DNA of 64,000 nt from Nannobrachium achirus (taxonomy: Eukaryota > Chordata > Actinopteri > Myctophiformes > Myctophidae): NCBI GenBank assembly GCA_963921795.1, contig OY997641.1, positions 27,717,035 to 27,781,034 of the forward strand. The letters are read 5' to 3'. Positions 1 through 64,000 of the stretch are shown piece after piece. The notes under the pieces were generated by a model. That model searched no databases and had not been told where the DNA came from. It was given only the letters and a program-made list of their open reading frames with translations. A program made the translations under genes and the position numbers. How positions within the stretch are numbered: position 1 is the stretch's first letter; each line of letters opens with the position of its first letter.

Positions 1-390
1 GTTCTAACATGGAACACACTTACATACTGTATGTGTACTGCGAGGCAACGCTGTTGTGCGGCAGGCGTTAGGTCTCTGATGGGCTATGTTCAATCACTCC
101 TCTGCGATGTTGCTGGCCACAAAATCTAAAATATAAATTCTTAATCAAGCGGAATGTTATATGGGGCAGTGTAGCTTAGTATTTGATGTATAAACTCCAG
201 TTAAGTTTCACTTTTTATCATGGCTTGGCTTTTAAAAGAAATCAACGGCTTTGCTCTGACAGTCATTCCTGCCAAGCTTGGCACAATTAGCTGTGTTGGA
301 CTTCCTGTCAGGTGGTGAGACTGGGCAGCATCACATCAGATTCACCGACCCTCAACACAGGGTGCTGAGCTCACTCCTACACTTGTACAC
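1..390. other. non-coding stretch, nothing recognised
   Basis: AT-rich DNA without a credible reading frame, RNA gene or recognised repeat. Confidence 0.5.
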
Positions 391-500
391 CAGTGGTTCT
401 CAAACCATTTCACTACTTGTGACACTCATTTATTAAAACAAAAATAAGTTGAAATGTGAAGAGACGAGGTTTCTGCCCGACAGTAACGATGAGAGATATA
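391..500. repeat. hAT-like end joined to a family-D repeat end
   Basis: It opens with CAGTGGTTCTCAAACC, a typical terminal inverted repeat of vertebrate hAT-type elements. It closes with GAGGTTTCTGCCCGACAGTA, which matches the right end of the family-D palindromic repeats at 20344, 59159 and 63310. No matching left end was found, so it is a remnant. Confidence 0.5.
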
Positions 501-1133
501 TGATGTACTGTATGTATCTATGTACAGTATGTATGACTTTGAATACACTCAATTGTAATTAAACTGACACCATCACTTTATATACTGTAATTATGAATCC
601 ATTCCTACATATTTCATTTGGACCTATTTTATAGCATTTGGACATATTTGATATCTTTTGCTGAGCTATGTCTCTTGATATTTCTTGTTTTGTTAATTGC
701 CATTTTCCTTTTCATACGCAATTTGTGGGAACCTTTACGCCTGTAAGGTACTTCAAATTTACTGTGTGGTTGTTCTGCACCTTCAGTTTATGTTTTCTTC
801 CATAGCTAGCATAAAACATTCTCAATTAAACTAATACAGTAAAACAGAGCAGTTGACGACAATGAAAATCGGGCAATGTGGCCTCGAGATAAAGGGACAC
901 CATCCAATAGCGTGGTTTGAAAGCTTCTACTCATCTTAATCCAATTCATTTCATTGTCTGAAAAAAAAAAGAAAAAAAAAACACATTACTGTTGCTCACT
1001 GGAGTGTTTATATGCTTGGCATTTTAATTGCACACACTCAGAGAGGCAGGCATGCACGCAGGAGAGCAAATAATGGTGAGATGAGTCAGTCAGTCAACTA
1101 CAGTGTGCGCTTTTTGTTGCCTACACTATAGTC
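501..1133. other. non-coding stretch, A-rich tract
   Basis: Only an adenine-rich tract at 961-982 stands out. No gene or clear repeat was recognised. Confidence 0.45.
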
Positions 1134-1254
1134 ACTGGCAGCAGGCGCGTCACAAGGGGGTGAAAAGTGGGACTGAGTTACTAGAGCCTAAGGTGGAGGG
1201 GCCTTAATTATTTTATACTTTAATTATTTTATACTTAATTATTTTATACTATTG

Positions 1255-1327
1255 AAAAATAGCAGATATAAAGGCTCACAGCGCAGCACAGAGTGCCGCG
1301 CTGCGAGCTTGTAGATCTGCTATTTTT
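1255..1327. repeat. dispersed hairpin core, full copy
   Basis: The left arm reads AAAAATAGCAGAT and later GGCTCACAGCGC. The right arm reads GCGCTGCGAGCTTGTAGATC then TGCTATTTTT. The arms pair almost completely around a short loop. It lies in hAT family B. Confidence 0.85.
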
Positions 1328-1544
1328 GTGAAAGTCGTGAAAATATGTGCAAATCTTTGAATATGTATTTTTTTTAAGCGTAAATTTGTAACTCAAATTT
1401 TACTTCTGAGAGGTCCCTGGAACTAAATATTTTGAGATGGGGGTCCGTGGCCAAATACATATCATTATAGAAACAGAGGTTTTTCAAAAAACCTTAGAAG
1501 GATTTGAAATATTCAAAGACTTGCACAAATGTTCACTATTTTCC

Positions 1545-1607
1545 AAAAACAGCAGATCTACAAACTCGCAGCGTGGCACGCTGTGAGCTTGTAGATATGC
1601 TATTTTT
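1545..1607. repeat. dispersed hairpin core, full copy
   Basis: Second hairpin in the same hAT element. The left arm has AGCAGATCTACAAACTCGCA; the right arm has TGTGAGCTTGTAGAT then ATGCTATTTTT, with a GCGTGGCACGC centre. Confidence 0.85.
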
Positions 1608-1685
1608 CAATAGTTAAAGTACAAAATAATCCAGTGAATCCTTGTACCAGGGCCCAGAATTTGGTGCGACACCCCTGACTAGCAG

Positions 1686-2244
1686 AGAGCTGTGTTGTGT
1701 GTGCTGTGGACAATGCAAGATCTGCGCTATTTGACTTAACAATGCTTATGCAAGTCAATGTGACACCAGCCAATGACAGGCACAATGATGGGCAAAGAAC
1801 AGGCATCAAAGGGGAGCGCACGTTTTCAGCAAGGAAAACTGATGGAGTCTTATCATTCGCCCACATGCTGGAGCTGCTGCTTGTCAGCTTTTAATCTCTT
1901 TGTGTTGCTCGCTCCACAATATGCACAGACAGACAGACAGATTGAAATAGACATGAACATAAATACTGCCTAACAATATTTCAGGGCCCATTCAATATTT
2001 TCTAGACGCAACCACTGACAAATTACAGGCAAAGAATTACCATTTTTTTTTCAAACTTTCAGGGAATAATAGGACATAATGGGGACATAGTTAACAATAA
2101 AGATGATTCAACTGTCTTGTTTGATTCTTTTATGATTAAGTAATTTATTTTTGTTACAACGTGACACTCAGTCTGGTCCCCATAGCCGGATACAAGACGT
2201 TCATCAATGACTCACCTGGTCTTCAAATTTCTGTTAAATTTATT
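1686..2244. other. non-coding stretch with short (ACAG)n
   Basis: Short open frames on both strands overlap each other and show no family features. A short ACAG tract is at 1924-1940. Confidence 0.4.
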
Positions 2245-3091
2245 GCGACCGTAGGTCGCATTTACTATCAAACCCTGCACAAAGTGTAAGTCCGTCAGTC
2301 AGTCAGTCAGTCAGTCAGTCAGTCAGTCAGTCAGTCTGTCTGTCTGTCACACCTCACACGTCACACTCTTGCCCTGCTCATATCTCCGCAACCGTTGCCC
2401 CGATCCATGCCAAATTTTGCACACACGTTCCTTACCTGCCAAACTACAACCTCCAAGGACCCCCGGAGCTCCAGGGACCCCCAGGTCCCTGGGGGACCCC
2501 CAGATGTAAAAAATGACCAAATGTGCTAAACTGACCAAATGACCACCCCCACGGGGCTGCTCACGGGGAATTCCCGGGGACCACCCACTCCTGGTGCTCC
2601 AGAACGGATGCAAAAGTGGTGGCGCCCCCAGTGGAGGACCCCCTACACTGCAGCTCACATAAAATGCCGTAACTCCGGCTATGAGCGACCGGGACAGCCG
2701 GGGCCGGTACCTATTCGTCCGCCTTGCCGGCGCGGAGACCCCACCCCTCATTTCTCACATGGCCCTCTTCTAGCGCCACCATGAGGCCGATTCTTGCAAA
2801 ACACATTTTTGGACACTGCTCCTACAATTTTTGCCCTAAAATCACGCAAATCGGTACACAGTATGTCTACACTCATCCCATCAACATGAATCTCTCCCAT
2901 ATAGCGCCACCTCCAGGCCGATTTTTAAAAACACATTTTTGGACACTGCTCCTACAGATTTTGCCCTAAAATCACGAAAATCACTACACAGTATGTCTAC
3001 ACTCATGTCATCAACATGGATCAGGAAGATTTTGGCAAAACACATTTTTGCCCTATTTGTGGAGATAAGTGACCTACGGTCGCTTATCTCC
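2245..3091 (+). mobile_element. unclassified element, family A copy 1, palindromic ends
   Basis: The left end is the self-palindrome GCGACCGTAGGTCGC (2245-2259). The right end (3061-3091) is a 14-bp hairpin around TAC whose centre is the reverse complement, GACCTACGGTCGC. The interior carries a (CAGT)n tract and repeated modules with the phrases AGCGCCACC, AAACACATTTTTGGACACTG and TCGGTACACAGTATGTCTAC. Related module arrays lie at 29425, 37775 and 57005. No protein is encoded, and I cannot name the superfamily. Confidence 0.6.
2295..2348. repeat. (CAGT)n microsatellite
   Basis: About eleven CAGT units followed by CTGT units, inside the family A element. Confidence 0.95.
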
Positions 3092-3430
3092 CGATTAGGG
3101 AGTGTTACTGGTTACCCAAAATCCTACCATGCTCCTTTCATCCGTTTGATGGCAAAGCACATCTAGAGTTTGGGCCGCTACGTGGCCATATGGACATATT
3201 GGTCAGAATGGCGGTTCTGGACAACCGCTTATCCGAACTACTTGACAGCGGGCACCACAATCTCTCAAGTCCTTGCCTATGCGTGAGCCTATGGGCGTAG
3301 GGGGTTTGTTTATGGTTATGTCTGAGTCAGAGTGACGTGGCCATGGTCCGCTGGCTGGCCAATCCTCCATTAAGCCAACTGGATGGCTACGGCCAAGGCA
3401 ACCACTACAGAGCTATCCAAAGCCATACCA
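3092..3430. other. non-coding stretch, nothing recognised
   Basis: No gene or clear repeat; overlapping short frames only. Confidence 0.4.
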
Positions 3431-3783
3431 CCATATTTCTACCAGGCTCAGTCGGTAGAGCACTCACCTTTCAACCACTAGGCAGTGGATTCGATCCCAA
3501 GCACTGCCAATTCAGTGTATGAGTATCACGGCTTGGGTGCATACTGGTAAATGGTGCATTTATATAGCGAAAGATTGTGCATTACATTCACACATTCATA
3601 CACCGATGGTGGAGGAAACCATGCAAGGCATCAACCTTCTCACCGGGAGCAACAAGGTGTTCAGAGTCTTGCTCAAGGACTCTTTGACACTAACTTTGGG
3701 GGAGCCCGGGATCGAACTGGGAACCCTTCGGGAACCCTCCGTGTTCTAAGACGGCAACTCTACCCCTGAGCATCTGGCAGCAA
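3431..3783 (+). mobile_element. tRNA-derived SINE-like repeat with common fish tail module
   Basis: The head has an A-box-like GGCTCAGTCGGTAGAGCAC and a B-box-like GGATTCGATCCC, as in tRNA-derived SINEs. The following module (from about 3547) starts TAAATGGTGCATTTATATAG and runs to CTACCCCTGAGCATCTG. Its 3' side contains an antisense B-box-like GGGATCGAACTGGGAACCC. The module recurs at 22269-22560 and 46886-47073, so it spreads separately from this head. Confidence 0.6.
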
Positions 3784-5425
3784 TTCATCTCCCAGGGTTT
3801 TTTAGCGCATTGTGAAACTGGGATAGTCTCCCGCACAATAAGCCTACCTATACTTACTTTTTCTTTTACCCTTTCTTGAAAACTGCAATTGATGGGAGCT
3901 TGTACGACAAATAATTTCACCCACTTTTTGTAAACCAGTAAACCTGTGATGCGACAACAACCTAGAAGTTGAACTTATCAAATGTATCAAAAGATGTGTT
4001 CTCACTCGTCTCTATTCAAACCACTACACTATCCCAGAATGAATCGCATTTGTGACATACCTGGAGCTCAAGGTGAGGTGAAGCTCGCTATTGTGTGCAC
4101 AGGGGCAGGCAACTTCAATGAGTAGCACTGATTTATGTGCTGACTAACATCCACTTTGTGGAATGAGTCATGGGGGACTGGGAGGCGAGCGATTCGTGTT
4201 CCAAAGGGTAAACACCTTCTTTAATTACTTACAGTAGCTGTGACGCGGAGAGAAATTTAATTCACACCTACAAACTTTTAATCAAAATGGACTCTAAAGC
4301 CTGAATTATACTTAGTTGCACGCTCTGTTTTGTTTCATGTATTTGCACAATAAAAACAGTATACAAGGTAACAATTACTAAAAAAAGACAGAAATACTGT
4401 AATTGCGGGTGAGAAAGCAACCCATATACAATAGGGCGTTTAAGGCTTTTTTGTACACTATTTAAATACTTTTGTAATAGATGGTGTTTATACGCTGGTG
4501 TTGCATGCCGCATGACTAACGTGGTCATGCCTCTGGAGATATTGTGATGTTGTGATGTCACGTGTATAGGGATGTCAAAAATGTACCTTTATCAAAATCG
4601 ATTATTCTACAGCACTTTTCGATTGGTAATTGATGAATACATACGTCACACCACGATTGTAGATCAGCTGAAAACGGCTAAAAGTGTCTGTGGGATTTAT
4701 AAAAATCGAACCGATGAAAAGTATTAACCAGAGCTTTGGACAACATAATAACTACATAGAATGAATATGTTGGAACATGGGTTCTTATTTCCACTTCCTG
4801 AAAAGTAATGTAATAATAGCTAGTTATGGCTCCAGTATTTCCGCCCGACAAAGAGAGACCCGTTGGGGGTTCTCCTGGCTCATTAGCTCGTTATCACACC
4901 TGTCGGATGTCGCCAGCACTGTGTTACTTCAGGGTTTGTGTCCTCACGCTCATGTGTGTGCTTTCCAATGACAATATGTGTCGCCCCAGTACAGTATGTG
5001 ACTGAAAAACGGTAATTGCACCAGTATCTCAGGTTGTGATTTATCTCCAGCCATGCAGAATTAAGAGCCTCTACCAACTAATTTATATCGTAGGAATAGT
5101 CACAACAAAACACAAAATACTTCTGGTGCAGTGTTTCTTCGCCATTTTCATTTCAAGGACCCCCAGTTTGATAAGCATTATGCCACAGATCCCCAGTCGA
5201 TTACATGTTTTATCTCTGGGTCCCCAGACCCCGATGTTGAGAACCTCTGAAGCTTTCTGTATTTCTTTTTCTCTCTCTCAGGAGAAGGGCCATAGTCAAC
5301 CTTATCCTGCTGCACACCACCGGTCCCGACTATACCCATCGTGCTTCACCATTCCTGCTGTCCATCATTATCTGATCCAGCCGTTTGTGTGTGCTCGTTG
5401 TGCTTTGCCAAAGCCAGAGCCAGTA
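3784..5425. other. non-coding stretch, nothing recognised
   Basis: No gene identified. A frame of about 133 codons at 5036-5437 has no recognisable domain. A hairpin-core relic (TTGTAGATCAGCTGAAAA) lies near 4658-4676. Confidence 0.4.
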
Positions 5426-5433
5426 ACTAGCAA

Positions 5434-5785
5434 TTAGTGTTTATTTTGACAGCACATTTTTTTAGTCATAGTCTTTTCAATAAAATTCCATTTAGTTTTA
5501 GTCATATTTTATCTCACAACTTGTGAGCTTGTGGATCTGCCATTTTCAGAGCGCAAGCAAACATAAAATGACTTTCCTTTTAGTTCTACTGGATTTCTTC
5601 TCCACTATAGATCCTCCTTAACATTTTAGTCTATTTTTTATTTGTTGACAAAATTGACAATTATATAGTGTCATAGTTTTAGTCATCAAAGCATAGTTTT
5701 TAGTTTTCATTTAGTTTTCGTCAGTGAAAAAAGGTAGTCGACAAACATTATTCGTCATAGTTTTAGTCGCCGAAATCAACACTGC
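5434..5785 (+). mobile_element. hAT-like non-autonomous element, family F copy 1
   Basis: The octamer ACTAGCAA flanks the element perfectly at 5426-5433 and 5786-5793. The ends are inverted: AGTGTTTATTTTGACAGC on the left and GCCGAAATCAACACTG on the right. The interior is rich in TTTTAGTC repeats, and a hairpin-core half lies at 5512. A related, opposite-oriented copy is at about 60445-60980 and a fragment is at 11265-11410. Confidence 0.7.
5512..5548. repeat. hairpin core, half copy
   Basis: Right arm TGTGAGCTTGTGGATCTGCC then ATTTTC, preceded by a short CTCACAA that can pair with TTGTGAG. Confidence 0.7.
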
Positions 5786-5793
5786 ACTAGCAA

Positions 5794-6700
5794 TGTTTCC
5801 TACCTGTAGTTAGTTGTCTGATTAATGGAAGGGGGTGTTGTTGGAATCCTGAAACAACTTGGGGACCCAGACCATAAATCTTTAGATTTTCATCAGATTT
5901 TTTTTCTTTTTTGCATTTCAAGTTAGAATCAAATTATTATAAGATGTGAGAGAGACTGCGCTCTACCTGAATGTTCCTGTCAGGTACATAGGCTATCTTT
6001 CACAAGAATTCAAAATAAACCAATTTAGTGCAATCTGAGTTAAAAAGACTGTGGTTATTTAATTTTTCAGGAGTATGAATACAAATCTAAGGAAAAGCCT
6101 TGATGTCAGCCTCCTCATCTTGTATGCTCATGAATAGTTTACACATATATGCCAACCGAAATCTAAACAAAACTCTCTCAAATGTTTTGGTGAGGATAAG
6201 ATCAACAACAAAATTAGTTTTTGATGTTATTCATCATTTTTATTTTATACAGTACAGACTTTTGCCAACCACACCAACCAATATCAAATGACACAAAAAC
6301 AAACAATGAATGCCGCATTATTCCATGAGAGGCTGAAAGAGTTGCTTGCAATGCTTATAATTCCACGTACGGGCTCTCATCTAGCCGTCTGTGCCTCATT
6401 GCCTAACATGCCTTCATAAAGAAAAGAAAGCCTCAGTGAATGAACTCGCAGATGACAACAACAATGACCAACCCTGCACATGGTTGTGTAACGCCAAGTT
6501 GTCTTACCACAAACAATCAATAACAAATCAATGCAAAATAACACATTTAATCTCACCACGCACCCAAAGAAACTAAGCAAGTCACAGCAGTTTGGATGTG
6601 GACTGAAACACTGTCACCTGATTCTATACATAGCTTCCCCATCAATTCCTGGTGTAATGCGATACACCCAACTCTTCATTATAATTTTGAGGAAGTGTTT
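5794..6700. other. non-coding stretch, nothing recognised
   Basis: No domain-bearing frame or repeat family recognised. Confidence 0.4.
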
Positions 6701-6714
6701 GTTTCTGCATGCAC

Positions 6715-6800
6715 GTATGTGTGTGTGCGTGTGCCGTGCGTGCGTGCATGTGTGTGTGTGTGTGTGCGTGTGCGCGCGCAATCCGCGCATGCGTACGTGC
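6715..6800. repeat. compound TG/CGTG microsatellite
   Basis: Alternating purine-pyrimidine tract of TG, CGTG and CGCG units. Confidence 0.85.
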
Positions 6801-6963
6801 ATGCGTGGCATGGCGTGCGTACCGTATGTGTTGTTTTCCCTACACTAACTGGACAATCTCCAACCCTAGTTATGAGAGACAGACAGCTTTTTCCTATCTG
6901 TAGTTCAGCTATAATGAGATATTCTCTGCCAGCTCTTTACAACAATTCTCGTTGCAAGCTTAA

Positions 6964-7130
<167 letters not shown>

Positions 7131-7495
7131 TGGCTTCTGTCTGGCTAACAGCATTAACTGTAAGCTGTAAATGGCTACAGCTTCATGCAGTTGTGTGCAG
7201 TTATTCACACTAGACAATGAAGGATACCTGGACAGTGAGGTGTGTGGTATCACTTAAAGAGAAATACATGTGTATATACTATAGAGGCCTTGCACAGAAC
7301 GTTTGTAAATGTCTCTTTCTTACAGCATGGCTGCCTGCACTGGTAACTATAGTGCTTTCAAAATTAATTGTCTTAATTTCTGTGCAGTGGTATATTAGGT
7401 CAAATATTGGAAAAGCAAACTATTCCTGTCACAGGGCAACCAGTGCCCTATAATTGACAATAACAGGGACATGCATGCACACAAACTACACAGCT
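7131..7495. other. non-coding stretch, nothing recognised
   Basis: No gene or repeat family recognised. Confidence 0.4.
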
Positions 7496-7499
7496 GCTT

Positions 7500-8110
7500 C
7501 CAGTTAACTCATACCTCGCGATCCCCGTAGAGACCGCAGATTTCCCGCTGTACCGCGCTGCCATGCCCGTAGAGCCCGCAAAGTTTAATTAGCTTTAATC
7601 ATTATGAAAGGATTAAAAGTATTAGCGCAGATTTTCGCTGATTCTGGCTCTTTAGGCCCGCCCCCCTAACTGTATCCGGTCATTTCCGGTCTGGACCGGA
7701 TCCAGCTTTCCGTATCCAGTCTGAGCCTGGGCCATAGTCCCGCCTCCATTGGTTTACTGTGTAACAGAAGTGGAAGCTACTGGGCGATGGAACGCTCGTT
7801 TTTCAATCGGATTCTTGCGTTTGGAAACTTTGATCCAGTCTCTACACGCCTGGATTATGATCCCCGCACATATCGTGCGTTTTGTGCGCGAACGTGTCCA
7901 CGTGTTACCATAGCGCACAGTTGGCTTTTTTCAATGCTTTTTCATGTAAACACTGGCTGATAAGCAGAGATACAGCGTGGCAACGGATATGTCTTTTTCA
8001 ATGGGGTTTTTTGTATTCGAAAGCTTGTCACCGAGTCTACACGTCTACTAGATGAGTCGCGCACAGATTGTGCACGATGCGTGCGCGTGCCCACGTTAAA
8101 AGGTAAGGAC
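7500..8110. repeat. GC-richer block with a diverged direct duplication
   Basis: Two similar segments (about 7790-7920 and 7975-8095) share, in order, a TTTTTCAAT motif, a GTATTC/GCGTTTG region, CAGTCTCTACACG or GAGTCTACACGTC, a GCGCACA-type motif, and CCACGT near the end. The block also has a GC-box-like CCCGCCTCC and an inverted CCAAT (CCATTGG) near 7740-7752. I do not recognise the unit; it could be an old element or regulatory DNA. Confidence 0.4.
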
Positions 8111-8391
8111 AATTTGGCAGCTGCTTACTACAGCTATGTTTAAAATGGCAGAGAAAAAGTTAATATCAAGTGTTTTTTTTTCAAATGCGTTTTCTTTTAG
8201 GGTAGGGTGCCTTAACTCGGTTGAGCACAATAATTTGAGAAATCATAGCAAAGCAATAGCATACAGATGATGCACAGGCAGACAGCCTGCCTGCCAACTC
8301 CAGTAGCCACACACGTCGTCAAATCACAACACCAGCGTGCTTCTGAACCCACATAACAGCAACCAATGGCACGGCGGCCAGGCAGGTAATA
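8111..8391. other. non-coding stretch
   Basis: No feature recognised other than short T-rich tracts. Confidence 0.4.
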
Positions 8392-8399
8392 CTGTATAT

Positions 8400-8846
8400 C
8401 AGGGGTCTTCAACGTTTTCAGGCCAAGGACCCCTTAGTTGAGAGAGATGAAGCAGGGACCCCCACAGCCTTTTTGCGAATTCCACGTGGTTTCATTGTTT
8501 GACAGCACAAGCACAATCATCATTGAAATTCTGGATTAATGTAAATTTGTGTTTTCAGATATTTAACCACTTGAACCGTCAATACTTAATAAACTTGACC
8601 TTTCACTCTGTACTTGGTCTGCTCTTTTTCCCCTCTACAAAACCTCTTTGCCGAAGATTGTTGTGAGTTGTGATTGTTGTGAGTTGTGAGCTTGTAGATC
8701 TGCTATTTTTGTCTTAAATTCTCAGAATAAGAATGCTAGGGTTCAAGTGGTTAATATAAAAAAGGAGAAAAAAGGTTTCTATCACACAAAGATTTGGAGG
8801 ACCCCCTGTAGTGACTCTGAGGACCCCCTGTTGAAGAAAGACCTTG
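8400..8846 (+). mobile_element. hAT-type non-autonomous element, family C copy 1
   Basis: The perfect octamer CTGTATAT flanks it at 8392-8399 and 8847-8854. The left end is CAGGGGTCTTCAACG and the right end is CTGTTGAAGAAAGACCTTG. No transposase is present. Inside lies a TTAA-bounded unit (TTAACCACTTGAACC near 8567, AAGTGGTTAA near 8753) with a hairpin half at 8680. Sister copies are at 10471-10966 and 33909-34255. Confidence 0.85.
8680..8709. repeat. hairpin core, half copy
   Basis: Right arm only: TTGTGAGCTTGTAGATCTGC then TATTTTT. The left half is replaced by small TTGTGAGTTGTGA repeats. Confidence 0.75.
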
Positions 8847-8854
8847 CTGTATAT

Positions 8855-9660
8855 AAAAGATTAGGCTGACTCATAACTCGCCATCAGTCGCCAGATCAGC
8901 CGCGTCGCCCCAACGTCCAATCAACATCATAATCATGTTTATCCATTGTTCCCCTGGCTCCACTGATCAGGCGATGGTGCTTTGTGGGTTACATTTTGTA
9001 TAAAAGGAAGGTTGGATGTGTACTTATATTTAGTTTGTGTTGGGCTGGCAACAAGACACCAGCCAGGGGAGAGAGCTGCTGGCCTTAGTTGCACTATATA
9101 GAGTTGGTTTGTCTGTTTTTTTTTGTCTGAGTATTTATTGTATTCATTTCTATAATTCATTCATTCCTTTATAATGTCTTGCTCAAGGACACTTTGACAC
9201 TAACCCAGATAATCAGATCCTCGTTAACCATGACATTTATAATGACAGACTTCACATTTCGTATCTCCATATTTCAACTTTTTATGTCCCCATAAAAAGT
9301 GTCATACTAACAGCTGTTTCACTCACAAGTATTGCCATTACTTGTTGTATCACGATATGTTGTTTTATAAATATTGAACCATTGACAAGAGCTTGTGAAT
9401 TGAAACACAGCTTTAGAACAGGTATAGAATTGTCAAATGCAAGGCGGTCCTTCACTGATATCGTTGCCAAAAACAAGACTAATATGTGCATGCTTTGTTT
9501 ACTACTGTGGACAGGCTAACAAACCCACCTGTGTCAGTACTACAGTAGCCTCTGAACTTAAGTTATTTGTATTGTGCCTGCACTGTAAAATACTGCACAG
9601 GACTGTGGTATGTCTGGGGAATTAAATACACCCAAAACTGCAATGAACTTTAGTCTACCT
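8855..9660. other. non-coding stretch with a SINE-tail scrap
   Basis: A short piece at 9176-9212 (TTGCTCAAGGACACTTTGAC and following) matches the fish tail module at 3660-3700. No gene seen. Confidence 0.4.
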
Positions 9661-9694
9661 CTTTTTGGAACCTTGGTTGTTTCACGCACATGGG

Positions 9695-9860
9695 TTTATG
9701 CCTTTATTGATAGGACAGTAGACTGACAGGAAATGGGGAGAGAGATGGGAATGACACGCAGCAAAGATAGTCGGGATCAGGAATCAAACCAGTAACACAC
9801 TGTCAGGCTACACTGAGCGTATGTGGTATGCGCCTGGACCGGTAGGCCAGAGAGCCACCT
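9695..9860 (+). repeat. dispersed fish repeat, SINE-like
   Basis: It begins GCCTTTATTGATAGGACAGT and contains AGGAAATGGGGAGAGAGATG, then an antisense tRNA B-box-like GGAATCAAACC. A related copy lies at 35940-36120. The pattern is familiar from many teleost genomes; the class is uncertain. Confidence 0.5.
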
Positions 9861-10004
9861 TCACAGTTCCCCTTTGACTTGTTTACATCAATGCATAGAA
9901 ATTGTTTTAGCAACCATTGTTTCTTCTAACATGGTGGATAAGTGGGCATTCTGTGAAAGGCTAAGGATACGTGGCTTTGTACGGTTAAAAAGACCATACA
10001 CAGA

Positions 10005-10170
10005 TCCCATTCCATGGAGTGGAGAGGAGATGAAGGTCTGCCCTCTATGGTAAAGAGAAAGCCTCCTATCATACATGGCTTTGATCAAGGTTAATAATGC
10101 TGTAGCCTCGTTACCCAGGCATTTGTTGTTTGTTATTCATAATGCTGTGACTGAGTCTTACTCCCTGGAG
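10005..10170 (+). repeat. dispersed repeat, inverted partner at 21588-21720
   Basis: The stretch running GAAGGTCTGCCCTCTATGGT to ACTGAGTCTTACTCCCTGGA occurs in reverse complement at 21588-21720, with small gaps. The two lie about 11.5 kb apart in opposite orientation. No protein is encoded. Confidence 0.65.
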
Positions 10171-10254
10171 GTGGATCAGGCAGCCCATGGGGCCTGACCA
10201 GGGAAGTGATGTGGTGAAGGTCAGCTTCGGTGCAGAGACACGGTGACTGCTGGA

Positions 10255-10360
10255 GGCATTTATACAAAATAAATGGTGCATTTATACATTGTAGCACCTT
10301 TATCCAAAATGCATGCATGCACATATACAGTATTTGTACTAGACCTATATCTATCAAAAT
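10255..10360. repeat. fragment of fish SINE tail module
   Basis: AAATGGTGCATTTATACATT followed by GTAGCACCTTTATCCAAAAT resembles the start of the modules at 3547 and 22269. Confidence 0.4.
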
Positions 10361-10470
10361 GATGGGCTAGAACAAATTGACATTGTGGTCCTTAGAGTGT
10401 AAATGTGTGTGTAAAAAATCTAATTAAACCCAACCAGATATTATGGCCAAAGGGAAGACCCCTGCTAGAG

Positions 10471-10966
10471 CAGGGGTCTTCAACAGGGGGTCCGGGGCGC
10501 TAGGGGGTCCTCAGAGTTACTACAGGGGGGCCTCCAAATCTTGTGTGATAGGATAATTATTTTAAATGAACAACTTGAACCCTCGCATCCCCATTCTGAG
10601 GATAACTTTGGCCAAAAATAGCAGATCTTCAAGCTCTCAACGCCTTGCACTCTAGGCGTTGAGAGCTTGTAGATCGGCTATTTTTGGCAAATAGGTTTGG
10701 TGTAGAGGCAAAAAAAAGAGCAGACCAAGTACAGAGTGAAAGGTCAAATTTACCAAGTGTCAATGATTTAAGTGGTTAAATATCTGAGAAAAAAAAATGA
10801 ACACGAATTTGACAATGCTGCCAATAAAAATATGCAACACAATTTTATACAATATGTTGTGGGGGTCCCTGCTTTATCTCCCTCTCAGCTAAGTGGTCCT
10901 GGGGGTCCCTGCTTTATCTCCCTCTCAGCTAAGCGGTCCGTGGCCGGAAAATGTTGAAGACCCCTG
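10471..10966 (-). mobile_element. hAT-type non-autonomous element, family C copy 2
   Basis: The ends CAGGGGTCTTCAAC and GTTGAAGACCCCTG are exact inverted repeats. The flanks TGCTAGAG (10463-10470) and CGCTAGAG (10967-10974) match at 7 of 8 positions. It is inverted relative to copy 1, carries a nearly perfect hairpin core at 10611, and holds a twofold repeat of a GGGGGTCCCTGC unit at about 10860-10935. Confidence 0.88.
10611..10688. repeat. dispersed hairpin core, best-paired copy
   Basis: 35-nt arms (10611-10645 and 10654-10688) pair at 33 positions around an 8-nt loop. The arm reads GCCAAAAATAGCAGATCTTC, then AAGCTCTCAACGCCT. Both arms carry CTCTC/GAGAG where most copies have CTCAC/GTGAG, a paired change. 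Confidence 0.95.
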
Positions 10967-11264
10967 CGCTAGAGGATCAGCAACATCAGTAGTGTTTATC
11001 CTGCCATCTGCCTATTCCTATTAAATTGAGACAAATTTGACATTTTGGTCTGAGGGCGGCATTAGAGGAAAGGGCATGGGGTTGCTCAAATGGTTGTTTA
11101 TTTTTCAGGAAGCATGATGTCCAAAATCAGTTTAATAGCAATCCGCCCGTTAGATTTCTGTGGGATTTTTTGCTTAATGGTGGTACTAGAGAAAAGGCCA
11201 TCCAGCCAGTAGTTTTTCAGATACCGTATCTTGTTTGGGATTAACCACATGAACCTTAGCATCG

Positions 11265-11410
11265 CTATTCATTTCATAGACTAAAACTAAAACAAAAATA
11301 TTTGACTACCTTTTTCCACAAAAGATCTAAACTATGATGACAAACTATGACTATTGACAATTTGGTCAGCAAATAAAGACCTAAACTAAAATGTTAGGGA
11401 AGGGCCAGTG
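11265..11410 (-). repeat. family F fragment
   Basis: ACTAAAACTAAAAC, TTTGACTACCTTTTTCC and ACTAAAATGTTAGGGA match parts of the elements at 5434 and 60445. No ends identified. Confidence 0.55.
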
Positions 11411-11546
11411 GAGACTATACAGTTAAGCTGGATTTTAACTTGACATATACTGTAATGCAAGCAGAATAAATAATCACTGACTGACCTATACTGATTGGAG
11501 AAGTGAAGTAGAGTCCCTTATCCGTTTGTAATTAATAGATTGACAT

Positions 11547-14369
11547 TTTTTTTGATTTGAAAATTTATTGGAGGATTAAACACTTGAGATGCAGCATCTC
11601 GTCTTCCAGAGTGTCCTCAGGCTCAACACACAAACAATGACATGAAACAATCACATAACAAACATAATACATTGACAAAACATATAAGGGCTCTCACATG
11701 CACCATCCAAGACCATTCTACATCTGTTGCACATCATCAAAAGATAATAATGATAAATGGGGGGAAAAAAATATATATAGGGTAATAATAATAATAATAA
11801 TAAGGGTAATAATAATAAACTGTCCAAATAAAATGAAAACATCAATTATATAAAACGAAAATCAAAAACAGGAACAGTTGCATTTAAGTGAATCAAACAA
11901 AGACATTTTGAAAACATCAAATGAGGTAACTGATCTAATTGCAATAGGTAAATTATTCCAGTCATCAGGTGCTTTAAACTTAAATGAACGTCTCCCAATT
12001 TCTGTCAGTAAATTACTAGGTACTTCAAAATAAGGTTGTTGAGTATGTCTTAAAGGATATCTCGAACTATAGGGACATAAATGCTGCTTCAAATATGAGG
12101 GGTAATTAAAATAAATGCATTTGAAAATAAAAAGTAACCAATGAAACTGTCTTCTAGCATGAGGAGATAACCAGTTGAGTGAATCATACAGAATACAGTG
12201 ATGTGTAAGGTAGGGACACCTGAGTACAAATCTACAGATACTATTGTAGGCTACATTTAATGAATGAAGATGTGTCTCTGAAGTGTTCTGATAGATAATG
12301 TCACCATAATCAATAATGGGAAGTAAAAGCTGCTGAACAATGTGTTTTCTTATTTGAAAAGTAAAGCAATTTATTGACCTATACATTAATCTGAGTCTGT
12401 TATTTACATTACTCCTAACTGAATCAATATGATATTTAAAAGAAAGTTCAGAATCTAACCAAAGACCTAAGTATTTAAATGTCTGTACTGTTTTAAGTGG
12501 GGACCCATCTGTAAAATAAATATTCAAATCAGAAGTTGTGTGGTTAAGAAAGTACCTAGTACCAAACAGCATGCTGCATGACTTCTTCTTGTTTAATACA
12601 AGACAGTTATTTAAAAGCCATTCTTGAACCAGATTAAATTCTGTTTGCAGAGTGCTTTGAATTTTAGATAGATCTGAATCAGATGTATAAATAGCTGTGT
12701 CATCAGCATATAACTGTATGGAGCAATTTGTGCATATTTTTGGAAGATCATTAATAAAAATAGAAAAAAGTAAAGGACCTAAAATAGATCCTTGCGGTAC
12801 TCCTTTCTCAACCACCAGGAAATCAGATTTGACCGAATTGAAGGAAACACACTGACGACGATTATGAAGGTAAGAATTAAACCAAAGTAATGCTTGTCGC
12901 GACAGGCCAAAATCATAAAGTTTATCCAAAAGAAGATAATGATCCACTAAATCGAAAGCCTTTGTTAAATCAAGAAAAATAGCACCTAATAATTTACTAT
13001 TGCCTAAGGAGGAGAATACATCGTTTGTGAATTTAACAAGAGTAGTAGTAGTGGAATAATTTGTACGAAAACCTGACTGAAATGGTGATAGAATATTGAG
13101 ATCATTAATATAATTGGATAATTGATTAAAAATTAGTTTCTCAAATATTTTAGCCGTTGAACAAATAATAGAAATAGGTCTGTAATTGTTAACCTCCAAA
13201 GGATCGCCACCTTTGAAAAGTGGAGTAACCTTTGCACACTTCCAAATGGATGGAAGTTGACATGTCGATATAGACAAATTGAATAAATCGGCAAGAGGGT
13301 AAATTAAAACTTGAGAAGCTAATTTAATAAACTTGGCCTCTAAGCCATCCGGACCTGACGCACATCCAACCTTTAGTTCAGAGATAACCTGTGAAATTTC
13401 TGTAGGCAATATACGTCTAAATGAGAATGAGCCATTTATAGGACTACTAACATGATTATTTAAGTAAGGAGAAACAAAAGAATAAGAATTACCAATAGAA
13501 GAAAAATAATGATTAAAGACATTGGAGATAAGAGCAGGGTCGTGGACAACTTCGTCATTTACCCGAATCTGAGAAACAGGTTTTTTGCTTGGGTTAAGAA
13601 TACTATTCAACCTATTCCAAAACTGTTTCGGATTTTGGAAATCCTGAGAAAGCCCATTTCTATGATAATTAGCCTTGGCATTTCTAGTCTGTGTCTTACA
13701 CATATTTCGTAAATGTTTATAGGCGTCCCAATCAGCTGGGTTTCTTGTAGATCTGTGTTTTTCCCAAGCCGCATCTCTGCGTTTAAATAAACCAATCAGA
13801 TCTGAAGTGATCCATGGTAGATGTCTACCTTTAACTTTTACAGTTCTCCAAGGGGCATGTTTATCTATAACTCTCACAAATTCACCTAAAAGAAAATTCC
13901 AGGCGTCCTCTACAAAAGGAATTAACTGAAACCTGTTCCAGTCCACTGCAACAACGTCTTGAATAAAATTATCAATATTTAAGTTTCTACATTGTCTCAT
14001 GTTTATATATTTTGGTGGAAGACGTGGAGTTTTTATCTTCCAAACACAGAAAACTCCAGAATGGTCACTAAAACAATCAGATAGGACCCCTGATTTCACA
14101 ATCCTCTCTGGGTGTGAAACAAATATTAAATCTAATAATGTTGATGTTGTTTCCGTGACTCTGGTCGGTTCAGTAATAAGTTGAGTTAATTTTATGCTAT
14201 CAAATAATTTTTTCTCATTTGAGGAGAAGCGAGGAAGCCAGTTCCAGTTAAAGTCGCCTAAACAAATTAATTCCAAGGGACAATTGAGAGAGTTAATAGT
14301 AGACAATATAGATTTAGTAGATTCCACAGGTGCTGATGGAGGCCTATAAAAATTACCTATGAGTGTAGA
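11547..14369 (-). mobile_element. LINE (non-LTR retrotransposon), 5'-truncated
   Basis: It is read on the minus strand. The 3' end is an AATAAA followed by a short A-rich tail (about 11547-11572), preceded by a 3' UTR with a TTA-repeat tract. The 5' side starts inside the endonuclease domain: the frame opens at a stop at 14370-14372 and at once reads the family motif FYRPPSAP. ORF1 and most of the endonuclease are therefore missing. The protein places it in the Jockey superfamily (CR1, L2, Rex1 or I-like group); the clade is unresolved. No target-site duplication was found. Confidence 0.85.
11862..14327 (-). CDS. LINE ORF2, partial endonuclease plus reverse transcriptase (821 codons)
   Basis: This frame encodes the replication enzyme of a non-LTR retrotransposon, which nicks target DNA and copies element RNA into it. 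Residues 1-100 are the C-terminal part of an APE-type endonuclease, with GDFN at 24-27 and SDH at 87-89. The reverse transcriptase follows: NYRPIS at 381-386, FLDLTKAFD at 451-459, GVPQGSILGPLLFSIFINDL at 509-528, and the catalytic LYADD at 539-543. The C-terminus has APDDWNNLP, typical of CR1/L2-like proteins. The coordinate start is a GTG with no special status: coding similarity runs upstream to 14369, so the true N-terminus is lost by truncation. The reverse transcriptase frame is open throughout, suggesting fairly recent insertion. It cannot be autonomous without the missing endonuclease half and ORF1. Confidence 0.88.
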   Translation of the reverse strand: MESTKSILSTINSLNCPLELICLGDFNWNWLPRFSSNEKKLFDSIKLTQLITEPTRVTETTSTLLDLIFVSHPERIVKSGVLSDCFSDHSGVFCVWKIKTPRLPPKYINMRQCRNLNIDNFIQDVVAVDWNRFQLIPFVEDAWNFLLGEFVRVIDKHAPWRTVKVKGRHLPWITSDLIGLFKRRDAAWEKHRSTRNPADWDAYKHLRNMCKTQTRNAKANYHRNGLSQDFQNPKQFWNRLNSILNPSKKPVSQIRVNDEVVHDPALISNVFNHYFSSIGNSYSFVSPYLNNHVSSPINGSFSFRRILPTEISQVISELKVGCASGPDGLEAKFIKLASQVLIYPLADLFNLSISTCQLPSIWKCAKVTPLFKGGDPLEVNNYRPISIICSTAKIFEKLIFNQLSNYINDLNILSPFQSGFRTNYSTTTTLVKFTNDVFSSLGNSKLLGAIFLDLTKAFDLVDHYLLLDKLYDFGLSRQALLWFNSYLHNRRQCVSFNSVKSDFLVVEKGVPQGSILGPLLFSIFINDLPKICTNCSIQLYADDTAIYTSDSDLSKIQSTLQTEFNLVQEWLLNNCLVLNKKKSCSMLFGTRYFLNHTTSDLNIYFTDGSPLKTVQTFKYLGLWLDSELSFKYHIDSVRSNVNNRLRLMYRSINCFTFQIRKHIVQQLLLPIIDYGDIIYQNTSETHLHSLNVAYNSICRFVLRCPYLTHHCILYDSLNWLSPHARRQFHWLLFIFKCIYFNYPSYLKQHLCPYSSRYPLRHTQQPYFEVPSNLLTEIGRRSFKFKAPDDWNNLPIAIRSVTSFDVFKMSLFDSLKCNCSCF

Positions 14370-14658
14370 TCAAAAGATCAAATCTCAGATTGAAACAACT
14401 ATGAACAAAAAAGAAGAATGTGTCGTGTGAGAATCATTTAAAGTAATGGATTACACTTTACTATACTTGTGTCAGGTAGCAGCAGGCCTACTCCGATCCA
14501 CCAAGAGGGCAAAGTTCTAATAATCTAACCATGAATATGAAATAAAGTTGACTATGCCAATGTTTAAGTCATACCAAAACTGTTTTAGTTAAACATGGTT
14601 TGAAAGAACAGTAATAGAAGCCAAACCACATGTGCACGCACAAACGCATGCACGCACA

Positions 14659-14693
<35 letters not shown>

Positions 14694-15320
14694 TCCATTC
14701 TCCTATACAGCCTACTGAAGTCTCTGGCCACTGTGCTACACCAAGGTCTGGGATACTAAATATCAAACAGGATGAACATGTTACCATCAAGTATCTGTAT
14801 GAGGGGCTGCCAGCCTGCCAAGACTAATTGGGAAGATGGCTGCCAGGAGAATGAGGCTGGTCGGTGCTATTGACATCGGGAGCTCTCAGCAGGGGAGGAA
14901 AAAATTGGCGAGCTGGCCAGATATGGAGGATAGAGATGACTGGACACACCACTGGAGTGCCCAGTAGGATGAACTAGAGAGAGGGGGCTCTATCTCTCCA
15001 TCCATGGGTTCCAAGTTTGATCCTGGTCATCACAACTTACACAACTGATGAAGTCAAGTAGAAGACGGCTTAAGGTAGGAACCTTAAGCCTTAATTTAAA
15101 AAGAAATATATAGAGGGTATGCATCATACTGTATGCCACTCATCTACTCAGTGGCAACACATAAAGCAGCATGATGCATTGGAGTTTGGAAGTGCTCGTT
15201 GGGAAACTCCTCCTCACTCCCACTGACTACTCATGACACCTACTGACCCTGTTTTTGCCACTCAGTAGGCATTCCAGCATAACTTCCAGGTACAGTATGA
15301 TGATGTCACCTGATGTCTCT
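14370..15320. other. non-coding stretch with TG microsatellite
   Basis: A compound CA/TG tract lies at about 14633-14690. The rest holds no recognised gene. Confidence 0.45.
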
Positions 15321-15329
15321 CTCTCTCTC

Positions 15330-15790
15330 CTCTCTGCGGCTTGTGTTGTATGCTGTGTATATGACTGCAATTCAAGCTGTTGTGCCTTTTTTGTGTACTA
15401 ATGTAATTCAAGAGTTGCTTTATTTTCAGTCTGAGTTCCCTGCTCTTGATTTGAAGTCTACAGTGTGAATCTACAGTGTGTGGTGATTCTGTTGGGATTG
15501 ATTAAAGGACACAACCGATATATCCTTAGAGGCCGGCTGGGAGCAGCAGGGCTAAAAATGAGAAAATGGCAATGCCAGCGCCACCTCCTCCGGTCTGCAG
15601 CAATCCCCGCTGAGCCCCTCTCTGATGTCTGAAGCTGCCCCGCTGTGAGCCAAAATGGCACCTCAGATATTAGAACTCGCCTCAGCACCTCACCTTCAAT
15701 GAGGTATGAAACCGCCGCCGGCACAAGTAAAGACCGGCCAAGGCCTCTGTGCCCTGACAGCGTAAACAGGCACATGAAGTGCAACCTATC
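15330..15790. other. unique-looking non-coding block
   Basis: This stretch lacks the repeat motifs seen elsewhere and is richer in GC over 15530-15770. A 108-codon frame on the minus strand has no family features. It could be a conserved non-coding element, but that needs comparison with other fish. Confidence 0.3.
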
Positions 15791-15930
15791 TGGTGAACAA
15801 GCCTCTGGTGGTTAGTGTGCTGTTATAGTATATATCATCTCTGCAATAGCATATACATGTTGTTCTACTATGTGTATTGCACGTCTATTATTATGCCTCA
15901 TTGCACATTTAATATACTAGAGCTTCGGGC

Positions 15931-16158
15931 TCACACACACACACACACACACACGTAAAAGTCTTTATCACAGTTGTGTTATCATTATGGTAGCACCAAA
16001 AACTGTTACTTTAGCCTAACGTTAGCTAACTCCTACAATTCTCACACAACGGCACAGACAGACAGACGGGGCATACACAGCAAGTGAGAAAAAACAACTG
16101 TAGCCAACTACTTAAAGCACGCACTGACACAGACAGACAGACAGACAGACAGACACAG
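15931..16158. repeat. short (CA)n and (ACAG)n tracts
   Basis: CA units at 15931-15954 and ACAG units at 16130-16156, separated by plain sequence. Confidence 0.8.
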
Positions 16159-16359
16159 AGAGAGCGCGGCAGTGAGAAGTAGTACATGACCAGCGTTTGC
16201 AATGTGGAGGCGTATGTGCTTTAATTGGCCACAGGTGTAACAGAACAGTTTTTTTAATCGTGGACTTGGCCTGATTCAGTTTGCTTCATTAAGAAATCAA
16301 GTGGTTGTCTTTCGTGTTTGTTTGTAATGCTGTTTGAAATGCTATGATTTCACGCATTC

Positions 16360-16700
16360 AATAGGGAATGAATGCCCCACCCTTTAATGCAAACCCTATT
16401 ATACCTGGTGTCATAGGACCCATTTTGACCATCTGTTTGCCTGTGTCCATTTATGCCCATATATGGAGATAGTCTGTCTGCGTTCTTTTTATGCCCTTAT
16501 CTGGAGATCTCTGTATCTGCCTGACGCGTCTAGTCGGGGGCACGGCCTACTCGGGAACGATGTAAATAGGGAATGAATGCCCCGCCCTTTAATGCAAACC
16601 CCATTATACCTGTTAGTCATAGGATCCGTTTTGACCATCTGTCTGTCTGCGTCCATTTTATGCCCATATATGGAGATCTCTACTATGTTGCAGACACAGT
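16360..16700 (+). repeat. direct duplication carrying CArG boxes
   Basis: Two units, about 16362-16480 and 16568-16685, both start AATAGGGAATGAATGCCCC and both contain the palindrome CCATATATGG (16457-16466, 16664-16673). The unit is offset by about 206 bp. A related array lies at 54180-54500. CCATATATGG fits the CC(A/T)6GG serum response factor site. Confidence 0.7.
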
Positions 16701-16923
16701 GCGGATTTCGGAAAACCCTGATATCAGACATCAGCTCCGCATACGGAGATTCCGAACCTTTCGCGCCGGTTCCGGAAAACCGCATATCGGGTCGGGTCGA
16801 GGCCGGGCACTGCGCTCCGCGCTGCGGCGGGGAATGCGCGTGCCGAATATGAAGCCGGTGGGACGAACGGTTCTCAAGATACGCGGGGCACATACTCACA
16901 GAGATTTGTCGCATTTACTGTAA
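16701..16923. other. CpG-rich non-coding block
   Basis: A CpG-rich stretch with overlapping open frames on both strands and no domain. Phrases such as GACGAACGGTTCTCAAGATA resemble old dispersed fish repeats. Confidence 0.35.
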
Positions 16924-17850
16924 GATAAGAATTTCATCACATACCATGCTGTCTATTTGCTGTTCCTCCTCCACTTGACAATCCCAACTTTCCCAAACAT
17001 ATAACTAGTGTGTTTGTGTCAGTTAAACGGCACCATTTGGTGCTGAAGCAACTTTACTGCTGTTCCTGCAGCAACTATTTTGTTGTGATTGGTTCAAGTT
17101 TACTAGTGCTGCACAAGCACAACAATCATCCACCACTTTGGTCTTTAGTTTCTACAAGGCTGTTCAAAATATTCTCCTCCTGACCGTACTTATCTTCCTA
17201 ATAGTTACAGTTTTGAGCCATGATTGATACATTTTAACTGCCCTGTTAAGTGTTTTATCATCTCGACATCACAGTTTTATTCTGTTGTGATTGTGGTCTG
17301 GAATCTGGATGCGCCACTGCCTGACACGTTTATCCAACATAACCGCACTGACTATTATGTAGCCTATTAATATGACAGCTTTAGTTTTACCCCATTTCAA
17401 TAACGATGATGATCATGGTAAAGTTATTGTCACTCATAGCAGTGTTTCGATAGTAGCTATTCTTAAATTCAGTCTTTTCCTTTATGGGGGAGATACCTCT
17501 GCGTACCACCAGAGGGGGCCTACCACAGGCTGGGGACCACTATAAGATGTACAGTATTTACAATACTTCAGGGGAGTTTTATTGTGCGATATCTGTGATC
17601 AGGTCATGAATACAAATTGAATAGTGCAGCAAACATGTCAATATGAGTTGAGTTATTGCTCATTGTTTCCAGGCAGGCTGGAGCGAGAACAGTTACTGAA
17701 GCCAATATTTATGCATCTCAATCCGAGTTATCCCTTGAACATAGACACAAACTAAATGTGCATGGACAGTACACCCATACACACACATACCGGTAAACAC
17801 TGTGTATGTTGCAGTGTTTTGAGGCTGAGGAAAGGCTCATAGCATGCACT
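16924..17850. other. non-coding stretch, nothing recognised
   Basis: No gene or repeat family recognised. Confidence 0.4.
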
Positions 17851-17856
17851 ACTCTT

Positions 17857-17979
<123 letters not shown>

Positions 17980-18943
17980 GTGTCTACTGTCAGCCTGCAT
18001 GTTCTTTTTAATGTGGCTGCTTCTGCAGTATAGCAAAGCATCAAACTGGGCCAATTAGATAATTAAATAAAATTAACGTTATATTATCAATACAATCGTA
18101 GTGTTAAGCGGGTCACACTTGCAATAACCTCACAGCCCATCAATAGGTCACGACCCACATGTTGTGAATCGCTGGGTTAGGGTCCGCATCGAGTTGCCAT
18201 CAAAGCTCATTCGAAGCAACTGGCAACCACTGGTGCGATGCATAAAGGTCACATGGCAATAATTCACAAAGAAACTGCATGGACTGAAGGCCTTTGAATC
18301 AGGAACATCACAAAAAGGACAATAGGATAAATTAGGATATGGATCAATGTAAAACAATGTTTTCTTTTCTTTTCTTCCTTTTTTTTTACTGAAGGACTGC
18401 TATCCTCACCATTTGAATGATGTACATGATTACCATTCATGGAGTACAGATTACCTCAAGGATTACCTATCGACTTATCGACTGTAGAAAATGTTGATTG
18501 TAGATCAGCTATTTTCACTAGTTTTGCAAGACACCATGCTACAAAAATGGTAAATAGATTAATTGATAAATAAGATGTACTTCTCGATTATTTGATTAAA
18601 TTTTGCACCCCTATAACAGAGAGCGATAGAAATAAAAGAAGACGTGTTTTGCAATATTCATACAGGATATGAGAGTAAAGCTTGTCAGTGCAGAGGAATC
18701 CTCTTAATGGCTCAGAGTGAAGAGGCGGAGGATAATTATCTTTTTGTTCTCACTCAGTCCTCTCTCTTCTCGCGGAATAATACAAAATGATGGAGCATGT
18801 ACGAAATAAATGCATTTCACAGTGAAGTTTTCACTCACTTCTTTACACCTGTGATGAGACAATAAAGATGATGATTCTGATTCTCAAGAGCAAAGCTTAT
18901 AAACATCTTCATCTCTCTTTCTCCCATGAATGATTCTCTCTCA
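17980..18943. other. non-coding stretch
   Basis: Contains a hairpin-core half at 18496 and T-rich tracts; no gene recognised. Confidence 0.4.
18496..18519. repeat. hairpin core, half copy
   Basis: GATTGTAGATCAGCTATTTT followed by CACTAG, like the outer arm of the family-D copies. Confidence 0.6.
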
Positions 18944-18967
18944 CCCCCCCCCCCCCCCCCCCCCCCC
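18944..18967. repeat. poly-C tract
   Basis: About 24 consecutive cytosines; the length may be unreliable in an assembly. Confidence 0.9.
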
Positions 18968-20340
18968 ACAACACACACACGTGCGTGCGTCTATATTGAT
19001 TGTTCCAAAAATAGTCGTATGCTAATTGTTTTCTAATCTAAGGGGTCATTTTAACGCTTGTCGTCATGGTGACAGATTGTCCTGTCATTCCACTACAGAC
19101 CAAACCACAACCAAAACAAAGTATTTCCAGGTAGATTCAGTGTCCTTATTTCTGGAAGAACATAGGATACAGGATATTGTTATTGACTATCTTTTTATAG
19201 TTATCCACAGGTTGTCAAACTGGACATGGTGTTCTGGACATTTTCCATCCGTAGACATTCTGATCTGGTCTATTAGGTTGACTATGGTTGTATGCTAAAT
19301 GTAAAATTAGCGTATTTTTGGTGGGAAGTTCTGAGTGTCTTCACTCACGCGAGTAGTAGCCAGGATGAAAATATTGAAAATAACCAAAACAATTGAGCTT
19401 GAACAAAAACAAATTTCACCCTCCGTTTTACACCTCTAAACCTGTTATGTGACAATAAAGTTGATTCTATGTTTAAAATACCAAATAACAGACTCAAAAG
19501 CTAAATGACAGGAGCATTTATCAATCTCAAACTATGATGGATGGGAGCAATTATGCTGTGGAGGCTTTCAAATGGTCACTGAAAGTGCAAGATTGAGTAA
19601 GGAATGCAGCATAACATTGAGATTGAGAGTGCTTGAATTGTGTTGAAGTGTTGATGGACTATGTAATTCAAGACATCTGGATGGGCTCTGAAGGTGTCAC
19701 AGTAGTGATGGATTGTTAAGGCTATTTTACCGTTCAGCAAAGAGTGCCGGGTTATTGTAGAGATTCTTTCTGATGCATCGTACACAGCAAGATCTGTGTT
19801 ATAATGTACCGCGTATTAGGCCAATTCTATTTGGCCGATCTTCAAGCTCACAAAGAGTTGCATCGTGACGCATTGTTGGCTAAAGTATAGGTGTTAAAGG
19901 GTTATCCTAGTAATAGTAACTGTGCGGGGTAATGGGAACTGTACACTGCAGTAAGAATTCTCAAGGGGATGATTGAATCATTTTGAATGGACCTTTACTT
20001 CAAGAATTGGAGGTGAGAACAGAAAAGTGCAAATAAGTACTACACAACAGTGATACAGGTCCCGTTGAGTATGATTTAATAATCTGTAATAGAAGTGATG
20101 AGTTCTCATTGTGAGAACTCACTCACCGATAAATAACAACGTAAGTATACAACATTCGTCGGTTCCATTGATCCAAGCCAGAACACAATCAATTGATTGA
20201 TCAATAAATCGAGCTCCAAAAATGCACACAGCCCTCTGTGGTCTGCAAGATTGCCAAGAATGGTCCTGATCCAGGAAAAAACACTGGCACGAAGCATCCA
20301 AGTGTAGAGCTACAGAGTGAAGAAGTCATCACATGCCTGC
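18968..20340. other. non-coding stretch
   Basis: No gene; one hairpin-core half at 19834. Confidence 0.4.
19834..19853. repeat. hairpin core, half copy
   Basis: GCCGATCTTCAAGCTCACAA, left arm only. Confidence 0.6.
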
Positions 20341-20343
20341 TTC

Positions 20344-20602
20344 CATCGCAAAACATTGCTTCGTTGTGGTCGGATGGAAACCTTGTACAGTATGTCCAAA
20401 ACTGTCTGTTTTGTGTTTCATCAAAAGTATCATCATTTTAAAAATGATTTAGAATAGTGAAAATAGCTGATCTACGTAGATCTGCTATTTTCACTAGTTT
20501 CGTGCGACAGTCTTGTGCGACAAAGCAGGGCTTTACTTTACGAAGAAACGTACACATTTGAAACTTGGAGATACAAGGTTTCTGCCCGACAGTGACACTT
20601 TG
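20344..20602 (+). mobile_element. palindromic short element, family D, with hairpin
   Basis: The left end contains GATGGAAACCTTGTACAGTA and the right end GATACAAGGTTTCTGCCCGA, which are inverted with respect to each other. The interior has the family phrases TTTTAAAAATGATTTAGAAT, TTTCGTGCGACAGTCTTGTG and GGGCTTTACTTTACGAA. A compact hairpin core lies at 20455-20496. Other copies are at 20800, 37509, 59159, 60201 and 63310. Confidence 0.65.
20455..20496. repeat. hairpin core, loopless short form
   Basis: A 42-bp palindrome, TAGTGAAAATAGCTGATCTA on the left and its near-exact complement on the right. It lacks the usual CTCACAAC inner part, so the centre has been deleted. Confidence 0.9.
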
Positions 20603-20799
20603 CAACAAAGAAAAGTCAATGGCAGCTTAGAGAAGCCTGCCCTGGCCATTTACGCCCATCCTCTGCCATTCAACTGCTGCTTATGGGCTTCTGATGGAGG
20701 CAGAAAATCACTCAGGCCTCCATCTGTTATGAGTCGAGTGCTTCACAAGCCAGGCAATCAGGCAACAGCGGCGTTCTCCGCTCCTTGGCCAATCACCGG

Positions 20800-20999
20800 A
20801 TATCGTCGCTGTAGGATGGAAACCTTGTATGTCCAAAAACGTTACTGTTACAGTAACGTAACCTGTGATCCAATCGATCCAATTATTATTTAGTCACAAG
20901 CTCTTGTTAATATTCTTCATTGGTTAAATATGTATAAAACCCACAGACAGACTTAACTACTTTTAGATACAAGGTTTCTGCCGGACGGCATCGATATGT
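20800..20999 (+). repeat. family D copy without hairpin core
   Basis: Left end ATATCGTCGCTGTAGGATGG then AAACCTTGTATGTCC; right end GATACAAGGTTTCTGCCGGA then a CGATATG. The interior differs from the other copies and lacks the hairpin; it holds a small palindrome, GTTACTGTTACAGTAAC. Confidence 0.5.
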
Positions 21000-21587
21000 T
21001 TTAAGCAGACCCCTAGTCACCTGCTTCCGTTACCACCCACATTACCATGGCAACCGATGGACATTCGCTGCACTACAGATTGCACGTGCACTGTACAAAC
21101 CTGAATTTTTTCTACACCATTTGAGTTGTGTGTAAAGAGTGGCTTGTTATTCATTCAGGCAATTAAGTCAGAACCTGGGAGAACCTACACCAAAATATTC
21201 TCTGATTTTCATTTCAAGGACCATTTGATAGACCGTGGAGCTATTTATCTATGGGATAATCTACACCGTAAAGTCCTGTGTTCATTGAGTGTGTACAAAT
21301 GGACCTGTAAGGGTCCATTTGTTCAGAGTTACAAACTTGTCTTACTGAGAGTGTTCAAATAGAAACATACACTACAAATCCTTTGAGTAATGGATGTATA
21401 AGGGTCCATTTGGTTCCTAACTACTGTATCAATCATTTAGCTGGGGATAAATATTGAGAACCAGCGAAATTCTCTGCCAAATCTTTCTTAAAACCACCCC
21501 CAACCAATAGTCACTGTGTGTGTCTGCACTGACCTTCACCCCCCACTTCCTCGGTCAAGCAGCCTGCTAATGCCTGCTATGTTCAAC
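21000..21587. other. non-coding stretch with family G pieces
   Basis: AATGGACCTGTAAGGGTCCATTTG-like phrases at 21298-21420 recur at 30835, 31690, 49870 and 52090. No gene recognised. Confidence 0.4.
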
Positions 21588-21720
21588 CTCCGGGGAATGA
21601 GACTCAGTCACATCATTGATAACCTTGATGAAAGCCATGTATGATGAGAGCCTTACCCTTTACAACAGAGGGCAGACCTCAGACCTCAGACCAGCCTTCA
21701 TCTCCATGGATTGAGTGAAC
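21588..21720 (-). repeat. inverted copy of the 10005-10170 repeat
   Basis: CCTCCGGGGAATGAGACTCA and the following CCTTGATGAAAGCCATGTAT match the reverse complement of 10166 down to about 10015, with small indels. Confidence 0.65.
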
Positions 21721-22080
21721 CTGCAGTTTTACTTGTAATTAAATTCAATCTGTTTGGAGCTGTAATTCCATATTTTGAACCCCAGAAAGGAAGCAGACAG
21801 TGACACTGTACATCTAGCAGACGCTGAGGCTTAGAAGATAATGAGGAGAAAACAATTTAAAGCTGACAAAAAAAACACTATTTTTAAGATGTGGAAATCT
21901 GCTCAGTTTCCCACAATTGCCTTCCCCTTCACCTAAAACAACTCATATATTGATATTGACTCACTCCTCCACAAACTCAATGGGTTCTTATTATCGTTTT
22001 CGTTCACGTTATGCAATAGCCTATAGCCCTATAAAAGCCATGGGTCACACTAATTAATTCACCCGATGAAGACCAAGCTT
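21721..22080. other. non-coding stretch
   Basis: No gene or repeat recognised. Confidence 0.4.
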
Positions 22081-22082
22081 AT

Positions 22083-22168
<86 letters not shown>
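22083..22168. repeat. (TG)n microsatellite
   Basis: About 42 uninterrupted TG units. Confidence 0.97.
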
Positions 22169-22169
<1 letters not shown>

Positions 22170-22268
22170 TGTTCCTGCACCTTTTTTTGAACAGGTGAGC
22201 TAAAGCTCAAACATTGCATTTCACCAAGAAATCTTGCAGTGGAGAATGGTAAACTTGTAGGTGATATG

Positions 22269-22560
22269 TTAAATGGTAAATGGTGTATTTATAGGCCTAT
22301 AGCGCCTTTATCCAAGGTGCTTTACAGAGATTGTGCATTAAATTCACCCATTTCACACACACATCCATACACTGATGGGGAGGAAACCATGCAAAGCAAC
22401 AACCTGCTCACCGGGAGCAACTAGGGATTCAGAGTCTTGCTCAACGACTCCTCGACACTAACTCTATGGGAGCCAGAGATTGAACTGGGAACCCTTCGGG
22501 AACCCTTCGTGTTCTAAGACGGCAAGTCGGCAACTCCACCCCTGAGCCACTGCCGCCACT
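22269..22560 (+). repeat. fish SINE tail module, fullest copy
   Basis: Starts TAAATGGTAAATGGTGTATT, continues GCGCC-TTTATCCAAGGTGC-type sequence, ACACACACATCCATACACTG and CTCACCGGGAGCAACTAGGG, and ends CCACCCCTGAGCCACTGCC. It aligns along its length with 3547-3783. An antisense tRNA-like B-box, AGATTGAACTGGGAACCC, is near the 3' side. Confidence 0.65.
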
Positions 22561-23380
22561 ACATGTTATGTGTACAGTGCAGCACCACAGTGCAATTAAA
22601 TAATAAGACTATATGACAAAACAGCAGACAAGGCAGTAAACCTGATGTTTGCTATCGCGTCCCAGTGTTTGGTTGGTTATACAGTAAACACACTAGCAGG
22701 CCATTTTGCTATTTGTATTGTACGATATTGCAGGGGTTCTCAAACTTTTCAGGCCTACACATGAGTCACCATTTCATTCTCAGACACATAGAAATCCATG
22801 CAATCACGTGATCGCAAGATCTCATCCGCCGCTCACTTCCTGTTTATTGCAGTTGGGATAAAGCCTGAATCTCTAGCCTCCATTTTTTTCCTCAGCATTT
22901 TTTTGCCAGACATGCTATATTCAACTAGAGAGCGGATGGTCGTATTTCTTTCTCGCGGAAGCACAGAGAAAACCTCTGAGTTTAGCAACGATCGGGGGAT
23001 GGATCGTACTGGAGATAAATATTCTGTGACCAGCTAAGGAAAAATCGCTGGCAGGCTGGGATTTTAAATGTATTTAAAGTCACTGTGTTGTGAGGACTAT
23101 TGAATAGGTAATGAAACTACCTGTTCAATACCAAATAAGTTATTTTCTGCTGCCCATGGGAGATCATTAACTGGCACATGATAGAGGCTATCGGCAAGGG
23201 AGCGGAGCACAACTAAAGCATGTCGAACTAATTTAAGAAATCAATATTCCATCTTCTGAGATCTCTAACACATGAAACACCCATAGCCTTGAGCCATTAG
23301 AACAGTGAACAAGTTAGTGCAAAAAAAACCATTAAAACTTGGAATAGTTACTGTATGGCCCACTTAAAAGTGCAAAGCCT
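22561..23380. other. non-coding stretch with one hAT-like end
   Basis: A hAT-like end, CAGGGGTTCTCAAACTTTTC, starts at 22731, without a visible partner. No gene recognised. If rab26 continues leftwards this is intron. Confidence 0.4.
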
Positions 23381-23382
23381 GC

Positions 23383-23401
23383 AAATGTGTGTGTGTGTGT
23401 G

Positions 23402-23489
<88 letters not shown>

Positions 23490-23492
23490 TGT
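23383..23492. repeat. (TG)n(CGTG)n microsatellite next to rab26 exon 2
   Basis: TG units pass into about eight CGTG units, ending only about 18 bp from the exon 2 donor at 23508-23509. On the transcribed strand it is a CA tract just inside intron 2, where CA-rich RNA can bind hnRNP L. Confidence 0.95.
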
Positions 23493-23509
23493 CACCTTTT
23501 TAAACTCAC

Positions 23510-23620
23510 CCTGAAGTCAATGCCCACAGTGGAGATGAAGCTCCCGGCTAGGAAGGCTCCATCTTTGAAGCGCACTAGCAGACATGTCTTTCCAACGCCT
23601 GAGTCTCCAACCAGCATCAC
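23510..23620 (-). CDS. rab26: Rab26 small GTPase, exon 2 (P-loop and switch I)
   Basis: This 111-bp exon encodes 37 residues that continue directly from exon 1 in phase 0. It holds the nucleotide-binding P-loop GDSGVGKT (residues 59-66 of the joined protein), the [13 protein letters not shown] segment, and the switch I motif STVGIDF (84-90), whose threonine 85 contacts magnesium in Rab GTPases. The sequence is nearly identical to vertebrate RAB26 as I recall it. The 5' side has a good acceptor (TTTGTGGTCCAG), and the 3' side a GT donor (AGG then GTGAGT). Rab26 acts on secretory granules and synaptic vesicles, and is reported to link vesicles to autophagy. RAB37 is the closest alternative, but exon 1 favours RAB26. 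The next exons (G3 to G5 motifs and prenylated tail) were not found down to position 1. Confidence 0.95.
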
Positions 23621-23699
23621 CTGGACCACAAAGGCCGAACAAAATGATTCAGTTACAGCAGCCAGCTGAGCATATAGTGCTGACGACGCTTTGAGTCAA

Positions 23700-24990
23700 C
23701 AAATGTTTCAGTAATCTTGACAAAATAGCCTCTAAATTAGCCTTCTGCTAAATGTTTGGCATGTACGATGAATTACAAACCAGACCTTAAGTCTACATGC
23801 ACAAATAAATTCTCAAAAATCCCCAAACTGGAATGAAAATGATTGAGAGCGGAATGCTATAGATGCTTGTGTTTGAGCATTACACAGTACAATACAGGCA
23901 GGCCTTTAATCTATTATTTGTATTTCCTTGACTGAACTAGACAAGAGAATCTGTGTTAATTTAACTCCCTTACGGGTCCATTTTAACACTCTGGTTTAAA
24001 TAAACAGTGGGGATTCACTGTGTACACAGTGGTTGATTGATAAAGTCAAATCAAAGTGGAAAAATAAAAACAACGCAGACAAACATACTCTACTGCAAGT
24101 GCAGCCCAAGTAAGTTAATAAGACTTTATCAATAAAGCATCTGGGCGTTTTGTTTTGCTGTGATGAGGTTACCCATTTGGTCCCCTCCTTTTTGCCCTAC
24201 ACCAAATCCCTTTGGCCAAAATAGCGGGTCTACAATATCGGTTGTTGCAAATCGAGTGTTCCCCTACTGTAGGCCAGCTGTAGCTGCCTATTGTGACATG
24301 CCCAGAATAGGGATGCCATGGTTAATGTGGTTACCGGATCACTGTTATTATGAGGTTAGCTGGGATAGAAACATGACCAGGGGAGTAAAGTTGGGACTAT
24401 ACTTAATTGTGCACCGGGGGCCGGTATCACGCCTTCCGAGCTTCATACTTTGTGAACTTTCCTGCCAGAGAGATAAAGCAGGTGGCAACGGCGTTTGACA
24501 GATGTAGAAAACATCTGAGGCCACTTGCTTCCTCGCTTGCTTCCTCCAATTCCCTTCAAGCCTCTCGTCTCTTCAACCTCCCCCTCTCTCCCCCCCCCCC
24601 CCGCTGGCAGGGAGGAGGATGTAGGGAGGAAGTGCCGTGTCTGTCCTTGTTAATCAGTGAGCCTGCCTGGCGCTGCCGCTGGCTGGCTGATGTGGGAATG
24701 ATATACAGGCGGCGTAAGAGAGGCAATAAAATAAACACTGTACAGATCACCCTCTCGCCCCAAACACAATCCTCATCCATCACCCGACATCTGGTGTAAT
24801 GTCCTACAAATCAAGTCTTTGTACTTCTCTTTTGGGAATGAACGACATGGGGGAACGGCTGTGTTTTCTCGGGTCTGATCTATGGGTGTTTGTAAAGCTC
24901 CTCTCTGGACAATGAGAGGCAAAAATATCGGCAGCTTGATTGGTTTACGCCTTTTCATCATGCTCTGCTGTCAGAGGGAAAGAGAGAGAC
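23700..24990. other. unique-looking intronic DNA
   Basis: Mostly free of the repeats seen elsewhere apart from a C tract at 24590-24602 and a hairpin relic at 24215. Open frames of 112 and 130 codons show no domain and overlap in different frames. Conserved intronic regulatory DNA is possible but untested. Confidence 0.3.
24215..24237. repeat. hairpin core relic
   Basis: CCAAAATAGCGGGTCTACAA resembles the left arm of the copy at 45353, which has GCGGGTCTACAATG. Confidence 0.45.
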
Positions 24991-25173
24991 GAACACCTTT
25001 GTTGTTGTTTTTGTCAAGCAACAAGCTGGGCATTCAATCAATTCCATGTGTGTGGGAATGTCTTAATAATGGATCTCTGAGGTCATGTAAAAACATTATT
25101 AGACGATCAATTGACAGCCAAATTCACTGGCAAGATTCAAATTGACTGCACCACACAGCAAGGTGGGCTAGAG

Positions 25174-25284
25174 CAGTGGTTCTCAACCTTTTCAGGCCAC
25201 GACCCCCAAAATAATCCCATTTTAACTAAACTAACTAAAATAATTTGGGAACGCCCCAAACGACCCACAGGTTGCAAACCACTG
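25174..25284. mobile_element. tiny hAT-like non-autonomous element
   Basis: Ends CAGTGGTTCTCAACC and GGTTGCAAACCACTG are inverted repeats. The flanks GGCTAGAG and GGATACAG match at 6 of 8 positions, consistent with a decayed 8-bp duplication. It is 111 bp long with no coding capacity. Confidence 0.7.
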
Positions 25285-25324
25285 GGATACAGTATGTCAC
25301 ACTCTGACTCTGAGTGAGGGTTGT

Positions 25325-25985
25325 GTAGGCCGAAAAAGGCACTTGTATCAGTTACCAAAGTACTCCTCAAAAAATACCCAAATAGGAAAATGTTCAAAGG
25401 CAGTCAGAGAGTTCTTTGTTACAAAAACAAGTGCTTTTATTCACCTCTCAGTCCAAGGAACTGGTGTTCACCAAAATACAGAAAAGACACAAAAAACTAT
25501 ATACAAACAACTGGCCAGATTGGCATTGGATCCTCTTAGCTCACAAGACCTACTTTGACTGACTAGCTCAGGTGGCAGGTCCCCTTAAATAGGCTAAACC
25601 CCTCCCCTGGACCGTACCAATCTTAAATGGAATCCACCATCTACCTATGAACCAGTTTACATTTCCATGTCCAAAGACAATATATTTCCATGTCAATTCC
25701 ATGACAATATTATTCATACACATTCACAAAGTTTTACCTACACCATTAAATTAGAGTACCCAATTTACCAGCTAACAAACCCACAGGTGGTATGGTTCAG
25801 CTTGATTGAGCAATCAGGTGTGTATAAGCTTGCTCCCTACCCTGGAGTCCAAGCACTCAATAAATCAAACAATACATCAATACAACAATACATCATTATT
25901 GGTAACAATTAAACAATACACATCAATACAACAATACATCATTATTGGTAACAATTAAACAATACAGTGCAACCCAAACTTCTCA
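25325..25985 (-). mobile_element. possible solo-LTR-like fossil
   Basis: Read on the minus strand it has a TATA-like CCTATTTAAGG, then after about 200 bp an AATAAA (GTGAATAAAAGCACTTG), in the order expected of an LTR. No internal coding region, tract or second LTR was seen and the limits are uncertain. It may instead be an unrelated transcription unit end. Confidence 0.3.
25868..25968. repeat. tandem duplication of about 50 bp
   Basis: Two units contain AATACAACAATACATCATTA followed by TTGGTAACAATTAAACAATA. Confidence 0.85.
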
Positions 25986-26431
25986 AATAGTGTCCGTTAA
26001 AACATGTGGGGAAACACTGTAAACATACTTAAGTCTCTTAAAAGTATGTCAGTGGCAAGGTACATTGCCACAGTATGATATATAGACCTATATAAGATAA
26101 TGACAGAGCTCTGGGTCAGCCCAGCACTCAGTGGGTCAGGAAGGTAATGAATACAGCACTGCCTCTCAACAGGTGGTCCCACCGTACCTATGGGGTCCCC
26201 ACGCAGTTATAAATGATTAATTGCCATTAGGAGCCAATGGATGGCCTACTCACACAGTAGGCCATAGGTGTATTATCCACCTGTAGGTCTACAAATGGAA
26301 CCACATGGACACTTGGGTCCATTTTGGTTAACATTTGTACTTCCATTCTCATACCTGAGGATTTTACAGGGTAGATTGGGGTCCCAGATCAAAGAAAGTA
26401 TCAGACTCTGCACTGCAGACTCTGGGTCCTT

Positions 26432-26780
26432 ATAACCACTTGAACCCCAGCATTAATATTCTCGGGGGGAACATTCAAAAATCTACAAGCTCAAAAAGGT
26501 GGGCTGTTTTAACTAAGAGATTTTGTGTAGGCCTATATAGAGCATAAAAAGAGCTCGATTGATTGAATACTTTATTAGCAGTTCACATAGGAAAACCACC
26601 GGACAGTACAGTTCAGATATCTCTGCTAATAGGATTTAAACCGAAGAAAACAATGGCTTGTTTACTTTTGGTTTTGGGTACTTTTGTACTCAATTTCATA
26701 GAGACATTAAATGACAGACAAATAGGCCTATAGCTATAGTAGGCTACAATTAATCAAGATTAGAGGGTTTAAGTGGTTAA
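26432..26780. repeat. TTAA-ended palindromic element, family H
   Basis: Left end TATAACCACTTGAACCCCAG and right end GGGTTTAAGTGGTTAA are inverted. The centre has a damaged hairpin half at 26468. Family H copies at 39066 and 45269 keep TTAA at both ends, as in piggyBac- or Kolobok-type target sites. Confidence 0.6.
26468..26507. repeat. hairpin core, half copy
   Basis: AACATTCAAAAATCTACAAG then CTCAAAAAGG; the right arm is not recognisable. Confidence 0.55.
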
Positions 26781-26824
26781 TGGCTTGCCATTAAAAAGGT
26801 AGAATCACTGTTTTGCCCACTTGC

Positions 26825-26986
26825 CTTGAAAGCGATGTCATAGAACTCGCTGCTGCTGCTCAGAGAAGGTCTGCTGGGGTGGACCACACCGTTGGCTTGA
26901 ACGAGGCTTCCTGACGCGCTCTTGGCTTTACCTGCTGTCGGGCTACTGCTGGCATGCTTGCCTTTCACAGTCTTCTTACGAGACAT
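26825..26986 (-). CDS. rab26: Rab26 small GTPase, exon 1 (N-terminal extension)
   Basis: The exon encodes 54 residues beginning MSRKKTVKGKHASSSP and ending EFYDIAFK, immediately before the GTPase fold. Human RAB26, as I recall it, starts MSRKKTPKSKGAST and has the same long Ser/Ala/Pro-rich N-terminal extension ending DFYDVAFK, so start and end agree with the family. The start ATG is the first in frame after TTAGAA. The region is low-complexity and probably disordered; it is what distinguishes Rab26 from shorter Rabs. The exon ends AAG and is followed by GCAAGT, a GC donor, in phase 0 with exon 2. The nearest upstream GT-like choice would break the frame. Transcription runs leftwards from about 27 kb. 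Confidence 0.93.
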
Positions 26987-27480
26987 TTCTAATACAGGTT
27001 ATGAACGCTGGTCAGAGATGGATTTTCCAATAATAGGCTAATACTAACCTCACAGTAAAAAAATATATATATGGCCTATATAATAATAATAATAAAATAA
27101 CAAAAAACTAAAAAACAAACAAAATGAATGTAAGTCTCGGGGGTCCGTCGAGAAGTTGAGCAGAGGGGAACTCAAATTGTAGCTGCTTCCTTTTCACCTG
27201 CGTGTGAATTAATCATCCTTGTGCCTTTCTCGTAAGACACGCGTGGATGTGATGAAATCGCCAAAATGTGAAGAAAAAAAGAAATGTTGTGCCGTCGCCT
27301 TCTTGACTCGATCGGTCGATTGTCTCGTTCGCTTTCGTCTCTCGGTGTGTTGACAGGTTTGTTGCTCCCCTCAGGACCACAGACGAAGCCTGTGCGGTAG
27401 GATTCAGTTGCAAAACGCGCAGAGCGCACAGAGCGCAGCTGGTAAACTGTGGAGTAGAATGGTGTTGCTCATAACGTAAC
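26987..27480 (-). promoter_or_regulatory. rab26: rab26 5' flank, probable 5' UTR and promoter
   Basis: Upstream of the start codon the DNA becomes locally CpG-richer (27120-27430), with GAGCGCACAGAGCGCAGC and a GACGTCA cAMP-response-like site near 27486. No TATA box is evident. A CTGTATTAG just before the start could be the acceptor of a 5' UTR intron. An 85-codon minus-strand frame here shows no protein features and is more likely UTR. Confidence 0.4.
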
Positions 27481-28100
27481 CGTCAGACGTCAGTCATTGT
27501 TGAAGCTGCAATCCGTAGGCTACATTCTCACATTCTCATTCAAATTCACAATAGGCCTACTGCAATTTAGAAATAGGCCTACTCTATTGCAAGTAGAAGT
27601 CTGGAATTCAAAATAGACCTAGGCTACTTGAGTAAAAGTATTGGAAATCGGAAATACTCAATTAAAGTAGGCTACAAATAGGCCTACCTCAAAACTCTGC
27701 TTGAGTAGCCTATAGCCTACAGTAGACTTAAGTAAACTGCTCAAAATTATGAACGGCCTACATCACAACCATCACAACTAGGAAGGTAGGTCAGGTGCAC
27801 AAACTAACGTGCGGGCGCGTGTGTCGCTGTTCATTCCCCGTGGTGCTGAAATGCATGCGTTTGGGTACTTTTTAATCAGCCTATAGTCTGTAGCCTACTC
27901 GGCCTATAGCCTATACCAGATCAGATCACATCACTTTTTTATTAATGATGAAAACATTAATACAAATGGTGTCATTCTTATCATTTAACAAGAATTGGAA
28001 CTTGGAACCGCGAAAGCTCAACCGGCGACTATGTTAAACTGTACTGTAGGCTACACATGAACCGCGTTTTCCTGTCCCGACCGTCTACACCAAATCTCCT
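27481..28100. other. non-coding stretch rich in TAGGCCTA motifs
   Basis: Many short TAGGCCTA and AGTAGGCTAC motifs and parts of the family E repeat (TACTTGAGTAAAAGTA). No gene recognised. Confidence 0.4.
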
Positions 28101-28578
28101 TGGTGTAGCTATAGTCTACATTTACTTAAGTAGGCTACTGTACTTATAAATACAATTTTTAGGTACTTTTACTTTCCTGGAGTAACCAATTTTCTGTAGG
28201 CCTACTTTTACTTTAGCCTACTTTTACGCCACTGCAATTAGTCTATATGAAAACTTAGTTATAAGTTATACTAGATTTTGATTAGCCTGAACACTAACCA
28301 CTTCAGCCCTATATATTTCGGCCATTTGAAAATTTGGCCATTTGAAAAAAGATCTACAAGCTCACATTGCCTAACACACTGTGAGCTTGTAGATCGTCTA
28401 TCTGCTTTTACTTTTGATGCTTTAAGTAGGCTACATTTTAATACCAATACCTTTGTACTTCTACTGAAGTACATTTTTAATTCCAGACTTTTACTTGTAA
28501 CAGAGTATTTCTAGATTGCAGTATTGATACTACTTTTACTTAAGTAAAAAAAAAAAGTAAAACATTTTTCCACCAGGC
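28101..28578 (+). repeat. family E repeat, copy with hairpin
   Basis: Characteristic phrases are TTTACTTAAGTAGGCTACTG, TTTTTAGGTACTTTTACTTT, AGTACATTTTTAATTCCAGA and the end ACATTTTTCCACCAGG. Other copies are at 32700-33112, 34545-34665, 41770-41905 and 62115-62300. A full hairpin core sits in the middle. Confidence 0.6.
28344..28401. repeat. dispersed hairpin core, full copy
   Basis: GATCTACAAGCTCACATTGC on the left and TGTGAGCTTGTAGATCGTCT on the right, loop CTAACACAC; it lies in family E. Confidence 0.85.
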
Positions 28579-28614
28579 TTATCTACAAGCTCACAGTAGA
28601 CGTGCTATTTTTGC
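28579..28614. repeat. hairpin core, shortened
   Basis: TTATCTACAAGCTCACAGTA then GACGTGCTATTTTTGCC: outer parts of both arms with the right GATCTACAAGC portion missing. It follows directly on the family E end. Confidence 0.65.
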
Positions 28615-28619
28615 CGAAT

Positions 28620-29250
<631 letters not shown>

Positions 29251-29424
29251 TATTATCTTTCCTGTTGTTATTGCATTGTTGTGTTAGCACATGTCTCTAG
29301 TCTGTAGTGTGTAAACCATGTACCACTGATATCTTGCTGCTTGTACCTGCATGTGTAAATGACAAATTGATTCATCGATTATTGAGCTTGTTAACCAACA
29401 TCCTACTAGTCCCTCCATCTTTGT

Positions 29425-30125
29425 CTCCACCAGGTCGAAAGGCATAACCGAGACTATGTTTTGTACCCTGTCCGTCCACGTGTCCATGGGTCCATCCGTC
29501 TGTGAACAGCTAAGCTCTGGCACCGTTGGCACGATGGCAGAGAAACTGTGCACACACACACTCCCTGGGTACCAGAGCAGAAACTCTGCCCCAAATCTTT
29601 CACATGCGCCACCAGGAGGCGGATTTGAGCAAAACATATTTCTGGACATTACTCCTACAGATTTTGTCCAAAAATCTCTATAGTCATTAAACGAAACAAG
29701 TCTTTCAGATTTTTCTTATTCCATCCTGATTGGCTAATATTGGCTTCCAAAGTTTGCAAGAGTGCTCCGTTTTGAACAAAATGCCTCAAATCATGAACAC
29801 GATTTCCATGAAACTTTGCACACACATTCCCTATAGGCAGATGAAGAAATGCCACTTTGACTGATTTTATGCTTTTACCTATAATGTATCTCAGATCAGT
29901 GTAAAACATTGTATGCACACTCCCTAGAGGCCAAGGAAAAACCTTTGCCCTGCATTTTTCACGTCTGCCCTTTACAGCGCCACTTGGAGGCTGACTTCAG
30001 ATTTTATCTAAAAATCACACAAACTGGTACATAGTATCTCTATAGTCATGTGATCAAGACGGATCTCTCCGATATTTCATATTCCATCCTAATTAGCTAA
30101 CGTTCTCGGTGTTATGCAATATGGA
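29425..30125 (+). repeat. family A module array, copy 2
   Basis: Repeated phrases: GCGCCACCAGGAGGCGGATT, AACATATTTCTGGACATTAC, GATTTTGTCCAAAAATCTCT, TATTCCATCCTGATTGGCTA. A second module starts about 29975. No coding capacity. Confidence 0.6.
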
Positions 30126-30765
30126 ATTATCGTGTAACCGCCTTTCTGTGCTAGTGCCAGGCTGCCCGGACTCATTAGAATAAGTTCAAAACATGGTCTG
30201 ATTCAAGAGTCTAGACTCTAGCAAATGAAACAGGGCTTCTTTGCTACCCACAACAGAACGCCAAATCCAGCTCACAGTACAACCTCATCTCTGCTGAGAC
30301 CCTTCACAAGTGTTGCATGAAGGATAGCAGTGTATAGACCGAAATAACCTGTTCAGGGTCCTTCAGGGTAGACTTAATAGATTGAAAATGGACTCGGTCT
30401 GCAGTGTAATAAGCTGCTGAACCAGAACCCAAATTATAGATAGGGTCATGAACTGTGAACAATACGGGAGGTTGTGCACAAACAATTACATCAAACTACA
30501 ATGCTGCATTGTAGGATATTTACTGTATTACAGTACGTTACACAAATTTCCGTCGCCACAGGTGGCTGTAGGTACCTCTGGCCACCCACCGGTCTCTCTG
30601 GAGATGGGTGTGTCTAAAAATAGGAGGCTGTCCTTTCAGCTTATCTTCTGCAATACAGTTAAGTGACACTAGATGGCATAGCAGAGCAATTAGTTTAACT
30701 ATTTTGCTGGGGATAGAAATGAACCACAGAAGAGACTAGATACTAGAGAGTAATTATACTTTAAA
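30126..30765. other. non-coding stretch, nothing recognised
   Basis: No recognised gene; one weak SINE-like piece near 30590. Confidence 0.35.
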
Positions 30766-30769
30766 TGGT

Positions 30770-31130
30770 GTAAAAATACATTTTGGCATAGGACTTTTTC
30801 ATTAAATGTTAATTAAATGTCTCATTTGTATTTGTAAGGGTCCATTTAAAAATAAACACTGGGTCATTTTTGTTTCCTAGATTTAGTTTTTCATTATTAT
30901 TTCAAAACATTTTCAAATCATTACCAATAATTTCATGAAGAAGAAACTAAGAAATCACATAAATTATAAAACAAGTGTTTAAGAAGTTGTGAAAAATAGC
31001 TGATCTACAAGCTCACCACACAAAAGCAACATGTTGTGACTTGTGAGGTGCTGTTTTCTCTAACAGGCTCACAACGCCAGCCGTTGTGAGCCTGTAGATC
31101 GGCTATTTTCAAATAGTCTGCAGGTATAAA
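30770..31130 (+). repeat. family G repeat, copy 1
   Basis: Shares with 31575-31960 the phrases ATTTTTGGCAT, TTTTTCATT-AAATG, GGGTCCATTTAAAAATAAAC, TTCAAAACATTTTCAAA and TACCAATAATTTCATGA, followed by a hairpin core. The two copies are direct repeats about 800 bp apart, separated by a LINE 3' end. Confidence 0.65.
30990..31111. repeat. hairpin core, doubled copy
   Basis: A left arm (AAATAGCTGATCTACAAGCT) and a decayed right arm (TGACTTGTGAGGTGCTGTTT) are followed by a second, tight hairpin, GGCTCACAACG-CCAGC-CGTTGTGAGCC, and CTGTAGATCGGCTATTTTC. Confidence 0.8.
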
Positions 31131-31198
31131 ATGTACTATGTTTTATAATATAATAATGTATATCTGCAAAGTAACTAGTAGGCCTAACTAAAGTGTTC

Positions 31199-31250
31199 AT
31201 ATTGTTGCATAGTCTCTCTCTCTCTCTCTCTCGCTCTCTCTCTCTCCCCC
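31199..31250. repeat. (CT)n tract
   Basis: CT units with one G interruption, followed by a C run. Confidence 0.9.
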
Positions 31251-31319
31251 CCCTTTCTTTGTATATACTTACTGTTTGTTTAGACTTACTGTTTTCTTTT
31301 TTGTTCTTTCATTTTCTTT

Positions 31320-31525
31320 TCTTTACATATCTACAGCATAGTACTGTGTTCTATTCGTCTGTCATTCAATGTTATATGAGATACTTAAATGGTTTCCAGT
31401 GGAAATAAGCTTAGTCTTTTCATGGATCTCCTTTTAGTAGACCTTGTACCAGTGAACTGTACCGTCATGAAACTGTACCTTTTCCTATGCAAACTTCTAA
31501 TAGTCTTCAATCAATCAATCAAAAC
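31320..31525 (+). mobile_element. LINE 3' end with (ATCA)n tail
   Basis: ATTCAATGTTATATGAGATA, AATAAGCTTAGTCTTTTCAT, ACCTTGTACCAGTGAACTGT and CATGAAACTGTACCTTTTCC precede an AATC-repeat tail. A second copy at 61880-62030 has the same order, so this is a non-LTR 3' end. Confidence 0.55.
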
Positions 31526-31574
31526 TCTCTCTCTCTCACCCTATCCTAACGGAACACTTCACACTGAACAAACA

Positions 31575-31960
31575 CAATAGTGTTTAAAAATAATTTTTGG
31601 CATAAAAGCTTTTTCATTTCAATTAAATGTTGTCTCATTTGTATAGACACACTTTCAAATACACTGTCAGAGTTACAGACTTGGGGTCCATTTAAAAATA
31701 AACACTGGTTTTAGATTTTTCATTATTTCAAAACATTTTCAAAGCATTACCAATAATTTCATGAGGAAATCAAAGAAGAAACTAAGAAATCACAAATTGT
31801 AAAATAAGTGTTTAAGAAGTTGATCTACAAACTCACAACACAGCACACAAGCAACATGTTGTGAGCTTGTAGATCTGCTGTTTTCTCTAGTTTGGGTCCC
31901 GGGCAAACTTATAATTTCTACTTTGGCTCTTGAGCTTAAAGGTTTGGGAACCACTGCCTT
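31575..31960 (+). repeat. family G repeat, copy 2
   Basis: Direct repeat of 30770-31130, here with a clean full hairpin at 31819. Confidence 0.65.
31819..31887. repeat. dispersed hairpin core, full copy
   Basis: TTGATCTACAAACTCACAAC on the left and GTTGTGAGCTTGTAGATCTG on the right around a loop of about 25 nt. Confidence 0.85.
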
Positions 31961-32339
31961 AAAAGAACTCCTAGAGTCCCTGGAATCCACTTTGAGAACC
32001 ACTGTTCTACAGTATAACCCAGTGCTTATTATTATTATTATTATTATTATTACCCTTTTAATTTAAATGACATTGTCTCATATTTATTGTTTTTGTTTAC
32101 TCCTTTACATGGGTTTACAAACACAATACCGGCTATACTTTTACAATATAGAACTCAATTACAATTAAGTCTGGTATTCAGAATTTACTTTGGTCAAAGT
32201 ATTGGCATCAACTTTAAACTCTGGTGTGTGGAGGAGATTGAGAGGGCCCGTGGGGGGTAATCAGTGTCCTTTTGTTATTTATGCTATTCATCTGACACCT
32301 CACCTGGATGTGGTAGCATATACATTCAGTCTCTCTATC

Positions 32340-32640
32340 GATGGATGCATTGCCCTGCTTCATCTCTCTCTCAGCTAAGGGGTCCCTGCTTTCTCTCTCT
32401 CAGCCAGGGGTCCTTGCTTTCTCTCTCTCTCTCAGCTAAGGGGTCCCTGCTTCATCTCTCTCAGCTAAGGGGTCCCTGCTTTCTCATTGTCAAGTTGTAG
32501 ATCTCCTGTTTTCACTAGTTTGGGTCCAGGGAAAACATCTAATTGTTCTTTTGGGTTTCAACCAAAAAGGTTTGGGAACCACTGTGCTAAACATGTACCC
32601 TCATAGGAGTCCTGGACCCTCTGTTGAAAACCCCTGGCTT
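32340..32640 (-). repeat. family C remnant with expanded internal minisatellite
   Basis: Four units of CAGCTAAGGGGTCCCTGCTT with TCTCTCTC spacers lie at 32372-32485, derived from the single unit seen in family C elements. A hairpin half at 32491 and the phrase CCCTCTGTTGAAAACCCCTG at the end support the relationship. Confidence 0.6.
32491..32518. repeat. hairpin core, half copy
   Basis: AAGTTGTAGATCTCCTGTTT then TCACTAG, right arm only. Confidence 0.65.
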
Positions 32641-32699
32641 AGGAAGCGAATGACCCCCTACCAGCCCTATATCATCACACTGTACACAGAGAGATAGCT

Positions 32700-33112
32700 A
32701 CACTTTTATACTTTGACTAGTAAAAAGAGTAAATTCTGACCACTGCTCTACATCTGTGAGCCAATTGTAGTTTTACTTTAATTAGTTACTAGTTACTTTG
32801 CAGATATGATTATATTGTGAAACATACATTAATCCACTATTTCCACATTTTAAACCTAGGCTATTTCGAAATTGCTGATCTACAAGCTCACAATGCGTTG
32901 CGTTGGGACACATTTTGAACTTGTAGCTCTGCTTTTTTCAAACAATTTGTACTTTTACTTTTGGTACTTTAAGTATATTTTGAAGCCAATACTTTCATAC
33001 TTTTGCTCAAGTACATTTTGAATTATGTACTTTAACAGAGTATTTCTACATTACAGTATTGATACTTTTACTGAAGTAAAAAAAATGTTTTGATTACTTT
33101 TTCCACCACTGG
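32700..33112 (+). repeat. family E repeat, second copy with hairpin
   Basis: AGTTACTAGTTACTTTGCAG, then the hairpin, then CAAGTACATTTTGAATTATG and the end CTTTTTCCACCACTGGG. Confidence 0.6.
32868..32940. repeat. dispersed hairpin core, decayed full copy
   Basis: AAATTGCTGATCTACAAGCT and CACAATGCG on the left; TTTGAACTTGTAGCTCTGCT on the right. Confidence 0.75.
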
Positions 33113-33900
33113 GTATGAGGGCAAATCTATTTACTGCAGTGATTCAATTCTGTCCTGGCCTTCTGGGAGGCCGGGACAATCCCTCCCCTGCGCATAAGTG
33201 AAACCGGTTTTACCAAGTATTTGCATTTACTGGTGTGACTACAAGCGAGTCTTGACACTTTGTATTTTCACAAGTGGCACATGAAACATCTGGTAGAATA
33301 TAAATAATTTTAGGAGCACAATGAAAAGTTATCAAATAATGTTTTCTTTAATCAAGTGATAAGAGGAGGCTATACAAAAAATGTATAATAAAGTCGTATT
33401 TGCACTGCATTTTTTATTAACTATGTTCTACAGTAGTGCTTCTCAAACTTCCAAATTTCAAGGTCTCTCTCCCCTTAACTCTGACTGTGTACAAATGACA
33501 ACCCCCCTAAATGAACCCACAGAGTCTCTGGAAATTAGACATTTTCCCAGGAAACAAACTGGTGAAAACAGCTGATCTACAAGCTCACAAAACTGAACCA
33601 AAATAGGAGTATAGGCTACGGTTGACCTGAAAGTTCTCTTAAAGTTTATAAAGAAAAGTGTATGTGCTCAGAGACTAAAAGCAAACATGATATCTATGGT
33701 GAGACATGAGCCTTTTAAAGTGAAATAGCCATTTAACAGTGTTGTTTGACACAGATAGACAGCGTGTTGTGTTCTGAAGCAAATGAGTCAATGCAAAGAG
33801 AGACCCAGCTATGAGGTGTGAAGAGGGGGAAGGGTAGTCTCGGGAGACACCTTAAGCTACTGTGGAATCATGTGGGAAAAAAAGTTCAATAAGAAAAATA
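33113..33900. other. non-coding stretch with hairpin half
   Basis: A hAT-like start near 33435 (AGTGCTTCTCAAACTTCC) and a hairpin half at 33562; no gene. Confidence 0.4.
33562..33590. repeat. hairpin core, half copy
   Basis: GTGAAAACAGCTGATCTACA then AGCTCACAA; left arm only. Confidence 0.7.
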
Positions 33901-33908
33901 CACTAATA

Positions 33909-34255
33909 CAGGGGTCTTCAACGTTTTCAGATCAAGGACCCCTTAGTTGAGAGAGAGATGAAGCAGGGACCCCCACAACCTTTTGTACCTCAACCTCTGT
34001 GCTTAGTATGCTCTTTTTTCCCCTCCACACCTAAAGTATTTGCCGAAAATAGCCAATCTGCAAGCTCACAACACTTTGGAGTGTGAGGTGTTGTGAGCTT
34101 GTAGATCTGCTATTTTTGACCAAAGTTCTCAGAATATGGATGCTAGAATTCAAGTGGTTAATATAAAGTTTTCTATCACACAAAGATTTAGAGGACCCCT
34201 TAGAGTAACTCTGAGGACCCCCCAGGGGTCCCAGACCCCCTGTTGAAGACCCCTG
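33909..34255 (+). mobile_element. hAT-type non-autonomous element, family C copy 3
   Basis: Perfect octamer CACTAATA at 33901-33908 and 34256-34263. Ends CAGGGGTCTTCAACG and TGTTGAAGACCCCTG are inverted. It contains the hairpin at 34044 and the right end of the TTAA unit (TTCAAGTGGTTAA). It is shorter than copies 1 and 2 through internal loss. The perfect duplication suggests it moved more recently. Confidence 0.92.
34044..34117. repeat. dispersed hairpin core, full copy
   Basis: AAAATAGCCAATCTGCAAGC and TCACAACAC on the left; GTGTTGTGAGCTTGTAGATC and TGCTATTTT on the right. The inner AACAC/GTGTT pair replaces AACGC/GCGTT of other copies. Confidence 0.92.
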
Positions 34256-34433
34256 CACTAATACAAGTTAACAAGGGGAGCAGCTGTCCAAAAAAAGGAG
34301 AAATTTCACTTCACTGGCTCACTATCTGATATACAAAGGTGTCCACTGCAATCCCTTCCCCCCAACTCTCTTCTCTCCTTTTCTGTCAAACTAAGCGGAC
34401 ATAGACACATGATAACATAAGTAAAATACAAAC

Positions 34434-34436
<3 letters not shown>

Positions 34437-34512
<76 letters not shown>
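34437..34512. repeat. (TC)n microsatellite
   Basis: About 38 TC units, a polypurine-polypyrimidine mirror repeat able to form triplex DNA. Confidence 0.97.
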
Positions 34513-34515
<3 letters not shown>

Positions 34516-34544
34516 CTTGAGACTTTAAGAGACACATGTTTACT

Positions 34545-34665
34545 TGTACTTTTACTCAAGTACATTTTTAATTCCGGACTTCTACTTGTAACAGAGTGTT
34601 TCTGTTTCATTGTGGTATTGATACTTTTATTTAAGTAATACATTTGACTACTTTTTCCACCACTG
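34545..34665 (+). repeat. family E fragment
   Basis: TACTTTTACTCAAGTACATT through CTACTTTTTCCACCACTG, the right end of the family. Confidence 0.65.
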
Positions 34666-34698
34666 ATTTTAAGAGATGTTTACTTTGAACTAATTTAG

Positions 34699-34973
34699 CC
34701 TCAGTAAAAGTAGCGTTTTGACCGCAAAAAGTATCATTGGATTATCATGACCTGTGGTGATATACTGTGGACTCTGTGGCCTAGTGGATAATGTTTTGTC
34801 TTTTCAAACCATGCGCCCCGGGTTCGCGTCCCGCTTAGCCACTACTTTCTGCCACCACAGACAAGATAACCTCAAGACAACAATACTGATGTAAAATCAC
34901 CCAGTGGATATCGGTAGCCTATAACATGATCCTATAATCCTTTTTTGCGGTCAAAACGCTACTTTTACTGAGG
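34699..34973. mobile_element. 275-bp element with perfect 32-bp inverted repeats
   Basis: Arms 34699-34730 and 34942-34973 are exact reverse complements, starting CCTCAGTAAAAGTAGCGTTT. Similarity continues inwards less perfectly (GGATTATC against GATCCTATAATCC). A tRNA-like segment lies between them. No clear target duplication was found; a TA is possible. Confidence 0.75.
34772..34845 (+). repeat. tRNA-like (Arg-like) SINE head
   Basis: An A-box-like TGGCCTAGTGGATAATG and a good T-arm, CGGGTTCGCGTCCCG, lie at tRNA spacing. The anticodon arm is poor and no acceptor stem closes, so this is tRNA-derived rather than a working tRNA gene. Confidence 0.6.
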
Positions 34974-35930
34974 ATAAGGTTAGGAATAACTATAAGTTTA
35001 GGTTTTAATGTAGGCATAATTTTACTGTAGTAAATGTCACGTTTTTAGGGGAGGGTAAATATATTTTTTAATGCTTTTACTCCACTATTTGTACAACTTA
35101 AGTTACTAGTTACTTTGTAGATTTAGAATATTATCATAAAACATAGGCCTATATTAATCTATTCAGCCTTGTCAAACTAAGCGGACAAGATAACATAAGA
35201 ATAAAATACACAACATTCTCTTTCTCTTTCTCTCTCAAAATTGATACTACAGGAACAGTTTATAATGTATTTTATATTTGTGGCCTGTAGAAATGGAAAT
35301 ACTTATAATATAATACTTACATTATACGGGGGCCAGGGCTCATCCCTTTATTTTAAGTTCAGTTGATTTTGAGGGTTGTGGATTCATTTGGCTCTGATTT
35401 CAACAATATATACAAACAATCTCCATTTAAGCAAGGCAATTGTATTTACATTTAAACAAATAATTACAATTTGAGTGCAAAAATAACTCACAGAAAAGAA
35501 AAGAAACTATTTACAAGCTCACAATGCAGGTAGAGATAACAAGTAACCAACAAGTAATAGACTCGAATAGTCGACTCATATTGAAGAATCGCCACCCCGT
35601 GGCTGAACAGCCACACTACACGTTGAAATACAATATCACATTTCTAGGGGGCGCGGCTAAGAATTTGGAGGCGTGTTTGACAGAGGTACCTCTAGGTGTC
35701 ACGAGGTGTCTACTGGTGTCATTTTAGACTTGGCGACGCTAAATTTTGTCACCCACTGTAGGTTAGGGCTTACTGCAAAAAACTAAAAAAGAAAAAAAGA
35801 ACACATACTGTACATGCATCATATACTGTAGATACAATGGAGCATTGTACTGTGGGTTATTCGATGAGAATTTATATTATAAAACCACTGTGCATTTCTC
35901 ATGTATGGATTATATTATTATTATTTAGAT
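34974..35930. other. non-coding stretch with repeat scraps
   Basis: Family E-like phrases near 35075-35110, a CT tract at 35217, and a hairpin half at 35507. No gene. Confidence 0.4.
35507..35526. repeat. hairpin core, half copy
   Basis: CTATTTACAAGCTCACAATG; only the inner left arm remains. Confidence 0.5.
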
Positions 35931-35939
35931 ATTTTGGGG

Positions 35940-36120
35940 GCTTTTTATGCCTTTATTTATAGTTTCATAGTAGATATGGACAGGAAACAGGGGAGAGAGA
36001 TGGCGAGAGACATGCAGCAAAGGCCGTCGGTAACCTCACGTCACCAGGCTTTCTCTGGGGAAAGCCTGGTGTTGGTTTACAACGGGCCGTCGAGAGGCTG
36101 CTTATCAGCCTAGGTGTAGG
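35940..36120 (+). repeat. dispersed fish repeat, SINE-like
   Basis: Shares GCCTTTATTTATAGTTTCAT, GACAGGAAACAGGGGAGAGA and ACATGCAGCAAAGG with the 9695 copy. Its end holds an inverted AGGCTTTCTCTGG/GGAAAGCCTGGTG pair. Confidence 0.5.
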
Positions 36121-36500
36121 TGGAGAATGTGGTCAGCCTGAAGAATAACTGTTCTTAATGAAAAATAACTGTTCTTAATAATAAATATCAGCATTTATCC
36201 GTATTACAGAAATTCCAAAAATATAAAATGTTATGTGTAAGAATTCATGACATGGATAAGTCTTTTTGGGCGACGAACAACCATTATTTTCCCAATAATT
36301 CCATATGCAGCAGAGCCCTGTTTGTGCATTTTACTGTATCTGATATATTTAACTATTAAGTTTGATTCATACGCATAATTACTCATATAATATGGATATG
36401 GCTATGCCATTTGAGTATGTAACAAAAGTTTTCACTGTTATCAACAGCCATCAAGACGCTGTCTGTCTTTGTTACCGTTCAATAAAGTTTTGAAAAAGAA
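36121..36500. other. non-coding stretch
   Basis: A direct pair of GAAGAATAACTGTTCTTAAT-like units at 36140-36180; an AATAAAGTTTTGAAAAAGAA near 36480 resembles a transcript 3' end, without an assignable gene. Confidence 0.35.
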
Positions 36501-36509
36501 AACTAATCC

Positions 36510-36580
36510 CAAAGCCAATCACAATATGCCACGTCATCCGTCAGACGGACAGCCAATCATATTGTGTGACGTCAGGCTCA
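36510..36580. promoter_or_regulatory. twin CCAAT plus CRE-like modules
   Basis: AGCCAATCACAATATGCCACGTCA and AGCCAATCATATTGTGTGACGTCA-type units occur 40 bp apart, each a CCAAT box followed by a CACGTCA or TGACGTCA site. The order is promoter-like, but no exon is recognised beside it. Confidence 0.35.
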
Positions 36581-36707
36581 GGCGCAGGACCCCAACCGCA
36601 TTCTCGGACCGACCATATTCTCCACCTACACCGGAACTCTAGGCCAGGTCTGGGCCCATTATTATATCGTTACCATATTAGGATAAGTTGTAGAAACGCG
36701 AGGATAA

Positions 36708-37110
36708 GGTTCAAGGTTCAAGGTTGTACTTTATTGTTACGTCTTTTGTACAGGTACTGTACATAAGAGTAAAATGTGTTTTTGTTTGGCATCCTTCAGA
36801 CAGTGCAGTGGTATAATAACAGCAAACAATATAATAACAGCAAACAACAGAACACACAAAAAATCTAAAAGGATAATAATAATAATAAAGACGTAGAAAG
36901 ATTTTAGAAAAGAGTGCAAAAGGCAAAAGAGCAAAGAAAAAAATAAAAGAGCCTATTTTATACACCAACAGCATTTTTACCAGTAGTTGCTTCAGTACTT
37001 AACCTTTTTGTAAACATGTTCACAGTATGTACTATGTGCAACAGGTTAGTATATTCAACTTCACAGTATACATTTATGTACAGGTGCAATTCAACTTCAC
37101 AGTATCTCTT
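36708..37110 (-). mobile_element. LINE 3' end fragment (L2-like)
   Basis: On the minus strand it ends with a short tandem tail of ACCTTGA units (36711-36728). This is preceded by GTAACAATAAAGTAC and by a UTR that resembles L2-type fish LINE tails. No reverse transcriptase sequence remains. Confidence 0.5.
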
Positions 37111-37505
37111 CATAGGCTATTGGCCTACCCCTCTCTGTTGACCTGAGTGATGACCCCTGTTCAGTGGTCAAGTTAGCGGGTTTGGTTGTAAACATGAAGA
37201 CAGCTGAAGACCCTCCAGTCTTCCTCCTTAAAACTGCCGTCCGTCAGCATTTTCAGACCCCGTTGGCCTGAGGGACTGCAGACCCCAAACTCTGCCAAAC
37301 ACCCCGCCAACAACTCCCCTCTCCTCGACAGCTGAGATTCGTTTCGCTCCCAACGCAGCTGTCTCCCGTGGCAACAGCTGGGCATTTTGGAGGGAATAGG
37401 GGACAGCCCTGGAATCCACCCCTGGTTTCAGAGAAATTAACAGCCTTGTCAAGATGAATTTAATATGCGTAGTAGTGAGAGTGTTGCCCAGCATAAGACC
37501 GTGAT
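37111..37505. other. GC-richer non-coding block
   Basis: Two overlapping minus-strand frames (70 and 93 codons) show no domain. It could be upstream LINE UTR or unique DNA. Confidence 0.35.
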
Positions 37506-37508
37506 GCA

Positions 37509-37711
37509 CATCGTCGTTGTTTGATGGAAACCTTGTCGTTAAAAACTATTTGAAAATAGCTGAAAATAGCCGATCTACAAGTACACAACACCTTGCGATG
37601 CGAGGCGTTGTGTGCTTGTAGATCGGCTATTTTCACTACTTTTGTGCGACATTCTTGTAGGATGAAGCAGGGTTTAACTTTACGAAACAAAAAACATATT
37701 CATTTGAAACT
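37509..37711 (+). mobile_element. family D element with hairpin, right end lost
   Basis: Left end CATCGTCGTTGTTTGATGGA; interior TTTTGTGCGACATTCTTGTA and GCAGGGTTTAACTTTACGAA. The usual right terminus is replaced. Confidence 0.6.
37561..37635. repeat. dispersed hairpin core, full copy
   Basis: AAATAGCCGATCTACAAGTA and CACAACACCT on the left; AGGCGTTGTGTGCTTGTAGA and TCGGCTATTTTC on the right. ACACAAC pairs with GTTGTGT in place of the usual TCACAAC/GTTGTGA. A second partial left arm precedes it at 37552. Confidence 0.92.
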
Positions 37712-37774
37712 TTTTACAAGCTTGTAGATTTCCAATACTCTAGCGCCACAATCTTGTATGATGAACTATTATTG

Positions 37775-38945
37775 CCTCCACCAGCCGAATGGGGGAGAGT
37801 ATGTTTTCCCCTCCGTCCGTCCGTGTGTCCGTCCGTCCGTCCGTCCGTCCGTGTCCGTGCGTCCGTCCGTGCGTCCTCGCAGTTTGTGTGCAGCTAATCT
37901 CAGTCGCCGTTGGCCCGGTCGCTGCCAAAGTGAGCACACACATTCCCTGGATGCCAATCTAGAACCTCTGCCCTAAATTTTTCAAATGGGCCTTTTCTAG
38001 CGCCACCTAGTGGCCGATGTTTGCAAAACACATTTCTGTGCACTAATCTTACAGATTTTGTCCAAAAATCCTACAAATCGGTAGGCAGTATCTCAACAGT
38101 CATGTGATCGACACGGATCTGTCCGATTTTGCATATTCCATCCTGATTGGCTAAGATTGGCTTCCAAAGTTTGTAGGATTGAGCCGTTTTGGACAAAATG
38201 CCTCAAATCACAAACGCAAAGTGCAATTATCATGAAATCGCGCACACACGTTCCCACTAGGCCGAGGAAGAAATACCACTTAAATCTTTTTTAATCAGCC
38301 TCATGGTGGCGCTATAACAGGCCGATTTGTGGTTTTACCTATAACTCCACCGATCAGTTTCAAACTTTGTAAGCGCACTCCCTAGAGGCTAAGGATAAAC
38401 CTTTACCCTGCATTTTTCACATCAGCCTTTTATAGCGCCACCTTTGGGCCGACTTATGTAAAACACATTTTTGGATATTACTCCTTGAGATTTTATCCAA
38501 AAATCACGCAAATCGGTACACAGTATCTCTATAGTCATGTGATCAAGTCCGATCCGTCTGTATTTCATATTCCATCCTGATTGGCTAATATTGGCTTCCA
38601 AAGCTTGCAGGATTGCTCAGTTTTTGAACAAAATGCCTCAAATCATCAACGCAGCTTGCGATTACCGTGAAATTTGCCACACATATTCCCACTAGGTCAA
38701 GGAACAAATGCTACCTTTTTCACATTGGCCTGTTATAGCGCCACCAGCAGGTAGACTTTAGCAAAGCTCATTTTTGGAACACAATGCTTCAAATCATGCA
38801 TGCAGCATCAGATTGCCATGAAAGATCTAAGGTGAAGAACATATGCCACCCTTTTTACATTGGCCTATTATACAGTAGCACCACCAGGACGCACGGCCTG
38901 GTGGAGACCTGTGCTCGGAAGAGCACTGCTTCTAGTTAGGCATTG
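37775..38945 (+). repeat. family A module array, longest copy
   Basis: Begins with a (GTCC)n tract (37811-37878). Two long modules follow, each with TAGCGCCACCT, a CACATTTnTG phrase, ATTTTnTCCAAAAATC, ATATTCCATCCTGATTGGCT and CAAAATGCCTCAAATCA, offset by about 430 bp (near 37998 and 38432), plus a partial third. No protein frame. Confidence 0.65.
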
Positions 38946-38948
38946 CTT

Positions 38949-39013
38949 TACCAAAAAACATAAAAAAGTTAACGATACAGGCTGTATCGTTAACTTTTTT
39001 ATGTTTTTTGGTA
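38949..39013. repeat. near-perfect 65-bp palindrome
   Basis: Arms 38949-38980 and 38982-39013 (32 nt each) are exact reverse complements around a single G. The arm runs TACCAAAAAACATAAAAAAG then TTAACGATACAG. It directly abuts the right side of the family A array. Confidence 0.97.
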
Positions 39014-39144
39014 TCATACATACGCTGTATCATACAGCGTTTTTGCCCAAGAGCGAGAATGTGTTTTAACCACTTTCAACTTGGTGTCCATATTTTGGGC
39101 TTCTCATTACTGGCAGAAATGTTCAAAGGTTTTCAAAGATAAGC

Positions 39145-39404
39145 AAATATAGCAGATCTACAAGCTCACTCAGCACATCACATTGGGGCCTTTTCCACCG
39201 GCAAAGAACCGGTTTGGGTTCTTTCTCCCGCCTATGGGATGGCAACTTTCTTGGAACCTTGGTATGTTTTTGTGAACCAACCTTTACGGTTTGGAACCAA
39301 CTCAGTTCTCGGTGGAAAAGCTCACCTCTGGTTCATCCCATAGGCGGGAGAACCCGAACCGGTTCTTTGCAGATGGAAAAGGCCGAGCTTGTAGAGCTAT
39401 TTTG
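39145..39404. repeat. hairpin core split by an insertion
   Basis: Left arm ATATAGCAGATCTACAAGCT at 39148-39167; right arm GAGCTTGTAGAGCTATTTTG at 39385-39404. The 198 bp in between are a separate palindromic element. Confidence 0.8.
39187..39384. mobile_element. 198-bp short palindromic transposon in hairpin loop
   Basis: The left end GGCCTTTTCCACCGGCAAAG and right end CTTTGCAGATGGAAAAGGCC are inverted, and the arms extend about 50 bp to CCCGCCTATGGGATG and CATCCCATAGGCGGG. No coding capacity; a target duplication was not resolved. Confidence 0.8.
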
Positions 39405-39607
39405 TGACACTATCGTATGACAAAGTATAAAATAGGACTTAAGTGGTTAATGGCCTGCATTAATTCATGAATACATTTATGTATACAAACCAGTAAGACG
39501 CCCTAAGGCGAGAAGCATGCACAATCGCACATGGGTGCGTGCATATGGGCGCTTTGGCATGGATACCCTTCTGCTGAGCTGGTCGAGTCATCACTGTGAT
39601 GTCGGAA

Positions 39608-39998
39608 CAGGTCAGCTATATCCATATATGGAGTTTGTGAGGTCATATGTAGAGGTATTGACCAGCTGGAGATCTAGGTGAAGATCCAGTCGTCTCCACG
39701 TATGGATATCCAGGGTTTGCTGAGGTCAGTGTTGTGATCTTCATATATAGAGATCCATGTGTAGATAATCAGCAGTCTTGACTTGCAAAGGAATTCTGTC
39801 TTGGCCATATATGGAGCGTCCATATACTGTATGGGCATTGCCAAAAATGGGCTTAATATATGTGTATTCCCAGATATGGGCTCAGGGATCTCCATATATG
39901 GGCATAAAAGGGACAAGGACGGAATTAATTTGCAAGTGTGACTCATGTCGCACAACCACACTGGTTAGACTGACACAATATGTCCATATATGGACATT
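39608..39998. repeat. CArG-box repeat cluster
   Basis: Four exact CCATATATGG palindromes at 39622, 39805, 39892 and 39984, amid variants such as CCCAGATATGGG. The 174-codon frame crossing it reads the repeat and is not a gene. Confidence 0.7.
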
Positions 39999-40004
39999 GA
40001 GGCG

Positions 40005-40046
40005 TTACGGAAGGACGGACGGAAGGACGGACGGAAGGACGGACAG
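40005..40046. repeat. (GGAAGGAC)n minisatellite
   Basis: About four GGACGGAA-type units. Confidence 0.9.
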
Positions 40047-40668
40047 GATGTGCTGGTTTTCAACTCTATATCTCTTAGTAAAATGCAAGGAATTGATTTC
40101 TGATGAAGCCGGTCGATTTTACATATGGCCCCATGCAGTACGTGCCACGGAAACTGGAGGAGGAGTAGCGCAGCAAAAGAAAGTTTATCTAGGAGGGGAA
40201 AGATGGATGAAATGCATGGATGGAATAAAGTCGGACAAGTACTATAGTCTGGTTGTCAGATTTACAGATTTACCAGATCTACAAAATGCTTGTTTTTGGT
40301 GAAGAGCTCTGGTGTACAGGGACCAGACCAAGTACAGAGCCAACTAGTATTGAGCGTTTAGGTGTCTGAATTCAACATATTAATATAAAAGTTGTGTAAA
40401 CAAAAACAAGACTCCTGCTTTATGCTGTCCACCAGAGCACTCTGAGTTGAATGAACATTCAGGATTTTACGGTGGTGTGAACTTGATGATTCAACGGGAC
40501 AAAGAACGATTCAAATTGCATGATTTCAACATGTTAATTAGGAGTGAATTACAACACACAGTGTTCCGTGAGCCACACCTCGAGCACAAGTGTTATCCAT
40601 GCCATTTCCATGACAATAAGTCAAACAACCTCAAAACGACGTGAGGGCGTATGAGAGTAAAGCACTTA
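40047..40668. other. non-coding stretch
   Basis: Family C-related scraps near 40310-40350 (GACCAGACCAAGTACAGAGC); no gene. Confidence 0.4.
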
Positions 40669-40676
40669 TATTAGGT

Positions 40677-41432
40677 CAGTGGTTCCCAACCTTGTATGGA
40701 TCAGGCTTCACTTGAAAATCTTTGAGAGCATTCACGGCCCACGCGTCTGACCAGCCTTTCAGCTGCTGTGTTAAGCGGGCAGATGGGTGGGCCGTGTGCA
40801 TTTTGTATGTGTCTATGGAGTTAACATTACTCTAATAGACCCCCAGGTGTGGTTACAATATGCAAATATGTCTTCCCTGTGTATTTTTGGTTACGGTACC
40901 TCCTGAAAGCTAAAAGCCTTTGAGTCAAAAGGCCCAGTCAAAATACACAGATATAATGACATTATAATATCATCCCCTCCCCTTTTTACCATACAACAAC
41001 ACTGTGGGTGTGGCTAACTTCAGCTGGGTCACCACCCACCTGAGAACCAGGCATACTTAATGAACAGGTGGGTGTGGCCACGTAAAAACATAATTTTAAC
41101 ACTTTCTGCACACTTTTTTGAAAAAGATCTTTCTCCCAGTATACCAGTAATCATAATACCTGATGATTATGTTGTCGGGGGGGGGGATAAACAATCACAG
41201 CACCCCATCCTTAAGTTCCTATTTATCGGTATCACAATGAAAACACGTTTTCAAGGTTTTATAGACAAAAACTTTATTTTATCTCAATGTTATCAATAAA
41301 GTAGTGTTTGCAGACATTATTTTATATCAATGTTATCAATAAAATCTTAGCGTTTGCCAATTATTTGGGGGCCCACTTGGAGTATCCTCACGGCCCGCCA
41401 GTGGGCCCCATGCCACAGGTTGGGACTCGCTG
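40677..41432. mobile_element. hAT-like non-autonomous element
   Basis: Ends CAGTGGTTCCCAACCT and AGGTTGGGACTCGCTG are inverted. Flanks TATTAGGT and ACTTAGGT match at 6 of 8. A tandem TTTATNTCAATGTTATCAAT pair lies at 41275-41345. No transposase. Confidence 0.7.
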
Positions 41433-41769
41433 ACTTAGGTCAAGTGCTTAAAAAAACAAACGTTCAACTTGATGCGCAAGTGATGGTGACATAAGGCAAG
41501 ACAGAGCGTGCGGTTATGTTTGGACGCACGCATGTTTGTGCACCCACTGCTCAAAGGTCATAACTAATACACCCGGGTCACACCATGCTTTTGGCGGGCC
41601 TCATGGCCAGGCATTTGTCAGTTTACCCAGGGTCAGGTGCCCTGAACGTGGGCTGGGCGGTGCGCAGAAGCCTGGCCAGACGCATGACCAAAGGGCCCAG
41701 CAACTGTCAGCGTGTTTGGGCCCGATATCGCCTCAGCTGCCCCACAGGCCAAGTGGTGTGAGGAGGAGT

Positions 41770-41905
41770 GGTGTAAAAAAAGTACTCACATGTTTTACTT
41801 AAGTAAAAGCATCAATAGTGCAATGTAGATACTCAGTTACAAGTAAAAGTCTGGGATTCAAAATGTACTTGAGTAAGTATTGGTATCAAAATGTACAAAA
41901 GTGGA
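41770..41905 (-). repeat. family E fragment
   Basis: GTGGTGTAAAAAAAGTACTC, TTACTTAAGTAAAAGCATCA and TGTACTTGAGTAAGTATTGG, the family's right end read in reverse. Confidence 0.6.
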
Positions 41906-44179
41906 AAGTACTCATCATGCAGCCAGCCTGCACCCCTGTTTGTCAGCTTTTGGCAAGAGTGACCACCAATAGACTGGTACTGCATGGAACTCTCTGGCTC
42001 TCTCTGAGGCATCTTCAGTCCTAAGGGAAGGGGGGAGAGGGTGACTTGCATAAAACAGAGATTTTATTTGTTGAATGTAGCAGTTATAGGACAGACATGT
42101 TGTAGTAAATCATTGAGTGTGCATTTACAGTAGCATGAGCAATGAGCAATGCATTTGTATTGTTGCTTAGAAGTAGCCTATGTTTGAATAGAAATAATAT
42201 TCTCTCTTTTTTTCTTGTGCGAAGACCGGAAAATATATATTATTTTATCTCACACAAGGTGGAAAATAATACATTTGTGCTGAATTACTATAATTGAGAA
42301 GGGATTTGAGACAAGCAATATTCATGTAATGTTCACCACCTGGGGCATCAGCTAAATTGAGGCAAATACATTTTAAGCTGTACTGCACTTAAATTGAAAT
42401 CCAACAATAAATCATTGTTGTAAAACTATTGCATTAGTGGTCATTGATTTCTATTGGCCAGAATTAAGCTTGGGCGAGGTTCAAATAATGGAAATATGGT
42501 TAAGTCAAGTGACAAAATTTGCTATACTTAAAAATGAAAATGGTGTTAAAACTATAAATGTCTTTCAGAACTATTTTAGAATGACTTATATGAATTATAT
42601 ACTTTAAGGGGAAATGTGTTCGGGTGTCTATAATTTTATATACAAAGTGACTTTTAGCTGAATGTTACTGTAGGTGAAATCTGACACATGCATTCAGAAA
42701 ATGGGATGCTCTTCTACTGTGCATGTAAAGAGCCCTTTGCTCATTTTTGTTGCATACAGTACTCTTTGAGAATACTGTTACAGCGGTATTGCAAGCATTT
42801 ATTGTACAGAAACGGCACCAGCTTGGAGTCAGATGGCAGAGAGAGGATACAGTGAAAGTGAATGGGCAGGTGCAGACATAAGGAAAGAAAGTCATTAAAC
42901 AGAAAGTTATGTGGACTGAAAATAAATTTTCCACTTCAACTCAACTGTTCCATTTCACCTGAAACTGCCACAGTCTGTGAAAAAATAGGGTAACCATGTA
43001 GTAGAAACCATGTCATTTGTTTTAAATGATGGACTTTGGAAAAAATAAATATCAACGTAAACAAAACATACAGTAGGTTTAGGGTGCAGTCACCGAACTT
43101 TGATTCTGCCTATGTGTGGCCAATGCTTTTCAATAGGAACGATTCTTTTTTAAAGAAATCCTCGAATGGCAAACCGCTTCCTTCCCGCTTCTTTCCATGA
43201 AAAGCAATGGCACAGGGAGAATTAGAGTTTGATGTGACTGCAATGTGAGCTTACAAGGTTTATCAAAACATTTTTCTCTGCTACACAGTCAAATCATCAG
43301 TGCTACTGTACTTTAACTCAATCATTGGTTGCATTTGTACACAAATTAACACTGATTTTGCTGAGTAGCCTACCAACACGAAATGTAGGCGATTTCATTA
43401 AATTCACTGTATTCACTTTGAGAGTTTGTCTAAAAAACATGTAAATAATTAATGAAAAATATATGATATAAATCCATATTATGGAGATGTGAGTGTGAGT
43501 ATCACTGTCTGGGCTTCATGTAAATGTGTTCCATGTGTCAAAGTTTCAAAGATGTGAGGTGAATTTAAATGTTGGGGAGTATCCTAAATATCGTTTCTAA
43601 ATATTTGTGTTTTTTGTAAATGATTGCCCTACTTGATCAAACAACGTCACATATACAGTAAGTATCAAAGGTAGCAGATAAAAAACTGAGCTTGTAGATC
43701 TGCTGCTACTTTAGCTATTTTTTTATTTGAATCCTGGAAACAGTTTTGGACCTAACAGAGATTATATACTATGTGAAGTCTATTGGATTAAGGTGCAATC
43801 TTTTGAGATTCTAGCACAGACAATCTATTTACCTACTGCAGGCTATGACAAAATGCAGTATTGTCATTAATCCCTTGGTACAGACAAAACCTGATATTAT
43901 CAAACATGTCATGTCAGACAGTCTACATTGGCTAAAGGGAAATGTGTCCATTTAATTCAGTCATAAACAGGAATTAAACATATCGCCACAAGCAATAAGA
44001 ATGAATGACCATGATGGAGGGATTGGAAGGGAATTAATAATTTCTCTATAATTTGTGTAATTTATTTAGTTTTGAGTTTTATTTTATACTATTATTCTTG
44101 AGTTATGTACCGGTAATTGTTGTTTTAAATTCTCTGTATGTTGGACCAATGGTGGGGGTTAGATGCAAGGAGACAGAGA
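41906..44179. other. longest stretch without recognised repeats
   Basis: No gene, and only one hairpin half (43686). Minus-strand frame 42665-42934 (89 codons) has no domain. This is one of the few unique-looking parts of the window. Confidence 0.4.
43686..43719. repeat. hairpin core, half copy
   Basis: CTGAGCTTGTAGATCTGCTG then CTACTTTAGCTATTTTTT; right arm with a short insertion. Confidence 0.65.
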
Positions 44180-44231
44180 AGCCCAGTCAGGGGTGTCGCA
44201 ATAAATTCTGGGCCCTGGGTACTTTAACTAT

Positions 44232-44296
44232 TGAAAGATAGCAGATATACAAGCTCACAGCGAGGCCGCGCTGCGAGCTTGTAGATCTGCTATTTT
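44232..44296. repeat. dispersed hairpin core, full copy
   Basis: GATAGCAGATATACAAGCTC and ACAGCG on the left; CGCTGCGAGCTTGTAGATCT and GCTATTTT on the right. Confidence 0.9.
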
Positions 44297-44522
44297 AGAA
44301 AAATCGTGAAAATCGGAATATTTCAAATCCTTCTGAGGTTTTTTGAAAAACCTATGTTTCTATGTCAGTGGTGCTCAAATCTTTTCATGTGAAGGACCCC
44401 CAAAATGATATGTATTTGGCCACAAATCCCCATCTCAAAATATTTAGTTCTAGTAGGGACCCCCAGAAGCAAAAGTTTAGTAAAAAATACATAGATTCAA
44501 AGATTTGCACACATTTTCACGA

Positions 44523-44590
44523 CTTAGCAGATCTACAAGCTCACAGCGTGGCACTCTGTGCAGGGCTGTGAGCTTGTATCTGCTATTTTT
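44523..44590. repeat. dispersed hairpin core, full copy
   Basis: TTAGCAGATCTACAAGCTCA on the left; GGCTGTGAGCTTGTATCTGC on the right. Confidence 0.88.
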
Positions 44591-44686
44591 CAATAGCTAA
44601 AGTGTAAAATACTTAAGGCCCCTCCACCTTGGGCCCTAGTAACTCAGGCCCACTTTTCCCGCCCTTGTGACGCCCCTGCGCCCAGT

Positions 44687-45140
44687 AGACATTACAAGCC
44701 GCAGAAGTAAGGACAAGAAGAGTGAAGAGTCTTTCTGAGCCACAGGAAAGCCCTTTGCTTGCTGTAAATTGCCTCGGCATGATTGTTCTTCCCCCTGCCA
44801 GTAATACTGTGTTCATCCAACGCAGTAAAAGCTTGACTTCAAATCTATCACCATAAAAGAGTTAAACTTCTCGCTCCACCAAGTTGTAAAAGTAAAAAAG
44901 GTGACACCGGTCATTATTACTTTTCCAAGGGCCGACGTCATCACAGCATCTCGGTGTCGCACTCGTACTTTTCCACCTATATAATATTCACAGTGAGGGT
45001 CTATTTCATTTTTAATTTTGCTGTAACCCAGCAGGAGGTCCACATTAGTATGGCCTGAGAGAGCCATAGCAGGGCTTAATCTGAAGTGTTGAAAATAATA
45101 CGTGCCCAATCCTCTCTGGACCCTTTAAAAGTCCCAGCTA
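44687..45140. other. unique-looking non-coding block
   Basis: Free of the repeat families found elsewhere. A 98-codon minus frame has no domain. Candidate conserved non-coding DNA, untested. Confidence 0.3.
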
Positions 45141-45268
45141 TAAGACTGTGAGCCAGGGTACTAGACTGGAAAAACTCCACCGTGGGGCAATAATCAGTAC
45201 CAGGGGCCGGATTTTCCTCTGTATCTGCTCCCTATTTTGGTCTACTTGTTTATTTGCACTGAGGCACT

Positions 45269-45456
45269 TTAACCACTTTCACCCTGGTGTTCCTATTTCG
45301 TGCGTGTTCTCGTGGGGACATCTTTGGAAAATATTAACTTAATTAAAATTCAAGAAAATAGCAAAAACTGCGGGTCTACAATGAGTCACACCGGTTGTGA
45401 GCTTGTAGATCAGCTATTTTTGCTAAACTTGTACTATATTGTGCTCAAGTGGTTAA
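45269..45456. mobile_element. TTAA-ended palindromic element, family H, intact form
   Basis: TTAACCACTTTCACCCTGGT at left and GTGCTCAAGTGGTTAA at right, 188 bp long, with the hairpin at its centre. This is the simplest complete setting of the hairpin: element end, spacer, hairpin, spacer, end. TTAA limits suit piggyBac- or Kolobok-like mobilisation. Confidence 0.72.
45353..45421. repeat. dispersed hairpin core, full copy
   Basis: AAAATAGCAAAAACTGCGGG and TCTACAATGAGTCACACCGG on the left; TTGTGAGCTTGTAGATCAGC then TATTTTTGC on the right. Confidence 0.8.
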
Positions 45457-45960
45457 ATTCAATTGCTGTACATTCAAATCTAAGTGGGTTTTCTGTTGCT
45501 TCAGAAAGATTTATGTGACATGCAGGGCATGCTTGTTTGCAACTTGTTATCTGACTCACAAACAGATGGATGTGATGTGATGCAGGGCATTCGGTACAAT
45601 CGCAAGGAAGGAGAGCCTTCCCCGTGGTAGTAAATCCTGTCTGTTCAAGCAAGACACTTCCTGAAAATGTCTGTTGCTGTGCAGTGATAAGATTTACAAC
45701 CTCACAAGTGGCACTGCTGTCAAGAAGGAGGGATGTGTAGTCGGGGAGTATATGTGTTTACACAAACAGTGCACACATTCAAGCACAAATGTAAACTTGC
45801 AGAGTAATGAGCCAGTTAGAATGTCACATACTGCAATCATTATTATTATTTTTGTTGGTCAGTTTTTAACACATCCGAGACAAACCCCTGGAATCGAACT
45901 TGGTTCAGTTGAGACAATGAGGCACCCTTGCGATATACCGTAGCATCTGTTCAACCTGTC
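45457..45960. other. non-coding stretch
   Basis: An antisense tRNA-like CTGGAATCGAACTTGG near 45890 suggests a SINE remnant; no gene. Confidence 0.35.
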
Positions 45961-45965
45961 CATTC

Positions 45966-46140
45966 TTTCGACGCGGGTGAATGTTAACCTGGTGAAAAGC
46001 TAACCTGCCGACGCGGGTGAGTAGCTAACCTGCCGACGCGGGTGAGTAGCTAACCTGCCGACACGTGTGAATGTTAACCTCTATGCCTAACCCAAACCCA
46101 AACCCTAACCTCAGTAACCGTGACGCGGGTGAGTAGCTGG
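45966..46140. repeat. minisatellite with GACGCGGGTGA core
   Basis: Units of about 32 bp built from AGCTAACCTGCCGACGCGGG and TGAGT or TGAATGTTAACC, repeated about four times, then a short CCTAACCCAAACCC stretch at 46083-46112. Confidence 0.8.
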
Positions 46141-46226
46141 GGAGTAGCTTGTACCAGGGACCCCATGCAACATTAGTGTTGTAACAATGTTTCAAGAATA
46201 TTCCAAATGTTTTCCAAGATTTCTTT

Positions 46227-46290
46227 ATAAATAGCACATCTACAAGCTTACAATGTCTCATGTCGTGCCGCATTGTCCATCAGCTATTAG
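46227..46290. repeat. dispersed hairpin core, decayed copy
   Basis: AATAGCACATCTACAAGCTT and ACAATG on the left; GCATTGTCCATCAGCTATTA on the right. Confidence 0.65.
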
Positions 46291-46683
46291 TTCTTAAAGT
46301 GATTTTGACACTATATAAACTAATCTTACTGGGTAGACTCTACTGTTCCAGGGGGAGGATAAGAGTCTTGTTTGGGGGGTGGTAATCTACACCACAGGTA
46401 GACCATACATTACGTTTGAGCAATGAGCAGAATTCTATGGTACACCAACACAATCCTAGCCTAACACGAGGCCGCCGGGCTCTGTGAGATGGATTGAGTC
46501 AGAGAGGGAAGGGCACGGGAAACAACGTGGAGAAAAAGCAGGGACCATGCACGAGGCACGCTGAAATTCCCCCTGCCATTTCAATCTATCCCACTGGTTG
46601 GAGACGCAGAACAGATTGGGCTTTAGGTGGTAGTAATATTTCACAGCTTACAGAAGGCTGCAGTATAACACCATGACTCACTC
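46291..46683. other. non-coding stretch
   Basis: No gene or known repeat recognised. Confidence 0.4.
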
Positions 46684-46685
46684 GC

Positions 46686-46760
<75 letters not shown>
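46684..46760. repeat. (CT)n microsatellite
   Basis: About 36 CT units. Confidence 0.97.
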
Positions 46761-46766
<6 letters not shown>

Positions 46767-46885
46767 GTCTGTCTTTCTGCTGGGCCAGTAACGTCGGTTC
46801 CACACTGCTTCTCTCTGCTCAGCTGGAGGCATGGCTCGGCAGTGGATGTGGAGGCCATTTGTTGAACGCATGGTCTGCATTCTAT

Positions 46886-47073
46886 ATATATAGTGACTTT
46901 TTCCCCAAACTGCTTTACAAAGTGCCTTACGTTCAGCCATTCACGCGCAGCAGAGGGGTCAGTGTCTCACACAAGGACACTTTGACATGAAGCCAGGAGG
47001 AGCCAAGGATCAAACTGGGAACCTCAGGTTCCCGACGACAAGGATCATTTGATCTCCTGAGCCACTGCCATGA
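46886..47073 (+). repeat. fish SINE tail module, diverged copy
   Basis: GCTTTACAAAGTGCCTTACG, CACACAAGGACACTTTGACA, GGATCAAACTGGGAACC and TCCTGAGCCACTGCC match the order of the 22269 copy. Confidence 0.5.
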
Positions 47074-47214
47074 TGTATGTAAAAGGCAGCGAACTTTAAA
47101 CAGAAAAGAACTTCTGGGAACTCAGATTAAACAGAATGATCTTCAGCTTTGACTGAAAAGAACTTAGTGTTGTAGCAGACCTGCAATTTTCTGGGAGTTT
47201 ATTCCGATATACAG

Positions 47215-47520
47215 TTACCCATATATGGAGACCCCTGCATGATAGTCAACAATGTTATGTCAAAACATGCCCATATATGGGCATTACCAAATATGGCCAT
47301 TCCCAGATATGTCCTTAATATTGATGACATTGGGACAGGGTCTCCATATATGGGCATAAAACATAGGTTGTTAATTAGTAAATTAAAGGTAAAGGGTAAA
47401 GGGCCATGGCGAGTTAGGGCCTGGGTTTGATGCCTGGGGATCTCCACGCATGGGCATAAGGGGGTACCCTAACAGGGCATCATCTGGGAATGCCCATACT
47501 GTATATGGACATTTTATTTA
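47215..47520. repeat. CArG-box repeat cluster
   Basis: CCATATATGG at 47219, 47271 and 47344, with GGGCATTACCAAATATGGCC-like spacing. Confidence 0.7.
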
Positions 47521-47884
47521 TTTTATCATACAGTATATTAACTTAAGATAAAGATAATCTCGATTGAAGTGGATGGGAGTGGATGGTAGCGTCCAGTGTG
47601 GACACTACATTCTGCTTCAATTGAGAACGATGTTTTTGTTTTGTTGCTGAAAGCGACAAAAGCAATCACCAGGTTCCAAAACTGTCCTGAAGCGACGTCA
47701 TCATGAAGCGCTCGCAAAATTTGACAGAAGGCGGAGCTAGGCTCACAGCACGTTCGTTTCTATTGAACGGTGCCGTCGGCGTTGCAAAGGAGGTGAATTC
47801 GAGCGCTCTTGCTGTTTTGGGGGCTCTAGCTTTTTAGTAGCCCCGCCTTTCTTATCCACTAGTTGTGGGCAGAAGAGAAGAGCG
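47521..47884. other. non-coding stretch
   Basis: A GC-richer part at 47690-47860 may be an old repeat; not identified. Confidence 0.35.
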
Positions 47885-47885
47885 G

Positions 47886-48062
47886 TTGACAATGTGGTCT
47901 GAAGTGTCCCTCCACACTATGGTGTTGTACTGGGCTGTTTGGGGGACAATGTGGTTTGAATGCAGTGTTCCGCCACACTATGGTGTTCTACTGGGCTATT
48001 TGGGGGACAATGTGGTTTGAATGCAGTGTTCCGCCACACTATGCTGTTTGACTGGGCTATTT
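47886..48062. repeat. threefold tandem repeat of about 62 bp
   Basis: Units read GACAATGTGGTTTGAATGCA, GTGTTCCGCCACACTATGGT, GTTCTACTGGGCTATTTGGG; units 2 and 3 are nearly identical, unit 1 is diverged. Confidence 0.9.
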
Positions 48063-48520
48063 ATTTATTTATTTTCCGTGACAGTCCACCTGCGTTCATC
48101 ATCCTTTGGGATTTACGATTGGAATGGAGCGATTTCTTTGGACGACAGAAACATTGACAGACAATAATTGTCTTTGTTCCCGGAACTTTATCATCATTTT
48201 GTCTTGTTGTATCCATGAAAAGTCTAAATCAAGGATAGCGTGAGTAATGGTGTCTGTATTCAACACACCATCGCATCGCGCAACGGAGGAAAAAAAAACG
48301 CTTCAATATGGAATTTGTGTCCCATTTTGATGATAATATTAGTTCACTTTGACACGTTTCATGTCCATCCATGCATGCAGTAGTAGTCAACGCAATTATG
48401 AAGTGTTTCAAATGAGGCGGCTCTCCCCTTCATTGGTGTAGCCGAATTTAATATTCTTTGTTATGCTAAAGAAAAAGACAAGAAACAAAACTTAATATTG
48501 AAATACTTCAATTCTAGTTA
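48063..48520 (-). other. possible 3' UTR of the zinc-finger gene
   Basis: Downstream of the zinc-finger stop on the minus strand. An AATAAATAAATAAATAG run (complement of 48063-48078) could supply a poly(A) signal. No other feature. Confidence 0.3.
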
Positions 48521-48523
48521 ATC

Positions 48524-48773
48524 TTTTACCTTGTCACACTGTTTACACTGGAAAGGCTTTTCCCCTGGTATGGACACGCTGGTGCCTCTTCAGAGTCCCT
48601 GACTCACTGAAACTCTTGTCACACTGTTTACAGATGAAGGGTTTTTCTCCAGTGTGGATACGCTGGTGCTCCTTCAGAGTCTCTAACAAACTGAAACCCT
48701 TGTCACACTGTTTACACACAAATGTTTTTTCTCCAGTGTGGACACGCTGGTGCCTCTTCAGGGTCCCTAACTC
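48524..48773 (-). pseudogene. C2H2 zinc-finger gene, 3' part of split exon
   Basis: Encodes the end of a finger (ELGTLKRHQRVHTGEK), then two full C2H2 fingers, TFVCKQCDKGFSLLETLKEH and FICKQCDKSFSESGTLKRHQ, with the TGEKP-type linkers of Kruppel-like DNA-binding proteins. The last linker reads HTRGKAF, and a one-base shift then separates it from a final QCKQCDKVKD and stop (about 48524). The 5' side stops exactly at the 7-bp duplication of the 4.4-kb inverted-repeat element, beyond which the reading continues at 53208. Such multi-finger genes are expanded in fish and usually act as nuclear transcription regulators; the target is unknown. As arranged here it cannot give a normal protein unless the insert is spliced out. 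Confidence 0.85.
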
Positions 48774-49214
48774 CACCGGCTTCAAATGCTATCAATCCAT
48801 TCAAAGGGAATTTGTCATGTGTAATAAGAGCCTTGAATGGTGAGAGTAGCTGGCATACTGTCTACCCGGTAGGTGTTTGTCATTATTCTGTGGGTTGATA
48901 ATGGCTTTTGCTATTTTATCCCAGCTACTGCTATTGAAAACGAAACTTAAGCTCAGTAGGTGTTTTGTCATCATTCTGTGGCCGAAAATGTCACGTTGTT
49001 TTAGCGCTGGTTCAAATCTGGGGAGGGGAGAAAAATTATAATAATGACATTATTTAAATGTACTTTTCTCCGTGGCAAATATATGATAAGGTTATATGAA
49101 TATGGGCATTGTATGGCTCAACAGTTTAAAGTTTGTTACAGTTGCTATGGCAACCATAACAACGTGATTTCTTTTTGTTTATGTTTCTTTAAATTAATTC
49201 CCCTCCAATCCACA

Positions 49215-49269
49215 AAATGCAGCTTCTGGGTGATTCCCCCATGGGATAAATAAAGGAATCTATCTATCT

Positions 49270-49315
<46 letters not shown>

Positions 49316-49316
49316 C
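49215..49316 (+). repeat. LINE-type 3' end with (ATCT)n(ATCA)n tail
   Basis: GGGATAAATAAAGGAATCTA followed by TCTA and TCAA units, a common ending of fish non-LTR elements. The reverse complement lies at about 52664-52770. Confidence 0.6.
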
Positions 49317-49398
49317 AAGTTTATACAACACAGCTTTTTTTTTTTTTGTAATCTTTTTCGAACTTGTTAGAGTCTGTTTAGACACTTCTCTTAATACA

Positions 49399-49500
49399 CG
49401 AAGGAGTATGGTAGTCTACTGGTTGAGATGCTTGACCTGCAATCCTTCTACTTTTCCGCAGGGCAGAGGTTCAATTCCCAGAAGGGGTTGTGAATGGAAC
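49399..49500 (+). repeat. tRNA-like SINE head in left arm
   Basis: TAGTCTACTGGTTGAGATGC resembles an A box and GAGGTTCAATTCCCAG a B box. Mirrored in the right arm at about 52484-52583. Confidence 0.5.
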
Positions 49501-50082
49501 ATAATTATTTGAGCACATAGTTTCCACATTCGCTTTTTTTTGCTCAAAGGGGCTTTTCTAAATATATGTTATATAAATATTGGTCCATAATACGGTTTTA
49601 TATAGGTTTTACACTAAACAACCACTCGGATATTCATGATTATTCTGTCCAAAGAAATCACAATTTACAATATTATCGCGATAATCCTATCCTAACATCC
49701 ATTATCCTGGGGAGGAACATTAAACATGCTAATTTAATTGTTTTATTGGCTATATAGACTATTCTATATCATCCCTAGCCCATTGGTTCTCAAAGTGGGG
49801 TCCGGGGACCCCCAGGGGTCCTTCAGGGAGTTCCAGGGGATCCCCAGCTAAATGATAGTTAGGAACCAAATGGACCCTTATGGGTCTGTAACTCAGAGAG
49901 TGTAACTCAGCTAGCCTACACTCTCCGAGTTCAATTAATATTGATTTTACAATAATAAATGGGGTCATAGAGATTAAATGGGGGGTCCGTAGCCTAATGG
50001 AAAAGCAAACTAGGGGTCCTTGAAATTAAAATGGTTGGGAAAATCGGCTGAAAAATCTTCTCTTATGGGGGTCCCCGGCATT

Positions 50083-51904
50083 ACATTGACTCAGTTCCAC
50101 AGATAGGCTACATGTTGTGAAAACAGCAGATCTACAAGCTTGCTTGCAAAGGCATTGCCATTTTTGAGACGCCATTTTATTATTCTGCTCCAGGATTCTG
50201 GCTACCCCCCCCAAATCACATGTGCGAAGTCCGAATATGCAGGTTTTATTTCGATGCACCATCGTCTGTACGACAACCAGAAGTGCCTCAAATAGCCACT
50301 TCCTGGTGTGTTTCAGGCAGTTCCCGGAAGTAACCCTGGAATTTTACCACTTCCCTAGACTAATTTTGGGACGCAGAGTTGAATGGTACCAGTCTTATGT
50401 CTTTATAACAACCGGAAGTGCCTCAAATAGCCACTTCCTGGTGTGTTTCAGGCAGTTCCAGGTCAGTAGGTGTTCCGATATATTTTTTATCCAAAACTAC
50501 ACGTAATTTTAGCCCTAAGCTTGAAATTAGTAAGGCGAATATCCTATTGTGATTTTATAGTAATTAAAAGAATGCTAACCCTAGCGTCGCACAGCGAATG
50601 TCGCAACGAAACGAAACACATATCAAAGCGTGCGTCTCAATGCGCTCTAAAACATACTAAAAGATGAGCCCATGAAATGCATTGGTTCGTGAATAAAAGC
50701 CAACCCTAGTTAGCCTAGGGTTAGCCTTTTAGCCTTAATAACTCAGAGACGATAAGATATCAGAACTCCGTTTTGAGATATGTTGTAGTGCTTTCCGAGA
50801 CGAACATTTTGATATCTCATATGTCCCTCTACGACATTCTTATCCCTGGGATCTCCAATTTCACAAGGGTCATAGAGTGTATACCCCTTAGAGCCCTTTG
50901 GCCAGCAAACCAAAGTTACCAATCAACTCACAGGAGTGTTTGTGTGCGAGGAGAGTTATATAGGCTTGTTCGTCTCTGCGATACGAACACGCTGATGTGT
51001 CTATCATCTCTCTACGACATTCGTGTACGGAGTAAAACGTACCCCTAGTTGGAATTAGGGTTAGCCCCCTAGGAGTCGCTCAGAAATGACACACACATCA
51101 ATGCGTCCGTCTCGGTGAGCAGATCAAGAATCTGTTACCCTTTTGTCTCTACGACCCCTAGAACCCGAGCTAGCCCTTCTAGAAGTGTTAGAAACGGACC
51201 GAAATATTTTCAAACAACGGCACCAGCACCAACGGACTTGGCGTCAAAAAGTACGTCGGAATAAGTGTCCTTTATCCGAAAAAATGTGTAATCGTGTTCA
51301 TGGCGTGCAAATTTCGTGTCTTTTTCGCAATAGGAAAGGGTTAAAATTGTCGGAGATTCCCGAAACCCATTCCATTGGATCGGGCATACTTCAAATATGA
51401 AAGGCGTGTCCTGCCTGAAACAGCCAGATTTTATTTGAATATTTTATTGATTTTAAGGCCAAAAGGCCCATTTTGGAGCCATAAGCGACCTTTTTCCTTG
51501 ACCTTTAGAGTTAGGAGTGTTGTAGAGAGACAAGACTGGGTTCATTGGATTCAGGGTCAAAAAGCGTGTTAGAATAAGTGTCTTTTATCTGGGAAAATGT
51601 TTAATTCAGCTTACGCAGTTGAAATAGGGTATTTTTTTAGACCCCGAAATCGTGATTTGACCCCTTCGATCTTAAAAAAGCAAATGAAACTCTAGGTCAG
51701 GATTTGAGGGGGGGCCTTCTGCAATGAGACCCTATGTGGAAGCTGGTTCAAATCTGGTGCTGTTGCATTGTTTGAAGGAAGCCAAACCAAAATAGGTTTT
51801 AATCTTATGTACCTGTACAGTACATCAGTGGTTCTCAAACCATTTCATGTCAAGAACCCCCAAATTGACACTTATTGGCCCGTCGTCCCTCATTTGAAAA
51901 GATA
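50083..51904. other. unidentified core of the giant inverted-repeat element
   Basis: No known domain in any frame longer than about 90 codons. It holds a hairpin half at 50117 and a direct duplication (50273-50326 and 50408-50460) with AAGTGCCTCAAATAGCCACT. A second pair about 312 bp apart (near 51241 and 51553) has TCAAAAAG, GAATAAGTGTC, TTTATC and AAAATG in the same order. An internal pair near 50795-50850 and 50975-51030 shares CTCTACGACATTC. It looks like a mosaic of old duplications, possibly decayed element coding sequence. Confidence 0.5.
50117..50144. repeat. hairpin core, half copy
   Basis: GTGAAAACAGCAGATCTACA then AGCTTGCTTG; left arm only. Confidence 0.7.
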
Positions 51905-52665
51905 TGCCGGAGACACACACAAGAGAAGATTTTTCAGCCGATTTTCCCAACCATTTTAATTTCAAGGACCCCCAGTTTGCCTTTCCATTAGGGTACGGAC
52001 CCCCCATTTAATCTCTGACCCCATTTATTATTGTAAAATCAATATTAATTGAACTCGGAGAGTGTAGGCTAGCTGAGTTACACTCTCTGAGTTACAGACC
52101 CATAAGGGTCCATTTGGTTCCTAACTATCATTTAGCTGGGGATGCCCTGGAACTCCCTGAAGGACCCCTGGGGGTCCCCGGACCCCACTTTGAGAACCAA
52201 TGGGCTAGGGATGATATAGAATAGTCTATATAGCCAATAAAACAATTAAATTAGCATGTTTAATGTTCCTCCCCAGGATAATGGATGTTAGGATAGGATT
52301 ATCGCGATAATATTGTAAATTGTGATTTCTTTGGACAGAATAATCATGAATATCCGAGTGGTTGTTTAGTGTAAAACCTATATAAAACCGTATTATGGAC
52401 CAATATTTATATAACATATATTTAGAAAAGCCCCTTTGAGCAAAAAAAAGCGAATGTGGAAACTATGTGCTCAAATAATTATGTTCCATTCACAACCCCT
52501 TCTGGGAATTGAACCTCTGCCCTGCGGAAAAGTAGAAGGATTGCAGGTCAAGCGTCTCAACCAGTAGACTACCATGCTCCTTCATGTATTAAGAGAAGTG
52601 TCTAAAGAGACTCTAACAAGTTCGAAAAAGATTACAAAAAAAAGAAAAAGCTGTGTTGTATAAAC

Positions 52666-52706
<41 letters not shown>

Positions 52707-53207
52707 AGATAGATAGATTCCTTTATTTATCCCGTGGGGGAATCACCCAGAAGCTGCATTTTGTGGATTGGAGGGGAATTAACTTAAAGAAACATAAACA
52801 AAAAAAAAATCACGTTGTTATGGTTGCCATAGCAACTGTAACAAACTTTAAACTGTTGAGCCATACAATGCCCATATTCATATAACCTTATCATATATTT
52901 ATTTGCCATGGAGAAAAGTACATTTAAATAATGTCATTATTATAATTTTTCTCCCCTCCCCAGATTTGAACCAGCGCTAAAACAACGTGACATTTTCGGC
53001 CACAGAATGATGACAAAACACCTACTAAGCTTAAGTTTCGTTTTCAATAGCAGTAGCTGGGATAAAATAGCAAAAGCCATTATCAACCCACAGAATAATG
53101 ACAAACACCTACCGGGTAGACAGTATGCCAGCTACTCTCACCATTCAAGGCTCTTATTACACATGACAAATTCCCTTTGAATGGATTGATAGCATTTGAA
53201 ATGGGTG
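51905..53207 (-). repeat. right arm of the giant inverted repeat
   Basis: Reverse complement of the left arm with few differences. Both arms keep an identical 63-codon open stretch (49566-49757 plus, 52226-52417 minus), a sign of recent origin or of gene conversion rather than of coding use. Confidence 0.85.
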
Positions 53208-53570
53208 CTAACTCACTGAAACCCTTGTCACACTGTTTACAGATGAAGGGTTTTTCACCAGTATGGACACGTTGATGTGTCTTCAGGTTGCTTAACTTAC
53301 TGAAACTCTTGTCACACTGTTTACACACAAAGGGTTTTTCTCCAGTGTGGACACGCTGGTGATCCTTCAGAGTCCCTAACAAACTGAAACCCTTGTCACA
53401 CTGTTTACAGATGAAGGGTTTTTCACCAGTGTGGACACGTTGATGTGTCTTCAGGTGACCTAACTGACTGAAACCCTTGTCACAGTGTTTACACTGGAAA
53501 GGTTTTTCTTTGGTGTGGACATGCTGGACATGATGTGTCGACACCTCAATGAAACTCTTATCACACAAGA
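53208..53570 (-). pseudogene. C2H2 zinc-finger gene, 5' finger array of split exon
   Basis: Encodes a first degenerate finger (CDKSFIEVSTHHVQHVH), then full fingers FQCKHCDKGFSQLGHLKTHQ, FICKQCDKGFSLLGTLKDHQ and FVCKQCDKSFSKLSNLKTHQ, and the start of a further one, FICKQCDKGFSE. Cys-X2-Cys and His-X3-His spacing and TGEKP linkers are intact. The reading then runs into the inverted-repeat element at 53207 and ends in unrelated residues (APISNAINPFKG). The missing half of this finger resumes at 48773. The 5' side is out of frame with the N-terminal segment by one base near 53560-53575, so the locus looks dead independently of the insertion. Confidence 0.85.
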
Positions 53571-53765
53571 GGTTTTCTTTCCTGTGTAGGTCATCAATGT
53601 TTCTTTACTTCTCCTCACTGCGTTGAAGTCCTTGCAAGATCTCGGTTTGTCTGTGTCTCCTTGTTGCTGGCTGGTTACACAGCTGGTGATCGTCAGAAAG
53701 GAAGATGAAGGCAGCTGTCCATTGCTCATCATTTGACAGTAAAGGTCGCTGTGGGTCCTCGTCAT
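53571..53765 (-). pseudogene. N-terminal segment of the zinc-finger gene
   Basis: From an ATG at 53765 it reads MTRTHSDLYCQMMSNGQLPS and continues to KSCKDF-type and LMTYTGKK residues, a polar non-finger leader common in fish multi-finger proteins. The TYTGKK would lead into the first finger, but a one-base shift separates them. Upstream exons were not identified; an ATG here may not be the true start. Confidence 0.55.
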
Positions 53766-54180
53766 GTTTTCACGGAGGGTGACCCGAGACGTGAAGGCGT
53801 ATGGACACTCAACAGGACACCTGTGTCTTGGAAGATTGTTTCATGGACACTGCTTCTGGTACTTGGACTGTAAATTGGAAGGCGTTTCTTGTCTCTTGCG
53901 GGTTGGAAAGACTGTCTCTATGTCCCTGGCCCTCTGACTCCCACAGTACACTCTGTGTGTAAAGACTTTCTCGTGGTCGTACTCAGACTAAATGTGACGT
54001 TTAGAAACTGCGTCACATCTTAATCAGGTTGACCAGAGCATCACACAACACAAACCGTTGACATCATTCCTAATAACACCGATTTGCACATCTGACAGTT
54101 GCAATTCATCCATCTGTGAATTCAATTGAATCATTGAATCAAGTTGATGATCAAACCCGGAAGTAAAGGCTCAAGCTTAT
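53766..54180. other. non-coding stretch upstream of the zinc-finger exon
   Basis: May hold 5' exon or promoter of the zinc-finger gene; nothing definite. Confidence 0.3.
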
Positions 54181-54184
54181 CGGA

Positions 54185-54500
54185 CATTATGCCCATTTAT
54201 GCCCATCTATGCCCATCTGGCATATGCTATGCTACGGGCATAGAGGGCCCCTCTCGTGGCCCTTTTGACCATCTGTTTGCCTGTGTGCATTTATGCCCAT
54301 ATATGACAATCTCCATTGGAGATATCTGAATCTGTCTGTCTGCGTCCATTTTATGCCCATATATGGAGATCTCTGTATCTGTCTGTCTGTGTCCCTTTTA
54401 TGCCTGTATATGGAGATCTCTGTATCTGTCTGTTTGTGTCCCTTTATGCGCATTATGGAGATCTAGTCTGTATCGGTCTGTGCCTCTGACTGTGTCCCTT
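54185..54500 (+). repeat. CArG-type repeat array
   Basis: Four or five units with TGTCTGTCTGCGTCC, TTTTATGCCCATATATGGAG and ATCTCTGTATC. One exact CCATATATGG at 54357; others are variants. Same family as 16360-16700. Confidence 0.7.
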
Positions 54501-54522
54501 TTGTGCCCAGGAGTCAGCTGAC

Positions 54523-54820
54523 TCATATGGCGTACGTGATGTTAGATGTAGTCCTTTTTCCAGGTATAGCTATCTCTCGTAAATCGATACTTGCCATTAA
54601 CAGTGCATTTTTGTACTGTCTTGCAGGCTTCACACATTTCTGATCAAGGACAAGATCCATGATAGCTCGTGGAGGCTTTGGTGGGATTGAGCCTGGTTTG
54701 TGATTTTCGGGGTCATAATTATGTAAGGTCAATCTTCCCGGAGTTGCAGCAGAAACCCTTTCTCTCCTCTTCCCATGCAAAAGCACCGCAATGTGAGCAT
54801 TTGGGACATAGAAACAGGTG
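54523..54820 (-). pseudogene. Helitron replicase-helicase fragment
   Basis: The minus strand from 54820 reads CPKCSHCGAFAWEEERKGFC then CNSGKIDL, the zinc-finger-like motif near the N-terminus of Helitron helicase-like proteins (CxxCxxxxW...E...CCxxGK). After a one-base shift at about 54730 the next frame reads IPPKPPRAIMDLVL and ARQYKNALLMASI, matching the following Helitron segment (P-rich stretch, then RxYNNALAFAS). It encodes no Rep catalytic HUH motif or helicase domain, so it is a small broken remnant of a rolling-circle transposon. It lies 0.7-1.0 kb upstream of the dead zinc-finger locus and is unrelated to it. Confidence 0.7.
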
Positions 54821-54927
54821 TGTCTGTAATCAACATGTACCGGTAGGTCCTCTTGAAATAATTCAGTATCTTGATACCGTGCTAGATTCCGTTTGGTTGA
54901 TTGATTGAAGAATGTATTAGAAGTTTG

Positions 54928-55111
54928 CTATAGTGTGTGCCAGCGCCTACGTCATTGTAGTCCTTAGCGGCCATTTCTTGGTTAAAAACACAGGTGTTTC
55001 AATTGTTTGATTGCATAGAACTAATGCTATAGTCTAATCAGAACACCTGTGTAAGGCTGTGTTTATCCAAGAAATGGCCGCTCTTAGAACTACATTTGGC
55101 ACACCCTATAG
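54928..55111. mobile_element. 184-bp palindromic short transposon
   Basis: Ends CTATAGTGTGTGCC and GGCACACCCTATAG are inverted. The arms continue (GCGGCCATTTCTTGG at left, CCAAGAAATGGCCGC at right) to an ACACAGGTGTT/GAACACCTGTGT pair. No coding capacity. Confidence 0.78.
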
Positions 55112-55985
55112 GACAAAGTACAGTTTCTTGACAGCACAAATCACTGGTACAATGTCAACTAAAAGGAGATCCTAGTAAGCTTTACAGCTTATTTACACAG
55201 GAACCACTTTATGTATCTCATATAACATTAAAAGACAGACAAATAGAACAGAGTACTTTGCATAGGATAACATCAATTACAAAAGCAGAAAAGGGGCTTA
55301 GTCTATTTACATGTCCTGAGTAGCAGCCGTTTGAAGGTGACTTTTCAGACCAATTTTGAAGGAGGCTAAGGATTTGCACTCCTTTAAGGCTAATAATAAT
55401 GCGGGGATGTAGCTAAGAATGTAGGCAAATATCTGAGATATGTGTGCAAAAGCTGGAGTCTGTAGAACGGTTTTGGACATACAAGGTTTCCACCTGACAA
55501 CGACGATATGAAAGTTGCAAGCATGAAATGTAGCTTATTGGATTTCCCATGGCATGCGTTGGTGTGCATTGTTTGGACCCACTTCTGCTGTGCTTGTAGG
55601 AGGCAAACAGGATAAACACCTATTAAGGTCATCATTTACAGCTGGTGAAGCTGCAAGCGAGGACAAGATATTCAAAGGAGGAGAATTTCCCCAGGTTGAC
55701 CTTTGGACAGCTACTGTAAACTATTCCCCCTCTTTGTTCCTGTCTCAACTGATGCATGCAGACAGACATGCCTGAATAAGTATTGCAATGTCTGTGCATA
55801 TTTAACATCACACTTACAGTAAAATGTATTATAAGATAACTAATTACAAAAAATTATTTGTTTGCTAGAGACCTAACATTCAACATGCTGTAGATAGGTT
55901 CATAGTTATAAGTTGGGTCTAAAACAGATGGCGGCTGACCTGGAATAGAACTGAAGTTAGAAAGAGTTGCAGTACGAGTTGGTAG
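55112..55985. other. non-coding stretch with family D scrap
   Basis: TTTTGGACATACAAGGTTTC then CACCTGACAACGACGATATG at 55472-55510 is an inverted family D end. No gene. Confidence 0.4.
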
Positions 55986-55987
55986 AA

Positions 55988-55988
<1 letters not shown>

Positions 55989-56024
<36 letters not shown>

Positions 56025-56150
56025 GCGTGTGCGCGTGTGCGTTTGTGTGTGTGTGTGCGTGCGTGTGTGTGGGTGAGTGTGATTGTAAATATGCGAGAGT
56101 GTGCGGGGAGTGGGTGTGTGTGCGTGTGTGTGTGTGCGCGCGCAGGGCTT
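55989..56150. repeat. compound TG/CG microsatellite
   Basis: Long alternating purine-pyrimidine run with interruptions; the 140-codon minus frame across it is an artefact. Confidence 0.9.
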
Positions 56151-56540
56151 TTGCAGTTGTGACAGCTGGGAAGAGGGAGTGGGGGCGACGTGTGTGATAG
56201 GAGGTGCCAAGCCAGCAAGTGGCTCTTTATTTTCATCACACGCAATGTGTGTCTGTGTGAGTGAGTGAGTGTACATCTGTGTTTCCTCTCATTTTCTACA
56301 CAAGCATATTCAGTATGGAAATCAGCTACAATACATGGTTACACAATACACACGTCCCTTATACTGTACATATACAGGATGTACATTTGTGCTTTCATGT
56401 GCACAGGAAAATCATGTAAAAAAAATAAACAGAATGTTAAAGTAAATCTAAAAGTGTAAATATGTAAAACAAAAAGAAAACAACACTTTTTTCCCCCAGG
56501 TCCCTATTTTTAGCATGTCATTATAGGCAAAAATGTTAAA
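56151..56540. other. non-coding stretch
   Basis: No gene recognised. Confidence 0.4.
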
Positions 56541-56547
56541 ATTTTGA

Positions 56548-56590
56548 GAAAATAGCAGATCTACAAGTTCACAACACGCTATTTTTTTTT
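56548..56590. repeat. hairpin core, half copy
   Basis: GAAAATAGCAGATCTACAAG, TTCACAACACG, then GCTATTTTTTTT: left arm and only the outer right arm. Confidence 0.7.
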
Positions 56591-56639
56591 TTTTTCTCTT
56601 AAATTTTTATCCCACGATTTTTGTAACCCATTTTGTGCC

Positions 56640-56990
56640 AATTGCCTAAGCTGTAATCCTGGGCTCTACTCTCCCTCTGCCAACCTGGGGAGGGCCCTGA
56701 ACTGAGCTCATGCTTCCTTCAATGCATGAGGAGTGAGCAGGCCGCTTCTTATCACCTGACAGGGGGAGCTTCCCCGGTTGGACGTAACGCGTGGAAGGAA
56801 CACGTTATTCCAACCAGTTCCATTCCCCTCCATCAGGCGCCCCGGCTGGCCAGGGGGAGGCATTATAGAGACCAGGATTACTGCATGTTTTTGTGAGGGT
56901 ATCTACCCTAGGAGACACGGGGAGAACATGCAAACTCCACACAGAAAGGCCCTTTTGCCAACCCCACCTAGGGTGTGGGCATTGGATCTG
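56640..56990 (+). repeat. dispersed fish repeat, unclassified
   Basis: Phrases such as ATGAGGAGTGAGCAGGCCGC, GGCGCCCCGGCTGGCCAGGG and GGGGAGAACATGCAAACTCC are familiar from many fish genomes. The class is uncertain. It ends in GGATCTGCTATTTTTTGG, a hairpin-core scrap. Confidence 0.5.
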
Positions 56991-57004
56991 CTATTTTTTG
57001 GAGC

Positions 57005-57624
57005 TGTGTGAAACACAGGCTCCCTATACGTAGCTTTGTGGGTCTGTGTGTGTGTGTGTGTGTGTCTGTATGTAGCCTGAACTTCCTAAACTTCGGCACG
57101 CTACTAGTCCCACAGTTTTGCCACCACACACTCGCGCCATATGTCAAATCGACCGGCTTACTCGGGAATCGTCGGCTAGTAACTTGCTAAGAGAAAGGTT
57201 CAATAGTTTAATTGATATTAATTTATTAGTGAATTAATTTTCCCCATTGACTTATAATGGGAATCGCAAAAACTCACATTCAATTATTTGTCTCTCGCAA
57301 ACCATAGGGGCTAGAGTTTCAAGACTTGGAGAGGAGGTTCATAATGATTTCAAGGATTAAATAAAAAATAATTGTGTCATTTGGCCGCATGGTGGCGCCA
57401 TAACACCCCACTTTACGTTTTGGCCTGTAACTCTTGAACCGCAGGTCGGAAAATTAAAAATATTTTTCCCTGGATTCCTTGGGTCATGACGCATCTCCCC
57501 ATATAGGCCACGCCCATTTGCGCCATGATAGATTTTCCGCCATCTTGAATTTTCTCCAAAACACACTTTTTGCTCCTTTTCCTACATATTTTCTTCAAAT
57601 GTCACAAAAATCGGTACACATGAT

Positions 57625-57627
<3 letters not shown>
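57005..57627 (+). repeat. family A-like module, diverged copy
   Basis: CGCATGGTGGCGCCATAACA, AAACACACTTTTTGCTCC, CTACATATTTTCTTCAAATG and ATCGGTACACA resemble the modules at 2245 and 37775. Confidence 0.45.

Positions 57628-57677
<50 letters not shown>
57628..57677. repeat. (CA)n microsatellite
   Basis: About 25 CA units directly at the end of the family A-like module. Confidence 0.97.
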
Positions 57678-57678
<1 letters not shown>

Positions 57679-57778
57679 CTCCACTTCACACGGGTGTGAT
57701 TTTAATATTATGTCAAATGTTAAGTGGCTAACATTCAGGATTTTTCTGTGTTCACAGTAATGGACACTTTCACATTTG

Positions 57779-57842
57779 TGTGCATGTGCGCGCGCGCGCG
57801 CACTTGCGTGCGTGCGTGCGTGCGTGTGTGCGTGTGTGTGTC
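57779..57842. repeat. (CG)n/(CGTG)n microsatellite
   Basis: CGCGCGCGCG and CGTG units, strongly Z-DNA prone. Confidence 0.9.
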
Positions 57843-58190
57843 GGATTGGCTGAGCTGAGGTCAGTCCATGGTTGCCGCAGTAACGAGCCATGGCAGCCGC
57901 TGCCGAGAGGCAGGCAGGAGATGATGAGGTCATTCAGCATGCAGGATTAAGCCCGTGACAACTGGCGCTGTGGCCAACGCCAGCGTCGGCCGCGGGGCAG
58001 TTGTGCAGCCTGGGCACGGAGCCGCGCGCTCCGCGCCAGCCTTACCCCTGCTGTTGTCTTTTCATTAGCTGGGTACCAGCCCTCGGTATATACGCTGCGG
58101 CATGCCCGGCCCGCGGCAAAGGGCCTGCAGTTGTTGCAGGGTTTTAGAGGTTTCCTCACTCTCCATCGCTCTCCAACTTGTATTGTTGTC
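57843..58190. other. CpG-rich unique-looking block
   Basis: GC-rich with several CpG; no exon recognised. Could be a small CpG island or old unique DNA. Confidence 0.3.
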
Positions 58191-58191
58191 T

Positions 58192-58248
58192 TTCTCTCTC
58201 TCTCTCTCTCTTGTCCTCCCTGTATCTCTCTCTCTCTCTCTCTCTCTT
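58192..58248. repeat. (CT)n tracts
   Basis: Two CT runs separated by TGTCCTCCCTGTAT. Confidence 0.9.
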
Positions 58249-59150
58249 TGCGGTCACACACTCTGACCACGGTCCTCAAGGGGAATGAGCGATCAGGTTA
58301 CCCACCAAACACACTCGTTAACTCAATTATGAAAGGCTTGGCCTGCTTTGATGGGTAGCGGTAACGCCAGGCTTATTGTGGGGACAGATGCCACATGACC
58401 ACGGCAGAGCTTTGTTGCCACATGGCCCTGCGAGAGCCGACGAAAGACTGACAACACGGACTGGTGAGCATCAGGAGAAGGACCACTTATTGCCCCGTGG
58501 GGCTAAAAAGACGGATAGGGGCAGACACTGATATGATAAAACGTACAGGAGGTGTTGTCTATTTTCCCTCAGGCCAATGTTCCTCTCTGTTCCACAGCCC
58601 TATGTTCCCCCAGACAGCTCTATGATCCATCAAACCTATGTTTCCTCAGACCTATATTCATGATGTTTCCTCAACCCTAATATGTTCTCTCAATTCTTTT
58701 TGTTCCCTCAACCTTGTTCCCTCACACTTTAGGTGGTATTTTGATGCCTGGGTATCAGCATCCACATGCTGGCACTTAGGGTATCCTTTCACTTATCTCT
58801 GCTGCGGAAACTAACCATGTGAAATTTCACAACAGATTTTAACAGATTCCCATATCGGTAATCGAGAGCGCGGCTAGCGCACTGACTCGCTCCGCTATAG
58901 CACCTTGCTCTCATGTGTCTCACAGGTGGTCATGGCTGCTTCTGTCAGAGTGCCTGCCTTGCTTTCAACGCCAACATTTCATTGAGTCATGTTTCCTCAG
59001 ATCCACATTCCTTCGGCATCAACATGGTAGACATAGTGATGCTGGGACTGATGCCCAAGTGTCACAATATGATGAGTAGAGATATGATGAGTAAGGATGA
59101 TGAGGGAACATGAGGCTCAGAGAACATATAGGGCCTATTATCGGAGGGGA
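58249..59150. other. non-coding stretch with TGTTCCCTCA-like repeats
   Basis: 58570-58735 holds several loose repeats of CCTCA-CCTATGTTCC type. No gene. Confidence 0.4.
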
Positions 59151-59158
59151 AAGTTCCA

Positions 59159-59369
59159 CATCGTCGTTGTCGGGTGGAAACCTTGTATGTCCATTTTTAA
59201 AATGATTTAAACTAGTGAAAAAAGCCAATCTACAAGCACACAACGCCTCACACAGCTGTTTTCACTACTTTTGTGCAACAGCCTTGTATGATGGAGCAGT
59301 GCTTTACTTTGCAAAAATTACACATTGAAACTTGGAGATACGTGGTTTCTGCCGGACAGTGACGATATG
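59159..59369 (+). mobile_element. family D element with hairpin
   Basis: Ends CATCGTCGTTGTCGGGTGGA and TCTGCCGGACAGTGACGATA are inverted. The interior has TTTTTAAAATGATTTAAACT, the hairpin, and CTTTTGTGCAACAGCCTTGT. 211 bp, non-coding. Confidence 0.75.
59214..59267. repeat. hairpin core, partly deleted copy
   Basis: TAGTGAAAAAAGCCAATCTA and CAAGCACACAACGCC on the left; only the outer AGCTGTTTTCACTA on the right. Confidence 0.75.
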
Positions 59370-59730
59370 TACTGAGCAACGCACGGTACAGTATAGGGCT
59401 AACTCCAAAACATACTGTCACTAGCCGTGGATTGACCAAACCTTTACATACAGTACACGTGTGAACACGTGGGAGCACCGAGCTTGGTTGTAAATGAGCC
59501 AAATTCAACGTTTTCCACCGCTCTAATTTGAACTTTTTTGTTTTCTCGCAAAAGAGTGCAATGCATGAAACACAGCAGCTAACACCAGTGTTGGTTGCCA
59601 CTCATTTTTCAGCCACACGCGGCCATAAACTTTAAAACCATTAGTTGGTCCACTGAGGCCAATTAGCAAAACGTGGCTAAACAAACCTTCCCTCTGCTTT
59701 TATGACATGGTCCTCCACCTCCCCCCATCC
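59370..59730. other. non-coding stretch
   Basis: No gene; a 117-codon minus frame covers the family D element and is not a gene. Confidence 0.4.
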
Positions 59731-59750
59731 AGTCTCTCTCTCTCTCTCTC

Positions 59751-59829
<79 letters not shown>

Positions 59830-59830
59830 C
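59731..59830. repeat. (CT)n(CTGT)n microsatellite
   Basis: About 19 CTGT units after a CT run. Confidence 0.97.
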
Positions 59831-60200
59831 ACTCTCTCTGTGGCACCAGTTGCTGTACACCCTGCAGTACAGCTTTGCACGCACTGCCTTGTCTGGGTTG
59901 GATCTTTAGTGATTAATGCATTATGACCGTCCTTCATGCTTTGCATCTGTGAGGACATTCGACTCAGTCTCCGCCTGAGGCCTAAAGGCTCTAAACATAT
60001 TAGAGATGATTTCAATGTCAGACATAAGTTCCAGATGTGAAACTGACGGTGGGACAATTGGTTCTGTATTATTGGGCTTAAGGGGTGGAGGAATTGGACG
60101 CAGAGGCTCAGATTGAAACCCTTGCTGTATTTTATAGGCTATTGGCTGTAATAACAGGGCATCAGCAGTCTGGGCTGACACAACCAACATGGGAAACAGC

Positions 60201-60387
60201 CATATCGTCGTGGAAACCTTGTACGGTATATATGGTCCAAACCGTTTGTTTTGTATTCATCATTTTAAAAATGAAAGTTTTGTGCGACACTTTTGTATGA
60301 TGAAGTAGGGCTTTAATTTACAAAAAAAAACAACAAAAAAAACACATTTGAAACTTGGAGAGGTTTCTGCCCCACAGTGTCGATATG
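60201..60387 (+). mobile_element. family D element without hairpin (possible empty site)
   Basis: Ends CATATCGTCGTGGAAACCTT and CCCACAGTGTCGATATG. The interior runs CATTTTAAAAATGA directly into AAGTTTTGTGCGACACTTTT. The hairpin and its TAGTGAAAA/TTTTCACTA flanks, present at this point in the 20344 and 59159 copies, are absent. Confidence 0.7.
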
Positions 60388-60444
60388 CTGTATACAGTAC
60401 TGCTGGTTTGAATTTATTTTAGTTATTCCGCAGGTCTCCATACT

Positions 60445-60980
60445 ACAGTGTCTACAGTGACTAAAACTATGACGAAAAATTATCGACAACTACCTTTTTC
60501 CCCCTGACGAAAACTAAATAAGAACTAGATAAAAAGAATATGCATAAGCTATGATGACTAAAACTATGACAATTAGGTCAACATCAAAACTAGTTGTTAG
60601 GGAGGGACTAGTGGAGAAAAGATCCAGTTGAACTATTTAGTTATCAGTTTTTTTGTTTAGTTGCGCTCGGGTGCTGCACTCTAAAAATAACAGATCTTCA
60701 AGCTCTATAATCTACAATCTACAAGCTCAGAGCGATGCATTATGAGCTTGTAGATCGGCTATTTTCAGCATGCAACCAAGTCAGCCATTACAATGATCAT
60801 TATAGCCAAAATTCATTTTATTCAACAAAATCAACCCTAGATTTAATCAACAAAAATCTTATGCTATTTAATCAACTAAAACTACACTAAAACTAACTTT
60901 CTGACAACTAAAATATCACTAAAACAATATGCGTTTTTGTTCAAAAGAGTAAAACTAAATGCTGCCAAAATCAACTCTGC
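60445..60980 (-). mobile_element. family F element with hairpin, copy 2
   Basis: Left TACAGTGACTAAAACTATGA and right GCTGCCAAAATCAACTCTGC match the ends of the 5434 element in reverse. Target duplication not resolved. Confidence 0.6.
60683..60767. repeat. dispersed hairpin core, full copy with repeated arm
   Basis: AAAATAACAGATCTTCAAGC and a second TCTACAAGCTCAGAGCGATG on the left; TTATGAGCTTGTAGATCGGC and TATTTTCAG on the right. Confidence 0.82.
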
Positions 60981-60992
60981 TATTATACCATA

Positions 60993-61707
60993 CAGCTTCT
61001 CAAATGTTTTCATGTCAAGGACCCCCCAAATTGATATTTATTTGGGAGCGGTGGACAGTACATGAGTGCTGTGCTAAAGTAATCATTTTGAGAATCTGTA
61101 GCCTACTTGAGTAGTTCTTATGTTTGGATACTTCGACTTTCACTCCACCACATGTCACATTTCCACGCATCTAAAACAAGAGATGGATGTGTTTGGATGG
61201 ATGTGATAATGTGTTTAACAGATGACCCAAATTATGGTTGAAATCAAAACAACAGTGCTCACATGGATAGATTCTGACTGGTTATTGGAATGATTATGTT
61301 GTTGCTTGTGTTTCACAGTTAATTTATTGTGTCTGATTTTGATTATAATTATGTTATTTCTTTTATTTCAATTTTTTAGGGGGGCTTTTAGAGTTTCTAT
61401 TTAGAAAAGCCTGCTGTTGACAGGTAAAGATTAGGAATAGTGCTATAACACTTAAAGCATCTGGTTGGGATGTCCATGTCAAGTGAAATAAACATAACAT
61501 TTACAGTAACTCAAGTAGCCGAGTAGTAGTTGAGTAATATCTGACCAGTCCAGGAGTATCTATACTTTGAGAGAGGTTGAGCACTTTGTCCATCACTGGT
61601 ATTTGGCAATCAAACTATAAATAAATAGGGTTAAAGTGCACTGGGGACCCCCTGGAACCCCTTCAAGGATACCTGGGGGTCCCCAGGTCCCACTTATAGA
61701 ACCCCTG
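60993..61707. mobile_element. possible hAT-like element
   Basis: CAGCTTCTCAAATGTTTTCA with TGTCAAGGACCCC at left, and GGTCCCACTTATAGAACCCC then TG at right, are loosely inverted. No convincing duplication. Confidence 0.4.
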
Positions 61708-61879
61708 CTATACAATACGCTGCACGTTTCCATGCTTCACATCATGAAGTGGTACACAATACACAGCATGAAATGATAGCTTGTAATAGATGATGTTTTA
61801 CCTTCCCCTGACCCTTCTTTGTAAATACCTTTTAATTTTTTTGCATTGTTGTTTTTGTTTATTATTATTCTTTCTGTCA

Positions 61880-62030
61880 TTCAATGTTATATGGATCTGA
61901 AAAAAGGATCTCAGTGTAAATAAGCCTCAAGGCTTACCTGAGGTTTCTTTTAGTTGACCTTGTATCAGTGAACTGTACTGTCATGAAACTGTACCTTTCC
62001 CTATGCAAACTTCTACTTCAATCAGTACTG
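61880..62030 (+). mobile_element. LINE 3' end, second copy
   Basis: ATTCAATGTTATATGGATCT, GTAAATAAGCCTCAAGGCTT, ACCTTGTATCAGTGAACTGT and CATGAAACTGTACCTTTCCC, in the same order as 31360-31500. Confidence 0.55.
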
Positions 62031-62114
62031 TTTCGGGCCCACTAGGGGGCAGTGCAGCTGCAAAGTCACAGTGTAGAAGGGAGGACAACACCTGTGGCTT
62101 TAGTGTACCTTTAG

Positions 62115-62300
62115 TTCTGGAAAGTAACATTTAGCCTACTCAATTACTGTACTTAAGTATAGCCTAGTAATTTTATCTACTTTTAATTTACTTGAGTTAG
62201 TTGAGTATGTCCATTTCTCAATACTTTATACATCTCAGAGAGTCAAATGTTGTACTTTTTACTCCACTACAATTATTTGAAAACTTTAAGCTACTTTTTG
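62115..62300 (-). repeat. family E fragment
   Basis: TACTGTACTTAAGTATAGCC, TTTACTTGAGTTAGTTGAGT and ACTTTTTACTCCACTAC fit the family. Confidence 0.5.
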
Positions 62301-62670
62301 TAGATTTTGATAATTATTTAAAAACATACATTAAAGGGATTTTTTTCCTATTGATTACTCACCCCATGAAGATTTGAGTTCATGGATATTTTTTGTTTTG
62401 AAACAAATTTTGAAAAACGTTTGAACCATTCTCATGCCAATAGTACTTTAACTGTTTTTTTTATACAGGGCTGTTACTTAGAGTATTTCTCAAGAAAGAA
62501 AAAAAAAAGATCTGTACTCTCCCCCCTCCACACTGACCATCACCTCTTTCATGTATCTGCATCTTTCATATGTGTCCCAAATTTGATTGTCAGTGTCAAC
62601 TATATCATATAAATGCTTTGATGTTTCATTATTTTGCCTATCAAAGACTCTGATGGGCAGTTTCATGTCT
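62301..62670. other. non-coding stretch
   Basis: No gene recognised. Confidence 0.4.
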
Positions 62671-62674
62671 ACAG

Positions 62675-63248
62675 CAGTTGTTTTCTAACTTTGTGTGCTC
62701 AAGGCACGCCAAAGGTATATGCAAATCTGCCTCTACAACAACTATCCTATATCACTCTATAAATGGTTATTTTCCATTTTCTACCGTAATTTAAAAATTT
62801 GAAAACATAGTAGGGTATATCATGTCCCTCTGTTAGGGATGTTGGCTATAGTAAATTATAGTAAACTAATCTCTAACTTTTCGAGTGGTTCTCGATCTCC
62901 TGTACCAGGAGCCATAAGCTCCAACATCTGGCTTTGTCCGGTCAAAAACTGATGGGAAAAAGGTGTAAAAGAATTTCCGGGGTTTAAGTAAACTGAAGCG
63001 TGGCCTACAACTGAACAAGATAATATGGCCTACATCTTGGCACAAACGGCTCAAAAGTTGTTGTGCGCCCATGCAGGGTCCCATGGGCCAAGCTTCACAG
63101 GACACGCTGTGATTGGCTAGTGGGACACTTGATGAAATTAACTCATGAATAGCACCGCTCACTTCACACTAGGTGTGATTATTAGTATAATGCAATAATA
63201 ATGTGTGTTTGTCACAAAATCCCAAGGCACAGCGCCTGGGAACCACTG
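62675..63248. mobile_element. possible hAT-like element
   Basis: CAGTTGTTTTCTAACTTTGT at left and CTGGGAACCACTG at right are inverted, with AAGGCAC near both ends. Flanks match weakly (5 of 8). Confidence 0.45.
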
Positions 63249-63309
63249 CTCTAGAATGCTATTTGTCCTGTGGAAGAGCTAAGGGTGCGAGTGTAAAAAC
63301 ACAACTTAG

Positions 63310-63535
63310 CAGAAACCGGGTAGAAACCTTGCATGTCGTCCATTGTCAAAAACTTGTTCCCTTTAAAAAATAAATCTTAAAATAGTGAAAATAGACAATG
63401 TACAAGCTCATGCTGTGAGCCGCTATTTTTTGCGTGACACTCTTGTATGTATGATGAGTATAGAGGATTCATTTACAAAAAAAAGTTGAAATTGTGAAGA
63501 TACAAGGTTTCTGCCCGACACCAACGACGGCAATG
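63310..63535 (+). mobile_element. family D element with hairpin
   Basis: CAGAAACCGGGTAGAAACCT at left and CAAGGTTTCTGCCCGACACC at right; interior AAAATAAATCTTAAAATAGT, then the hairpin, then TGCGTGACACTCTTGTATGT. Confidence 0.65.
63382..63430. repeat. hairpin core, shortened copy
   Basis: TAGTGAAAATAGACAATGTA, CAAGCTCATGCTGTGAG, CCGCTATTTTTTG: the inner right GATCTACAAGC portion is missing. Confidence 0.75.
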
Positions 63536-63597
63536 ATACATGTAAAACACCTGTGCTGTTTGCAGGTGATCACATCGGACAGTTTGCATGAATGCTG

Positions 63598-63598
<1 letters not shown>

Positions 63599-63663
<65 letters not shown>
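63599..63663. repeat. (TG)n microsatellite
   Basis: About 31 TG units. Confidence 0.97.
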
Positions 63664-63668
<5 letters not shown>

Positions 63669-64000
63669 TGAAGGGCCATGCAGCGTACAACGCAAAGGCA
63701 CACCTAAAAGGGAGGTGAGAGGTGACCTTTCACCCTGGGACCCTGGACAGTGGACGGTGGGGAGAGAGAGAGAGTATAGAGGTTCGTCGTGACCTCCTCA
63801 CCGTGACTTTTTTCCCCTCTCAGAGCGGTTCCTGCTCACAGACGACCGAAGCCAAAACAAAACAAGAAAAGCATTTGATGTCGTTAGTGATGTCTCTCCG
63901 CCTGGAAGTCCCCCTTCAAGCTAACTGCCACCAAATGGCGTCCTGTAATTCATGTGTGCATGTGCATCATTTGAAGGCAGACAAAAACCCAGAAGCCTGA
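63664..64000. other. non-coding stretch at window end
   Basis: An open frame from 63722 to the window end shows no domain. Nothing else recognised. Confidence 0.35.

Follow-up and report, generated by a model that had tools for sequence, protein, structure and literature searches.

A palindromic hairpin in several transposon families of Nannobrachium achirus is probably the conserved centre of a clan of TTAA-targeting MITEs

Background

How does one and the same hairpin come to lie within several families of short transposons whose remaining sequences look unrelated? The question is raised by a stretch of 64,000 nucleotides from the myctophid fish Nannobrachium achirus (the window), in which a first-pass annotation had described a palindromic core recurring in one transposon family after another. 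It had considered that the core might be a very small palindromic mobile unit, the repeatedly captured centre of an old TTAA transposon, or a structure that helps its carriers to spread.

Results and discussion

Abundance of the hairpin

The repeated core is real. An exact 11-mer of its arm, GATCTACAAGC, is present in 463,584 copies in the 1.66-Gb genome (231,940 + 231,644, against 54 + 43 for the reversed-pattern control), and 71,519 hairpins carry both 11-mers exactly, with none in the control. In the window itself there are 39 matches to this 11-mer at one mismatch or fewer, against 1.04 expected from 100 shuffles, while a 27-bp profile of the arm recovered 44 arms above 10 bits and none in five Markov controls. 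Grouped by hand, these arms make up about 31 sites, as the annotation had reported; 14 of them have both arms above 10 bits and several others retain part of the second arm. The length of the hairpin is most often 71 bp. In 24 stretches of 10 kb picked by position alone we counted 67 exact 11-mers, against 67.1 predicted from the genome-wide rate, which indicates that the window is typical of the genome. A fuzzy regular-expression scan of the arm proved too blunt (10 matches against 8, 4 and 5 in shuffles). No Rfam family reached its gathering score in the window, five of its sequence strings had no match in the literature text searched, and searches with the exact motif gave 0 and 4 matches in viral contigs and a single match in bacterial and archaeal genomes, all of which we judged to be due to chance.

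A clan of TTAA-ended elements

The one complete context in which the hairpin could be placed is that of a TTAA-ended element with the layout TTAACCACTT...hairpin...AAGTGGTTAA. In type C this takes the form of TTAACCACTTGAACC, a spacer, the hairpin, a second spacer and GGTTCAAGTGGTTAA, spanning about 170-220 bp and often near 205 bp. The main terminus begins with CCACTT, a less frequent B-type terminus reads CCCATTTAG, and the subfamilies have in common about 24 bp of each hairpin arm, AAAATAGCnGATCTACAAGCTCAC. The 13-bp terminus AACCACTTGAACC has 37,383 exact copies in the whole genome (18,880 + 18,503; control 31 + 28). An exact arm followed after 18-48 nucleotides by an exact AAGTGGTTAA was found at 10,057 places (5,064 and 4,993; control 0), with a chance upper bound of 165-496; this count covers the short side only, and is to be set against the 463,584 exact arms. 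Conversely, 14 of 21 exact terminus 10-mers in a 304-kb sample have an arm no more than 130 bp away. These elements are short, have inverted termini with TTAA at both ends and reach a high copy number, as is usual for MITEs, their lack of coding capacity being judged from their length. We consider it probable that a large clan of such short, non-coding, TTAA-targeting transposons, some of them nested in other families, has the hairpin as its conserved central part.

Two elements in the window, H1 (39066-39450, plus strand) and H2 (45269-45456, minus strand), have TTAA at both ends, and they start exactly at 39066 and 45269 as the annotation had proposed for its TTAA-ended family. A palindromic element nested in H1 at about 39187-39384 separates its hairpin arms (39147-39169 and 39385-39403), and H2 has an arm at 45394-45420. 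Nesting is observed directly in the hAT-like family C. Its copy C1 contains a type C element (8563-8754, plus strand) with exact 15-bp termini at both ends, two TTAAs and one clear arm at 8683-8709, which was aligned with those of copies C2 and C3 and with a free copy. The element in C2 (10567-10779, plus strand) is supported by termini with two mismatches each, by its fold and by the alignment; it ends in TTAA and TGAA and has its hairpin at 10615-10684. In C3 there is a remnant (34046-34161, plus strand) that has lost its left end, with the hairpin at 34046-34116 and the right terminus at 34147-34161. No family C copy lacking the insert was found among 40 scored of 2,159 candidates. An eroded type C element at 24150-24334 (minus strand) lies outside any family C host and is recognized by the alignment and by profile matches (E 2.7e-5 and 0.001) at 24284-24334, and another eroded member at 26432-26780 (plus strand) retains a single arm, at 26481, between termini of ATAA and TTAA.

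Spacers that connect the host families

The annotation had further held the families around the hairpin to be unrelated. They proved to be less so than claimed: the terminus and the arms are common to the subfamilies and the spacers between them have diverged, which is why the hosts looked unrelated. We delineated six types of spacer between arm and terminus, using a query that itself fixed both of these. The 100 listed cases, from the first 22.7 Mb of genome sequence C1 and sorted by hand-made patterns, comprise 60 of type C, 13 of the E1-type, 9 of J, 7 of E, 4 of B and 2 of D, with 5 unassigned. Among the places listed, the AAGTGGTTAA terminus is thus preceded by flanks of each of the types B, C, D and E. 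The spacers fall into two groups, {C,J} and {B,D,E,E1}, and no similarity of one group to the other was found among the 100.

Window flanks were compared with terminus-ended spacers in pairs chosen by the analyst. The Tol2-like family E copy E1 contains half of a clan element (28294-28401, plus strand), with a left terminus at three mismatches and the hairpin but without the right end, and its spacer matches a terminus-ended one at a level reached in 0 of 5000 shuffles. The same 0/5000 was obtained for copy E2 (32868-32937), whose left flank is an E-type clan spacer, and for the right flank of G1 (30993-31109), likewise E-type; in G1 the left part of family G and the left part of family E are joined at their hairpins. 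Beside E1 lies a second, degraded hairpin (28570-28611) with a J-type clan spacer on its right. In the hAT-like family B, hairpin B1a (1256-1326) has an inverted mate, B1b (1546-1606), in the same element, and a second copy contains B2a (44235-44296) and B2b (44521-44589). The outer flank of B1b is a B-type clan spacer and that of B1a is as in the other B hairpins; the shuffle comparison covered B1b (0/5000), B2a (1/5000) and B2b (0/5000). Family D has a nearly perfect hairpin in copy D2 (37563-37633), which folds at z -12.2 as DNA and whose right flank is a D-type clan spacer (0/5000), a short one in D1 (20460-20491; right flank 9/5000), and degraded ones in D3 (59218-59265) and D4 (63388-63431) recognized by the arm profile. 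All these hairpins of families E, G, B and D are on the plus strand, as is G2 (31816-31884) of family G. For G2, and for the one-armed F1 (5505-5546, minus strand) and F2 (60684-60765, plus strand) of family F, no link to a TTAA terminus was found. CAG-type ends were found in hosts B, C, E and G; the name hAT for these and for F, with CAG...CTG-type ends and an 8-bp target duplication, is one we assume.

In the 304-kb sample GGTTAA occurred within 120 bp on 9 of 21 B sides, and on none of 3 F, 2 G, 16 I, 3 K, 4 J and 22 D sides. The link of B thus consists of 4 of the 100 places listed together with these 9 sides, and that of D, given 0/22, of 2 of the 100 places. Profile searches of the window flanks did not connect H with any of B, D, F and G, and when flank profiles were built iteratively from H1.R and nine other seeds, none took in anything beyond its seed at E 0.01. 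Two pairwise flank comparisons are weak on their own (K with H1.R 13/2000, D with K 19/2000), and that of G.R with D.L gave no signal (255/2000). A candidate spacer word, AAGTATAAAATAGGAC, was dropped: beyond B.out and E.L it had 6 near matches against 3 reversed and 0 far in 151 sides. Descent from one hairpin-carrying element, which the annotation had proposed to examine through the flanks, is upheld for B, C, D and E by whole-genome intermediates, though window profiles by themselves failed to reveal such descent in B, D, F and G. Its idea of a captured TTAA transposon centre likewise holds for B, C, D and E, and F and G are without a demonstrated link.

Conservation of the arms and of stem symmetry

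The flank set numbered 179, with arms below 13 bits and those near the end of a locus or beside N omitted. Of 69 flank clusters, 42 were kept after leaving out singletons below 20 bits. Across these 42 the arms hardly vary, and conservation is lost within about 5 bp of the edge. Between families, identity is 0.67 in the arms, 0.30 over the next 9 bases and 0.26 in the background; the conservation of the arms is inflated, as they were found by similarity. Since founding, the arms have decayed about as much as the flanks (386 of 439 against 2349 of 2792 positions identical). A 'founder consensus' (mean 0.735) was discarded, as mis-registered E rows spoil it.

The stem tips vary and yet remain self-complementary. 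In 53 distinct tips of 31 bases, 654 of 795 cells pair, against 570 in shuffles (maximum 594); four of the 100 listed hairpins are missing from the set, none of them of the 31-base class. In 20 hand-picked hairpins we counted 25 double-changed cells against 7.6 expected (0/500), 9 double-changed pairs against 5.1 (5/500) and 20 further pair types against 16.7 (28/500). Palindromic extension into the flanks within a site was not detected (own mean 2.09 against 1.55, permutation p about 0.45).

The sharp edge in all 42 clusters, the contrast between arms and adjacent bases, and the existence of a family D copy without the hairpin (D5, 60195-60395, plus strand) are what one would expect if a palindrome of about 71 bp were mobile by itself and had landed in many transposons, the TTAA-ended ones included. 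We nevertheless regard such a unit as improbable. In 11 two-armed sites the hairpin edges are without direct repeats (own mean 1.27, cross-family mean 1.69, permutation p about 0.77), a single terminus stands at the expected distance from 10,057 arms, and the tips differ by context while staying palindromic, unlike those of one recently spread unit. Copy D5 is 0.84-0.87 identical to the hairpin-bearing D1, D2 and D3 and 0.77 to D4; being as close to D1-D3 as D1 is to D3 (0.83), it does not look basal, and its lack of a hairpin is probably a loss. The small mobile unit of the first-pass annotation is accordingly not supported: the hairpin edges have no target duplication, and a TTAA-ended element is the sole complete context established.

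It is equally doubtful that recombination, or template switching at palindromes during gap repair (filler DNA), passed the hairpin from one element to another, unrelated one, in which case the core would be shared without shared descent. The composite G1 and the dissimilarity of the two spacer groups despite a common terminus and arms would agree with such an exchange, but both groups precede the same terminus at a similar distance, and G1 is a single copy that reads as a deletion between neighbours. Retention for an RNA role, as a small-RNA precursor or structured RNA, is least likely of all: two-sided changes uphold the stem symmetry and the D2 stem folds well, but no Rfam family reached its threshold in the window, the outer 24 bp are conserved in sequence beyond what pairing alone would require, and pairing data, including G:T against A:C counts, do not separate RNA from DNA constraint because the orientation is arbitrary.

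Proposed history and comparison with known systems

We thus favor the view that the hairpin occurs in other transposon families largely through the landing of mini-transposons rather than the jumping of bare hairpins. During diversification of the clan two parts, the terminus and about 24 bp of each arm, would have been kept alike between subfamilies, while the stem tip drifted but retained self-complementarity and, mostly, its length. Clan members would have landed at TTAA within hAT-like and other elements, some host-plus-clan composites would then have been copied, and many TTAA termini may have eroded later to leave a bare-looking hairpin. For B and D we infer acquisition by nesting, and for the clan in general copying of the composites by their hosts and secondary loss of the termini.

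Angel is a hairpin-forming MITE of fish with a relative inside a hAT element, the internal inverted repeats of Tol2, so a precedent for such an arrangement exists in fish. The copy number of Angel in zebrafish is given as 10^3-10^4 (PMC2579443). The closest published parallel is the coral CMITEs of Acropora, described as short non-coding elements with a TTAA duplication, about 100 bp long, with about 1,600 copies in A. millepora and CC[C/T]T ends; their families have in common an internal region of about 75 bp that is more conserved than the ends, for which the authors suggest a role in transposition, and a new element, CMITE-IN, was born from a CMITE insertion (PMC2872659). Compared by description, both systems comprise several TTAA MITE families in which conservation is higher in a shared internal region than elsewhere in the element, the fish arms being shared by 42 flank clusters. 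The fish elements differ in their length of about 170-220 bp, their mostly 71-bp palindromic core, their TTAACCACTT ends and their 463,584 exact arms, and the words "hairpin" and "secondary structure" are absent from the text of the CMITE paper (PMC2872659). The T2-MITEs of Xenopus, in the Kolobok superfamily, are presented as a long-lived TTAA MITE clan with many subfamilies (PMC6004289), but their ends begin with AGGRR, unlike the CCACTT of our clan. Repetitive hairpin-forming elements with conserved stems and variable loops are described from sponge mitochondria, in an account that makes no mention of a TTAA-ended context where it describes them (PMC2800124).

The ends of piggyBac and piggyBat are reported to consist of a tip motif and an internal palindromic repeat bound by paired C-terminal domains of the transposase, with TTAA as the target (PMC11707139). 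The clan resembles this superfamily in its TTAA target duplication, seen at both ends of C1, H1 and H2; no empty allele was seen. It differs in the arrangement of its two internal repeats, which are opposed within a single hairpin, and in its main tip, CCAC, as against the CC[C/T]T given as the piggyBac hallmark (PMC2872659). By this analogy each arm could be an internal transposase-binding signal, and the hairpin the internal repeats of both ends brought face to face after the middle was deleted; we see this as a serious possibility that falls somewhat short of being probable. No transposase-encoding relative with clan ends was found in the 4 inspected of at least 116 piggyBac loci, all of them without AACCACTT (PF13843 had 116 matches scored among 952 candidates, many of which are open). 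More tentatively, the 24-bp arm and an enforced palindromic symmetry might constitute a shared internal transposition signal, through which TTAA MITEs with otherwise unrelated interiors would use common machinery and hitch-hike in hAT-like elements, the stem being re-perfected during clan evolution by two-sided changes. The annotation's notion of a structure that helps its carriers to spread would survive in this altered form, in that the arms and the palindromic symmetry are the conserved parts.

Conclusions

One hairpin in seemingly unrelated transposons thereby becomes a tractable case of MITE evolution, in which the parts that were kept can be told from those that turned over. It also advises caution, as a core common to several transposon families can be what is left of nested elements. 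Like the coral CMITEs, the subfamilies have retained an inner part in common, in this genome with arm copies in the hundreds of thousands and with the symmetry of the palindrome maintained, and the contribution of internal MITE sequence to mobility becomes testable within one genome.

Prevalence of the hairpin

The repeated hairpin reported by the first-pass annotation is real: the window contains 39 matches to GATCTACAAGC at no more than one mismatch, as against 1.04 expected, and a 27-bp profile of the arm (one side of the hairpin) recovered 44 arms above 10 bits but none in five Markov controls. Grouped by hand, the arms fall into about 31 sites, the number previously given, with both arms above 10 bits at 14 of these. 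Those starts of the short transposon families that were looked for lie where they had been placed (B at 1142 and 44188, C at 8400, 10471 and 33909, H at 39066 and 45269). The window also carries an inverted repeat of about 1.3 kb with 97.5% identity (48781-50081 and 51904-53200), adjoined by repeats of about 85 bases.

Across the assembly (1,658,514,493 bases; window at G000:C4:27717035-27781034) the exact 11-mer occurs 463,584 times, or once per 3.6 kb, versus 97 for a reversed-pattern control. Twenty-four 10-kb stretches selected on position alone (240 kb) yielded 67 copies, matching the prediction from the genome rate, and 147 profile arms of at least 12 bits. Hairpins with both 11-mers exact and 18-48 bases between them number 71,519 genome-wide, and 21 of the 53 two-armed hairpins in a 304-kb sample of the genome span 71 bases.

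A clan of TTAA-ended elements

In family C the hairpin sits within a TTAA-ended insert, which in copy C1 (8563-8754) starts with TTAACCACTTGAACC and ends in its reverse complement, with TTAA on either side. C1, C2, C3 and one further copy with other flanks (near 24.2 kb) are alignable over most of their length, and the family H copies H1 and H2 share this architecture. The 13-base terminus is found 37,383 times genome-wide (control 59). Read side by side, the 11-mer, hairpin and terminus listings often show a terminus 100 bases away from the arm at one end and about 40 away at the other, so that an element measures about 170-220 bp. We noted that the H1 hairpin loop holds a nested palindromic element distinct from the hairpin (39187-39384). 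Among the 44 genome-wide matches listed for the family C right flank, over 30 are 97-100% identical across about 74 bases, indicating that the composite of hAT-like C and nested clan element was amplified recently.

One explanation offered by the annotation was repeated capture of an old TTAA transposon centre, which would be supported if H flanks extended into the other families. Window-only profiles of B, D, F and G flanks show no match to H. Anchored flank comparisons between families scored at least 12 in 13 of 889 pairs (1.5%, versus 0.1% shuffled and 0.2% displaced). The 179 arm flanks of the 304-kb sample form 69 clusters, 52 of them singletons; in this sample B flanks lead on either into a hAT-like end or, with GGTTAA in 9 of 21, into a TTAA end, E flanks into a recognisable, often mutated clan terminus, and none of 22 D flanks into such a terminus, while F, G and the further classes I and K show no link to it.

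The decisive query for family links was an arm followed after 18-48 bases by AAGTGGTTAA, which occurs at 10,057 places genome-wide (control 0; chance bound 165-496). The 100 places listed, all within the first 22.7 Mb of contig G000:C1 and sorted with hand-made patterns, comprise spacers of type C (60), E1 (13), J (9), E (7), B (4) and D (2), with 5 unassigned; among them, C and J show no visible relationship to B, D, E and E1. For flank-spacer pairs that we picked, leaving out the B1a, D3 and D4 flanks, no shuffle in 5000 equalled the match of the terminus-ended spacer to the window flanks of D2, B1b, B2b, E2 and E1 or to the E-derived right half of G1; B2a (1/5000) and D1 (9/5000) were weaker. 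All these matches lie well beyond the shuffles, and the cores in B, C, D and E thus belong to a single TTAA-ended clan. Capture is thereby favoured for these four families, F and G having no such link; flank links, lacking for B, D, F and G in the window profiles, appear for B, C, D and E in the terminus-ended spacers listed from the genome.

The alternative of a small self-moving palindromic unit is disfavoured, as none of 11 two-armed sites has a direct repeat at the hairpin edges, in contrast to the TTAA-flanked elements, and the hairpin-less family D copy, D5, does not look basal, its identities to the hairpin-bearing D1, D2 and D3 (0.84-0.87; 0.77 to D4) comparing with 0.83 between D1 and D3. 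D5 retains the right flank common to the clan spacer, and loss of an unstable palindrome fits it better. No empty family C site was found among the 40 of 2,159 candidates scored. G1 itself (30993-31109) is a chimera, whose G half reaches just beyond its own hairpin and whose E half joins inside the E hairpin, the join spanning a few bases common to both.

Conservation of the arms

In 42 of the 69 flank clusters (weak singletons left out), arm positions -24 to -1 are near invariant save -9, although choosing matches by score biases this towards good arms. Conservation is lost within about 5 bases past the outer edge and declines more slowly towards the tip, in these clusters as in a smaller set. 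Stem interiors were analysed for 96 of 100 listed hairpins, the other four having lengths other than 31 bases; 60 are 31 bases long, and the 53 distinct 31-mers have complementary opposing cells in 654 of 795 cases, versus 570 with reshuffled partners (maximum 594). Twenty hand-picked hairpins gave both-side changes in 25 cells versus 7.6 (0/500), 9 pairs versus 5.1 (5/500) and 20 further pair types versus 16.7 (28/500), counts for which kinship alone can surpass such shuffles. As arms (386/439 identical) and flanks (2349/2792) decay alike within host families, we infer that arm likeness between subfamilies was kept by active lineages, not by protection of dead copies.

Possible origin and relationship to known systems

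Putative fish precedents are Angel and the Tol2 internal repeats. PiggyBac ends are described as containing 19-bp palindromic internal repeats, identical to one another, to which two C-terminal domains of the transposase bind (PMC11707139). A MITE made of two piggyBac-like ends back to back would read terminus, spacer, arm, arm, spacer, terminus, and arms and termini would be kept while spacers were free. The layout observed here matches this pattern, the arms being putative internal repeats. The clan terminus starts with CCAC, not CC[C/T]T, and clan ends are absent at the four piggyBac loci examined, of at least 116. Four piggyBac loci (L038-L041) have open frames of 541-589 aa and are almost devoid of TTAA (0/3501, 0/3301, 1/3401 and 3/3401 bases, respectively). 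Random sequence contains about 6 TTAA per kb, and no TTAA-free run there exceeds 1651 in the N-free sampled loci; the scarcity would fit a kilobase-scale avoidance by these elements of the site they target. At L040:355-610 a hairpin-bearing family D element lies in a duplicated stretch upstream of the transposase frame. At G000:C2:71.3-71.8 Mb piggyBac transposase matches are clustered on one strand, most with open frames.

The closest published case found is that of the coral CMITEs, which are TTAA MITE families with a common internal region of about 75 bp, better conserved than the ends and of unknown origin (PMC2872659). The region shared between families is palindromic here, and copy number exceeds that of the CMITEs by a factor of tens to hundreds. 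T2-MITEs (PMC6004289) likewise form a TTAA clan but have other ends. Neither an account of the hairpin nor any of its sequence strings turned up in literature searches of a collection without most subscription journals. The system is a hairpin-centred TTAA MITE clan, whose repeated nesting accounts for most of the puzzle.
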